Below, piece after piece: positions 1 to 64,000 of a DNA stretch of 64,000 nucleotides. The notes under the pieces were generated by a model. It made no database searches and had not been told where the DNA came from. It saw only the letters and a list, made by a program, of their open reading frames with translations. Positions within the stretch are counted from its first letter, which is position 1. The number at the start of each line of letters is the position of its first letter. The DNA is from Sipunculus nudus (Eukaryota > Annelida > Sipuncula > Golfingiida > Sipunculidae), in assembly GCA_026874595.1 (NCBI GenBank), contig CM049314.1, positions 57,770,300 to 57,834,299 on the forward strand, given 5' to 3'. The position numbers and the translations under genes are program-made.

Positions 1-3000
1 AGGCAAGCAGACCTTTAAGATATGCCTGCTAGCAAACGAGACATGAATTTAAGTGATGTTTTAAAAATCTTGCAATTGCATAAGAAATGTTTATGATTTC
101 AAAATTAAAAAACAGCAATAAAAATTAAGAATTCATAAAAAAATCCAAATCGGAACCAAGTGGGAACAAAAGTCTATTCAGCTCTGGAGACCCGAAAGAT
201 GCACCTGCTATTATAAATATAAGTAGACCTCAGTGAAACTTTTTGAGAAATAGTGTCGCATATGAAATGTAAAAATTGTGTATAAAAATTTCATAAAAAA
301 AAACAAAAATCATTCAATTGTAACCAAAACCTCATCAGCCCTGGAGACCTACAAGATGCACCTGCTACTACAAATATAAGTAGATCTGAGTAAAACTTTT
401 CGAGATATCGCGTCGCATAACAACTTAGCTGATCTTTATATCCCCCGCTCCGCTAAGGCGGGGAATAAATGGCAATTCAAGGAGTAAAAGCATTGATGTA
501 ATAATAAAAGAGGATCTAATGAACATTTTTTCATTATTGTCCTGCCTCAGCATATGGGAAATAAAGCTTTGTTTGTTCGATATGTATATGCAGAGGTTTG
601 TTATTCCCACCATTCCCCCTTTCCTTGCATATTAAATTAAAAAAGTATTTATACAAAGATCTAATGAAACATATTCTTGCCTTAGGAGTATTGGACATAA
701 AGTGATCAACCCTGTCTGTCCATCATCTCTGTTATCATTAAATATATATTAATTATGAACTTTTTTCCTATACCAACTGTTGAAATAACTTTCATAGGCT
801 GTTAAATGTGGATTTAAGCTATTGAAATGTGAAGTTTGAAAGCAACCTGTATATTCAGATGTTTAATATTGCAAATGTATACAATTTATAAATTTTACAT
901 CGAATTGATGTGATAAAAAAAAAATAATTGAAACTTCAAATATTATCTTCCAGCCTCAGCATAATTGGAATAAAGTGATCAGCTTTGTTTGTCTACTAGT
1001 CTATCTCTACATTTTTAAATATTCAGTAATTGAGGATGATTTTTTTTATCCTGTAAGCACATTTAAATTAATTTAAAAAAGTTAAAAAAAAATTAAGAAA
1101 AGATTAAATATCCTGTATGTATAAATTTTGTACCTCCCATCATTGCACCCCCAACCCATTCCCATTATTGCAACTGTAAACATTTGATAAAATAAATAAA
1201 TAAATATATTATTAAAATATATTATTAACATAAATCTAACTGAACAAAAGTGTAACCGGCTGAACTGTCAACATTAGGAAACAGATGGTCTGATAATGCA
1301 CAAAATATTATTTTCAAGAATTTCATACTCATCAATATAATCCAATCATATCAACCAACCATGGCCTATATTACCTCTTCCTCTCAGACTTTATTTCCAT
1401 TTGATATTATTTAAATTTCTACCTTCAAGATCAACTTCAGCTGAGCACATCGACACATGGGTCCCTTGTTTAAGGATGGCCTAAAGTGTTAGCCTGACTG
1501 TAAAAAAATAATAATTAAAAAAAGACAAGGAAACCAAGCCGGTACCTAAGATTCAATCAAAGCATAAAAGGCAATATCGATCTATCGTAAGCTCCAGCAA
1601 TCTTAAATCAAAAGAATAAAAGTACCGAATTTTCAGCAATTTTAAGGGGAAGCGGTAACTATAGGTATCTACAACTGATGATAAATGCATAAAACTGACA
1701 CATTTGACAGGATTGTAGCTATCTACTGAGACCAAATTTGTTATAATATCTTTTGTATTCATGAAGTTGTTCACTTAATGATTTTGAAAAGTCGATTCAG
1801 CTTAAAGTGTTGATTTTCATTTAGGGTTACTACAGTCAGTAGCGGATAACTATGACTAACCTACGACTTTTGACCAGTTATCATGCCAAAATATCATCTA
1901 TAGACATAGACTTTGAAAAAATCTACTTAAGTTTCGCCACCGATATGTGGGAAATTAGCGCTGGGCCCGTGAACTGATTTACGTGTTTCGTCAAGCAACG
2001 GTGAATGCGGTGAACAGGGTATAGACTTGTGATGTGGAAAAGTAAAAAAAAAAAAAAAAAAATCAAAGGGCTAACCTGGACAAAGATAGTGTGTCAATGG
2101 TATTAACTTTTGAAAATATCTTCCTACTCACGAATTTGCTGATTCGTTTGTAAACAGTCGTTGACTTATTAAATAATCAGTGCCAAAAGGTATTAGTTGA
2201 CTATTCTAAATACTCTTTAAATATTTGCTACAATTATACATCTGTTTTAATCCGATGATAAGTCCGTGTTGACAAATACAGCATCAGATAATCCACCTAT
2301 CTTATTTCACGCCATGAAGACCATTTTTTTGTTTACGGATTTCTTTGGCATTATAAGGCATAAGCCTTAAACACAGAACTTCTCCGCCTGACAGGGGAAA
2401 TGTGACGACTTTTAGATTGATTAACTTACATGTTATCATACAAGCTATCTAAGCTTCCTCTTCAGGTGGAAGATCTATTAGTCCTATGGTTGTCTATTTT
2501 CAAAGACGCTTTTTGAGGGCGAATATTTGAAACTCTCATATCAGAGGTTATTATGACCAACGGTTATAGCACGTGAACCCCTTTTAATATATTCTTGCTA
2601 TTTTCAATATGACCATGACAGTTACCTTCAGGGTTTAGAATGAATGACAATTACAATCAACATTATCCATTTTCTCCATATTTATCTTGATGTCAACGTA
2701 TGTTGTTACTTAACATAAGACGTAATTCTCATTTCTTCCATCAGAAGAGAGAAGCAAATATGACTGCTTAACGAAATGATTATGACGTAGTGGCCGGTAC
2801 CTGCCAGTAAAAAACTCGAGACAGGTTGACACAAAACAGATTAATTTCATCATGGCTACTCCAGCTTTTCACACACCTGCATACATGCCGCCCTCTGGAG
2901 GTAGCGTAAATATTCGGTAATACTGTAAATCATATATTGTTATCAAACATATAAAGCTATAACAAAAATAATAGTTGAAAATATTCTGCTCGGTTCGACT

Positions 3001-3195
3001 ATATTAATAAGGACATTTTTAAACCCTCTTACAAAATGCTCCCTAAATGAGTCTTAATGTTGACTTCCACAATCCCTATGGTCACTCTAAAATGCCGTGT
3101 GCATTATATTTCTACTAGCTAGAGTAAAATAAAATATCTATATCATTTGTCAGGTCAATATGGCATGGCCTTATTTTGTTTATATATATTTGCTC
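1..3195. other. Non-coding spacer with diverged short repeats
   Basis: No reading frame here looks like a known protein; the short open frames are low-complexity and lack domain signatures. Visible content is AT-rich DNA, a two-copy tandem repeat near the left edge, a small GC hairpin near 442-463 (CCCCGC and GCGGGG around a short loop), several related stretches around 535-580, 670-710 and 945-1000 that share wording such as GCCTCAGCATA and ATAAAGTGATCA, and an A-homopolymer near 2043-2061. Position 3196 marks the left edge of the first tandem duplication. Confidence 0.6.
179..418 (+). repeat. Two-copy imperfect tandem repeat, period about 158 bp
   Basis: The stretches 179-260 and 337-418 align nearly base for base. 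Both hold GATGCACCTGCTA followed by AAATATAAGTAGA and end in GTCGCAT. The intervening bases also align loosely (AAAATT..CATAAAAAAA). Two units only, so this may be the edge of a longer satellite or a dispersed repeat outside the window. Confidence 0.8.
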
Positions 3196-3420
3196 ACAAT
3201 GAAAAAAATGAATTATTAAAGATAAAATATTCAGAATATTGTCTAATAATAAGTGTTTTTCAGAGATTGAAATGCAAAAATGTTAATTATTTCCGTATTT
3301 GTATAGATTTACATTCGTGTTTCAAGTTATAACATATAAAGCGGACAATATGTAATATGCAACGGTGGACATCAACTGAAAATGACTTTAATATAGAATA
3401 AGCTTCATTTTTCCGACACT

Positions 3421-4149
3421 TTACACGTCTGTCGTCTTCGCTGGCGTTTCGCAAATGGCTCCAGCATATTTTTCCTTGCATGGACGGTCATTCCAGGCCC
3501 ATTAAAAATCCCCCAAGTGTTGCAGACAATCTTCTTTCAATTCGTAATTGTCTGTTTGCCCTGGATACCAGTTTACATGGGAAAATGTTACACCAAACGT
3601 TCTCCAGATCTAGTTTCCTTCCTTTTTCGTGTCAGTCCCTCCGGTCCAATATCCCCAGTGTCTAATGTTGAATAATACTGTATATGGGTAAACTATAATA
3701 TTGCTTTAAAGTATAATAGTCCATTCGTTTATTTGAAGTAAATTTAAATAGTAACGCCTGGTTAGCATTCAAAAGCTTTCATAAAGCTTAACTAAATATC
3801 ATGTATGTATAACGTATGTACTTGAACACATTTCAATTTAAAAAATGAATAAAATCGTGTTAATTAGACGTTTACACTCCGTTATTTAAGAAAATGAATA
3901 TTAATGGAAAAATCAAAACGGGATTCACCTGGCTTCTGAAGCTTTGGGTTGTGAATTATGGTCTCATAGAGAAGATCATTTTCACTCTTTGTTTCTATGT
4001 TGACTAAATATCCATTCCCTTTGTTACACATTATTTTGGCGGAGTCCCACGTTTTCCATAATCGGATGAATATGTAACAGGACGCCTTATTCAGATTTTG
4101 CATGTTGTTCCTCGATGCAAGTAGGAATATCCAGCGGGACACTCATTAT
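3421..4149 (-). pseudogene. C-type lectin domain gene relic, two exons (copy 1)
   Basis: Read on the minus strand, exon A (about 4149-3929) encodes the first half of a C-type lectin-like domain: a CPAGYSYL start, then SCY, KTWDSAKIMC and GYLVNIETKSEN. It is preceded by a TAG acceptor-like site and followed by a CCAG/GTGAAT donor-like site. Exon B (about 3661-3421) encodes the second half: YWTGGTD, NWYPGQTDNYE, KEDCL, WNDRPC and AICE, ending at TAA (3423-3421). The family normally has QPD or EPN plus WND as the calcium/sugar site; here the first reads QTD. Exon B has two in-frame stops (TAG at 3612-3610, TAA at 3504-3502), exon A needs a frame change between its first cysteines, and the exon phases do not match as drawn. 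This is a broken, probably secreted, lectin; upstream exons were not found. Confidence 0.75.
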
Positions 4150-4157
4150 CTATTTAG

Positions 4158-4666
4158 GTGCAAACAACTAGAGTTGAAGTTATACCCTGTTATGCATTGT
4201 GCCTTTCATTACAATGCCATACAAAAAATCGTTCAATGTTAACGGATTTCATGTTATATGATTATATGACTAGATTTTTAAACATATACCATAAACCACC
4301 TCAACAAGAAAAAGGAAAGACTGCTTCAGATGGACTACGAACAAGTCTTGTTCATCCAATTGACAGAGATTATCCAGGTTCAATGTTCCCTCGAATACCT
4401 CTTCAAATTACAGTTTTCTGTTTGCTTCATGGCCTGGCAAGATCAGTCGAGAAGATGGTTAATCTTGTCATTCAAGATATACTGTCTGAAGCCAACAAGT
4501 TAACCCAAGCAGGACAGCATGGCAACAGTTTCAAAGATGATGCTATCATTAATTTACAAGTTAATATCAACAAAAGAGGGGTCAAGCAAGGAAATTTTAA
4601 GATACTATTTGACAGAAAAGGTAACGCTGAGCCTGTGAAACTCAATAAAGATGATGCATTTGTAAT
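4158..4666 (+). pseudogene. 5' fragment of the BRCT-containing mobile-element-like gene (copy 1)
   Basis: Identical in frame to the start of the copy at 7840. It includes the segments HPIDRDYPGSMFPRIPLQ and HGLARSVEKMVNLVIQDIL. At 4666 the coding sequence is cut by the deletion joint and runs into LTR sequence, adding a short foreign tail before a stop at 4736. There is no convincing ATG at the left edge: the open frame begins at GTG, and the first useful ATG lies about 80 bases further in. Not functional. Confidence 0.7.
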
Positions 4667-4670
4667 GTGG

Positions 4671-6876
4671 TCAAGACCAAGAGCTGTGTTTTTTTTCTTA
4701 TTAATTTTTCTGGTATGGTCAACTAAAGACTTTTAAATGCACACCAAACCATGGTATGAACTGTGCCTCACTCAGAAGGCTGATATCTTGCATTAAAAGA
4801 CTGTTTCCAGTGTTTAGAGGTTTTGTGGAGACTGAGGGGTACCGGCAGTGCACGAAAACCACCTAGAAGTACCGAGAATGGTGGACTTCAGACTGTGACT
4901 CTATGAGACTTCTTAAATGAAAGGTGAGCCATTGTACAGTTATTCTTGGTACCCAAAAGCAGAACTGACTTTATGGTAGCTCCTGTATATACATATATGA
5001 AACAGTACTATCATTATTATCTGCTGAATTACTGTTATACTTGATATAGAAATCCTAAGATAACTAGGAGGAGACACATTATTCCATTTGGCACCCAATG
5101 TAATGACCATTCTCTAATACCATTACCTCTATCGAAATACTGGCTCTGTTTCCCCTAAATGTTGGAGTTATCTTTTTTTTCTTTGAGCTGAAATGGTCCT
5201 ACGTTATTTTACAGAAGGAGCCTTATGGTATCTGGTATACCTCCACTGATGGGTTGCTTCCTGGAGAAGTTTCACTGGACTCCCTATCTGCTTCTTGTGA
5301 CAAACTGTTGTTACCCGGATTTCTAAGGATTGATATTATTCATCTCGTATTTATTTTATAAAGTATAGTGTCTAAGCTGTGCTATACTTGCCAACTTATT
5401 TCTCAGTGAACTGCTAATACTTGATATATCCCTTGATGTCATATTGCACTTATATTCATTTATATTCATTAAAGTTATTGTACATCTTTCAGTTGTATGA
5501 TATTCATTTGTATGTGCGAACGTTTTCTTATTATTAAAAGAACCTGGGGCAAGGTGCTTAAGATCAGGGGATCTTAGGGTGTAAACCTTGACAAGTGGCG
5601 AGCGTGCCAGGATCCTTTTTTGGCTGTTTTAAGCAGGAAAAGAAGGAAAATCCGTAATGTTAATGATGTAAATGATTCGCACAATTCCATACAAATGAAT
5701 TAAGGTTTGATCTTTAGTATTTTCTTGGGAATTGCTGAGTCCCTACTGTGATCAGTGTCATGTTGTGTCAGAGATTTTTCTTGTGAGAGGAGCCAACTCA
5801 TGGTCAGGTGTTGTTAACCTGTAGTTTACAGCTACGGCTGGGATCAGTTTGTGAATGCTACGGCAGCAAACTGTAATCTTCTATGTCTTATCTAGCAGGG
5901 CATTTTTGATGTTGAGACTGCGGTCTAGAAAGCACCCAATTGATTTCATTCTGTATTTTTGGCTTTGTTGCCAAATTGTGGATGCTACGGCATCATTGTG
6001 CTAAGGCATAATTAAGGTCGGTGCTTTCATTATGTATCAGAGATATTTTTGCCACGTCGTTGATGCTGCGGCATTCTTGTGCTAAGGCACAATTCTAGTT
6101 GATGTTACGGCGTCCTAGTGTTAAGGCACGTGTTTTGGTTTATACGTTGGTATAACCATATTGCTTAGTCTGTAGTCTTGTATCTTGTACATTTTGCAGA
6201 TAGGTATGGAGGAGTTAAAAGAAATCTGTGCCCTCGGGGAGAAAATGGGATTTAAAGGGGAAGATCTCAGGCAATTTGTAGATAGAGAGGTCAAGAGAAT
6301 TGAAGATAAAAGTGAAAAAGATAGGGCTAGAAAAGAAAGGGCTCGTGAACGTGAAGAGAAAGCACGAGAACGAGAGCAAGCCCATGAACTTGAGGTATTA
6401 AAGTTGAAATCTCAGTTTCCTGTTGAAACTCCCCCAGAGAGAGGAGTGGGATCTAGTTTTGTTGGGGTTTCTTCCTTAAAAATGCCATCCTTTGATGAAG
6501 CTTATGATAGCCTTGATGCTTACTTAGAGCGATTTGAAAGATTCGCGCTTGGCCAGAAATGGCCTACATATGATTGGGCAATTCGCCTTAGTACTTTACT
6601 GAAAGGCAAGTCACTAGAAATATATTCTAGACTTCCCTCTGATGAAGCTCTTGACTATGAAAAACTCAAACTTGCTTTATTCAGACATTATCATATGACC
6701 GAAGAAGGGTACCGGACTAAATTCCGTACTAGTCGTCCAGGGAAATCGGAAGCCCCAAGTCAATTTGCAGCTCGCATCAGTGGGTACTTACATAACTGGG
6801 TCAAGATGGCGTGTATAGATAGGACTTATAAGGGTTTGGTAGATCTCCTCCTTCGGGAGCAGTTTATGAACTCTTG
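4671..6876 (+). mobile_element. Duplicated fragment of the Gmr1-type Gypsy element (LTR 3' part, leader, gag 5' part)
   Basis: 4671-5593 matches the last 923 bases of the 5' LTR (11435-12357). 5594-6205 matches the primer-binding site and leader. 6206-6876 matches the first two thirds of gag. At sites where the two LTRs of the full element differ, this piece agrees with the 5' LTR (GACTGTGAC, CTTAAATG, TAAATGTTGG). It therefore came from duplication of the locus, not from a second insertion. Confidence 0.9.
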
Positions 6877-6877
6877 A
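6206..6877 (+). pseudogene. Truncated gag (copy 1)
   Basis: Carries the same 223 residues as the start of gag at 12970, from ATG (MEELKEIC) through the charged coiled-coil and most of the SCAN-like capsid domain. It is cut after QFMNS by the duplication joint, which supplies a TGA at 6875-6877. It lacks the zinc knuckle and everything downstream. An open frame could still be translated, but it would be a Gag fragment without nucleic-acid binding. Confidence 0.85.
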
Positions 6878-7102
6878 ACAATGAAAAAAATGAATTATTA
6901 AAGATAAAATATTCAGAATATTGTCTAATAATAAGTGTTTTTCAGAGATTGAAATGCAAAAATGTTAATTATTTCCGTATTTGTATAGATTTACATTCGT
7001 GTTTCAAGTTATAACATATAAAGCGGACAATATGTAATATGCAACGGTGGACATCAACTGAAAATGACTTTAATATAGAATAAGCTTCATTTTTCCGACA
7101 CT

Positions 7103-7831
7103 TTACACGTCTGTCGTCTTCGCTGGCGTTTCGCAAATGGCTCCAGCATATTTTTCCTTGCATGGACGGTCATTCCAGGCCCATTAAAAATCCCCCAAGT
7201 GTTGCAGACAATCTTCTTTCAATTCGTAATTGTCTGTTTGCCCTGGATACCAGTTTACATGGGAAAATGTTACACCAAACGTTCTCCAGATCTAGTTTCC
7301 TTCCTTTTTCGTGTCAGTCCCTCCGGTCCAATATCCCCAGTGTCTAATGTTGAATAATACTGTATATGGGTAAACTATAATATTGCTTTAAAGTATAATA
7401 GTCCATTCGTTTATTTGAAGTAAATTTAAATAGTAACGCCTGGTTAGCATTCAAAAGCTTTCATAAAGCTTAACTAAATATCATGTATGTATAACGTATG
7501 TACTTGAACACATTTCAATTTAAAAAATGAATAAAATCGTGTTAATTAGACGTTTACACTCCGTTATTTAAGAAAATGAATATTAATGGAAAAATCAAAA
7601 CGGGATTCACCTGGCTTCTGAAGCTTTGGGTTGTGAATTATGGTCTCATAGAGAAGATCATTTTCACTCTTTGTTTCTATGTTGACTAAATATCCATTCC
7701 CTTTGTTACACATTATTTTGGCGGAGTCCCACGTTTTCCATAATCGGATGAATATGTAACAGGACGCCTTATTCAGATTTTGCATGTTGTTCCTCGATGC
7801 AAGTAGGAATATCCAGCGGGACACTCATTAT
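7103..7831 (-). pseudogene. C-type lectin domain gene relic, two exons (copy 2)
   Basis: Duplicate of the relic at 3421-4149, shifted by 3682 bases. Exon A lies at about 7831-7611 and exon B at about 7343-7103 on the minus strand. It carries the same QTD and WND motifs and the same two in-frame stops, so the gene was already dead before the duplication. Plus-strand open frames over this stretch are shadows. The exon pair abuts the mobile-element-like gene that runs the other way from about 7840. Confidence 0.75.
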
Positions 7832-7839
7832 CTATTTAG

Positions 7840-9932
7840 GTGCAAACAACTAGAGTTGAAGTTATACCCTGTTATGCATTGTGCCTTTCATTACAATGCC
7901 ATACAAAAAATCGTTCAATGTTAACGGATTTCATGTTATATGATTATATGACTAGATTTTTAAACATATACCATAAACCACCTCAACAAGAAAAAGGAAA
8001 GACTGCTTCAGATGGACTACGAACAAGTCTTGTTCATCCAATTGACAGAGATTATCCAGGTTCAATGTTCCCTCGAATACCTCTTCAAATTACAGTTTTC
8101 TGTTTGCTTCATGGCCTGGCAAGATCAGTCGAGAAGATGGTTAATCTTGTCATTCAAGATATACTGTCTGAAGCCAACAAGTTAACCCAAGCAGGACAGC
8201 ATGGCAACAGTTTCAAAGATGATGCTATCATTAATTTACAAGTTAATATCAACAAAAGAGGGGTCAAGCAAGGAAATTTTAAGATACTATTTGACAGAAA
8301 AGGTAACGCTGAGCCTGTGAAACTCAATAAAGATGATGCATTTGTAATCATTTATCCATCACCAGGACTAAATTTTTCTTATGTTTTAAACAAAGTCTGT
8401 ACAGATAGGAAAATAAAGTACTCACTAGGGCATCATGTACAAAGTTAAATCTGCGAATGGAATATCCTGAAAAAGAGCTTGTTAATTTGATTTGGTTGAA
8501 TTTCTTCAAGATGATTGAAATTCTAAACAAGGACCCTGAGCCACAGCTGCTACCAGGGAAAATGGAAGGATCACTCAGAGCTGACGACTATCAATGGGGG
8601 TATACTCGGGATGACTGTCAAAATTACTTGCATCATGCTGAGCTTTTTTATCAACTATTCTGGTTGAAATATGGTAGTAAAAATTTGACACCTTACATGA
8701 TTAATTAATTGACCATGCACCCACACTGATGAGATCTTCGCCATTTCCAATCAGTAGATTTCAGTCAGAAGGAGGGGAACATGCGAATTATGACCACAAT
8801 AGGTTTTATTACCAACATACAACTCGGCATGGTGGTCGATTCAAAGTGGACCCAATTTTGGCCGTTTTCAGAAACATGTGGAAACGTTTGTGCTATACCG
8901 TGTATGAACAAAAAGATGACTGTGAAACAGCCCTGGAGATTTTCAGGTCCTTTGCCTTATTCAAAGAAGAGCATGTTGCAGCTGCTGTGCTTCAAAAGAA
9001 CATCAGAAGATTTCTGGTTCTGCAGAAGTTGAAGAAACTGGGATTCATTTGCCATTGATAACAGAAGCACAGGCAATTGTGAGCAAGTGTGCAGTTTCTG
9101 TCATGTGTGACTGGATTTCAAAATTAAGCATCACTTATTATGGACCCAAACTACCATTTGAAGGAGAAATATTTGTCTTTTTTGGACAAATTCCACAATT
9201 TGGTAAAAAGTATGTGAAGTCAGAATTTATCAGTCTCATTAAACAGTAAGGAGGAAGAGTAACTGACAAATTACCAGGCTCAGGCAAAGCTGAAACAAAA
9301 AAGAAGTTTATTGTTCTTGCAGACAAAATTACTGCTTTTAAAGGAAAAGTACCTAGTGTCATCAGGCAGGCAGCAAGGAAAAACATCAAGGTGCTTATAT
9401 TTTCATATGTGATGGACAAGATTTAGAGTGCGACAAGTATTGATTCCAAACACTATGAAATAAACTTGCCAAGCCACCTTCGAGCTCTTCCAGGGATACA
9501 AGTCCGCAGACAGCACTTTAACACAAGAAAATCATTGTTATCCACTGTTAAAGCAGCCAGAAGAAAAAAAAACAAACATGATAATCTTGAGGCTCAGGTT
9601 ACAAAGAAGCTTTGTAGGGGTGTCCCAAAACATGCAACACTTTATTATGTACACAAAAAAGAGGAGAACTGTGCAAGAAAAACAAAATGAGTTTCAAGAA
9701 GTCAACAAATTTGTTTGTTAATTTGTTTGATGAATACAGACAGCTCACAAAGGAACAAAAAGTCCAGAATTACTTGGAATGGGAAGAAACTAAAGAAAGA
9801 ATCCAAATGCAACATGAACGTTTAAAAGCTAAACTTCAGGCGGTTAAGAATTACAATAGGACAGACAATTATGCAGAGCCAAGAAAAACAGGAATCTTCA
9901 ATTTTACAGCAGTCCATCATGAGAGTCAGTAA
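7840..9932 (+). pseudogene. Decayed transposon-like gene with IQ-like motif and BRCT domain
   Basis: A run of plus-strand frames reads as one decayed protein. 7840-8448 holds HPIDRDYPGSMFPRIP and HGLARSVEKM. 8457-8708 holds PGKMEGSLRADDYQWGYT and HHAELFYQLFW. 8729-9058 holds PFPISRFQSEGGEHANY, HNRFYYQHTTRHGG and an IQ-like stretch LQKNIRRFLVLQKLKK. From about 9049 a BRCT-like domain follows (GEIFVFFGQIPQFG, then GGRVTDKL, KKKFIVLADK, VLIFSYVMDKI), then a basic tail to 9932. Frame changes occur near 8448 and 8700 and before the BRCT part, with in-frame stops at 9247 and about 9424. The RFQSEGGEHANY region resembles the C-terminal part of some DNA-transposon proteins, where a conserved acid and aromatic run close the catalytic fold; this is an impression, not a family assignment. 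No terminal inverted repeats were found. Confidence 0.55.
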
Positions 9933-11026
9933 AAAATTAGAAGTACCTAAAAATTAATAATTTACTATGTTCAAAAGCAGCAATCTTGTTATTTCTACTG
10001 CATACAAAAACAATACTGACCAACATATGATTGCCTATTTTTAGCCTGTTTATTTCTTATTAAATATGAACAATCTGTAAATATCTGTTTCATGAAAATT
10101 GAAACACTTCTTAAAATAAGATCATCTTCTACATTACATGGGCAAAATACAGGGATACCTGTATGCAGGCATTGTTGGCTGTTTTAAAGCCAATGCATCG
10201 AAAGGTTACATCAATCATTGTATACATATTTTAGTTCAAACTTTAGGCTTTAAAAGAACCTTCATCAGAGCAGTTTTGGCTGAAATAAATGTTTCTGTTA
10301 AAGACAGTTTGATGGTATGGTGTATGGTTGCTAATTAATTTGCAGATTCAGATTCTTGAGCAATATTGTTATAACTAAGTGCATTAATATAAAGTAGGAT
10401 TAGCTATGTCAGTGGAAGCTAAATTACAAGACATAATGTAGCTTCATGTATATGATATAGACATTTTTGCTTGGATGGTAGCGGGGGGGGGGGGGGGTAA
10501 TATTATCAACATAGAAAAAGGACTTAGACTGAACATGAATCATACCTGCAATATTGTGGTTTTTAACCAGACATAATATGCATGGGAATAGTACACGTGC
10601 TCCAAAACACGATCCATGCAGATACTGTTTGTATTGGAATCCCCCCCCCCCACATCCCCATTCTCAAACCAAGCATGATGTATGAGCTCTAATAATTTAC
10701 TTATGTTGATACCAGTGATTTCTGTGTAGTTAGCATGCAGTTGTAGTAGCTAGTGGCATGTTGTAATGGTTGTTATCCCCAGTTATAACCTATTACTGCG
10801 TGTATAACAGTTGGTAAAACGTAATGATATTTGTAATTCACTGTGATAATGCACCAGAATATTGAATAATATGCAAAGAAATTGTTTGTGTGGTTTATGT
10901 GTGTACAAGCTTTCTGTACATGGTCATTTTTTGCAATGTTCCTCCTAAAATAAGGCCATTATTATCCTATTACAATTCTAGCATATTGGAAGCGTATATA
11001 TCTAGATGCAGGCCATGTGGGGAAAC
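9933..11026. other. Non-coding spacer between BRCT relic and Gypsy element
   Basis: No coding region recognised. The 66-residue open frame at 10138-10338 has no domain signal. Homopolymer runs are prominent: about fourteen G near 10484-10497 and about ten to twelve C near 10650-10660. These are likely sequencing or alignment trouble spots. Confidence 0.5.
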
Positions 11027-11031
11027 ATCAG
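11027..11031. repeat. Target-site duplication, left copy
   Basis: ATCAG directly before the 5' LTR, matched by ATCAG at 19021-19025 directly after the 3' LTR. Five bases is usual for Gypsy integrases. Both copies are perfect. Confidence 0.9.
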
Positions 11032-12357
11032 TGTCACACAGATCCCCTAAATATATGATTTTGTATGTATATATAATAGTCATCCATTTATTTTATGTGT
11101 GACAATGTACAGTGGGAGACACAGCCAGTTGTTTTGGGTCCCATGTAGTTGTTTTGTACCCACTATGACCACACTGGTGACAATGACCTGTGTCCAGTGA
11201 GGTGTAACAAAACCCCTAGGTAGTCCTTGTGTCCAAGGCCTATAACAATACCCCTGAAACAAGAATAGGGCGGCCATAATTTCACTGGTTCTGCTCAAGT
11301 TTGCTAAGAATTGTTGTCAAGGCTCTTTTAAACAAGAATAAGGCAGTTGGCCAGCAGCTCTGTTAGAGGAAACATGAACCTCTCTCTACTTGAACTTTAA
11401 GAGGCCTGAGGGCTACTCAACATGCTACACTGAATCAAGACCAAGAGCTGTGTTTTTTTTCTTATTAATTTTTCTGGTATGGTCAACTAAAGACTTTTAA
11501 ATGCACACCAAACCATGGTATGAACTGTGCCTCACTCAGAAGGCTGATATCTTGCATTAAAAGACTGTTTCCAGTGTTTAGAGGTTTTGTGGAGACTGAG
11601 GGGTACCGGCAGTGCACGAAAACCACCTAGAAGTACCGAGAATGGTGGACTTCAGACTGTGACTCTATGAGACTTCTTAAATGAAAGGTGAGCCATTGTA
11701 CAGTTATTCTTGGTACCCAAAAGCAGAACTGACTTTATGGTAGCTCCTGTATATACATATATGAAACAGTACTATCATTATTATCTGCTGAATTACTGTT
11801 ATACTTGATATAGAAATCCTAAGATAACTAGGAGGAGACACATTATTCCATTTGGGACCCAATGTAATGACCATTCTCTAATACCATTACCTCTATCGAA
11901 ATACTGGCTCTGTTTCCCCTAAATGTTGGAGTTATCTTTTTTTTCTTTGAGCTGAAATGGTCCTACGTTATTTTACAGAAGGAGCCTTATGGTATCTGGT
12001 ATACCTCCACTGATGGGTTGCTTCCTGGAGAAGTTTCACTGGACTCCCTATCTGCTTCTTGTGACAAACTGTTGTTACCCGGATTTCTAAGGATTGATAT
12101 TATTCATCTCGTATTTATTTTATAAAGTATAGTGTCTAAGCTGTGCTATACTTGCCAACTTATTTCTCAGTGAACTGCTAATACTTGATATATCCCTTGA
12201 TGTCATATTGCACTTATATTCATTTATATTCATTAAAGTTATTGTACATCTTTCAGTTGTATGATATTCATTTGTATGTGCGAACGTTTTCTTATTATTA
12301 AAAGAACCTGGGGCAAGGTGCTTAAGATCAGGGGATCTTAGGGTGTAAACCTTGACA
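11032..12357 (+). repeat. 5' LTR (1326 bp)
   Basis: Starts TGTCACACAGATCCCC and ends AAACCTTGACA, giving a five-base terminal inverted repeat TGTCA/TGACA. It is long for an LTR. A TATA-like stretch (TTTATAAAGTATAG) lies near 12118-12131, and a direct repeat TATTCATT occurs twice near 12217-12235. A transcription start was not located. Confidence 0.92.
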
Positions 12358-12359
12358 AG

Positions 12360-12377
12360 TGGCGAGCGTGCCAGGAT
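12360..12377 (+). promoter_or_regulatory. Primer-binding site
   Basis: TGGCGAGCGTGCCAGGAT begins two bases (AG) after the LTR end. The leading TGG pairs with the CCA end of a tRNA, as expected for a reverse-transcription primer site. I could not match the rest to a specific tRNA from memory. Confidence 0.75.
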
Positions 12378-12969
12378 CCTTTTTTGGCTGTTTTAAGCAG
12401 GAAAAGAAGGAAAATCCGTAATGTTAATGATGTAAATGATTCGCACAATTCCATACAAATGAATTAAGGTTTGATCTTTAGTATTTTCTTGGGAATTGCT
12501 GAGTCCCTACTGTGATCAGTGTCATGTTGTGTCAGAGATTTTTCTTGTGAGAGGAGCCAACTCATGGTCAGGTGTTGTTAACCTGTAGTTTACAGCTACG
12601 GCTGGGATCAGTTTGTGAATGCTACGGCAGCAAACTGTAATCTTCTATGTCTTATCTAGCAGGGCATTTTTGATGTTGAGACTGCGGTCTAGAAAGCACC
12701 CAATTGATTTCATTCTGTATTTTTGGCTTTGTTGCCAAATTGTGGATGCTACGGCATCATTGTGCTAAGGCATAATTAAGGTCGGTGCTTTCATTATGTA
12801 TCAGAGATATTTTTGCCACGTCGTTGATGCTGCGGCATTCTTGTGCTAAGGCACAATTCTAGTTGATGTTACGGCGTCCTAGTGTTAAGGCACGTGTTTT
12901 GGTTTATACGTTGGTATAACCATATTGCTTAGTCTGTAGTCTTGTATCTTGTACATTTTGCAGATAGGT
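12378..12969 (+). promoter_or_regulatory. Untranslated leader with four imperfect GCTACGGCA repeats
   Basis: The stretch between primer-binding site and gag repeats a core GATGCTACGGCAT followed by TTGTGCTAAGGCA. Copies start at about 12617 (core only), 12742, 12823 and 12862, with small changes. The GGCAT...GTGC pattern could form stems. Such a repeated leader in a retroelement RNA could serve packaging or dimerisation, but that is inference. The same leader is present in the copy-1 fragment. Confidence 0.6.
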
Positions 12970-13809
12970 ATGGAGGAGTTAAAAGAAATCTGTGCCCTCG
13001 GGGAGAAAATGGGATTTAAAGGGGAAGATCTCAGGCAATTTGTAGATAGAGAGGTCAAGAGAATTGAAGATAAAAGTGAAAAAGATAGGGCTAGAAAAGA
13101 AAGGGCTCGTGAACGTGAAGAGAAAGCACGAGAACGAGAGCAAGCCCATGAACTTGAGGTATTAAAGTTGAAATCTCAGTTTCCTGTTGAAACTCCCCCA
13201 GAGAGAGGAGTGGGATCTAGTTTTGTTGGGGTTTCTTCCTTAAAAATGCCATCCTTTGATGAAGCTTATGATAGCCTTGATGCTTACTTAGAGCGATTTG
13301 AAAGATTCGCGCTTGGCCAGAAATGGCCTACATATGATTGGGCAATTCGCCTTAGTACTTTACTGAAAGGCAAGTCACTAGAAATATATTCTAGACTTCC
13401 CTCTGATGAAGCTCTTGACTATGAAAAACTCAAACTTGCTTTATTCAGACATTATCATATGACCGAAGAAGGGTACCGGACTAAATTCCGTACTAGTCGT
13501 CCAGGGAAATCGGAAGCCCCAAGTCAATTTGCAGCTCGCATCAGTGGGTACTTACATAACTGGGTCAAGATGGCGTGTATAGATAGGACTTATAAGGGTT
13601 TGGTAGATCTCCTCCTTCGGGAGCAGTTTATGAACTCTTGCTCCAAGGAGTTGTCAGTCTTCCTGCGTGAAAGACAATGTTCTAGTATCGACTCGATGAC
13701 CGATGTGGCCGAAAGATTTGTTGAAGCCCATGGTAGATACAGTTTTTCATCTCACCCTAAAGTCATTAGTTCCAAACACGGTTTTACCCAGTCGGAAGGG
13801 AACAAATAG
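12970..13809 (+). CDS. gag: Gag: coiled coil plus SCAN-like capsid domain
   Basis: Structural protein of the retrotransposon particle. The start is the ATG at 12970 (MEELKEIC); the frame is open for seven codons upstream but only from a TTG. Residues about 22-68 are highly charged and Arg/Glu-rich (RARKERAREREEKARERE), forming a likely coiled coil. Residues about 95-230 resemble a SCAN/capsid fold (MPSFDEAYDSLDAYLERFE; WAIRLSTLLKGKSLEIYSRL; YEKLKLALFRHY; QFAARISGYLHNW). The frame stops at TAG (13807-13809), but the same frame continues past it into the zinc knuckle, so the stop is either a mutation or a readthrough site. SCAN domains of vertebrate transcription factors are known to derive from Gags of Gmr1-like elements. 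Confidence 0.88.
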   Translation: MEELKEICALGEKMGFKGEDLRQFVDREVKRIEDKSEKDRARKERAREREEKAREREQAHELEVLKLKSQFPVETPPERGVGSSFVGVSSLKMPSFDEAYDSLDAYLERFERFALGQKWPTYDWAIRLSTLLKGKSLEIYSRLPSDEALDYEKLKLALFRHYHMTEEGYRTKFRTSRPGKSEAPSQFAARISGYLHNWVKMACIDRTYKGLVDLLLREQFMNSCSKELSVFLRERQCSSIDSMTDVAERFVEAHGRYSFSSHPKVISSKHGFTQSEGNK

Positions 13810-14325
13810 GTTGAAGCAGGTAAGCAACAATCTTACCCACCTTCCAAAAGCCTACAGAGTAGTACACCAACCATAAAATGCTACAATTGTGGTGGTGCTG
13901 GACATAAATCTTTCCAATGTAAATTGCCTAAGAAAGGTAAGGATATGGTCAAAGGTTTCCAGGTTATCGATCAACAAAGTGTCATTCAGACTATGGTTAA
14001 CCAGGCTGTGTCCAGAGCTGTGAGTAAGGCATTCAAAGAAACTCTAACACAGGTAGGTAAGTTGGAACCAAATAGTAGTGGTCTGTCTGATACACGATCA
14101 GTACCTTCCTTGCAGCGCAGTGAGGTTAACAATGTCACAGAACCAGTAACACTTGAGCCAGAGGTATTGAATTTGGCTTGTCCTGCAGTAGTTGGCAGAC
14201 CAGAATCACACCCTTTAGGCATGCCTACATGCACATGAGTCATTGACAATAACAGTGTATCAGTACTTAGGGACACTGGGTGCAGCACTGCTGTTGTTAG
14301 AACAGCTCTTATACAACAGGACCAG
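13810..14325 (+). pseudogene. Gag C-terminus (zinc knuckle) and protease active site, interrupted
   Basis: This continues in the gag frame after the TAG. A CCHC zinc knuckle (CYNCGGAGHKSFQC) lies at 13879-13920 and would bind the element RNA. After a linker, a TGA at 14236-14238 interrupts, and then the aspartic protease motif RDTGCSTAVV follows with the DTG at 14272-14280. The protease body runs on into the next open frame, where DLIIG near 14456-14470 is the usual flap/C-terminal motif. Gag, protease and integrase all share one frame apart from the two stops. TGA in place of CGA would fit CpG decay. Confidence 0.8.
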
Positions 14326-16155
14326 ATGACAGGTAAGTCTCAAACTTGTATTCTAATAGACGGAACTGTGAGAGAATTTTCCATGGCAAAGATACAGGTA
14401 CACACCCCATATTTCACAGGTGAGTTAGAGGCACTCTGTATGGACAACCCGGTATACGATCTAATAATCGGTAATATACAGGGAGCTAGGGATCCTCATA
14501 AGCCAGATTCAGGATGGACTCCAAATGTACCAGAAAGTGGTCATGCAGTAGAGACGAGAGCCCAAGGTGCTAATAAAGGTAGGCCAGTAAAACCCCTTTC
14601 GGTGCCAAGTCCCATTGCTGATATTAGTCGGTCAGACCTGATTAGAGAGCAACAAGAGGACAAATCTCTTTCTCCGTTGTGGGATAAAGTGGGCAAACCT
14701 GGGGGTAAATTTAAATATGCCATCAAGAAGGGAGTTTTTGTCCGTCTGAAGGAGGACAAGTACATATCTGGTAAGTATCACTCTCAGGTAGTAGTCCCCA
14801 TCCCACTACGTACTGATATCTTGAAACTTGCCCATGAAGGGATCATGTCTGGCCATCAGGGAATATCTCTTTCTTTTGAGAGAGTTATTTCTAACTTCTT
14901 CTGGCCAGGATTGCACGAGGATGTCGCAAAATTCTGCAAATCATGCGACATCTGCCAGAGGACCATACAAAAAGGGAAGGTAGGAAAGGTCCCTTTAGGG
15001 AGAATGCCTCTAATGAGCCACCCATTTCAACGTATTTCTATGGATTTGGTGGGGCCTATCTTTCCTGCGTCTGATCGGGGTAAGAGATTCATCCTAACAG
15101 TGATGGATTATGCAACTCGCTATCCCGAGGCGATTGCATTGAGTAACATAGAGACCGAAACAGTCGCTGAAGCTCTCCTTGATGTTTATAGCAGACTTGG
15201 TATCCCCAATGAGGTATTGACTGACATGGGCAGTCAATCTACCTCCTCTGTCATGCGAGAGGTCAGCAGACTGTTATGTATCAAACAGTTGACCACAAGC
15301 CCCTATAATCCACGATGCAATGGCATGGTAGAAAAGTTCAATGGCACCTTAAAAAGGATGCTGGAAAAGATGTGTGCAGAACGTCCTAGAGACTGGGACC
15401 GTTATCTGGCCCCTGTTCTGTTTGCATACCGCGAGTCTCCACATGACTCTCTGGGTGGTTTATCTCCTTTTGAACTTTTATATGGGAGAAATGTCAGGGG
15501 TCCTTTAAAGGTTTTGAAAGAGTTAATGACAAATGATGAAGACGATTCTGAGGTCAAAACTACGTACCAGTTTGTTGTTGATCTAAAAGAGAGATTGAAG
15601 GATACATGTGCTCTTGCTAGAGAGGCACTGAGTAAGGCATCTGTTAGGTACAAACAGTTCTGTGACAGGAAAACAAAACCTAGGCATCTGCAAGTAGGTG
15701 ATAAAGTACTAGTTTTGTTACCTACAGATCGCAACAAATTACTCCTGCAGTGGAAAGGCCCTTTTGTGGTTACATGTAGGTTTAATGATTGTGACTATCA
15801 GATTGACATGCAGGGAAAATCCAAGGTTTTCCATATAAACATGCTAAAGAAATATATAACAAGGGCAGAATCTGATAAAGTCGCAGGTTGCATATTTGAT
15901 ATGTCTAGTATTACAGGTGATGAAGGCATGTCTCATGATATCCGTAATCATCACCAGGATACTGAGCAGTTAGATGTGGACTACTCAGAATGTGGGAAGT
16001 CTGTGGTACCGTTACCTAGTGTGACCCGTAAGCAAGGTCCTGACCAGGTTCAGATTTGTAAACAACTCCCAGCTGCAAAGGCTGAGGAAATCTCCTTGCT
16101 TATCAGCCGGTATGAATCAATATTTACTGATGTACCAAAGAAAACACATCCTTGA
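14326..16155 (+). CDS. Protease C-terminus and integrase
   Basis: The open part of Pol before reverse transcriptase. Residues 1-50 finish the protease (VYDLIIGN). The integrase zinc finger has H170 and H177 with C204, C207 and C210 (HEGIMSGHQG...FCKSCDIC). The catalytic core has D240 (SMDLVGP), D300 (LTDMGSQ) and E336 (GMVEKFNGTLK), with 35 residues between the last two as in the DDE family. The second motif, DMGSQS, departs from the common DQGSQF. A GPY/F-type module follows at about 476-510 (WKGPFVV ... FHINMLKKY). The frame ends at TGA 16153-16155, inside the linker before reverse transcriptase, with 44 bases of overlap with the next frame. The domain order is the Gmr1 signature. Confidence 0.9.
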   Translation: MTGKSQTCILIDGTVREFSMAKIQVHTPYFTGELEALCMDNPVYDLIIGNIQGARDPHKPDSGWTPNVPESGHAVETRAQGANKGRPVKPLSVPSPIADISRSDLIREQQEDKSLSPLWDKVGKPGGKFKYAIKKGVFVRLKEDKYISGKYHSQVVVPIPLRTDILKLAHEGIMSGHQGISLSFERVISNFFWPGLHEDVAKFCKSCDICQRTIQKGKVGKVPLGRMPLMSHPFQRISMDLVGPIFPASDRGKRFILTVMDYATRYPEAIALSNIETETVAEALLDVYSRLGIPNEVLTDMGSQSTSSVMREVSRLLCIKQLTTSPYNPRCNGMVEKFNGTLKRMLEKMCAERPRDWDRYLAPVLFAYRESPHDSLGGLSPFELLYGRNVRGPLKVLKELMTNDEDDSEVKTTYQFVVDLKERLKDTCALAREALSKASVRYKQFCDRKTKPRHLQVGDKVLVLLPTDRNKLLLQWKGPFVVTCRFNDCDYQIDMQGKSKVFHINMLKKYITRAESDKVAGCIFDMSSITGDEGMSHDIRNHHQDTEQLDVDYSECGKSVVPLPSVTRKQGPDQVQICKQLPAAKAEEISLLISRYESIFTDVPKKTHP

Positions 16156-17443
16156 GTGTGTTCTGCGTACTACTACTGATCAACCTGTGAGATCAAAGCC
16201 TTATCCAGTCCCACATGCTTTAAGAGACACCATGAGCAAGGAAATACAAAACATGCTGTCCCTAGGTATTATTGAGAGATCAAACTCTAGTTTTGCCAGT
16301 CCGGTTGTCATGATACGTAACAAGGATGATACGGTACGCTTCTGTATTGACTACCGTAAACTTAACCGTACCCTTTTGTTTGATCCAGAGCCTATGCCAA
16401 ATCCCGAAAATCTCTTTGCTGAGTTGGGTGAGAGTACCTATTTCTCGAAACTGGATTTAACAAAAGGCTACTGGCAAATACCCATGTCAGAGAGTTCTAA
16501 AGAACTAACAGCATTTGTCACTCCTGAAGCACTATATCAATTTCGCTTCATGCCATTTGGTCTTGTAGTGGCTGGAGCAGTGTTTACAAGAATGATGAGA
16601 AAACTGTTTGATGGCATGATCGGGGTATGCTGTTATATTGATGATATTCTTTGTCACACAGTTACCTGGACAGAACATTTAGTCCTTTTAGAGAAAGTGT
16701 TTAAGATCCTTCAAGACGCTAGTTTAGCAGCAAAACCCGCAAAATGCTGTTTTGGGTTCACTGACCTCGGGTTTTTGGGTCACCGGGTCAGTAAAGGTCA
16801 GCTTGCTACTGATGACACACTATTAGACAAGGTGAGCAAAAGTGAGCGACCTACCACCAAGAAAGAAGTGAGATCCTTTCTAGGTCTCACTGGATACTAC
16901 AGAAAATTCATTCCTCATTATGCGGCAATCGCGGTTCCTTTAACCGACCTGACCCGAAAAGGTCAAAGCAATAAGGTCACCTGGGGTGAGGCCCAGGAAC
17001 GTTCATTCCGTACATTGAAATCCATGCTAGTAAAATCACCTATTTTACAGCTTCCAGACATGTCAAAACCTTTTGTCCTACGTACCGATGCCTCAGACAA
17101 AGGTATTGGAAGTATCCTGTTGCAGGAATCAGATGGCATCATGTGTCCGATTGCGTATGCAAGCCGGAAATTGACAGAACGGGAACGCAACTACTCTGTA
17201 ATAGAGAGAGAAGCTTTGTCTATCATATGGGCAATAGCCAGGTATGATGTGTATCTGTTTTGGAAGGAGTTCTGTATTCAAACAGATCATAAACCATTAA
17301 CCTACATCAATCAATCCAAGTGTATCAACAAGCGCATCATGCGTTGGGCTATGATGCTCCAGGAATACAAATTCAGGGTAGAAGCTATACCGGGTAAAGA
17401 AAATCATGGACCCGACTTTTTAAGCAGAGTCCACAAGATTTAA
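16112..17443 (+). CDS. Reverse transcriptase and RNase H
   Basis: Copies the element RNA into DNA in the particle. Motifs in order by residue: PYPVPHALRD near 30; VRFCIDYRKLN 75-85; FSKLDLTKGYWQIP 111-124; FRFMPFGLV 145-152; catalytic YIDDIL 175-180 (YVDD is more common); FLGHRVS 221-227; SFLGLTGYYRKFI 255-267. RNase H follows with RTDASDKGIG (D326), the acid in VIEREAL, TDHKPL (D392) and a last acid in GPDFLSR. The frame lies at +1 relative to integrase. The ATG at 16112 belongs to the overlap and is probably not a natural start; the frame change is needed near 16130-16155, just before the TGA. The catalytic residues all look intact. Confidence 0.92.
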   Translation: MNQYLLMYQRKHILECVLRTTTDQPVRSKPYPVPHALRDTMSKEIQNMLSLGIIERSNSSFASPVVMIRNKDDTVRFCIDYRKLNRTLLFDPEPMPNPENLFAELGESTYFSKLDLTKGYWQIPMSESSKELTAFVTPEALYQFRFMPFGLVVAGAVFTRMMRKLFDGMIGVCCYIDDILCHTVTWTEHLVLLEKVFKILQDASLAAKPAKCCFGFTDLGFLGHRVSKGQLATDDTLLDKVSKSERPTTKKEVRSFLGLTGYYRKFIPHYAAIAVPLTDLTRKGQSNKVTWGEAQERSFRTLKSMLVKSPILQLPDMSKPFVLRTDASDKGIGSILLQESDGIMCPIAYASRKLTERERNYSVIEREALSIIWAIARYDVYLFWKEFCIQTDHKPLTYINQSKCINKRIMRWAMMLQEYKFRVEAIPGKENHGPDFLSRVHKI

Positions 17444-17683
17444 GTTGCAGCTGCTAAGATTAGCATTTTTTTCCATAGCCAAGTTGTTTTTTTTGCATGG
17501 GAGATCACTGTATAAAATCAGGAGAGTGCACCAGTATACCACTACGCTCTTTTTGTTATGGGTTACATATAAGACTGTTTGAACATTTATTTTGTTTTTG
17601 TTTGAACAAGAGTTTTTGATCGCACCAACTCCCATTCTGGGGATAAACAGATCCAAACTGAAAATGCCCGCATTTTCCTTTGT

Positions 17684-17695
17684 AGGGGGGAGTGA
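17684..17695 (+). promoter_or_regulatory. Polypurine tract
   Basis: AGGGGGGAG followed by TGA immediately before the 3' LTR start at 17696. This is the expected plus-strand DNA priming site. The stretch 17444-17683 between RNase H and this tract is untranslated. Confidence 0.8.
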
Positions 17696-19020
17696 TGTCA
17701 CACAGATCCCCTAAATATATAATTTTGTATGTATATATAATAGTCATCCATTTATTTTATGTGTGACAATGTACAGTGGGAGACACAGCCACTTGTTTTG
17801 GGTCCCATGTAGTTGTTTTGTACTCACTATGACCACACTGGTGACAATGACCTGTGTCCAGTGAGGTGTAACAAAACCCCTAGGTAGTCCTTGTGTCCAA
17901 GGCCTATAACAATACCCCTGAATCAAGAATAGGGCGGCCATAATTTCACTGGTTCTGCTCAAGTGTGCTAAGAATTGTTGTCAAGGCTCTTTTAAACAAA
18001 AATAAGGCAGTTGGCCAGCAGCTCTGTTAGAGGAAACATGAACCTCTCTCTACTTGAACTTTAAGAGGCCTGAGGGCTGCTCAACATGCTGCACTGAATC
18101 AAGACCAAGAGCTGTGTTTTTTTTCTTATTAATTTTTCTGGTATGGTCAACTAAAGACTTTTAAATGCACACCAAACCATGGTATGAACTGTGCCTCACT
18201 CAGAAGGCTGATATCTTGCATTAAAAGACTGTTTCCAGTGTTTAGAGGTTTTGTGGAGACTGAGGGGTACCGGCAGTGCACGAAAACCACCTAGAAGTAC
18301 CGAGAATGGTGGACTTCAGACTTTGACTCTATGAGACTTCTTACATGAAAGGTGAGCCATTGTACAGTTATTCTTGGTACCCAAAAGCAGAACTGACTTT
18401 ATGGTAGCTCCTGTATATACATATATGAAACAGTACTATCATTATTATCTGCTGAATTACTGTTATACTTGATATAGAAATCCTAAGATAACTAGGAGGA
18501 GACACATTATTCCATTTGGGACCCAATGTAATGACCATTCTCTAATACCATTACCTCTATCGAAATACTGGCTCTGTTTCCCCTAAACGTTGGAGTTATT
18601 TTTTTTTCTTTGAGCTGAAATGGTCCTACGTTATTTTACAGAAGGAGCCTTATGGTATCTGGTATACCTCCACTGATGGGTTGCTTCCTGGAGAAGTTTC
18701 ACTGGACTCCCTATCTGCTTCTTGTGACAAACTGTTGTTACCCGGATTTCTAAGGATTGATATTATTCATCTCGTATTTATTTTATAAAGTATAGTGTCT
18801 AAGCTGTGCTATACTTGCCAACTTATTTCTCAGTGAACTGCTAATACTTGATATATCCCTTGATGTCATATTGCACTTATATTCATTTATATTCATTAAA
18901 GTTATTGTACATCTTTCAGTTGTATGATATTCATTTGTATGTGCGAACGTTTTCTTATTATTAAAAGAACCTGGGGCAAGGTGCTTAAGATCAGGGGATC
19001 TTAGGGTGTAAACCTTGACA
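17696..19020 (+). repeat. 3' LTR (1325 bp)
   Basis: Matches the 5' LTR end to end with about a dozen substitutions, for example ACTTGTTTT against AGTTGTTTT, GACTTTGAC against GACTGTGAC, CTTACATG against CTTAAATG and AAACGTTGG against AAATGTTGG. It ends CCTTGACA at 19020 and is followed by the target-site copy ATCAG. Confidence 0.92.
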
Positions 19021-20204
19021 ATCAGAAAGTTATGTTTGAATATAAGCTTGAAGTTGTGTGAAAGGCAGCCATTTAAATATCAAAGCTGCATAAATGTTAA
19101 ATGTCTAGGCATGATTTGTTAAAATGTGACCATGAGTTGCCTTAATGCATGCAATGTCTTAAATTCATGCCTTTTTTTACACATATTTGTAACAGATGGT
19201 AGGAAAGGATTCTATATAGATTAATAATACACATGCAGGAGAGGAATACAGATACCTTTGCAAACTTCTGAATGTATGCAGTATATATTAGCATACATAA
19301 TATTACTGTGCCTATCATTTACACTCAAATTTAAATGTTTATCATTCTTACATTTCTAAAATTACACAAACCTGTGGAAAATAGGTTTGTTAAAATGACT
19401 TACTGTTGTTACTTTAGGAAAATTTAACGCATGGACTTATTACCAGCCAGAAGATTAGACTGACAACCAGTTTTAGTAGTAAAAATTCAAAACAGTAAAT
19501 TTGTATGTTTCATTACATTGTAATTTGCAAATGTATCTAGTCATAGTTGATAGGAGATTACAATATTGGAAATTTATGGAGATTACAATGTTGGAAATGT
19601 ATGTATGCACACATTTTGGTGGATATAACTGGACAGAATCTAAAGTATCTGGCATTATATTCAAAAGACATTTATAAACTTGTTTTTGAAGTGAAGTTAT
19701 TATACAAATGTACGTGAATGTTTTTGTTTAAAATGAAATGCCCCTGACAGATTTATGTTACATTTACTTTTATATATCACCTGAATATTGAATTATTTGA
19801 TTTCACTTGACTAAGTCGTAGATATTTTAAACATCACTGGCAGAGGAGTACATTGAACTTGATGATATTTTTTACTAACAAACATCCGTTCAAACAATGA
19901 TAAGTCACCCAGTGTAATTACACAGCCTGTTTTCCTTGGAGTACTTCAAGCTGGTGACCGACAATTAAGATCTTAGAGTGCCTCTACATGTGTGCTTTGT
20001 TGCATTATTATTTTGTCTAGAATTAGTTATAAAATGAAAGAATGCGCATATAAAAATATCTAAATACATGTGCTAATTGAAATAAAAACAGCAGTATCAA
20101 GCCCCAGAAAATTTATTTTTCCTTTACTGCATTTCAGAAACAGAGAGTGAGTGTGTCTGTCAGAGAGAGAGAGAGAAAGTGTCTGTCAGAGAGAGAAAGA
20201 TAAT

Positions 20205-20335
20205 GGTTGAATTACCGCCTGAAGAAGAAGCCTGTGTGCTTTAAAAGCTCCTGTGTTAATAAACTACTTAGTCTGTCTAAAAGGCTTGACTCTTTATCTT
20301 ACCTTCACTTCAACTACAGACTAACATGGCTATAC

Positions 20336-20349
<14 letters not shown>
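20205..20349 (+). mobile_element. Possible SINE-like 3' end with microsatellite tail
   Basis: The stretch includes CGCCTGAAGAAGAAGCC, a run AATAAACTACTTAGTCTG, and ACAGACTAACATGGCTATA before an AC then AT microsatellite. This reads like the 3' ends of short retroposons found in many animal genomes, where a conserved CAGACTAACA-type end leads into a simple-repeat tail. Seen once in this window, so the call rests on recognition only. Confidence 0.3.

Positions 20350-20376
<27 letters not shown>
20335..20376. repeat. (AC)n(AT)n microsatellite
   Basis: About seven AC units followed by about fourteen AT units. Confidence 0.95.
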
Positions 20377-20380
<4 letters not shown>

Positions 20381-21056
20381 TCATTCATCACACACAGTGC
20401 TAAAAATATATAAAAATCAGTTGGTTGTATAATAAATAGTATGATAAACTGTCTGCATTCAACCGTTAGTGAAAGTTTTCTGACAGATAGACAGAGAATA
20501 TTACTTCCAAGTCTAAACCAACACACAAAAATGCCCCAGATCCCAGCACAAGCTGTGTAAGCACTGTAAGCACTGGAAACTGGCTTTTAGCTATGTGTGC
20601 ACAGATTTTTTGCTGTCCAGGCCTCCAGTTCAGGCATGAGAACACTGGACATTAATGACACAGCAGGGTGATGACTTGATTATATAAAGAGGTTCAGGCC
20701 ACAGCCTCACTGAGCCATGCTGGAGGATAAACACAGCTGGAGTACAGGCTGTCACTGGCCAGTACCCCAGTGTGGGCTTATCTACTTATCAGTAATATGG
20801 ATACTACCTTGGGTCTATCAAGTTAAACAGAATGCCCAAAAGAAAGACCTATATAATAAAGATCTTGAAATGCAGTCCACATTGGTAATTATGAAAATAT
20901 TATCATATAAACATTTACACCACTAATCCAACATTGAAAAAAATAATATACCAATTTTTATTTTGCTAATGTTACATGAAAATGTACATAATTTTAGTTA
21001 TGCGGCCTTGAAAGTTGCTGGCACTTTATTGAGCCATCCATCCATGTAGACCTAAT

Positions 21057-21060
<4 letters not shown>

Positions 21061-21099
<39 letters not shown>
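21061..21099. repeat. (TA)n microsatellite
   Basis: An uninterrupted TA run of about 39 bases, with a smaller TA run near 21144-21156. Confidence 0.95.
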
Positions 21100-21101
<2 letters not shown>

Positions 21102-22799
21102 TGTAATTTTAATCGTTAATCGTTGTATAAAATATAATCTCACTATATATATATATGTTTACAAATATCAAGTTCAGTAATTCATTTAACTGAAAATATT
21201 TCACTTTTAATGGCACTATTAGTAGAGTTTAAAAGGCAATATATCTTTGTTGATTATCTTTTCCGCATAAAACACTGACACCGGAACAGGTCAATATGTC
21301 AGAATTAACCATGGTAAATATGATATTTAATAATTATATGTCACTGAAATTATCCCTCCTTTACATTAAACCATTAGCTGAAGTAAATAAGTCTATATTT
21401 GGGAAAACAAATTTAAGTCCAGCAAAGGTTAGAAAAATAAAATAATCTTGCACTAAAAATAGGAATAGACAAGGATATAATCAAGCTCTGCAAATTTAGT
21501 TTTTTTTATTGGCACTATCCTTCTTACTTTCTTGGCCAGTCACCAGCCCAACATGATTCAAGCTGATCCTTTGCTATGTTAACCTGGTAAAATGATTTTT
21601 TAACCCTAACAGGTTCAATTACACAGTTGATTATAGCAGAAATGGTTACAATACTGAAGACATTAGTAACATGTGCTAGTTTGGAGAACTAAGCATGCAG
21701 TGTCAAGTAGACCTGCTGGGCCATGTGGAGGTCAGCTGGGCAGCATAGTGTATACTCAAGTATGAATGCTGGGCTGGCTGGCCAGCTTGTGTGACCTCAC
21801 ATGAAAAGGGTCTATACAGGGTAGATTCGGTCAGGCAAACCAGAGATGTGAGTGTTTGGCCTTTTAGAATAATATGTGTTTGGGGTAACATGCATGAGAA
21901 AAGATTGGTAGGTACTTAGGAAAATATTTTTGTTATTTTAGCTTGAGTTTTTTCCCCTTACAGTCAGTTTTAGATTAAGATCTAGTGATTTCATACTGCA
22001 TTCATGAATAACCTCAGTTTTACTTGGACAGTAACTTTCAGACATACACACATAACGATAACCTTTGTTATTTCCCAAATAAACGTTAAACATCTGTATC
22101 AATTTTCACTTTGTCTGGCATTATGAATGTTAAAGCATAATCACTACAGTAAAACATGGGAAATTCATAATCATCTAAATTTGTTAAAGTAGGGCCTTTT
22201 TAGGAGGTAGGTAGGGTTTCCCAAAACAAACATATTTTTCAGGGTGGCCTTAGGTACTTGCTTGCTATACAGTTAGTTCAACAATAAGAACTGGGAGCGA
22301 AATCAGAATAAAAATGAAAACTTCAATTGTTTAAATATAGGCACACACCAACATTTTATATGCATGTATTATGAAATAAACATGCATAAATTTTAAAGCT
22401 TGGACCCTGTTATCCATGCAGCCAACTACAAGCTTCACACCATTATGTCAATTGTATGCTTTCATCAGTAAAAACTTACTGTTATAGAAATATAAGTACA
22501 AGGCAACTGAGCTCAAAGCCCAAAAAGCATCTGATAGCTTAAGCCATCTATATTTATCTGATACTGGTAGCTGGTGACCAGGCCAGCAGAGACACTGCTG
22601 TGTGAGGGGAGCCAAAGAAGTAGTGCCTCCCCAGTGGGCCAGCTTGTCTTGTGTGATAAATCACCACAACTGGTGGTGGGGTCTGCTGAGTGGGGGATAA
22701 GCTCCATTAAATAAACACTACTTGCACTGGACACACATAATTATACTTCCTAGGGCTTTAGCGTGGATGCCTCTTCATGAGGGTGTTCCTGAAAATTCT

Positions 22800-23275
22800 A
22801 GAAGAAGATATCTTTGTATCATATAAGTGAAACACATGACAAAGCTTAGCGTTAAAATATGTGTCGTTTAGCTCCTATCAGCTCATTACAAAAATATGCA
22901 CCAGACAGAGCAGTGGATTTTCCATGGGTGCAGCTAGTATATATTAACTTGATGACGCTAAACTGAGTATTTTCAAATGATGACATTGTTCGTGTCGTAG
23001 TTGAAATAAAGGTAGATACATTACTAACTCCATTGTATGTGTTCTTCACTCTGCGGAGAACACTCTTGTTATACTGTCTTTTTGTTATACTGCATCCGTC
23101 TGTGGGAAATATGTGTTATTGCAAAGCCCTGACATGGGGTCCACTTTACTGCGTGACTCAGTGCAAGAAGAAGTAAATTAGTTTGAGTGGTCTGTTTTGG
23201 AGTGCGTGAACAAGGTGCCTTTGATATGATACTAGTTTACAGGTACTCACAACAGGGATGCACCGGTCGATGGGG
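22800..23275 (+). repeat. Upstream paralogous block of LRR-Ig unit 1
   Basis: 22802-22940 matches 32385-32530 (shared CCTATCAGCTCATTACAAA and GTGAAACACATGACA). 23125-23275 matches 33565-33720, and more weakly 59100-59170 (shared GTCCACTTTACTGCGTGAC, CAACAGGGATGCA). The block lies 1.3-1.8 kb before the LRR-Ig gene in each unit, so the duplicated unit is far longer than the coding region. Confidence 0.8.
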
Positions 23276-24344
23276 GTTCAATTACATCTAAATACCTTTT
23301 TCGTTTATGGATTCACTTTCTACATTGCTCTTAACAAGGTGGCATGTATCAAAATTATTTGTAGTTGGTTTCTTGGTAATATATGGCTCTATGCACGAAA
23401 AACTAAAGCATGTATTGCTAAAGTATCTAAAGAACTTTGAGAATTGAAGGGGTCCACTGATGTTTATTATTTTTTTAACAAAACTCTTGGCAGGGTCCAC
23501 TGTTTCCTCCAAAAGTGGTCGAGCCTTCTGGAGGGCTTTAGTTAATTTTTTAACCCTGTTCAGATGGCATACCCTTGCAATTTTTTTTATGATTACAAGT
23601 CATAGACATAGTCAAAAGATTTAACCAAAGCTTTATTTAAGATTACGTTAATTTTGCTCGTTTACCATATTCTTCTCCACACATTATTTGTTTGTACATT
23701 TCTGGTTTCGAAGAAAAGTAAATTTGCAATATCGGATTTGTGGTACACTACTCTAAGATTTAAAAAAGAAAAGCCTGCTGGAAAATGTTGCAATTTTTAT
23801 GTAAAAGACTATTCGTTAAATACATGATTAATCAAACACGTATATATTATGGGATATATGAGTAAACTAGCGGTCACTTCAATCATATCAAAAGAACATC
23901 CAAGGGAAAAATACTTATCATACTCTACTTATGAATAAAGTGGCCCGCCAGAGCATCGCATAAAATATTGGGCTTTTTCTCAATCTGTTGTCAACACGTT
24001 TAACAAAGTGAATACGGGCACCAACATGAAAACTCACGTTTTTCTTATGAGAACCTAACTTTCGTTAAATGCGGTATTCTGTCATGAAATTTTCAACTGG
24101 AATTAATAAAGGATATGTATGAATTGTTTGGTGAAACACATTGATTTCTGGATTAAATGAAAATGACTCTGTGTCATCTGCATCTAAATGATGTAAATAT
24201 GGCTATTTAAATCAATTATCCGCTCTTGGTCCCTCCATCTATACAATAATATCTTTACACTGAATAAACGAGATTATCACCATAAACGCTGTAACACAAT
24301 AAAGATCCTCTAAACATTTATTAAAGGTATGGTTATTAAACAAT

Positions 24345-24580
24345 GTTATCACACCATGGGTTAAGGTCATCCCACTACATATTTACTGACAATATCATGC
24401 AAGTATATACGGTCTGCGTGGCGTAAAAACAGTCAGTAATTACATCATCAGCAGAATCATTTACTTTCTATGTGACTGTCATTACCATTGTTTGTGTGTG
24501 TCATCGAACAACAGAAAAGCTCTGTAGAAAAATAGAAATGGTCTCCAGGTGAACGGAATATCTATATAAACACGGAAACC
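24345..24580 (+). promoter_or_regulatory. Conserved 5' block of LRR-Ig unit 1, candidate promoter
   Basis: Aligns with 27940-28140 and 61410-61660. Conserved words are CACCATGGGTTAAGGTCATC, GTAAAAACAGTCAGTA and CATTACCATTGTTTG. A TATA-like CTATATAAAC sits at about 24561-24570, some 25 bases before the region aligned with the 5' end of the genes. Promoter function is inferred from conservation and position. Confidence 0.5.
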
Positions 24581-25310
24581 TTGATTGTTGAAAAGGAAAC
24601 TTAGATTGATACTTACCATTAAGAAAAAAAAGAGATTATTGAATTTCATCGTTGTACAGGTGTCTTTGGCCTTAGAACCGAGGTCGTTTTGTCACAGAAA
24701 TGACATTTCTCATGGCCCTTCTAGAAACAGATCACAAGAGATTCCAATTCGTACCGTAATGATACACCAATGAGTAATGAACATTACACATCACAACCTT
24801 TCCTCCCAAGGCTTGTGCAAATGGAACTTTTCTTTGGAAATTAAACATTTAGACCTGACCGTCACTTACATCAGGGACGATGAAACAAACTTTCAATGTT
24901 CTAAGAGCTTAATGTAGCCCCTGATTGGTCACAGATATATTTGAGAAATCAAGGATAATTCACATCGTGGATTAAAACATTTACCTGGGCTGAATGCAGA
25001 GCACTATTGCATGGAGAAAATAATATTTTCTTATTGTCGTGGCCTGCATGCCTTGAGATATCTGATACTGCGGATCAACCGGATCAGTGAGTGTTTAACC
25101 CAAGGCATTACATTCTTCTATATTTAGCCTTGAGTTATAACCGCCTGGTCCTTCCTTTGGATCTGGAGTCGTTTCCGAGACATCTTTTTCTTCTTCATAA
25201 TCCCCTCCTCTGTGGCTGTAGAGTCCGAGCTTTTCAGTAAACTACAGCCTAGCATCACAGGACGAAAGACTAAATCTGCTCTCCGTTTTTCGGAATGTGT
25301 TGAAAAATGA
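24580..25310 (+). pseudogene. LRR-Ig receptor relic, unit 1
   Basis: Clear relic of the same family as the intact gene at 28161. The signal-peptide stretch reads FIVVQVSLALEPRS, but the start ATG is replaced by AAA/AGA codons. The conserved GLCKWNFSLEIKHLDLT, FQCSKSL, HRGLKHLPGLNAEH and LHALRYLILRINRISE follow, with stops after HQ (24773), in the first LRRs and after the last LRR, plus frame changes. The match fades in the LRR C-terminal cap, near 25250. No Ig or membrane part follows, although DNA matching the 3' flank of the intact gene reappears at 26294, so the middle has been lost or replaced. Confidence 0.85.
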
Positions 25311-27934
25311 AATAAATCAGACTAACTTTATACTCGAAATCAAATCATATATTTATACATTGTCAGAAAATGAAAAAAAAAATATTATTTATCTATTCCG
25401 ATAAAGAATTAAAATTAGCACTGACGCATTAATATCCAGACATATCAGTAATTATATTAGATGTTCACGCCTGACAGCTGTAGTTTCAGGCACAGTGCAA
25501 AATATTACAACCTGTACCGGTTTTCGGTGGTATTTTTTTCATAATGAAAAACGCATATGCCTTTTTTTCCACTCAGCATGCTTAAACATGCATCTATTCA
25601 AAATGGATCCGGGGGCACTGTTTGGTACGGTAACTTTGACGTCACAGAACTATAAATATACCCGCCGTGCAAAATTCAAAAGCAGGGTACCTGACGAAGC
25701 CCGTCTCGATAAACGGTCATTTTCTAATTTATAAGCTTTTTTGCCAAAAATATTTTCATATGGATGTTGCACAATTGTAAAAAAGCCATCTCTCATCAAT
25801 ACGTGCGAATTACCAGATATCTAAAAATATCGTTTCAGTTCACTTTTTAAGAGGCGTCCAAATGTAAATCGAACATCCCGGGTAAGAAGTAACCCGTTTA
25901 TGCTCAGATGGGCGTTTTGGGTACCATGCAATTTATGTTGTACAAGGGTATGAATATTTAGGATTCCATACCTCATTTTAGTATGGTACATTCATAATTT
26001 ACGCGTAAGTTCTTAGTAAATGATAACTGGATAATGTCAGTATATTCGTATGCAGGGTTGGGTCTTAAAGAAAAAAATTGACCTTAGGTCTTGACCTTAG
26101 TTTATTTAATCATTGCCTATTTTATGTGCATTTTATTCGAACAGAAATTAAGGATTATTCTTTCGAAAAAACAGGTCAGTAAATTAATGATTCTCAGAGT
26201 TATGTACTTATCATGTGACTATTGGTCCGTTCACGCATAAACACAGAGTAACCAGTGATAGTATGACAATGGATGTCCTCGAGAGCACCTCATTATTTTC
26301 TGGCTTTAATCGAACCTGAAACCGCGGGACCGAATCGATGCAATAAGGGCAATCTATTTTGATTTATGTACCATTAACACGTTCAGAGAACAGTGCTTAA
26401 ATGAGGAATCTATCCACCTTTTGTAGATTTATCTATGCTCTCTTGTTTAAGCAAAATCTACCGTCATATATAGTCAAAATTATCCCGACAATAAATACAC
26501 AAGCACATTAGACACTATTATAATAATAGATACTGATGATCTGTTGCAGAAACCAAGTTGTACTATGGCGACCTGGCTTCCTGCTATATAAAAATATTTA
26601 AAAAAAATCTCATTAGTATTGTTTCTGTAAGACATTCCCTTTATGGCATTCAATTTGAAAGCAGATACGAAAGCAGCTGATCATGCCACATTTGTATCCA
26701 AGATTAAAAAAAAAATCCAACAATCTTGTTAGTGTAGAAAATAAATCAGTACTTGTTTGGGTATAAAGCTATGTGTGCTTTTACTAATTAAATGTATGGC
26801 ACTTATATATACAAATATATAAGAATATGTAAAAGGGTAATGCCCGAATGTACAATATCGTGAACATATTTAGTCAAGTTACCGAAAAAACCGACATAGT
26901 AAGCTTGCACTTTAGAATGAGGCAATACACCTTCATTTTAATTACTCACGTAAAACCATCTTTAAATTCACAGTTTTCATAAAGTCTCGTTAAGAATGGC
27001 GATATCCCGGTAATTTGGTCACTGTTACAGACTAAAAAGGGAATCCTATGTTTTGATATGTTCGAAAAAGGACTGTATTTGATAGCATATGCTTGATGTA
27101 GGCCTGAGCACTTGTAAAAGTGATTTATTTCCAGGCATATTGCTATAGTCCTAGAGTCCTAGATGTTTGATATATAAACAAGGTGAATGTGCCGACCTAA
27201 TGGGATTACAATGTCCTATGGAACAGTTTATACCCTGTTGGTGATCGCTACACTGAAGATCCATTTAAACATGTATCTGCCTATTTTACTTTTGTTACAC
27301 CTAAACGAATTGTGTTCGTAACGTCACAGAACATGACTAGTCTAATATGTAACTGTTTTGAGGATATAAAATTAATGTATTTTTTTATAACGCAAGTGAA
27401 CGTTTGACTGATCCATATTGATAAAATATTGAAACACACAGAAATAAATGAATCAGGTCACGGACGAAGTAACTCGAATATACAAAAGCTGGCCAACATT
27501 AAGCACTAAACAAGTCAAATTTAGACACAGCCTCATTGTATGAACATTCTAACACAACCTGAATTCAAAATTAGAGACCCATTAGAAATAAAGATGTTTT
27601 CTGACTTCAAGGTTAACATTCAATATCAGACCGTTTTGACATAATTCTTGTTTTTTTTGCGGTCAATTGATCAAATCAGAAGATAATCCAAGAAAACACT
27701 AATTCAAACAGTCTTGTGATATTCAACTGGATTTATAATGGATATACATGAATCGTTTGCAGAAACCCAGTGGTTTTTAAATTCGATGAAAAGGGCTCTA
27801 TATAATCTGCATCTGACTGATGTAAAAGTGATTATTCAAAGCCATTATCTGCTGATGGTCTCGTTGTTTGTACAATATTATTAAACTTAGTGAAGGCGGT
27901 TATAATAAAGTATGGTTAACAATCAACATCTGTC
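25311..27934. other. Non-coding spacer, paralogous to other gene flanks
   Basis: No gene seen. 26294-26345 matches the end of the gene at 29437-29490 (TTTTCTGGCTTTAAT, then CCTGAAAC). 26640-26790 matches 56585-56750. 27150-27270 matches 58600-58710 (shared ACAGTTTATACCCT). 27300-27520 matches 32550-32800. These show that gene, downstream and upstream DNA were all copied together in old duplications. Confidence 0.7.
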
Positions 27935-28160
27935 ACACCATGGTTTAGGTCATCCCACGGAAGACTTAATGTGCGACGATTTCATGCAAATATACACGGT
28001 CCGAAAGACGTAAAACCAGTCAGTAAATACAGGATCATCAAATCTATTTACTTAACATATGACTATCATTACCATTGTTTGCGTGTCATTTAGCAATGAA
28101 AATATAGGCAGGAAAATCCTTGATTGTTGACGGAAACTTGGATTGATAGTCACGCTTAGG
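27935..28160 (+). promoter_or_regulatory. Conserved 5' block of LRR-Ig unit 2, candidate promoter
   Basis: Same words as units 1 and 5: CACCATGGTTTAGGTCATCC near 27943, GTAAAACCAGTCAGTA at 28010-28025, and ACTATCATTACCATTGTTTG near 28062. The stretch TTGATTGTTGACGGAAAC just before the start codon is also shared with units 1 and 3 and is a likely 5' UTR. There is no strong TATA box in this copy. Confidence 0.5.
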
Positions 28161-29462
28161 ATGAAAATGATTTTTCTGAATTTAATCTTTGTACATGTGG
28201 CTTTGGCCTTAAAACCGAGGTCGCTGTGTCAAGGAAATGACATATCTCTTGACTCTTCTGAAAGCAGATCAAAAGCGATACCGATTCGTACCGTAACGAT
28301 AAACCAACGAGTAATGAACATTTCACATTACTACCTTTCCGCGCACGGCCTGTGCAAATGGAACTTTTCTTTGAAGCTTGAACATTTGGACCTGACCAAC
28401 ACCAACATCAGTGACGATGAAGCAAACTTTCAATGTTTGAAAGGCTTGAAGTGGCTCCTAATTGGTCACAAGGATATTTCCGAAATCAAGGAGAATTCAC
28501 TTCGTGGACTAAAACATTTACTCGGGCTGAATGCAGAGCACAATTGCTTGGAGACAATTAACTTTTTTCATTTTCGTGACCTGCACGCCCTGAGATATCT
28601 GATTCTGCGAAACAACCGAATCAGTGAGTGCGTTACCTCAGGTAATGCTGGGTGGATGGACCAGCTTCTATATTTAGATTTGAGTTATAACCGCCTTGTC
28701 CTACCTTTGGATTTGGAGTCGTTTCCGAGACATCTTTCTCTTCTTCATAATCCTCTATTCTGTGGGTGTAGAGTCCGATCTTTTGGGAAAACATTAGGTA
28801 GGCATGTATCAGCCGCCTGCCAAAGTCCACCAGTCATGACTTATATCAAAACAGATACGTGTTATTATGAGTATAAAAATACATTAAGAGCCCAAATACC
28901 AGAAAGGTGTGATCCACCAGAAAATAAAACGTTAGAAGAATTACAAAACCGTTATAACTCTCTACCTGATTGCACAATGCCACACGTTTATTTAGAAAAG
29001 ATAGACGACGGGAAACGTGTGACATGTATCGCTATTGGTGGACCGGGGATTGAGATAAACATGACGACACCAGAAAAGGAATCAATTCTTCATTATCCTT
29101 CCTCTTTAGAACAGATGTTTTCAATTATCAATATACCAGGGCACCATGAAGGTGAGTACATCTGTTCTGCGCGGAACCAGTTCAACAAAGAAAGGGTGAT
29201 CAGAAGGTCAACACAAGGGATTGATCCTTTGAGCTCATTTGTCTCCCAGTTTAAAGAGAAAGTTTGTTCAAAGGAACCAAAATGCACTTGTCTACTTTTT
29301 TGGCCTTGGCATCTTATTTTGCCCATTGCATCTTCAAGCATTATTTTGAATGTAATTATGTTAGGCCTTTGCTGTCCATCTCGTATAAAAAAGAAAACCA
29401 CAAATCTTGATGTCCTTGTCTATGTGCGCACCCCAGAATTTTCTGGCTTTAATGCTACCTGA
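28161..29462 (+). CDS. LRR-Ig transmembrane receptor, short-tailed (unit 2)
   Basis: Intact single-exon gene of 433 residues. The start is the ATG at 28161 (a second ATG lies two codons on); the open frame extends upstream only from a TTG. Layout: signal peptide about 1-18 (MIFLNLIFVHVALAL); four to five leucine-rich repeats about 72-185, including KGLKWLLIGH and LHALRYLILRNNRISE; an LRR C-terminal cap with C201, C203 and C220; a cysteine-bearing linker (C234, C250, C271); a C2-like Ig domain with C289 and the EGEYIC motif (C335); a membrane segment about 378-404; then a basic stop-transfer (SRIKKK) and a tail of only about 29 residues. LRR-Ig proteins are cell-surface recognition or adhesion molecules. 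The tail is unrelated to that of the gene at 61676. AATAAA lies at 29785. Confidence 0.88.
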   Translation: MKMIFLNLIFVHVALALKPRSLCQGNDISLDSSESRSKAIPIRTVTINQRVMNISHYYLSAHGLCKWNFSLKLEHLDLTNTNISDDEANFQCLKGLKWLLIGHKDISEIKENSLRGLKHLLGLNAEHNCLETINFFHFRDLHALRYLILRNNRISECVTSGNAGWMDQLLYLDLSYNRLVLPLDLESFPRHLSLLHNPLFCGCRVRSFGKTLGRHVSAACQSPPVMTYIKTDTCYYEYKNTLRAQIPERCDPPENKTLEELQNRYNSLPDCTMPHVYLEKIDDGKRVTCIAIGGPGIEINMTTPEKESILHYPSSLEQMFSIINIPGHHEGEYICSARNQFNKERVIRRSTQGIDPLSSFVSQFKEKVCSKEPKCTCLLFWPWHLILPIASSSIILNVIMLGLCCPSRIKKKTTNLDVLVYVRTPEFSGFNAT

Positions 29463-30804
29463 AACAACGGGACCTTCAATGCAATGGATACAAAATATGT
29501 TGACTGGTATATTAAAAGCAGTGTTTTAAACAGACCCAAAGATCCGTTATGAAATGAGGTGACTATTTGCTGTAGTATATAAGCAAGACTCTCTGGTGTC
29601 AATGATGTGACTGATGTTTGTTGGGATTATTTCATCAATACTCACATATACACAGTTGATGATTTGATTAGACTAATGTTGTTTGGCTAACAGATAAATG
29701 CACGGAGTACTTAAAATTTGACGTACCTTTTGTAGAATCGTTTAAGCCAAATCAACGGTCATAAAAAGTCCAAATTATCCCAACAATAAATTCATATAAA
29801 TTACCATATTGCGGCTACTTCATATGCCCTGCCATGCTGTGGAGGAAATATGTAAGCGTTTAGTATGAAGAATAAAATGAAAGTAATGAATCTCTGAACC
29901 ACTATCAGATAAGCTAAAGGGGTTGTTTTGTAGAAAGATAGTCAAAATGGGTGTATTGTTCTGATTTGTCATGACACAAAAAAGATCCATATATCAAAAA
30001 TATGAAGCAATGGTTGCTTTCATCCGCAAAGGGACATATTAATTCCAGGTACAAGTATTACACTATGTTTCTTCTGTTCGTTTCTGTCAGTTAAATGTAA
30101 ACATAATATGTTAACATCTTTCGTGACACAAAATTAAAATGCAAAATTGAATTTCTGTCAGTTGTTATATATGTTGTCACAGGTTCTTGTTCATCATAGT
30201 GTCTATATGAAAATGTCACGGGATGGTCGTATTATGCTTTACTGATATTTTATATCTTTAGAAATTTGTTTCGAAGAATAAAATGCTGCCACAGCGATAA
30301 GTGTTCTGATAGGAATTTGAATTTGTGTAATGGACTCTGATTCTGAAAATATGCCGACCCATTGAAATGTCGTATTCAATGGAAAGAGTTTTTGCCATTT
30401 TGTTTAACGCTATACTGAGAATCCATTAAAACATGCGCCTGTCTATATCAATATAATTAATACGGAGTTGGGTTTTTTCTAGACCACGGTTTACCTACTT
30501 CCGTTCTGATTTGACTCTCCAAATTCGGCAGACGTATTGGTGGAGCGCTCTTCTTGGACAAGTTTGTTTTATTTTGCGGTATTAAGCCCTATTTAGCTGA
30601 ATAATTAATAATATTAATATTTCCCCCTTAGGTGGCCCTATTTCTTTTGTGCTGCAAGGTCCTCCACGCCTGTGACGCTTTTTCAGGAGGCGCCTGGGGG
30701 ATTTTCACTGGCCTGTTCAGACCGTGGCCAGAGCGCATGTCCAGCCCAAAGAGCATTTCCGTGCAATACGCTGTCACGCGAGTCTACTATAATCCCCATT
30801 GATC
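29463..30804. other. Non-coding spacer, 3' flank of unit 2
   Basis: The first 50 bases match the 3' flank relic at 26310-26345. 30300-30440 weakly matches 27130-27290 and 58570-58720 (TGCCGACC, then CTGAGAATCCATTAAAACATG). A candidate poly(A) signal AATAAA is at 29785-29790. A relatively GC-rich patch lies at 30630-30780 with no coding content that I recognise. Confidence 0.55.
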
Positions 30805-30849
30805 CCCCATATCCATTGTAACGCCTCTAAAGAAAATTTTCTCTCTCAA

Positions 30850-31530
30850 AAGGAATGAAAAGGTTTGTAATTCAATGACCACATGACTTCGCTTCCAATG
30901 GGAGGGCTCTTCAGTTTGGTCAACACTGGGCACTGAGACCAGTGATGTGAACACCGTTTGACAATATTTTATGGGTTAGAGGTATGTTGATTTTTATACA
31001 TTCGAAAATATCTTTCCATGATAACCATGGTTTTAAAAGTTAGGCCAAGTTATGTGTTTTATGAATTTTTTTTTCAAAAATAAGCCCCACAACTTAATTA
31101 TCATTAGAGTTGTGTGTGTGTGTGTGGGGGGGGGGGGGTTCATATATATTTGTTAAGATCCGTGGTATGTAGGGACGGTGAAGCATAAAAAACACCAGTC
31201 CATCCTTAAATTGATAACAAACTATAATCTGTAGTCAGGGCGTACAGACCTCCACCAGAATCCCACATGAATTGTTTAATAGGGAGCACTTTTCCGTTGG
31301 GTGGACACAAAGAGCTGAGTCCTTTTACACGATCGCCGTTTTATAGGGGTTACAGGTTTGTTGATTAAATAAATTTCAGAAGTATTTTACATAATAACCA
31401 TGGTTTTTGTAGTTCGGCAGATTTATGTGTTGTTTGAAAATATTTTTTAAAAGGAAGCCCAGGGGGGTGGGGATTGCACACACTTCAGAGGGTCCTCAAT
31501 CTCTAGGGGACTTTGAAACCCCCGCCAGAA
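30850..31530 (+). repeat. Two diverged tandem units of about 375 bp
   Basis: 30965-31090 and 31340-31462 align (shared AGGTATGTTGAT/AGGTTTGTTGAT, ATAACCATGGTTTT, TTATGTGTTTTATGAA/TTATGTGTTGTTTGAA, AAGCCC). Flanking text also aligns loosely (CTCCACCAGAATC against CCCGCCAGAATC). A (TG)n(G)n run lies at about 31115-31138. It recurs in copy 2 near 42990-43670. Confidence 0.65.
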
Positions 31531-34184
31531 TCTACTAATCAGTCGTTAGTTCATACGTGCACGTTTCATGTAAAAACATTGTCATGGTTCAGGAACACGG
31601 GTTCACCTGGCGAGTGGCATAACAACTGCATACGAATGGGCTGCTTCTACTTAGGGACAAAGGAATAGCCCCTTATAGTTATTCCTTTATGGATTTGTGA
31701 TTATAGCTCTTAAGAAAATATATATTATGGTGATCCCGATTACCTCTTTAAATGTTATCGATTACGGATGCAGTACCCCTCTACAAATTTCCAGCTAAAT
31801 CTGTATATTACATTTTGCGTTAATTTGCTGAAAGACAATGCAACGAACCAAGGCTGAAGTGGTTTCTTTGCTAAACGCTTTCATCAAAATATATATCAAC
31901 CTGCTTTCTTTTTTTATCTCGGACAGTTGTCAATTTTGCATCAGACCTGCTTATTCCATGACAATTTACAGTACTTAAACCAAAAATTTGTTGGAACATA
32001 TTTTTCTGGGTCTATCTTTTTCACATTGGCAGCTATACGTTTCGCGTACAAGATAATTTAACGACATATGCATGTGTATAAAAATAACGCATGTGTCTGT
32101 TAACATGCCTTAGACTATACCCTAAACTGATTACACTGAATAAACATCGTGTTTTACGATGTCGCCTGAGCTTCAACTAATACAAAGCATTTTTAATTTA
32201 ATTTCACGGTAGAGTGCTTCTTTATACAATCGTTATATCTATGATATTTCCCAAGCAAAAAAGCTGTCCGACCTATGTTGTTTATCAGGAAAACAATGTT
32301 TGTGTGATTTCTGGAATAGAATATATTTTCTTTCTATGTTGATATTTTTTTGGGCGCGTATTCCTGGAGAAATCAGCGGAAGTAATCTTTATATCATATA
32401 GGTGAAACACATGACAGAAGTTCCTGCAAACCCTTAGGATTAAAATATGCGTCGTTTAGTTCCTATCAGCTCATTACAAAAATATACATCAGATAGAGCC
32501 ATGGATTTTCCACGGGAGCAGCTAGTAACTGTTTATTACATTGAATTAAATTATGTTACTTGCGTCACAGAACATGATTCGTCTAATATGTAATTATTTC
32601 GGAGATCCATATTGTGTATTTAAAGTCAGACCAATGACGTAAGTGGCCTTTTTACTGCTGAATCATAAAATGTAGACACAGACATAGAACTAAATGAAGC
32701 CAGTCATTGACGATGTTACTGTTTTACTTGAATATACATAGCAGTGGCCTACATTAAGCATTAACAAAGGCACATATTGACGCAAAACACTTTTGTGAAA
32801 ACACTTTAAGGTAGCAGAAGTGGAATTCCAGATAAACCTGACTTCGTTTAAGGTTTCCCTTTACATTGAACAATCTGCTGCTTTGGGACCATTGATGTAT
32901 ACATTTTCTGAAAGCTAAAGAGATTCCCTACATTCTGGTAAATAGAATTGGGAGAAACATATTGGAATTCATAACCGTTTTCATTTAATTCTAGATAATA
33001 AAAAAACACAGTTTAGTCAAGCACGTCTAATGCAGATACAGAATATATTTTTGAATGAATCGAAAATTAAGATAAAAATCCCAAAACATTTTGTTTGTAA
33101 GTATAGTTACAAATCATGATTTTATCGCGTATTTAATCATTTCACTTTTTTACGTTTTCGTAAATAAAATCCTTTTAATTAAGTTTAGTCGTCAAAAAAG
33201 CTTTTAGTTGATATGTTAACAACTATATATGGCAAAATTGTACGTTACGGACAATTATTGTTGAGAAAAACGCACTAAAGATAAGGTGGTCAGGTAGAAA
33301 GATGTGCTGTGAAAATGGGCAAAAACTAATTTCGAAGAGATCATTCGATCTGCATAATTTTCTATGCACAAATACATTCTGACAAACAGACTGTTAAAAA
33401 TAATTTCACTTAATGCCAGACCATTGAAATCGTTTCGTGGTTGACATAAAGGTAGGTACATTACTGACTCTGTTGTATGTTTTTAACACTCTGCGACGTA
33501 CATTTTTGTTATATTACCTTTTTGGCAACTTTCTGTAGAAACTCTGTTTGCAAAACCCTGTCAAGGAGTCCACTTTACTGCGTGACTCACTGCAAGAAGG
33601 CGTGAATTACTTTGAGTGGTCTATTTTGCAGTGCGTGATTAGGGTGCCCTTGATTGATACCAGTTTACGGGTACTCCCAACAGGGATGCAACGGTTGATG
33701 TGGGTTCAGACTTAATCGGACTCTCCGGTTACACAATTTTGGAAAGTAAAGGCTGCTGGTATCCGCCCGTAATTGTTGCATTTTATTTTGTATGTAAAAG
33801 ACTTTATCAAATATATGTTTAATTACACATGTATATATCAAGGGAGATATGATAAAGGTAACTAGCGGTTAATTTAATCATATCAAAAGAAAATCCATGG
33901 ATTATCTTTCCATACTCTACTTATGTAAAAAGTGGCCCTCTAGAGCATTACGTAAAATCTGAAATATTGGGCTTTTTCTCGATCTGTTCTGAATACTTTA
34001 AACACAGTGGATACAAGCACCAAAATAAAACCTCAAGCATTTCTTAAGAAAACTTAACTTTTGTTAAATGATAAATACTCTCTTATAATTTCCAATTGAA
34101 TGTATAATGAATATGTATGAATCGTTTACTGACCATTTTTGTTTTCATAATGAATAATTTTGAAGGAAAGCCTTGATTGTTGAA

Positions 34185-34675
34185 AAGAAAAATTGGATTG
34201 ATACTGACGCTTTTAATAAAAATGTGGCTTTTAATTTCATCCTTGTGCAGGCGGCTTTGGCCATAGAACCAAGATCGCCTTGTCAAGGATATGACAATTC
34301 TCCCGGCTTTTCTGGACAGATGTAAATAGATAGCGATTCGTACCGTAATTAGACACCCTCGAGTAATAAACATTTCACATTACACGGCCTGTGTAAATGT
34401 AATAATTCTTCAAAGACAGAACATTTAGACCTGACCGACACAAACATCAATGAAGATGAAGTACACTTTGAATGTTTGAAAGGCTTAAACTGGCTCCTTA
34501 TTGTACACAACGATATTTGCGAAATCAAGGAGAATGCACTTCCATGGATTAAAACGTTTAAGTGCGCTGAATGCGGAGCACAATTGTTTGGAGTCGGTAC
34601 ACTTTTCACATTTTTGTGACCTGCACATCCTGAGATAACTGATTTTGCGGGAAAACCCGGCATTCATCCGGTAAT
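34185..34675 (+). pseudogene. LRR-Ig receptor relic, unit 3
   Basis: Begins with the family 5' UTR wording (CCTTGATTGTTGAAAAG, then GGATTGATACTGACGC) and an ATG at 34222. The family protein can be followed in shifting frames: a signal-peptide region ending in AALAIEPRS, then LRR text such as EHLDLTDTNINEDE, FECLKGLNWLLIVH and EIKENA. Stops and frame changes begin at once, and the match ends near 34672 within the LRRs. No LRR cap, Ig or membrane part follows. Minus-strand open frames here are shadows. Confidence 0.8.
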
Positions 34676-35394
34676 TATGACATCAAGGGAACCTTATTAC
34701 CCACTTGAAGTTTACAAAGTTTTAGACACTCGAGAGTAAAAAAAATATAAATAAACGAAGACTCTCCCCATGTATTGTCATTGCTCAGTCATTCACCAAC
34801 CGATTCGGGAAAAAGCGCCCGTGTGGTCCACAGGTTTTTGGAAAGATTTCATGAAGGCCGCAAGGGTGTCATGGCTTTTCTGCGGGTTGCTTGGCGTTCT
34901 ATCCTTGATGTAGGGCGCTTTTAGCTAGGAGTAAAAATTTCTAGATACGTTGTTATAATTTTAGTACCTATATATCTATAGACAAGTTTATCGTTTATCC
35001 CACGGCGCGAACGAAAACGCGTTTAAATTTTAAATAACGTTAAACAGAGGCCTAACAGAGATAGTTTTCTTCCTACAATGGACCTCAAGCACAGAGACAT
35101 CCTTCTAATCTTATAGCCTTGACTTTCATTTATAACTAGATAAAGAACAAATGTTAATGGACCCACCTTGTGAAAGAAGTGGACAGAAAGGAAAGGGAAT
35201 TTATGTAAATCAACTAATAAAGATTTATACGATAATATACCGTAGAAAGCACCTAGCACGATACCTAATTATTTTACGATTTTTTTAAAAATTTTATACC
35301 GATGTATCTAAGTGGTTGGACTATAACTACAGTGCTTGGAAAGAATAGCCGTGTTTGGTAATTGAAAAGTAATTTTATCAGATTAAATGGTAAC

Positions 35395-35670
35395 AACCGG
35401 CTTCTGTGTCTCAGGGGTAGAACACAGGACCCAAAGCCGCGAGATCATGAGTTCGAATCTCAGCCGAGGCGGTGAGATTTTTCATGGTCACCACCCAGGG
35501 TGAGCGCTATGCAGGCTTAATGGAAAGGCCGTGCCGAACGGCAGTGTTCACTCTAACGGGGTTCCTCGTTGGTATGACCTAGCAATGGGGACGATTACGC
35601 ACCAAGGGCCCGCAGGTGTAGTGGTCACCGGCCTGGTTGACGCCAGGATATAAAATGAAACCAGAATTGA
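35395..35670 (+). mobile_element. tRNA-derived SINE-like element
   Basis: The head resembles a tRNA with internal polymerase III promoter boxes: an A-box-like TGTCTCAGGGGTAGA at about 35407-35421 and a B box GAGTTCGAATCTC at 35449-35461, spaced as in tRNA genes. It continues into a GC-richer non-tRNA body (CCACCCAGGGTGAGCGCTAT and onward) to about 35670. A (TTC)n-type run at about 36129-36160 may be the tail of this or a neighbouring element; the 3' limit is uncertain. The anticodon stem does not pair, so this is not a working tRNA gene. Confidence 0.65.
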
Positions 35671-36922
35671 ATTCTGCAGATGTTCATAAACATAGTTAAG
35701 TATAGAAGTAAGTAACAATAATCAGTAAACGATGTATTTCTCTAGCTTTCGGTATCGCTATAAGCACCTATGTAAAGCTCAGAGTAGGATAATAAATTGG
35801 CTTTTAATAATTTTGCCTAAACGTTGTAGTGGCTTAGAGGCTCTTTTAAGGTAAAAACGACAGTTATTAAAAGCACGCTCAAATAATGTTAATAATTTGT
35901 ATGTGTTCCATGTGTAATTTTTAGATATTGGGTAAATCAGGTCTATACAAATTGTTTAAATTATTTACATACGTAAATATATATCCACTGCTATTTTAAC
36001 GTTACGGGATAATTAATATTCGCATTCATCTATATGCATGTTTTTGACTATTGCACTATTACGTGTTTATGCTGCACAATTATCAGAGTAATTATCTGTA
36101 TGTGGACCAGTGTTTGTCTAAAATAAACCAATTCTTCTTCTTCAGCTTCTTCTTCTTATTATAAATATCAGTATTATTCCCTCCGTCAGGAGAATATGCG
36201 TTCATCCCTTCCCGTGTGTTTGTGTGTGAATTTCCACACAACCACTAAAGGAACCAGATAAAAATTGGCCATTGAAGACCCAATTAGATTTTGGTGTGGT
36301 TCCGGCCCATGGTCCGGATTTAGTGACATCATCAAGGAATATGCACATAAATAAAGTCACTTATGCAAGAACCTGGGAAAGGACCAAACATGTGTATTGA
36401 AACATGAAAAGTAGCATCCTAGAACAGGTTCCCATACATACCGGGGCATTCCATTCCTTACACTGAGATTTCTAGTTATTGATATTGTTATGTTTTTAAA
36501 CGTGTTATAAAACTCTAAGGGTCCCATAAATCACTGGTAAAATATTAAAATTTCTTTTAAATTTGTGTGCAACTGTCATAAATAAATGGTTTTTTTCTAA
36601 TGCTCTCTGAGAGATACCAAAGTAAGACCTCCGAATTTGTCATCAGTTTACTAGAGCGGAACATTAAGAGCCATCTTAGTGTGGAATAATGTCTCCATAT
36701 TCAGTTGGTTCTCAATTAGAATATTCACTTCCTGCGCATCATTTCTGGTCTTGGTTTTCAACTGTAACGACACAATTTTCCGAAGACGTTTAAGTTGCAT
36801 ATAGTGATAAATACTGTTTTGAAACTGTGAAATGGAATTCTAAATGAACAAGTATAAATAGTGTCTGAAACTTTTTCTGGAAGGAACTTAAACTATGTAC
36901 CGGCTGCAACAGACTGGTGAAA

Positions 36923-36963
36923 ACAATAATTATTCAGTGGTATCTTCCACTGAATAATTGTTC
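36923..36963. repeat. Short inverted repeat (hairpin)
   Basis: AATTATTCAGTGG, a six-base loop TATCTT, then CCACTGAATAATT; the match extends further with a three-base bulge to AACA/TGTT. It lies upstream of relic unit 4a, with a duplicate near 49062-49102. Possibly the centre of a small palindromic element. Confidence 0.7.
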
Positions 36964-37289
36964 CTGATGTGCTTGCGGCCTCTCTGATTATTCAATATCA
37001 TTACACTGTCTACATGAGATTGTAATAATAATATAAGGGAGGTATAATCAACACGGGAGTATGTGGTCGTCAAATAAATGACAAATAAACAACTGATAAT
37101 TATATGCTAATATATACTGTATGTCTGACGTAAAGTTATACAGTTTATTCGGGATTTAAAGACTTATTTACTTACAGCTTGTGTATTAGTATCACTGTGT
37201 GTGTACCAATAAATCACAATTACAGAAAAGATATGTTGTGCAGATGGCAAAAGAAAATGTTGTTTTATATAAACGCGAAATAAAGACTG

Positions 37290-37530
37290 ATGCCTAGGAT
37301 TGTGATAAAATCAGGTTTCTAAATGATATCTTCATTAACGTGGCTTTGACATTGAAACCGGGGTTGCCTGGTAACGAAAATGGCTCTTCTCTTGGCTGCT
37401 CTGAGCTTCACACCGAAATGATACGCCCGCGTTTACGGAACGTTTCATTTTAAAATATTCCTCTCATGGCCCGTGCAAACGGAGCTTTCCCTTAGCGACT
37501 GAACCTTTAGGCCTAAAAACATTAGTTACT
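37290..37530 (+). pseudogene. LRR-Ig receptor relic, unit 4a (N-terminal part only)
   Basis: Reads as the family signal peptide and N-terminus with breaks: IFINVALTLKPG, then GNENGSSLGCSE, then a relic of the GLCKWNFS region (CCCGTGCAAACGGAGC) and a degraded LRR start (GAACCTTTAGGCC). It ends near 37520. The 5' side carries a TATA-like TATATAAACGCG at about 37268 and the TTACTTAC/CACTGTGTG words seen upstream of other members. It lies about 0.8 kb before unit 4b, whose N-terminus is different, so the two may be parts of one disrupted gene or two separate genes. Confidence 0.65.
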
Positions 37531-38345
37531 CAAATTATTAAAATATATATAAATAAACACAGAAAGGAGCAGAAGACTTACAATACAGCAAACTGAATAA
37601 GAGAAATAACTTGATTCCTCTGTCTGCTATGACGCATGATTGTATTTTGGAGTACAGGCATAGATCAAAAACTTAAAGTATCGTACCATTTATGTTTTGT
37701 TTACACAGTATATGATACATGATGCATAAATATTTTTGACCCAGAGCATGACCTATAGTGCTTTTTGTTTCTGTATCCGGCTTGTGTTTCTGATTAAAAA
37801 TTTTAATTTCAACATATTCGGTCAACTTTTGAGAATATTTTTCCTAAAACATTTAATAAAGAAATACCTCTTTAATATTTCGGGAGATTTTTTGGATCTG
37901 TTTTGTGAAGGTCATTTTAAGGCTTTGTCAAATCATTTGGAAATGCACCTGAATATAATATACTGTTTAATAATGTTTCTAATTGAGGTTGCAAGTAAAA
38001 TAAACGGTTTTTAATTATCTCTTAAGACAAGCCATCTGGACCATGGGATTTTCCTTTGATCAAAGCATTTGTTACTTCTATTATAAAAAAAAGGGAAAAA
38101 TAATATAAACGGTGTGACTCAGGCCAGAGGTATTGTTATAAAACATGTGTCCTGTTTACTTACCAGCTCGCCATAAGTACCATTGTGTCCGTCTGACCAA
38201 TCATGTGAACAAGAGTAGTAAATGATGCCATGCAGATTGAAGTACCACTGATATAAACAAACACATTTGTCCTAAAGGAGCACTGTGAAGCTATATCAAC
38301 TTCAATGCCAAAACGAGGTATCTCAATGTAAAGGAAGTACTTTTT

Positions 38346-39833
38346 ATGACCATTGGTGCATTTATAGCTGGGGCTTTTACGGAAGAACCTAGTTCTGGAT
38401 TTCTCGGAAATGGCTTCTCTTTTAACTGTTTTCGGCTTGGATTAAGCAATCGTCTGTTCAGTAAGTTAAAAGCCTCTGTTTCTGACGATTTTTCCATGCG
38501 TAATCTTACAGTGCTGAATGTTTCAAATACAAATGTGTCCGTTCAGCAACTGTGTATATTGAACTGTGCTTCAGATATTGAACCTTTGGACATGACTAAT
38601 CATAATATTGGTAAAGACACAACTTTTGAATATTTCAAGAAATTAAAGTGGCTATTAATTAGCAACAACAGGATCTGCCAACTCAAGGGAAATTCACTTC
38701 GTGGATTAAAACATCTGCAAGGTCTGTATGTAGCGAACAACTGCCTGGAGACAATAAACTGTTCACATTTCCGTGATCTGCACACCCTGAGATATCTGAT
38801 ATTGCGCAAAAACTGGATCACTGAGTGTATTACCTTATGTAGTACCGGCTGGATGGACCAGCTTCTATATTTAGACTTGAGTTATAACCACCTTGTCCTT
38901 CCTTTGAATTAAGAGTGGTTTCCGAGACATATTTATCTTTTTCATAATCCTCTTTTCTGTGGCTGTAGAGTCCGATCTTTTGTGAAAGCATTAGGTAGGC
39001 ATGTATCAGCGGCCTGCCAAAGTCCACAAGTCATGACTAATATCAAATCAGGTTTGTATTCTTATGAGTATGAAAATACATTAAGAGCCCAAATACCAGA
39101 AAAGTGTGATCCACCAGAATAAAAAGTTAGATAAGTGACAAAACTGGTATAACTCTCTCCTTGAGTGCACAATGCCATACGATTATTAAGGAATGATTAA
39201 CAATGGGAAAAGTGTGGCATGTTTCGCTATCGGTGGACCGGGGATTGAGATAAACATGACGACACCGGACAAGGAATCGATTATTCGCCATCCACGTTTT
39301 CCAGATGAGATGTTTTCAATTATCAAAATACTAGGGCATTATTAGGGTGAGTACATCTGTTCTGTGCGGAACCAGGTCAGCAGAGAAAGGGTTACCCGTA
39401 GGTCAACATTGGGAATCAAATATTCGAGCTCGTTTATCTCAAAGTTTAAAGAAGAAGTTAGTGGAGGGATGTTGAACGGCACCAAGAGTCTGCAGGAGAT
39501 GCATGATACTTCTCGGTATCTTGTGTTTTAGAATCCTTGTGAATATTTTTTCTTGGAGAATACTGTTATAAGATCATGCCGCAGAAAAGATACAACAATG
39601 TGAATTTACTACGTCTGACCAATGTTTCACACATGAACACCCTACGAAGCAACCACATCCAACAGCACCGGACACGAGAGCCTAATGAGGATAGTCAATA
39701 TCAAGAGGTCGCAGGCGTCCTCGATCCACGTGATCAGTTCATTGAATACAATGTCGTTTACGAACCAGACAGCCCTCCGTGTTCAGCTGCTTCGTTACCT
39801 AAAAATGTTGACAGAGGCCACGCGCACTATTAG
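38346..39833 (+). pseudogene. LRR-Ig receptor relic, long-tailed, unit 4b
   Basis: Open from ATG 38346 for 188 residues: an unusual N-terminus (MTIGAFIAGAF) not seen in the intact genes, then good LRRs (KKLKWLLISNNRI; LHTLRYLILRKNWI; QLLYLDLSYNHL). TAA at 38910 cuts it just before the LRR cap. The same frame then continues through the cap cysteines (FCGCRVRSF ... AACQSP) to two more stops near 39119 and 39131. The Ig region is readable only across frame changes, with a TAG in place of the residue before GEY. The cytoplasmic tail is open again at 39576-39833 and aligns with that of the gene at 61676. It contains SQYQEV and IEYNVV, both fitting the ITIM consensus. AATAAA lies at 39895. Confidence 0.85.
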
Positions 39834-39900
39834 TATGCACAATGCTAGGCCACATGGAGTATTAATATGTGGAAAGTAGACGTGCGGAGAGGGTAATAAA

Positions 39901-42900
39901 GTACAGTTACATTGATTACATTACTGAAAAAAGGTACGTTAATACAGTTTAAATCAATAATTAAAAAAAAAAATAACTGCAGATTCCTAACCTTCCCATG
40001 TATTAAATTTAGAAAGAAATGCTTGCACGTGAAGATGGTCCTTCATGGTTGTAGAAATGAATTGCTTTTTCATATAATCATTAACAGTGGTTCAAGGGGA
40101 ACCTTTTTCGCTTCAACATACCTGTTAAATATAATTCATGGATTTGATGCTTGTATGTGTATTCAGGTATGTTTTGGAATTTGATATGATGAAAAAAAAA
40201 ACGATTTAGGAGTAGTGAGTAAAACAACCGACTCTTTATATCTAATGAAAGTAGATAGTAGTCATTTTTTAACAAGTTTTCTGGCCGACATTGTATGGGC
40301 GCAATTTTATGATCATCTAATGAGAAAACATGACCTTGAAGTGAAATGGTAGATGTGTAGATCAAAAGGCATGTAATTTCAACTGTGACATGTCAATTTA
40401 TTATTTATTAACAAAGAATGCTCCTTAACCGCTGTTGCACAACATTGAAAAGGGTTTATGTTGGAGAAGGGATTTACCTCATATTATTAAATTAATGGTA
40501 TTTATTAAAACGATCGTGTGACGATAGTATCAAGATCTGTTTTTAATTGGCGACACATTGATTTCACAGGCGAAATAACATCACTTATACACGTTTCAAC
40601 AGAAATTACATGAATAATAAATATATATTCATTATATACAACCATCTAACATGTCCCAGGAAAGCAAGTGGACTAGACGTTTCAACGTCAATTAGTGATC
40701 TATTTGAGTCACCGGCCTAGCTTGTGATAGAAGACTCTAGGCTTCAAGGTTAAGGATTCAAGACACCTTTACATTATAAACTCTAAGCACCAGAGGCGTT
40801 TATTATGTTACATGCGGAAACTAATATAACCCTGTTTTAGCCTTTTAGTATTTCAGTCGTTATATAATAAATCACATATTGATCCTGGTATTTGACAACA
40901 GGTGATTTATAATGTCTACATATATTGATTATTCCTTGGGCATGGTTTTTAAGTGACAATCATGAACACTTGCTTATATGTTAAACGACGAATATTGTAA
41001 ATTGTTGGAAAACAACAGCACATTTGAGGTTATAGCTTCCTGAGGTTATAGCTACTTACTTAATAAGAAACTAACTTAATATGATAATATGCAACTGACA
41101 GGTCAGAAACATAATCACTCGGTCATGGTGTCTGATGGAGAAAGTAGACTCTGATACATTTGTCACATTAACGTAACAACAATGGTTTTGACAAACACTT
41201 GAAGTTTGGTCTCAAAGGTATAAGTCGACCTGTGGAAGATAAAAACGGATTACCGAGTATATTGTTTATACTATACACGCTTGATTGATGGTCTTATTGC
41301 ATTTGAATTTTAAATAAATTAAAGGATTATTAGAAACTGTGGAAGTGGTTTTGTTAGCGGGGTTTTAATTTTCGGGCCTTTAGCGGGAGCTAGATTTGCG
41401 TTAAATTAGGACACGCGTTATTTTGATACGATCGTTCTGAGGATTGCAGCAGCGTTCTCGCCTGACCCACAGTCATGTGGCTCTGGTAATTCCTCCGTGC
41501 GGGGTCGCTTCAACCAAGATGTTACGGTTGTCATGTTGTCAATAGTGTCCACAGCTGAGATCATCTCCCATTAAGAGTGATTTGTAAAAACAAATGTGAA
41601 ACAAGTAGGCTTTTAAGACCTTTAAAACCCCCTTCCCATTGTTGTCAGCTCTGTGTGTTGTTCACACATAGCTGGTTGCTTCTGGTTAGTTATCACAGTT
41701 GTTGGTGTTGAGCAATTCTACAAATAACCCAGATGTCAAACAACGTGGCTAAGTGCAGTACCATTGCATCATCAAACGTGAGTAGTCTAGGTTAATTACG
41801 TGTTAGTTAAACCTTGATGTCACGATTTTCGATCAGTAGCCCGTGGAATGTACGCGGTCACCCGGAGGTTGTTAGATTGCGCAACAAACGGGTCTTTTAT
41901 GAATATTTCAATTTAAATAATTAGATACAAAATGAATTATCTTACATACCGATGTGTGCGAAAATTTGAACTGCGCTGATGCTGTAAATGAAAAAAAAGC
42001 CTAAAGGAAATTAAGAACGTTAAATATCCACCTACTTTGCTAACACACATTTTCAAAGCAGTGAGCTACGTCCAACCCTTCATTGCAAACACAAACCTTC
42101 AGCCTCGTAAACAGTTATTTCATGTGATTTAATGAACATAAACACTAATGATATTATTGGGAACAACCCTTAACGCTGTCCTTTTTTTATAAAGTTATTA
42201 GATTCCAAATACACATCCCGAACTCGTACTCTCTCTTGTTACAGGCGCAGATTTATTTTGTTGGAAATGAAATCTTGCGAATATCTGTTCATACGGATTC
42301 GGATATGAAATCGGGTATAGTTTGGACTGTTTATTCGGATTAAGTTCCGGAGACCCGTTCAAGAGATGTATATCTTCTCGGTTTTGTACTGGTCCAGATT
42401 AAGTTGAGGCATAAATTCGGTCTGTGTATCCTGATTCAGATCTAGTTGTTGGATCATACAGGTATATATGACGGGGTGTGACCATGATTTCATATTATGC
42501 ATGACCGCAGGAGTTGCTTACAAATTCACATAATCCTTTCAGGCAATGTCATCATCTCTTTAACGTTTTCTTCTTATCAGGCAGGTTTCATTGACCCTTA
42601 AACGTCGACCTCTGATCCTTTTGTTATAACTATATGAATGTCAAAGAGATAATTACGAATAATGATCATTTGATCTTGATTTTTTTATACTAATTATTTG
42701 TGTTAGTTTCACCATTTTTAGTGGAGACAAAGGATGAGAAAAACACATCTATAAAAACTGCCGTTATATTCACAAAATGACTTGTTTAAACATGGCTGGA
42801 TCATACTGTTTATAACCAGCAAATATTAAAAAAAAAACATATGCGCCATATGCAAGTGCATGCATTCCAATTCGTGTGTTTGTGTGTTTGTTCACAAAAT

Positions 42901-42946
42901 AACCGACGCAGTTATGAATGGAATCACATGAAATTGTCAGGGTTTA
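39901..42946. other. Non-coding spacer, 3' flank of unit 4b
   Basis: 39901-40330 aligns with 63200-63620, the 3' flank of the intact gene at 61676, except for a segment of about 40 bases at 39974-40014 that is inverted relative to it. The remaining 2.6 kb holds no gene that I can support. The same content recurs at 52039-55083. Confidence 0.6.
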
Positions 42947-45900
42947 CCCCCATATCCATTGTAACGCCTCTAAAGGAATTTTCTCTCTCAAAAGGAATGA
43001 AAAGGTTTGTAATTCAATGACCACATGACTTCGCTTCCAATGGGAGGGCTCTTCAGTTTGGTCAACACTGGGCACTGAGACCAGTGATGTGAACACCGTT
43101 TGACAATATTTTATGGGTTACAGGTATGTTGATTTTTATACATTCGAAAATATCTTTCCATGATAACCATGGTTTTAAAAGTTAGGCCAAGTTATGTGTT
43201 TTATGAATTTTTTTTTCAAAAATAAGCCCCACAACTTAATTATCATTAGAGTTGGGTGTGTGTGTGTGTGGGGGGGGGGTTCATATATATTTGTTAAGAT
43301 CCGTGGTATGTAGGGACGGTGAAGCATAAAAAACACCAGTCCATCCTTAAATTGATAACAAACTATAATCTGTAGTCAGGGCGTACAGACCTCCACCAGA
43401 ATCCCACATGAATTGTTTAATAGGGAGCACTTTTCCGTTGGGTGGACACAAAGAGCTGAGTCCTTTTACACGATCGCCGTTTTATAGGGGTTACAGGTTT
43501 GTTGATTAAATAAATTTCAGAAGTATTTTACATAATAACCATGGTTTTTGTAGTTCGGCAGATTTATGTGTTGTTTGAAAATATTTTTTAAAAGGAAGCC
43601 CAGGGGGGTGGGGATTGCACACACTTCAGAGGGTCCTCAATCTCTAGGGGACTTTGAAACCCCCGCCAGAATCTACTAATCAGTCGTTAGTTCATACGTG
43701 CACGTTTCATGTAAAACATTGTCATGGTTCAGGAACACGGGTTCACCTGGCGAGTGGCATAACAACTGCATACGAATGGGCTGCTTCTACTTAGGGACAA
43801 AGGAATAGCCCCTTATAGTTATTCCTTTATGGATTTGTGATTATAGCTCTTAAGAAAATATATATTATGGTGATCCCGATTACCTCTTTAAATGTTATCG
43901 ATTACGGATGCAGTACCCCTCTACAAATTTCCAGCTAAATCTGTATATTACATTTTGCGTTAATTTGCTGAAAGACAATGCAACGAACCAAGGCTGAAGT
44001 GGTTTCTTTGCTAAACGCTTTCATCAAAATATATATCAACCTGCTTTCTTTTTTTATCTCGGACAGTTGTCAATTTTGCATCAGACCTGCTTATTCCATG
44101 ACAATTTACAGTACTTAAACCAAAAATTTGTTGGAACATATTTTTCTGGGTCTATCTTTTTCACATTGGCAGCTATACGTTTCGCGTACAAGATAATTTA
44201 ACGACATATGCATGTGTATAAAAATAACGCATGTGTCTGTTAACATGCCTTAGACTATACCCTAAACTGATTACACTGAATAAACATCGTGTTTTACGAT
44301 GTCGCCTGAGCTTCAACTAATACAAAGCATTTTTAATTTAATTTCACGGTAGAGTGCTTCTTTATACAATCGTTATATCTATGATATTTCCCAAGCAAAA
44401 AAGCTGTCCGACCTATGTTGTTTATCAGGAAAACAATGTTTGTGTGATTTCTGGAATAGAATATATTTTCTTTCTATGTTGATATTTTTTGGGAGCGTAT
44501 TCCTGGAGAAATCAGCGGAAGTAATCTTTATATCATATAGGTGAAACACATGACAGAAGTTCCTGCAAACCCTTAGGATTAAAATATGCGTCGTTTAGTT
44601 CCTATCAGCTCATTACAAAAATATACATCAGATAGAGCCGTGGATTTTCCACGGGAGCAGCTAGTAACTGTTTATTACATTGAATTAAATTATGTTACTT
44701 GCGTCACAGAACATGATTCGTCTAATATGTAATTATTTCGGAGATCCATATTGTGTATTTAAAGTCAGACCAATGACGTAAGTGGCCTTTTTACTGCTGA
44801 ATCATAAAATGTAGACACAGACATAGAACTAAATGAAGCCAGTCATTGACGATGTTACTGTTTTACTTGAATATACATAGCAGTGGCCTACATTAAGCAT
44901 TAACAAAGGCACATATTGACGCAAAACACTTTTGTGAAAACACTTTAAGGTAGCAGAAGTGGAATTCCAGATAAACCTGACTTCGTTTAAGGTTTCCCTT
45001 TACATTGAACAATCTGCTGCTTTGGGACCATTGATGTATACATTTTCTGAAAGCTAAAGAGATTCCCTACATTCTGGTAAATAGAATTGGGAGAAACATA
45101 TTGGAATTCATAACCGTTTTCATTTAATTCTAGATAATAAAAAAACACAGTTTAGTCAAGCACGTCTAATGCAGATACAGAATATATTTTTGAATGAATC
45201 GAAAATTAAGATAAAAATCCCAAAACATTTTGTTTGTAAGTATAGTTACAAATCATGATTTTATCGCGTATTTAATCATTTCACTTTTTTACGTTTTCGT
45301 AAATAAAATCCTTTTAATTAAGTTTAGTCGTCAAAAAAGCTTTTAGTTGATATGTTAACAACTATATATGGCAAAATTGTACGTTACGGACAATTATTGT
45401 TGAGAAAAACGCACTAAAGATAAGGTGGTCAGGTAGAAAGATGTGCTGTGAAAATGGGCAAAAACTAATTTCGAAGAGATCATTCGATCTGCATAATTTT
45501 CTATGCACAAATACATTCTGACAAACAGACTGTTAAAAATAATTTCACTTAATGCCAGACCATTGAAATCGTTTCGTGGTTGACATAAAGGTAGGTACAT
45601 TACTGACTCTGTTGTATGTTTTTAACACTCTGCGACGTACATTTTTGTTATATTACCTTTTTGGCAACTTTCTGTAGAAACTCTGTTTGCAAAACCCTGT
45701 CAAGGAGTCCACTTTACTGCGTGACTCACTGCAAGAAGGCGTGAATTACTTTGAGTGGTCTATTTTGCAGTGCGTGATTAGGGTGCCCTTGATTGATACC
45801 AGTTTACGGGTACTCCCAACAGGGATGCAACGGTTGATGTGGGTTCAGACTTAATCGGACTCTCCGGTTACACAATTTTGGAAAGTAAAGGCTGCTGGTA

Positions 45901-46323
45901 TCCGCCCGTAATTGTTGCATTTTATTTTGTATGTAAAAGACTTTATCAAATATATGTTTAATTACACATGTATATATCAAGGGAGATATGATAAAGGTAA
46001 CTAGCGGTTAATTTAATCATATCAAAAGAAAATCCATGGATTATCTTTCCATACTCTACTTATGTAAAAAGTGGCCCTCTAGAGCATTACGTAAAATCTG
46101 AAATATTGGGCTTTTTCTCGATCTGTTCTGAATACTTTAAACACAGTGGATACAAGCACCAAAATAAAACCTCAAGCATTTCTTAAGAAAACTTAACTTT
46201 TGTTAAATGATAAATACTCTCTTATAATTTCCAATTGAATGTATAATGAATATGTATGAATCGTTTACTGACCATTTTTGTTTTCATAATGAATAATTTT
46301 GAAGGAAAGCCTTGATTGTTGAA

Positions 46324-46814
46324 AAGAAAAATTGGATTGATACTGACGCTTTTAATAAAAATGTGGCTTTTAATTTCATCCTTGTGCAGGCGGCTTTGGC
46401 CATAGAACCAAGATCGCCTTGTCAAGGATATGACAATTCTCCCGGCTTTTCTGGACAGATGTAAATAGATAGCGATTCGTACCGTAATTAGACACCCTCG
46501 AGTAATAAACATTTCACATTACACGGCCTGTGTAAATGTAATAATTCTTCAAAGACAGAACATTTAGACCTGACCGACACAAACATCAATGAAGATGAAG
46601 TACACTTTGAATGTTTGAAAGGCTTAAACTGGCTCCTTATTGTACACAACGATATTTGCGAAATCAAGGAGAATGCACTTCCATGGATTAAAACGTTTAA
46701 GTGCGCTGAATGCGGAGCACAATTGTTTGGAGTCGGTACACTTTTCACATTTTTGTGACCTGCACATCCTGAGATAACTGATTTTGCGGGAAAACCCGGC
46801 ATTCATCCGGTAAT
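46324..46814 (+). pseudogene. LRR-Ig receptor relic, unit 3 (duplicate)
   Basis: Near-identical copy of the relic at 34185-34675 within the second 12.14-kb unit, with the same frame changes and the same truncation point. One visible difference lies just after the end (TAATTTTGAC against TAATTATGAC). Confidence 0.8.
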
Positions 46815-47533
46815 TTTGACATCAAGGGAACCTTATTACCCACTTGAAGTTTACAAAGTTTTAGACACTCGAGAGTAAAAAAAATATAAATAAACGAAGA
46901 CTCTCCCCATGTATTGTCATTGCTCAGTCATTCACCAACCGATTCGGGAAAAAGCGCCCGTATGGTCCACAGGTTTTTGGAAAGATTTCATGAAGGCCGC
47001 AAGGGTGTCATGGCTTTTCTGCGGGTTGCTTGGCGTTCTATCCTTGATGTAGGGCGCTTTTAGCTAGGAGTAAAAATTTCTAGATACGTTGTTATAATTT
47101 TAGTACCTATATATCTATAGACAAGTTTATCGTTTATCCCACGGCGCGAACGAAAACGCGTTTAAATTTTAAATAACGTTAAACAGAGGCCTAACAGAGA
47201 TAGTTTTCTTCCTACAATGGACCTCAAGCACAGAGACATCCTTCTAATCTTATAGCCTTGACTTTCATTTATAACTAGATAAAGAACAAATGTTAATGGA
47301 CCCACCTTGTGAAAGAAGTGGACAGAAAGGAAAGGGAATTTATGTAAATCAACTAATAAAGATTTATACGATAATATACCGTAGAAAGCCCCTAGCACGA
47401 TACCTAATTATTTTACGATTTTTTTTTAAATTTTATACCGATGTATCTTAGTGGTTGGACTATAACTACAGTGCTTGGAAAGAATAGCCGTGTTTGGTAA
47501 TTGAAAAGTAATTTTATCAGATTAAATGGTAAC

Positions 47534-47809
47534 AACCGGCTTCTGTGTCTCAGGGGTAGAACACAGGACCCAAAGCCGCGAGATCATGAGTTCGAATCTC
47601 AGCCGAGGCGGTGAGATTTTTCATGGTCACCACCCAGGGTGAGCGCTATGCAGGCTTAATGGAAAGGCCGTGCCGAACGGCAGTGTTCACTCTAACGGGG
47701 TTCCTCGTTGGTATGACCTAGCAATGGGGACGATTACGCACCAAGGGCCCGCAGGTGTAGTGGTCACCGGCCTGGTTGACGCCAGGATATAAAATGAAAC
47801 CAGAATTGA
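47534..47809 (+). mobile_element. tRNA-derived SINE-like element (duplicate)
   Basis: Same element as at 35395, carried in the second 12.14-kb unit at offset 12139 with the same A-box-like and B-box sequences. It is a passenger of the duplication, not a new insertion. Confidence 0.65.
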
Positions 47810-49428
47810 ATTCTGCAGATGTTCATAAACATAGTTAAGTATAGAAGTAAGTAACAATAATCAGTAAACGATGTATTTCTCTAGCTTTCGGTATCGCTAT
47901 AAGCACCTATGTAAAGCTCAGAGTAGGATAATAAATTGGCTTTTAATAATTTTGCCTAAACGTTGTAGTGGCTTAGAGGCTCTTTTAAGGTAAAAACGAC
48001 AGTTATTAAAAGCACGCTCAAATAATGTTAATAATTTGTATGTGTTCCATGTGTAATTTTTAGATATTGGGTAAATCAGGTCTATACAAATTGTTTAAAT
48101 TATTTACATACGTAAATATATATCCACTGCTATTTTAACGTTACGGGATAATTAATATTCGCATTCATCTATATGCATGTTTTTGACTATTGCACTATTA
48201 CGTGTTTATGCTGCACAATTATCAGAGTAATTATCTGTATGTGGACCAGTGTTTGTCTAAAATAAACCAATTCTTCTTCTTCAGCTTCTTCTTCTTATTA
48301 TAAATATCAGTATTATTCCCTCCGTCAGGAGAATATGCGTTCATCCCTTCCCGTGTGTTTGTGTGTGAATTTCCACACAACCACTAAAGGAACCAGATAA
48401 AAATTGGCCATTGAAGACCCAATTAGATTTTGGTGTGGTTCCGGCCCATGGTCCGGATTTAGTGACATCATCAAGGAATATGCACATAAATAAAGTCACT
48501 TATGCAAGAACCTGGGAAAGGACCAAACATGTGTATTGAAACATGAAAAGTAGCATCCTAGAACAGGTTCCCATACATACCGGGGCATTCCATTCCTTAC
48601 ACTGAGATTTCTAGTTATTGATATTGTTATGTTTTTAAACGTGTTATAAAACTCTAAGGGTCCAATAAATCACTGGTAAAATATTAAAATTTCTTTTAAA
48701 TTTGTGTGCAACTGTCATAAATAAATGGTTTTTTTCTAATGCTCTCTGAGAGATACCAAAGTAAGACCTCCGAATTTGTCATCAGTTTACTAGAGCGGAA
48801 CATTAAGAGCCATCTTAGTGTGGAATAATGTCTCCATATTCAGTTGGTTCTCAATTAGAATATTCACTTCCTGCGCATCATTTCTGGTCTTGGTTTTCAA
48901 CTGTAACGACACAATTTTCCGAAGACGTTTAAGTTGCATATAGTGATAAATACTGTTTTGAAACTGTGAAATGGAATTCTAAATGAACAAGTATAAATAG
49001 TGTCTGAAACTTTTTCTGGAAGGAACTTAAACTATGTACCGGCTGCAACAGACTGGTGAAAACAATAATTATTCAGTGGTATCTTCCACTGAATAATTGT
49101 TCCTGATGTGCTTGCGGCCTCTCTGATTATTCAATATCATTACACTGTCTACATGAGATTGTAATAATAATATAAGGGAGGTATAATCAACACGGGAGTA
49201 TGTGGTCGTCAAATAAATGACAAATAAACAACTGATAATTATATGCTAATATATACTGTATGTCTGACGTAAAGTTATACAGTTTATTCGGGATTTAAAG
49301 ACTTATTTACTTACAGCTTGTGTATTAGTATCACTGTGTGTGTACCAATAAATTACAATTACAGAAAAGATATGTTGTGCAGATGGCAAAAGAAAATGTT
49401 GTTTTATATAAACGCGAAATAAAGACTG

Positions 49429-49669
49429 ATGCCTAGGATTGTGATAAAATCAGGTTTCTAAATGATATCTTCATTAACGTGGCTTTGACATTGAAACCGG
49501 GGTTGCCTGGTAACGAAAATGGCTCTTCTCTTGGCTGCTCTGAGCTTCACACCGAAATGATACGCCCGCGTTTACGGAACGTTTCATTTTAAAATATTCC
49601 TCTCATGGCCCGTGCAAACGGAGCTTTCCCTTAGCGACTGAACCTTTAGGCCTAAAAACATTAGTTACT
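49429..49669 (+). pseudogene. LRR-Ig receptor relic, unit 4a (duplicate)
   Basis: Copy of the relic at 37290-37530 at offset 12139, with the same breaks. It lies the same distance before the duplicate of unit 4b. Confidence 0.65.
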
Positions 49670-50483
49670 CAAATTATTAAAATATATATAAATAAACACA
49701 GAAAGGAGCAGAAGACTTACAATACAGCAAACTGAATAAGAGAAATAACTTGATTCCTCTGTCTGCTATGACGCATGATTGTATTTTGGAGTACAGGCAT
49801 AGATCAAAAACTTAAAGTATCGTACCATTTATGTTTTGTTTACACAGTATATGATACATGATGCATAAATATTTTTGACCCAGAGCATGACCTATAGTGC
49901 TTTTTGTTTCTGTATCCGGCTTGTGTTTCTGATTAAAAATTTTAATTTCAACATATTCGGTCAACTTTTGAGAATATTTTTCCTAAAACATTTAATAAAG
50001 AAATACCTCTTTAATATTTCGGGAGATTTTTTGGATCTGTTTTGTGAAGGTCATTTTAAGGCTTTGTCAAATCATTTGGAAATGCACCTGAATATAATAT
50101 ACTGTTTAATAATGTTTCTAATTGAGGTTGCAAGTAAAATAAACGGTTTTTAATTATCTCTTAAGACAAGCCATCTGGACCATGGGATTTTCCTTTGATC
50201 AAAGCATTTGTTACTTCTATTATAAAAAAAGGGAAAAATAATATAAACGGTGTGACTCAGGCCAGAGGTATTGTTATAAAACATGTGTCCTGTTTACTTA
50301 CCAGCTCGCCATAAGTACCATTGTGTCCGTCTGACCAATCATGTGAACAAGAGTAGTAAATGATGCCATGCAGATTGAAGTACCACTGATATAAACAAAC
50401 ACATTTGTCCTAAAGGAGCACTGTGAAGCTATATCAACTTCAATGCCAAAACGAGGTATCTCAATGTAAAGGAAGTACTTTTT

Positions 50484-51971
50484 ATGACCATTGGTGCATT
50501 TATAGCTGGGGCTTTTACGGAAGAACCTAGTTCTGGATTTCTCGGAAATGGCTTCTCTTTTAACTGTTTTCGGCTTGGATTAAGCAATCGTCTGTTCAGT
50601 AAGTTAAAAGCCTCTGTTTCTGACGATTTTTCCATGCGTAATCTTACAGTGCTGAATGTTTCAAATACAAATGTGTCCGTTCAGCAACTGTGTATATTGA
50701 ACTGTGCTTCAGATATTGAACCTTTGGACATGACTAATCATAATATTGGTAAAGACACAACTTTTGAATATTTCAAGAAATTAAAGTGGCTATTAATTAG
50801 CAACAACAGGATCTGCCAACTCAAGGGAAATTCACTTCGTGGATTAAAACATCTGCAAGGTCTGTATGTAGCGAACAACTGCCTGGAGACAATAAACTGT
50901 TCACATTTCCGTGATCTGCACACCCTGAGATATCTGATATTGCGCAAAAACTGGATCACTGAGTGTATTACCTTATGTAGTACCGGCTGGATGGACCAGC
51001 TTCTATATTTAGACTTGAGTTATAACCACCTTGTCCTTCCTTTGAATTAAGAGTGGTTTCCGAGACATATTTATCTTTTTCATAATCCTCTTTTCTGTGG
51101 CTGTAGAGTCCGATCTTTTGTGAAAGCATTAGGTAGGCATGTATCAGCGGCCTGCCAAAGTCCACAAGTCATGACTAATATCAAATCAGGTTTGTATTCT
51201 TATGAGTATGAAAATACATTAAGAGCCCAAATACCAGAAAGGTGTGATCCACCAGAATAAAAAGTTAGATAAGTGACAAAACTGGTATAACTCTCTCCTT
51301 GAGTGCACAATGCCATACGATTATTAAGGAATGATTAACAATGGGAAAAGTGTGGCATGTTTCGCTATCGGTGGACCGGGGATTGAGATAAACATGACGA
51401 CACCGGACAAGGAATCGATTATTCGCCATCCACGTTTTCCAGATGAGATGTTTTCAATTATCAAAATACTAGGGCATTATTAGGGTGAGTACATCTGTTC
51501 TGTGCGGAACCAGGTCAGCAGAGAAAGGGTTACCCGTAGGTCAACATTGGGAATCAAATATTCGAGCTCGTTTATCTCAAAGTTTAAAGAAGAAGTTAGT
51601 GGAGGGATGTTGAACGGCACCAAGAGTCTGCAGGAGATGCATGATACTTCTCGGTATCTTGTGTTTTAGAATCCTTGTGAATATTTTTTCTTGGAGAATA
51701 CTGTTATAAGATCATGCCGCAGAAAAGGAACAACAATGTGAATTTACTACGTCTAACCAATGTTTCACACATGAACACCCTACGAAGCAACCACATCCAA
51801 CAGCACCGGACACGAGAGCCTAATGAGGATAGTCAATATCAAGAGGTCGCAGGCGTCCTCGATCCACGTGATCAGTTCATTGAATACAATGTCGTTTACG
51901 AACCAGACAGCCCTCCGTGTTCAGCTGCTTCGTTACCTAAAAATGTTGACAGAGGCCACGCGCACTATTAG
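50484..51971 (+). pseudogene. LRR-Ig receptor relic, long-tailed, unit 4b (duplicate)
   Basis: Copy of the relic at 38346-39833 at offset 12138. It carries the same TAA after the last LRR and the same later stops, so the gene died before the block was duplicated. The tail (51714-51971) differs at one or two residues near its start (KRNNN against KRYNN) and keeps both ITIM-like motifs. Confidence 0.85.
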
Positions 51972-54900
51972 TATGCACAATGCTAGGCCACATGGAGTAT
52001 TAATATGTGGAAAGTAGACGTGCGGAGAGGGTAATAAAGTACAGTTACATTGATTACATTACTGAAAAAAGGTACGTTAATACAGTTTAAATCAATAATT
52101 AAAAAAAAAAATAACTGCAGATTCCTAACCTTCCCATGTATTAAATTTAGAAAGAAATGCTTGCACGTGAAGATGGTCCTTCATGGTTGTAGAAATGAAT
52201 TGCTTTTTCATATAATCATTAACAGTGGTTCAAGGGGAACCTTTTTCGCTTCAACATACCTGTTAAATATAATTCATGGATTTGATGCTTGTATGTGTAT
52301 TCAGGTATGTTTTGGAATTTGATATGATGAAAAAAAAACGATTTAGGAGTAGTGAGTAAAACAACCGACTCTTTATATCTAATGAAAGTAGATAGTAGTC
52401 ATTTTTTAACAAGTTTTCTGGCCGACATTGTATGGGCGCAATTTTATGATCATCTAATGAGAAAACATGACCTTGAAGTGAAATGGTAGATGTGTAGATC
52501 AAAAGGCATGTAATTTCAACTGTGACATGTCAATTTATTATTTATTAACAAAGAATGCTCCTTAACCGCTGTTGCACAACATTGAAAAGGGTTTATGTTG
52601 GAGAAGGGATTTACCTCATATTATTAAATTAATGGTATTTATTAAAACGATCGTGTGACGATAGTATCAAGATCTGTTTTGAATTGGCGACACTTTGATT
52701 TCACAGGCGAAATAACATCACTTATACACGTTTCAACAGAAATTACATGAATAATAAATATATATTCGTTATATACAACCATCTAACATGTCCCAGGAAA
52801 GCAAGTGGACTAGACGTTTCAACGTCAATTAGTGATCTATTTGAGTCACCGGCCTAGCTTGTGATAGAAGACTCTAGGCTTCAAGGTTAAGGATTCAAGA
52901 CACCTTTACATTATAAACTCTAAGCACCAGAGGCGTTTATTATGTTACATGCGGAAACTAATATAACCCTGTTTTAGCCTTTTAGTATTTCAGTCGTTAT
53001 ATAATAAATCACATATTGATCCTGGTATTTGACAACAGGTGATTTATAATGTCTACATATATTGATTATTCCTTGGGCATGGTTTTTAAGTGACAATCAT
53101 GAACACTTGCTTATATGTTAAACGACGAATATTGTAAATTGTTGGAAAACAACAGCACATTTGAGGTTATAGCTTCCTGAGGTTATAGCTACTTACTTAA
53201 TAAGAAACTAACTTAATATGATAATATGCAACTGACAGGTCAGAAACATAATCACTCGGTCATGGTGTCTGATGGAGAAAGTAGACTCTGATACATTTGT
53301 CACATTAACGTAACAACAATGGTTTTGACAAACACTTGAAGTTTGGTCTCAAAGGTATAAGTCGACCTGTGGAAGATAAAAACGGATTACCGAGTATATT
53401 GTTTATACTATACACGCTTGATTGATGGTCTTATTGCATTTGAATTTTAAATAAATTAAAGGATTATTAGAAACTGTGGAAGTGGTTTTGTTAGCGGGGT
53501 TTTAATTTTCGGGCCTTTAGCGGGAGCTAGATTTGCGTTAAATTAGGACACGCGTTATTTTGATACCATCGTTCTGAGGATTGCAGCAGCGTTCTCGCCT
53601 GACCCACAGTCATGTGGCTCTGGTAATTCCTCCGTGCGGGGTCGCTTCAACCAAGATGTTACGGTTGTCATGTTGTCAATAGTGTCCACAGCTGAGATCA
53701 TCTCCCATTAAGAGTGATTTGTAAAAACAAATGTGAAACAAGTAGGCTTTTAAGACCTTTAAAACCCCCTTCCCATTGTTGTCAGCTCTGTGTGTTGTTC
53801 ACACATAGCTGGTTGCTTCTGGTTAGTTATCACAGTTGTTGGTGTTGAGCAATTCTACAAATAACCCAGATGTCAAACAACGTGGCTAAGTGCAGTACCA
53901 TTGCATCATCAAACGTGAGTAGTCTAGGTTAATTACGTGTTAGTTAAACCTTGATGTCACGATTTTCGATCAGTAGCCCGTGGAATGTACGCGGTCACCC
54001 GGAGGTTGTTAGATTGCGCAACAAACGGGTCTTTTATGAATATTTCAATTTAAATAATTAGATACAAAATGAATTATCTTACATACCGATGTGTGCGAAA
54101 ATTTGAACTGCGCTGATGCTGTAAATGAAAAAAAAGCCTAAAGGAAATTAAGAACGTTAAATATCCACCTACTTTGCTAACACACATTTTCAAAGCAGTG
54201 AGCTACGTCCAACCCTTCATTGCAAACACAAACCTTCAGCCTCGTAAACAGTTATTTCATGTGATTTAATGAACATAAACACTAATGATATTATTGGGAA
54301 CAACCCTTAACGCTGTCCTTTTTTTATAAAGTTATTAGATTCCAAATACACATCCCGAACTCGTACTCTCTCTTGTTACAGGCGCAGATTTATTTTGTTG
54401 GAAATGAAATCTTGCGAATATCTGTTCATACGGATTCGGATATGAAATCGGGTATAGTTTGGACTGTTTATTCGGATTAAGTTCCGGAGACCCGTTCAAG
54501 AGATGTATATCTTCTCGGTTTTGTACTGGTCCAGATTAAGTTGAGGCATAAATTCGGTCTGTGTATCCTGATTCAGATCTAGTTGTTGGATCATACAGGT
54601 ATATATGACGGGGTGTGACCATGATTTCATATTATGCATGACCGCAGGAGTTGCTTACAAATTCACATAATCCTTTCAGGCAATGTCATCATCTCTTTAA
54701 CGTTTTCTTCTTATCAGGCAGGTTTCATTGACCCTTAAACGTCGACCTCTGATCCTTTTGTTATAACTATATGAATGTCAAAGAGATAATTACGAATAAT
54801 GATCATTTGATCTTGATTTTTTTATACTAATTATTTGTGTTAGTTTCACCATTTTTAGTGGAGACAAAGGATGAGAAAAACACATCTATAAAAACTGCCG

Positions 54901-56099
54901 TTATATTCACAAAATGACTTGTTTAAACATGGCTGGATCATACTGTTTATAACCAGCAAATATAAAAAAAAAAACATATGCGCCATATGCAAGTGCATGC
55001 ATTCCAATTCGTGTGTTTGTGTGTTTGTTCACAAAATAACCGACGCAGTTATGAATGGAATCACATGAAATTGTCAGGGTTTATCGGGAATGAGTCAGTT
55101 TGATGTGCAGGGGACGCGCAGCCCCTTTTTTACCTAAAAAATCGCGGAAAAAAACTCATAGTACACCAAGTATATAGAACAGTTACAATGTATGTCTTGC
55201 GTTATAATGAAGTGACCCCAGAATGCACGACGGTCTCGAAAGGTGAGCCCCTTCTATTCTAAATTCCTGTATATTTACAAACGAACGGTCACACATGCAC
55301 CAATGAACCCTATGGCTTTTTACGAGTAAGTGTAAAACCAAGATTTTCTAATTACAAACATTTTTGTATTTTAATATATGATACGCTTGTGAACGTAAAT
55401 ACATAATTTTTAAAACTTAAGTATAAATATGTACGGATATGGTCATAACATGTTCATATCTATGAGATATATGACCATGGCAAATGTATATTGGATATTT
55501 GTGATTACACTTCCGCATGTCAGTATTTTAAAATGTTGTAATTAAGACACACTTTGTATTTTGCGAAATAATTGCCTCATATGCTAATGATGAAAAGAAC
55601 GCCTTAACAAAAGAATTACCGATGACACACTCACAGGTATAACAAAATGGGAAGATAAAGTATAAAGAGACATGACTGTGATTTTTCACGTGTGTTATGC
55701 CTGTGTAAAAGCTCTACCTTTGGTTAGTTACCTGGTCTCTCACTGGAGGGCTCATCACTTATCTTTAAACAGCGAAAACATAAAGATAATAAAGAGATAA
55801 ATCAAAGAACTGAAAAAACCTTAACAGAACTAAAATCCGGATATGAACTGCTGTTGTAGAAAGAGTGTTATTATAAATGATAAGATACTATTTATCTCTC
55901 GTGTGCTTGGGAAATAGCTGGAAACGGAACCTATATGTGACACAAATATCCTAGTGGATATTAGAGCCTGTCTCCCTAGCGATGATATGATCGCTACAGA
56001 GCCCCTTGGTATGTTCATGTTTAGCATCTAACGCCTGTATCGAGAAACCGGGCTGTGTGATATTTGTACACTCTTTCTTTTAGTCCTTTGTCAATACAT

Positions 56100-56106
<7 letters not shown>

Positions 56107-56152
<46 letters not shown>

Positions 56153-56163
56153 TGTGTGTGTGT
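56107..56163. repeat. (TA)n(TG)n microsatellite
   Basis: About 36 bases of TA followed by TG repeats with one CG interruption. Confidence 0.95.
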
Positions 56164-56222
56164 AAAAAAAAATAAAGTAGGAACATGTTACCTTTATTGA
56201 GAATCAAATTCTAGAAACGAAG

Positions 56223-56300
56223 GCTGCCGAGTACACCCGACCCACTAGTTGGTTTCTGGCCGCTGCCGAGTACACCCGACCCACTAGTTGGTTTCTGGCC
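56223..56300. repeat. Perfect 39-bp tandem duplication
   Basis: Two adjacent copies (56223-56261 and 56262-56300), each starting GCTGCCGAGTACACCCGACC and ending GTTTCTGGCC, or nearly so. The sequence is GC-richer than its surroundings. Only two copies. Confidence 0.9.
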
Positions 56301-57489
56301 TGCGGAACTTTGTACCTATATTATTTGCAGAATTAAAGTTAAGCACTGTGAATAAATTTAATGAAATTTAATGATTCACTCTATCGTTACCTTCTATTCC
56401 ATGATCACTATCAAATAAGAAGCAGCACACAATCATCCAGGCAAACATATATGCATTAATACGTTTATTGAGGTAAAGATTATTTTCTTTCTGGTCTGAC
56501 GAAGGTCTAACCAAGATTATTTACGTTTTTGAATATCCTTGATTGGTCTTAGGATGTATATTTTGATTAGAATTGTTTTCTGTCGGGCAATCTCTTTCTG
56601 GCCGCCAATTTAAAAGCAGATAAAAAAGCATCTGATAATGCAATATTTTTATCCAAAGATTAAAAAAAATTCCCATTAAGTCTGTTGATTAAGACTAGAC
56701 AATAAATCTGTTGTATTTTAATTATAAAGCTATGTGTGAATTTACTATGAAATGGTCACTATTTGGACCGGATAAAAGTGGTTTTAATACTTTAATGACC
56801 TTCATGCAAGAGTTCTCCCGGAGTGAGGAAGGTTTTAAAATATATTTTAACTTCAGGCGATGATCAGTCAAAAGTTACGATTTTTTGGTAGTCTAACAGT
56901 AATCCGGTAATTGCATTTAATATGAAAGATAGAATGCCCATATGTGCCATACAGTTTGTCCGTAACCTCAAGGGAGGCAAATCTGTCAACCTAACATTTG
57001 ACAAAACTGTCGACGTAAAAAATTCAATCGTATTCACTCCATATGGGACCAGCTATCAAAACCTGACTCCAACCCTGGAATCACATGAGTTTGGGATCGT
57101 TTCTGGAACATGATGACTATATAGCATGCCGAAAGTAATCAGCATTCCTACACAAGGGAATATGTTTCCTTAGGTAGCATTCAAGTTCATGACCCTCATA
57201 CTGCCCAGGTTCATGTTTAATTTGGAATCATTTACATTACCTCCATGGAAGAATAAACAATTACATGGATTTGATTTTAAAAGGAACTGATATCTCAGTA
57301 AATAAAAGCTCAGTTAATATTGTATTTGAAGCGTCTGAGCAAACTAAGTTAGCTATTATTTATACATTTTATCACAGATTCCAGGGTATTTCTACAATTA
57401 TGGCAGAAACAAGGGCAGAAAGGTATTTCTGACGCCCTTGCAACTCCAGGCAGAAATATAGCAGAAATGACAAAAACGGAAACTTGCAA

Positions 57490-58470
57490 ACCCTGAGATG
57501 GCGATATAAGATTCTTAAGATAAGATATAGTTTATTGCTATATAAATGTAATAAAATCATCACATACAATAGTATTTGGCTTGACTGGCTTGGTTAAACA
57601 AACACATTAAACAACAAATAATAAAATAAAATTGTGTATAGAAAAAAAAGACGTATGACTAAGAATGTTTGACTAGATTATTGTGCTGCAAGTGATATTT
57701 TTAATTCCCGAACGGCTGACGTGTTAGTGCTGGTTTGAGTTCTTTTGGAATTGCCTGATAGGTACCTATAGCAAACCCCCGATTTCATTTTTTTAAACAG
57801 ATAGTGCGCCGGATGTCTATAGTCTTCTATAATGTCGTTTGCTTTCTTCAACAATCGTGTTTGAAATAAGGAGTCAACTGTGGGTAAAGGAAGCCCAATG
57901 ATCATGTCAGCTGTTCTAACTACCAACGAAAGACGGTTCCTTTCCTCGACCGTGATACTGCCTCCCCATACAGTGAGTGACAACGTGAGGACTCCCTGAA
58001 TTACCGCCCGATAAAAAATTAATAAAATCGGTTGACTGAGCCTTTTAGGTTCCTTAGAAAGAATAAACATTGTTGTGCCTTCTTTACGCAGTAATTAACA
58101 TTTTCGGCCCACTTCAAATCAGAAGAAATAAAAATTCCTAAAAATTAAAACAGTCAACGATTTCAACCTCGGAGCCTTCAATTACTTATGGTAATATTTC
58201 AGTTTTCTTCCGTCTAAAATCAATTATCATCTCCTTGTTTTTCTTTACATTCAACCCCAGATTATTTTCAGAGCACCACGAAGTTAATGTTTTAATTTCA
58301 TTGTGGTAAACACTTTCGTTATGTCCCCGGATGAGCCAAGAAAATGTTGTGTCATCTGCAAATTTTACAATGAGGCAGTCATCAGAAGTAGAGACACAGT
58401 CATAGGTGAATAGAGAGTACAATTTTGGTGAAAGCACACAACCTTGGGGTGCCTCAGTGATATGGTCAAT
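57490..58470 (-). mobile_element. 3' fragment of a non-LTR retrotransposon, Rex1/Babar-like
   Basis: On the minus strand the start at about 58470 reads APQGCVLSPKLYSLF, followed by the reverse-transcriptase catalytic box FADDTT and TSWCSENNLGLNVKKNKEM (open 58437-58186). After a frame change near 58150, a second open stretch (58070-57678) gives the thumb region: FYRAVIQGVLTLSLTVWGG, VVRTADMIIGLPLP and HPAHYLFKKM. These are typical of the Rex1/Babar branch of CR1-like LINEs. At least two stops and one frame change sit between the parts, and the front of the element, including any endonuclease, is missing, as usual for 5'-truncated LINEs. The 3' UTR runs to about 57490. Dead. Confidence 0.8.
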
Positions 58471-58499
58471 GGTACAGATAAGAAAAGAGAATGCAATGT

Positions 58500-58879
58500 C
58501 TGGTTACGTTAAAAAGACACTAAATATGATAATATATGCCCGATAGAATAACTCTGTATTCATGGGCACTGGTAGTGATTATTTGAGGTGATTTGCAACA
58601 GTCCTAGAAGTTTGACATGTTAACACGGTAAGTGTGCCGATCCCTTGAGAATGCCGAGTCCCATGGAAACAGTTTATACCCTATTGGTTCTCGCTGAACT
58701 GAAGGCATATATATTGATGCATCACGCATTGCAATAACATTTTATCGCAACTAGAATTAAAATTTGCAAAATTACAAAAAAAAAAAAAAATAAAACAATG
58801 TTGATTGACTTTCTCTAAACGGCCACTCACTAACCACATAAATATTAAAATATAACCTATTAATAATATTTCATGAATG

Positions 58880-58915
<36 letters not shown>

Positions 58916-61404
58916 CATTGGTTTATCCTTTGATGACGGAAAACATGGTATTTTCAAATACGATATTGATCGTATCGTGGTTGGCTCAAAAGGTACATAT
59001 ATAACTAAATCCGTTTTATGCTGTCAACGCTGTACGGTGTACTTTGGTTTCTTTTACTGCCTTTTTATCCATCTGTGCGAACTATGTTGATTGTACAGCC
59101 TTGTCATTAGGGTCACTTTGCTGCGTAACTCATTCCAAGGATGCAGGAATGCACCATTTAATTTGGTTAAAATGGCCTTTTTATTTTTTTTCAGTGGTGG
59201 ATCCAGCTTTTCCGGTGCTCTGAGACGGAATGTTTAATCGAAGTGAGTTTGCTTTGTTCATCTGACATCATCTATGGTAGGTTTTAATGTAATCTGTGCA
59301 TTAAAAATGAAAGTGGGTCTTTCTATGGTATCTGAACAACGTTTTCCATTCTTCAAAAAGGGTCCATTGTTTTTCTTTTACAGCAAACACTTTGCAAGGA
59401 AGAGTTCATTGGTGTGTCTCCATTGTAATGTTTTCTCTTACAAGGGGGCAATCATTGTGGTGGCTTACACTTTACCTTGCGCTCTTGGCAACTGAGGGTC
59501 CACTGAAGGGGTTTCATTTTGCTGTGTCCTGATTACCCTGTTCAATATACTTTAAGTTTTTCTAATGATGATGGCAAACGGTTGATATTCCTAGTTAGTG
59601 TCACCTATGTTATTTAGACTTTCGATGTCGTCCACATAAACAAAAGGTATCAAAATCCTGCTCTGATACAACCTGAAACTTTGCTCACATCGTTTCGTGT
59701 ATGTACATGTACACTGCTTTGTCTGCAAAGATGATTTGCATAACTGGGCCTTTTTCGGGGCAATACGCTCAGACTTTTTAATTAAATAAACACTACATTT
59801 ATCAAATATTAAAAGCAGGTAGTACCAATCCTTAAGTTTTCTTTCTTTTTATTTTGTAGGTAAAGGACAATAGGTTGACCTTTGTTGATAACTGAGGGAT
59901 TATAAATAAAGACAACGAACAGCTGCAAGGACGAGTTTATTGTATTTTATCAGATTTCATGTATATGTAATACATATTCATGCACACATCCTGCATTCAA
60001 TATTCATTTTCAAACTGTGATTATTTTTACTTATCCCAAGTAGTGAACAATATGAAAATAAAGTCTATGAAGACACCCGAAAGAACAATGTTCATTTGAT
60101 TAGGCTTTTTCTCGCTGATTCACTCAGTCGAATATGCTTGACTTTCTCAGATAGCTTAAACACCCACCCAGGAGTACGTGTGGTGCCACCTAGTGGCATT
60201 GCCTAAAACTGTCTTTGTTCAGCTGTCCAAATGCGATGATCTCAAAGACAATTACGACGTTGATAATGGGAGGATTGTAATGGCTACGAACCTGAGAACA
60301 TTCGTTTTTATAGGTGAATGTAGCTTTAGCCTAAAAAAAACTTCCTTTGATGATGGTTGTTTGATTTGATTTGCTTTAATGCTGAAGGCACCCGAGATTA
60401 AACGAACTCCAAGGAGCTTGTGCACGGCGGCATGGTACACACAGCTAAGGAGCGAGCAGATGTTTGACACTAAGCAAATCAGTTTGAGATATACCGAGCA
60501 AAACCGATAAATTAATATCAAACAGCCTGTTGTAACAAAGTGGCTAATTTTACAGTTAGATACTGCGTGGAGAGATCAGGGGCGCATGGGTAATGGGTAG
60601 CCGCTTAATCAATTTAATGACCCCGCGGTCGAGCGAAAATATACAGCTTCGCAACGTGTGAATGATCAACCGTAAAATAAAGTCACACGATGTTTATCGC
60701 TTCATTTTGCTGTGTTTAACTTAGGAGCACATCACTACGTGACATGAGCACGGACACGCATTAAGGTAACAACTGGGAATTGCATAATCCTTTGTGATCC
60801 AGTCCCAGACACAACAACAGTACAGGTGGTCTTTGATAATGCCCGGGGCGAGTGATCAGTTTCCGCCGAAGGGGCGTATCGTGTCCGCATTTGTCAGGTT
60901 CATTTACTCTTAGAATGTTGGTTTTAGTGTAAATCTGCTGTCCGTTGTCCGCAGTAGTGAGGTGTCCGCCTTACAGAGGCTCTGCTTATACATAACATAT
61001 AGGTAATTTTGAAGAGACTTTACTATCTTGTCCGTTATAGCCAGTTGTCCGCCTTAGTGAGGTGTCCGTTAGACCAGATATGAGTCAAGTAAAATAGTGG
61101 TCAATTAATTCATATCAGAAGATAATGCGAATAAAATACTTTCCTCTACACTTGAAGAGTACACCCAACCATCGTTAAATGATATATATATTGTCTTGTG
61201 ATATTCAACAGGAAATTATAATCGGTATGTATAAAAATTACTTGTGCCATCTGCATGTGAATGGTGTAAAATGGTTATTCAAAGCCATTATCCGCTGGTG
61301 GTGTTATTATTTATATAACATTATTACTCTGAATTCACGGGGTTATAGTGGTTATTTAATCAAGAGCCTCTAAACAGTTGTGAGAGGTATGGTTATTTAA
61401 CGGT
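58500..61404. other. Non-coding spacer, 5' flank of unit 5
   Basis: 58600-58710 matches 27150-27270. 58950-59170 matches the upstream blocks of units 1 and 3 (TTTTCAAATACGAT, CCTTGTCATTAGGGTC, CTGCGTAACTCATT). (TA)n runs lie at 58879-58914 and a poly(A) run near 58777. A short GTCCG-rich repeat lies near 60945-61073. Open frames here show no domains. Confidence 0.55.
60945..61073. repeat. Two-copy GTCCG-rich repeat, spacing about 98 bp
   Basis: Both halves hold GTCCGC followed by AGTGAGGTGTCCG (near 60949-60970 and 61046-61070). Part of an unidentified dispersed repeat. Confidence 0.55.
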
Positions 61405-61675
61405 TTTGCACACCGTGGGTTAAGGTCTTCTCGCCAAAGCTTTAATGAGCGACAAATTCATACAAATTTATAAGGTTTGCATGGCATAAAACCAGTCAGT
61501 AGTGAGACCTCTTTACTTACTTTTTTAGTATTATTACCATTGATTTTACGTCATTTCAAAAGAGAAATTCCTGCAGAAAAAAAAGAAATGTTCTGCAGAT
61601 GGACGAAATAATGAAACAATAAAACATCGACTTTTCAAAGGGCAACACGGATTGATACTAACGCTTTTGATAAAA
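61405..61675 (+). promoter_or_regulatory. Conserved 5' block of LRR-Ig unit 5, candidate promoter
   Basis: Shares CACCGTGGGTTAAGGTC near 61411, ATAAAACCAGTCAGT at 61486-61500 and TATTACCATTGATTTTACG near 61538 with units 1 and 2. The last stretch before the start, GGATTGATACTAACGCTTTT, is shared with units 1 and 3. A promoter and 5' UTR role is inferred. Confidence 0.5.
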
Positions 61676-63166
61676 ATGAGGTTAATGAATATTATCTTCG
61701 TACAATTGGCTTTGACTTGTCATGGAAATGGCTATTCTCATGGCTGCTCTGGAAATAGAACAAAAGAGATACCGCAAGGTAAACCAATGATAAACCAGCG
61801 AGGAATGAACATTTCACATAACAACCTTTCCGCTCACGGCCTGTGCAAATGGAACTTCTCTTCGGAGACTGAAGAGTTAAACCTGACCGGCACTAACGTC
61901 GGTGACGAAGAAGCAGACTTTCAATGTTTGAAAGGCTTAAGGTGGCTCCTGATTGGTCACAACAATATTTCCGAAATCAAGGAGAATTCATTTCGAGGAC
62001 TGAATCATCTACAAGGTCTAAATGCAGAGCACAATATCCTTGAGAAGGTAAACTTTTCACATTTGCGTGATCTGCAAGCCCTGAGATATCTAATACTACG
62101 GAACAACCGGATCAGTGAGTGCGTTACCTCAGGTGTTGCTGGTTGGATGGACCAGCTTCTATATTTAGACTTGAGTTATAACCACCTTGTCCTTCCTTTG
62201 GATTTGGAGTTGTTTCCGAGACATCTTTCTCTTCTTCACAATCATCTATTCTGTGGGTGTAGAGTCCGATCTTTTGGGAAAACATTAGGTAGGCATGTAT
62301 CAGCGGCTTGCCATAGTCCAGAAGTCATGACTAATATCAAATCGGATACGTGTTATTATGAGTATAACAATAAATTAAGAGCCCAAATACCACAAAGATG
62401 TGATCCACCTGAAAAAGAAACGGTAGATAAATTACAAAACCGGTATAACTCTCTCCCAGATTGCACAATGCCATTCGTTTATTTAGACACAGTCAACAAC
62501 AGGGAAAGTGTGGTATGTGTCGCTATCGGTGGACCGGGTATTGAGATAAACATGACGACACCGGATATGGAATCAATTATTCACCATCCACGTTTTCCAG
62601 AAGAAATGTTTTCGATTGTCAATATACCAAGGTACCATGACGGCGAGTACATCTGTTCCGTGCGGAACCAGTTCAGCCGAGAAAGGGCGACCCGCACGTC
62701 GACACTGGGCATCAATCGTTCGAGCTCATTTATCTCACAGTTCAAAGAAAAAGTTTGTGGAGGGATTGTGAACGGCACCAAAAGTCTGCAGGAGAACATA
62801 ATTATCGTTATATTGTGCTTAAGTATCCTTGTGAATATTGTTCTTCTGGGGAAAGATTGTTATAAAATCCTGCAACAGAAAAGAAAGAGCAATGCGGATT
62901 TAGTACGTCTGACCAATGTTTCACACATAAACACTCTACGAATCAACCCCATCCGACGATTCCGGACACAAGCGCCTAATGAGGATGGTCAATATCAAGA
63001 GTTCGAAGACGTAATGGATCCACGTGATCAGGTCATGGAAAACAACATATTGTACGAGCAAGAGGGTTCCCCGTGGGGAGCTGCCTCGTCACCCAAAAAT
63101 GTTGACACAGGCCATGCCCACTATTATTATGCTAGGCCACATCAGGTATTACTATGTGGAATGTAA
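61676..63166 (+). CDS. LRR-Ig transmembrane receptor, long-tailed (unit 5)
   Basis: Intact single-exon gene of 496 residues. The start is the ATG at 61676 (AAAAATGAGG); the longer frame begins only at a TTG. Layout: signal peptide about 1-16 (MRLMNIIFVQLALTC); LRRs about 62-175 (KGLRWLLIGHNNISE; LQALRYLILRNNRISE; QLLYLDLSYNHL); LRR C-terminal cap with C193, C195 and C212; linker cysteines C226, C242 and C263; Ig domain with C281 and DGEYIC (C327); membrane segment about 375-392; cytoplasmic tail of about 104 residues. The tail holds tyrosines in GQYQEF (a YxxF-type sorting or SH2 site), NILYEQ and HYYYARP. Several NxS/T sites lie in the ectodomain. The ectodomain closely matches the gene at 28161, but the tail matches relic 4b. 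AATAAA lies 27 bases after the stop, at 63193. A surface recognition role is inferred from the family. Confidence 0.9.
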   Translation: MRLMNIIFVQLALTCHGNGYSHGCSGNRTKEIPQGKPMINQRGMNISHNNLSAHGLCKWNFSSETEELNLTGTNVGDEEADFQCLKGLRWLLIGHNNISEIKENSFRGLNHLQGLNAEHNILEKVNFSHLRDLQALRYLILRNNRISECVTSGVAGWMDQLLYLDLSYNHLVLPLDLELFPRHLSLLHNHLFCGCRVRSFGKTLGRHVSAACHSPEVMTNIKSDTCYYEYNNKLRAQIPQRCDPPEKETVDKLQNRYNSLPDCTMPFVYLDTVNNRESVVCVAIGGPGIEINMTTPDMESIIHHPRFPEEMFSIVNIPRYHDGEYICSVRNQFSRERATRTSTLGINRSSSFISQFKEKVCGGIVNGTKSLQENIIIVILCLSILVNIVLLGKDCYKILQQKRKSNADLVRLTNVSHINTLRINPIRRFRTQAPNEDGQYQEFEDVMDPRDQVMENNILYEQEGSPWGAASSPKNVDTGHAHYYYARPHQVLLCGM

Positions 63167-63192
63167 ACGTGCGGACAGGGTCATGGACTTTA

Positions 63193-63198
63193 AATAAA
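63193..63198 (+). terminator. Polyadenylation signal of unit 5
   Basis: AATAAA shortly after the TAA stop. The corresponding place in relic 4b also has AATAAA (39895-39900 and its duplicate). Confidence 0.6.
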
Positions 63199-64000
63199 AG
63201 GATCCAATGACATAATAATAACAGTACTGACAAAAGTTACGTTAGTGCAAATTAATTCTAAATTTAATACATGGGAAGGTTTGGAATCCGCAATTATGCT
63301 GTTTACACTTTAATTTTTATATTCATGTATGTAAAAAAGGCCCTTCATTTTTGTAGAAATAAAGTGGTTTTGCAAATGTATGTTTAGCAGTGGTAAGAGG
63401 AAACCCTTTCCTCTTCATCACACTTTTTCAAAATAACTCAGGTGTTGTTCCTGCTTGTGCATTCTTGTACGTTAAGGAATTTGATCTGGTAACAAACAAC
63501 GATGTAGGGGTAAGAAAGTACGAAAGTAAAACTGCTGACTCCTTATATCTCATGACAGTAGAATATGGTCATTTTTGCATAGGTTACCTGGCGGATATTG
63601 TATAGGCACAAATGTTTTTACATAAAATAGAAATCTTACTTTTTTTTCGGATTATCCCATCTGCTAAGATTATTCTGCAACCGTTATCATAATGTTTGAT
63701 CTGTAATATTGTTTTATTTGTGGCCTTATTTTGTTTAATGATACATCTTTCACTTGTGTATAGATAATTAGATATCATAACGTGTGAATGCATGCGTCTG
63801 ATATATTAATGTATGTAATAAAATATTCTGGAGTACATCTGCATCTTAGTATGATTTATTAATGTTGATCAAGCCTTATGGACACTAAATTCCAGGGTGC
63901 CCTCTTTTTTCTCTCTCTCTATCTCGATATATAAATAGATAGAAAGAGAGATAGACAGAAAGATATATTAAGATAATAAGTGAATAAAAAAGTAGTCTGT
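63199..64000. other. 3' flank of unit 5, non-coding
   Basis: 63200-63620 aligns with 39901-40330, apart from the inverted segment 63255-63298. The remainder to the window edge is AT-rich with a CT/GA and ATAG simple-repeat patch at about 63905-63970. Confidence 0.6.

Follow-up and report, generated by a model that had tools for sequence, protein, structure and literature searches.

An expanded family of single-exon LRR-LRRCT-Ig receptor genes in Sipunculus nudus, with evidence of birth-and-death evolution and of exchange of ectodomains and tails between copies

What kind of gene family leaves two intact receptor genes among a series of relics, all in the same orientation? The question is raised by the window, the whole stretch of 64,000 nucleotides of Sipunculus nudus DNA analysed here (C9:57770300-57834299, C9 being its contig), in which a preliminary description had seen a tandem array belonging to a diversifying recognition family. 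The answer that we favour, with slightly more belief than doubt, is that the window is part of a lineage-expanded family of single-exon LRR-LRRCT-Ig receptors, the likeliest use of which would be host defence or the recognition of symbionts and non-self. The features of the window are collected in Table 1.

Table 1. Receptor genes, relics and tandem units in the window (positions counted from its first base; relic positions followed by those of the nhmmer match)
Feature	Position	Strand	Remarks
W28, intact short-tailed receptor gene	28161..29462	+	433 aa; 443-codon stop-to-stop frame, ATG at 28161
W28 parts	TM ~29313-29369		Signal peptide, LRRs, LRRCT, Ig-like domain, TM, 28-aa tail
W61, intact long-tailed receptor gene	61676..63166	+	496 aa; 540-codon frame, ATG at 61676
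W61 LRRs, n=6	~61799-62245	+	Register set by hand; signal peptide precedes
W61 LRRCT	~62246-62461	+	Borders set by hand
W61 Ig-like domain	~62462-62713	+	Borders set by hand
W61 TM	~62795-62851	+	Followed by 102-aa tail
W61 tail tyrosine motif Y-Q-E-F	62993..63004	+	W61 version of the Y-[EQ]-[DE]-hydrophobic family motif; position hand-counted
Truncated relic, signal peptide to LRRs, stops and frame breaks	24585..25240 (24648-25240)	+	tblastn, nhmmer
Truncated relic, N-terminal part	34164..34657 (34241-34657)	+	tblastn, nhmmer
Short N-terminal relic fragment	37298..37521 (37328-37521)	+	nhmmer 4e-19, hmmsearch 2.7e-5; missed by tblastn
Full-length relic with stops, mosaic	38289..39845 (38314-39826)	+	tblastn, nhmmer
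Copy of 34-kb relic	46303..46796 (46380-46796)	+	blastn, nhmmer
Copy of 37-kb relic fragment	49437..49660 (49467-49660)	+	blastn, nhmmer
Copy of 38-kb relic, 99.7% over 3 kb	50427..51983 (50452-51964)	+	blastn, nhmmer
12.14-kb tandem unit, copy 1	30804..42946	.	blastn; junction sequences
12.14-kb tandem unit, copy 2, 99.76% identical to copy 1	42947..55083	.	blastn; junction sequences

The two genes, W28 and W61, are both intact on the plus strand, as had been described: each is open from its ATG and contains LRR_8 (Pfam; 8.4e-11 in W28 and 1.8e-15 in W61). Their signal peptides were judged by eye, and their membrane segments have a mean hydropathy of 2.18 in W28 and 2.78 in W61. The Ig region is matched weakly by Ig_3 (Pfam; 0.007 in W28 and 0.14 in W61), and a structure prediction made from the two window proteins alone has a mean pLDDT of 35.6, with strands at 267-341 appearing at low confidence only. 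The assignment as Ig-like is based on paired cysteines, on a G-E-Y-I-C motif and on the stronger Pfam matches of some relatives, 6 of 17 of which contain Ig_2 (best 1e-6), with scores better than those of the window genes. The description of each gene as lying in one exon holds for the coding sequence, and this single-exon coding layout is common across the family and nothing special to the window. It may not extend to every whole transcript. In an upstream alignment of nine rows, a pyrimidine tract ending in CAG is found about 115 nt (hand-counted) before the ATG of four related loci, L007, L003, L009 and L005, a feature that makes a non-coding first exon upstream of the coding exon possible there; the CAG is absent from that place in the other five rows, W28 and W61 included.

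Seven relics accompany the two genes, all on the plus strand and each detected at E 4e-19 or better with an nhmmer profile built from five family coding sequences, two of which are W28 and W61 themselves; tblastn with relatives recovers five of the seven. The number given before was correct, with the correction that three of them copy three others: the 12.14-kb unit is repeated head to tail, and therefore the relics at 46, 49 and 50 kb are copies of those at 34, 37 and 38 kb, respectively. Four of the seven relics are independent. The flanks had also been said to be paralogous for kilobases on both sides, which is true of the 12-kb copy and not of the other members, where the blastn alignments cover the gene body with no more than about 1.6 kb of upstream sequence.

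By its LRRs, LRR cap and membrane segment, the family belongs to the LRR_Ig class. The order LRR-LRRCT-Ig is found in all 17 aligned members, every one of which contains LRR_8 (Pfam), and the cysteines of the cap (C193, C195 and C212) and of the Ig region (C281 and C327) are invariant in them. A clear membrane segment is present in 16 of the 17, the exception being L034, and 45 of 47 sampled proteins have a single membrane segment after the Ig region. Two receptor types were discarded. A Toll-like receptor is ruled out because the 17 members match 13 Pfam families at E 0.01 and TIR is not one of them, and a somatically assembled, VLR-like system by germline genes that are complete and by concave LRR sites that are not hypervariable.

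The family extends far beyond the window. Four protein searches of the genome (1.43 Gb in 153 contigs) gave, after merging, at least 157 loci of the LRR family, at least 119 of them matched through the Ig region; both figures are lower bounds from a scoring of the best candidates, with thresholds set by hand. The other 38 include LRR proteins without a visible Ig (L070 and L071) and fragments. The situation named beforehand as contrary to the recognition idea, in which the two window genes would be the only ones in the genome, is not what the search found. Fifty-eight loci on twelve chromosomes (L001-L038 and L057-L076), chosen non-randomly from the match tables, were read; the tree comprises 47 proteins, namely W28, W61 and those of 45 of these loci, the 13 broken, short or Ig-less loci being excluded. 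Seven chromosomal groups jointly need 7 changes on the tree, compared with a mean of 23 after shuffling. The four C17 rows are scattered, with 3 changes, a number equally low in 49 of 500 shuffles.

The home cluster contains 25 loci at C9:56.51-57.91 Mb (about 1.4 Mb), all on the plus strand, and its ten sampled rows form one clade (support 100/98). Each locus was read individually: 10 are open and 15 are broken, where open means a frame that is intact through the membrane segment, and L003 is counted as open though it ends early in the tail. Seven of the 25 fall in the window (two live genes and five relics), the short fragments at 37 and 49 kb being outside this count. The tandem units of the cluster are spaced by about 12, 53-54, 80-92 and 122-130 kb, and the copies are 96-99.7% identical in their gene regions, except for the step between L003 and L007 (86.7%). 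Birth-and-death evolution, as proposed for the array, is supported by the tandem paralogues, the mixture of open and broken loci, the single clade and the size of the family genome-wide. Since amphioxus has a large LRRIG set, the novelty of the expansion alone is reduced. A literature search, with most subscription journals outside its reach, returned no description of a single-exon, recombining LRR-Ig array.

Other observations were made in the same genome. C1q matches at 1e-12 or better number 24 among 150 scored candidates. A single cluster on C12 holds ten Hox-type homeodomains, which we take to be Lox5, Lox4, Lox2, Post2 and Post1-like, a composition of spiralian type. A search for the haemocyanin beta-sandwich gave no match, its control being empty as well. 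The assembly also includes bacterial contigs, and a bacterial oxidase DNA has matches in 11 plasmid records, none covering more than 80% of its length.

Sequence exchange between copies, which has joined related ectodomains to different membrane-tail modules, is well supported. Between W61 and W28, DNA identity is 72-94% up to alignment column 370, then 65% and finally 39-41%. A similar break is found between L009 and L007 (76-95% through column 370, then 43-58%), and beyond it L009 is 67-78% identical to W28. The ectodomain DNA rejects a clade of W28, L004 and L009 (AU p 0.00095), and the DNA of the membrane segment plus tail supports that same clade at 100/100 and rejects one of W61, L001, W28 and L004 (AU p 8.1e-9); these AU values are to be taken with the short tail part (180 columns), a long-branch warning and the fact that the same sequences had prompted the choice of clades. 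Of eight scored candidates, only three match the short W28 tail: W28, L004 and L009. In addition, the relic at 38 kb begins L007-like and continues W61/W28-like, which makes it a mosaic, and a tract of 120 columns shows 99% identity between L009 and L003, compared with 78% overall.

Regarding the tails, the 45 proteins with a clear membrane segment comprise 21 with a long tail (55 aa or more) and 24 with a shorter one, and the long/short state changes at least 11 times on the 47-protein tree. The motif Y-[EQ]-[DE]-[VILMF] occurs in 17 of the 21 long tails (13 of 16 after removal of redundancy), whereas 2000 shuffles averaged 0.34 and never exceeded 3 tails, a test that somewhat overstates the strength of the motif because the pattern was picked after the tails had been viewed. 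Other short motifs do not clearly stand out: Y-x-x-P alone is found in 9 of 21 long tails (shuffled mean 5.0), Y-x-x-M in 5 (1.9) and P-x-x-P in 8 (5.9). Neither ITIM nor ITAM occurs in any of the 21, which rules out a paired receptor of the ITIM/ITAM type; with TIR absent as well, no known immune signalling module was identified. An activating receptor that acts via a charged membrane residue was also rejected, as a core charge is present in just 7 of 47 proteins and in none of W28, L004 and L009. Nor do the short tails appear to hide a splice donor, no consistent one being seen by eye in 23 stretches. In three loci, L020, L072 and L025, an in-frame stop closes the tail and tail-like sequence follows it; L025 is broken elsewhere too.

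The scheme that we propose begins with what is seen in the sequence: copies arise as tandem segments, and many are then broken by stops and truncation. The ectodomain would bind a microbial or cell-surface ligand, and the members of the family probably recognise microbes or other cells. In the long-tailed members the Y-[EQ]-[DE]-hydrophobic site would be phosphorylated and would dock an SH2 adaptor; the tail-less members, with recognition surfaces in common, would not signal by the SH2 route and could serve as decoys or competitors. Recognition would take place on blood cells or epithelia, in host defence or in symbiont/non-self sensing, and an immune use of the family is plausible. As a speculative extension, which we hold only tentatively, gene conversion between loci may continually recombine LRR-Ig heads, including those held by relics, with a signalling tail or a tail-less anchor, and would produce pairs of signalling and decoy receptors that share one specificity, without ITIM, ITAM or TIR.

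The pattern of selection qualifies this scheme. The preliminary description had likened the array to a diversifying recognition family; a diversifying ectodomain was not supported. Whole-gene dN/dS ranges from 0.21 to 0.84 and is below 1 in all 14 pairs, which were chosen from 16 coding sequences (the broken L005 and L006 being compared over their open part); in mosaic genes such averages mix different histories. Positive selection was rejected as a general explanation on this basis, although these are simple tests that may miss selection at single sites. In five paralogues of one cluster, the x-sites of the concave LRR face are 70.7% identical, compared with 70.3% at other LRR sites, and the most conserved part is LRR3-6 (78%). 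The older members are under constraint, as the six pairs with dS above 0.25 (0.27-0.49) have dN/dS of 0.39-0.53; in L014/L015, a young pair, nine changes give a value of 0.21.

Ratios below 1 and a concave face that is not hypervariable also suit a family of cell-adhesion molecules with neural or developmental roles (such as LINGO, SALM/LRFN, AMIGO, LRIT or Kekkon) that expanded in this lineage and has no role in defence, and LRR-Ig proteins do include neural adhesion molecules, which counts against the defence reading. The extracellular order LRR-LRRCT-Ig-TM is identical in the two cases, the closest PDB sequence matches are the LRR parts of IGFALS, LRIG1, LRRTM2 and LINGO-type proteins (together with TLRs and LGR4), and in the available text of one survey LRR proteins with Ig or FN3 are linked to neural development (PMC2235866). 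The size of the present family (at least 119 Ig-matched loci), its decay (15 of 25 loci broken in the home cluster) and its repeated change of tail are arguments in the opposite direction. Families of neural adhesion proteins tend to have few members and to change little, and on the whole we consider an adhesion role of this kind unlikely.

A second alternative concerns the array itself, which could be partly an effect of assembly, with near-identical units representing retained haplotypes or mis-expanded repeats and a true copy number that is lower. It would apply to the 12.14-kb units (99.76% identical), the 80-92 kb repeat, the 98.5-kb pairs on C3 and the copies at C9:27-28. Many pairs are indeed more than 98% identical; two pairs at C3:40, 98.5 kb apart, have identical E-values, and some rows at C9:27-28 reappear at a distance of 752-786 kb, their E-values equal or nearly so. 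However, the window contains no N, the junction at which the two 12-kb units abut head to tail is clean, and most of the window from 25.6 to 64 kb recurs at C9:57.888-57.914 Mb (98.6-99.0% identical) as a second segment that carries one 12-kb unit instead of two. Most sampled members are, moreover, far more diverged on the tree, and therefore the family itself is not an artefact. We regard an assembly origin for part of the array as improbable.

The pair W61/L001 differs from the older members, showing no constraint yet. There are 22 changes in 1488 coding bases (1.48%) and about 59 changes in 5807 flanking bases (1.02%, by subtraction); the coding divergence is at least as high as that of the flanks, and therefore no constraint is visible since their duplication. 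The Ig domain of this pair (dN/dS 1.15, with 4 nonsynonymous changes and 1 synonymous) and the tail (4 and 0) have too few changes to count. That the copies are relaxed and largely functionless, the open frames of a decaying cluster being merely young, would be consistent with this pair and with the 15 broken loci, but it is very improbable given the constraint measured in the older pairs and in L014/L015, and given that 46 of the 58 loci read, a non-random choice, still have an open frame of 400 codons or more from stop to stop.

A lineage-expanded receptor family with a use in host defence or in symbiont/non-self recognition thus continues to be the reading that we prefer, and it can be set beside systems already described. 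Many LRR-Ig proteins are neural. The family has the same order of signal peptide, LRR, LRRCT, Ig, TM and tail as the LRR_Ig/FN3 type I membrane proteins of vertebrates and fly (LINGO, AMIGO, SALM/LRFN, LRIT, Lrig and Kekkon; the class of Dolan 2007, PMC2235866). These are best known as modest families: Table 2 of that source gives 4 genes for worm, 8 for fly, 37 for mouse and 38 for human, compared with at least 119 Ig-matched loci here. Several LRR-Ig proteins have been connected with immunity, as far as the available texts go: a crab Lrig-1 with a defence role (PMC11999971), and C. elegans IGLR-2, with a role in host defence, which resembles the present proteins by description, not by sequence comparison, in having an LRR part at the N terminus, an Ig domain in the centre, a TM and an intracellular domain, and differs from them in that its gene carries introns (PMC7734252). 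The latter text also cites the oyster protein CgLRRIG-3, which binds LPS, PGN, glucan and poly I:C and is similar in combining LRR and Ig in one protein, in its spiralian host and in its proposed function of pattern recognition. The family described here, likened to CgLRRIG-3 by description and not by sequence, differs in being large, single-exon and clustered, with module exchange and relics.

The lamprey variable lymphocyte receptors, which to our knowledge have no Ig domain, are similar in their LRR recognition units, in the partial germline copies nearby and in a conversion-like exchange. They are, in the accessible part of one account, incomplete in the germline and somatically assembled (PMC13428168), whereas the genes studied here are complete in the germline and their LRR face is not hypervariable. 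The mollusc clusters PTC1 and PTC2 of Biomphalaria provide another parallel, with highly diverse single-pass membrane genes and a link to parasite resistance; gene 2 of PTC1 has FN3 and TMEM154, and the LRR-Ig order is not mentioned in the text available (PMC10875847). In the pearl oyster, clusters of Ig-domain and NACHT genes are comparable as bivalve clusters of immune type with haplotype-dependent copy number, their Ig proteins often having FN3 and an LRR-Ig protein not being described in the portion accessible (PMC9646362). Set against these systems, the present family would act as a recognition family that evolves by birth and death and has both tailed and tail-less members. Clusters that decay and recombine, with at least 119 Ig-matched loci in a genome of spiralian type, suggest an independent way of building a large repertoire for recognition, and the exchange of heads and tails, together with the common tail motif, offers concrete handles on it: the cells that express the receptors, a predicted SH2 partner and a possible blocking of tailed members by tail-less ones.

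Copies of the single-exon LRR-Ig receptor genes repeat at near-fixed distances in two regions of the Sipunculus nudus assembly. A protein search of the genome placed copies at near-constant offsets of 752–786 kb on contig C9 (27.0–28.7 Mb), and on contig C3 (40.70–40.85 Mb) they repeat at 98.5 kb, with identical E-values in two pairs. These offsets may reflect large recent duplications or retained haplotypes.

At the receptor loci L020, L072 and L025, an in-frame stop directly after the membrane segment removes the tail, and tail-like sequence runs on in the same frame past that stop, containing Y-E-E at L072. Five other receptor tails (L036, L037, L057, L068 and L069) end in the paired pattern Y-x-x-P...Y-x-x-P. 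Counted singly, Y-x-x-P was found in 9 of the 21 long tails, compared with a shuffled mean of 5.0, which is not above the shuffles.

The retroelement pieces in the window, which we take to be Ty3/gypsy-like, are re-duplicated internally at 99–100% identity, and part of them occurs a second time at C9:57.884 Mb. The reverse transcriptase fragment is presumably LINE-like. Elsewhere in the assembly, homeobox genes form tandem clusters, separate from the Hox cluster, at three places.

Mobile elements in the window and homeobox clusters in the assembly
Feature	Location	Strand	Content or basis
Retroelement pieces	window 3196-19021		gag-like, zinc-knuckle, integrase and reverse-transcriptase frames
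Reverse transcriptase C-terminal fragment	window 57678-58094	-	LINE-like
Homeobox tandem cluster	C10:12.55-12.66 Mb		
Homeobox tandem cluster	C6:5.31-5.37 Mb		
Homeobox tandem cluster	C11:62.04-62.07 Mb		

The assembly also contains full-length bacterial oxidase genes, which we take to be of the COX1 type, with nine matches over eight contigs (C60, C61, C62, C66, C72, C74, C75 and C89), two of them 2 Mb apart on C89. One further bacterial cytochrome oxidase gene, presumably cbb3-like, lies on C123. In a scan of named genomes, the oxidase copy L050 shared at most 59% identity with the best 80 relatives listed. No RuBisCO was found. The contigs carrying bacterial oxidases are symbiont or contaminant genomes inside the assembly.
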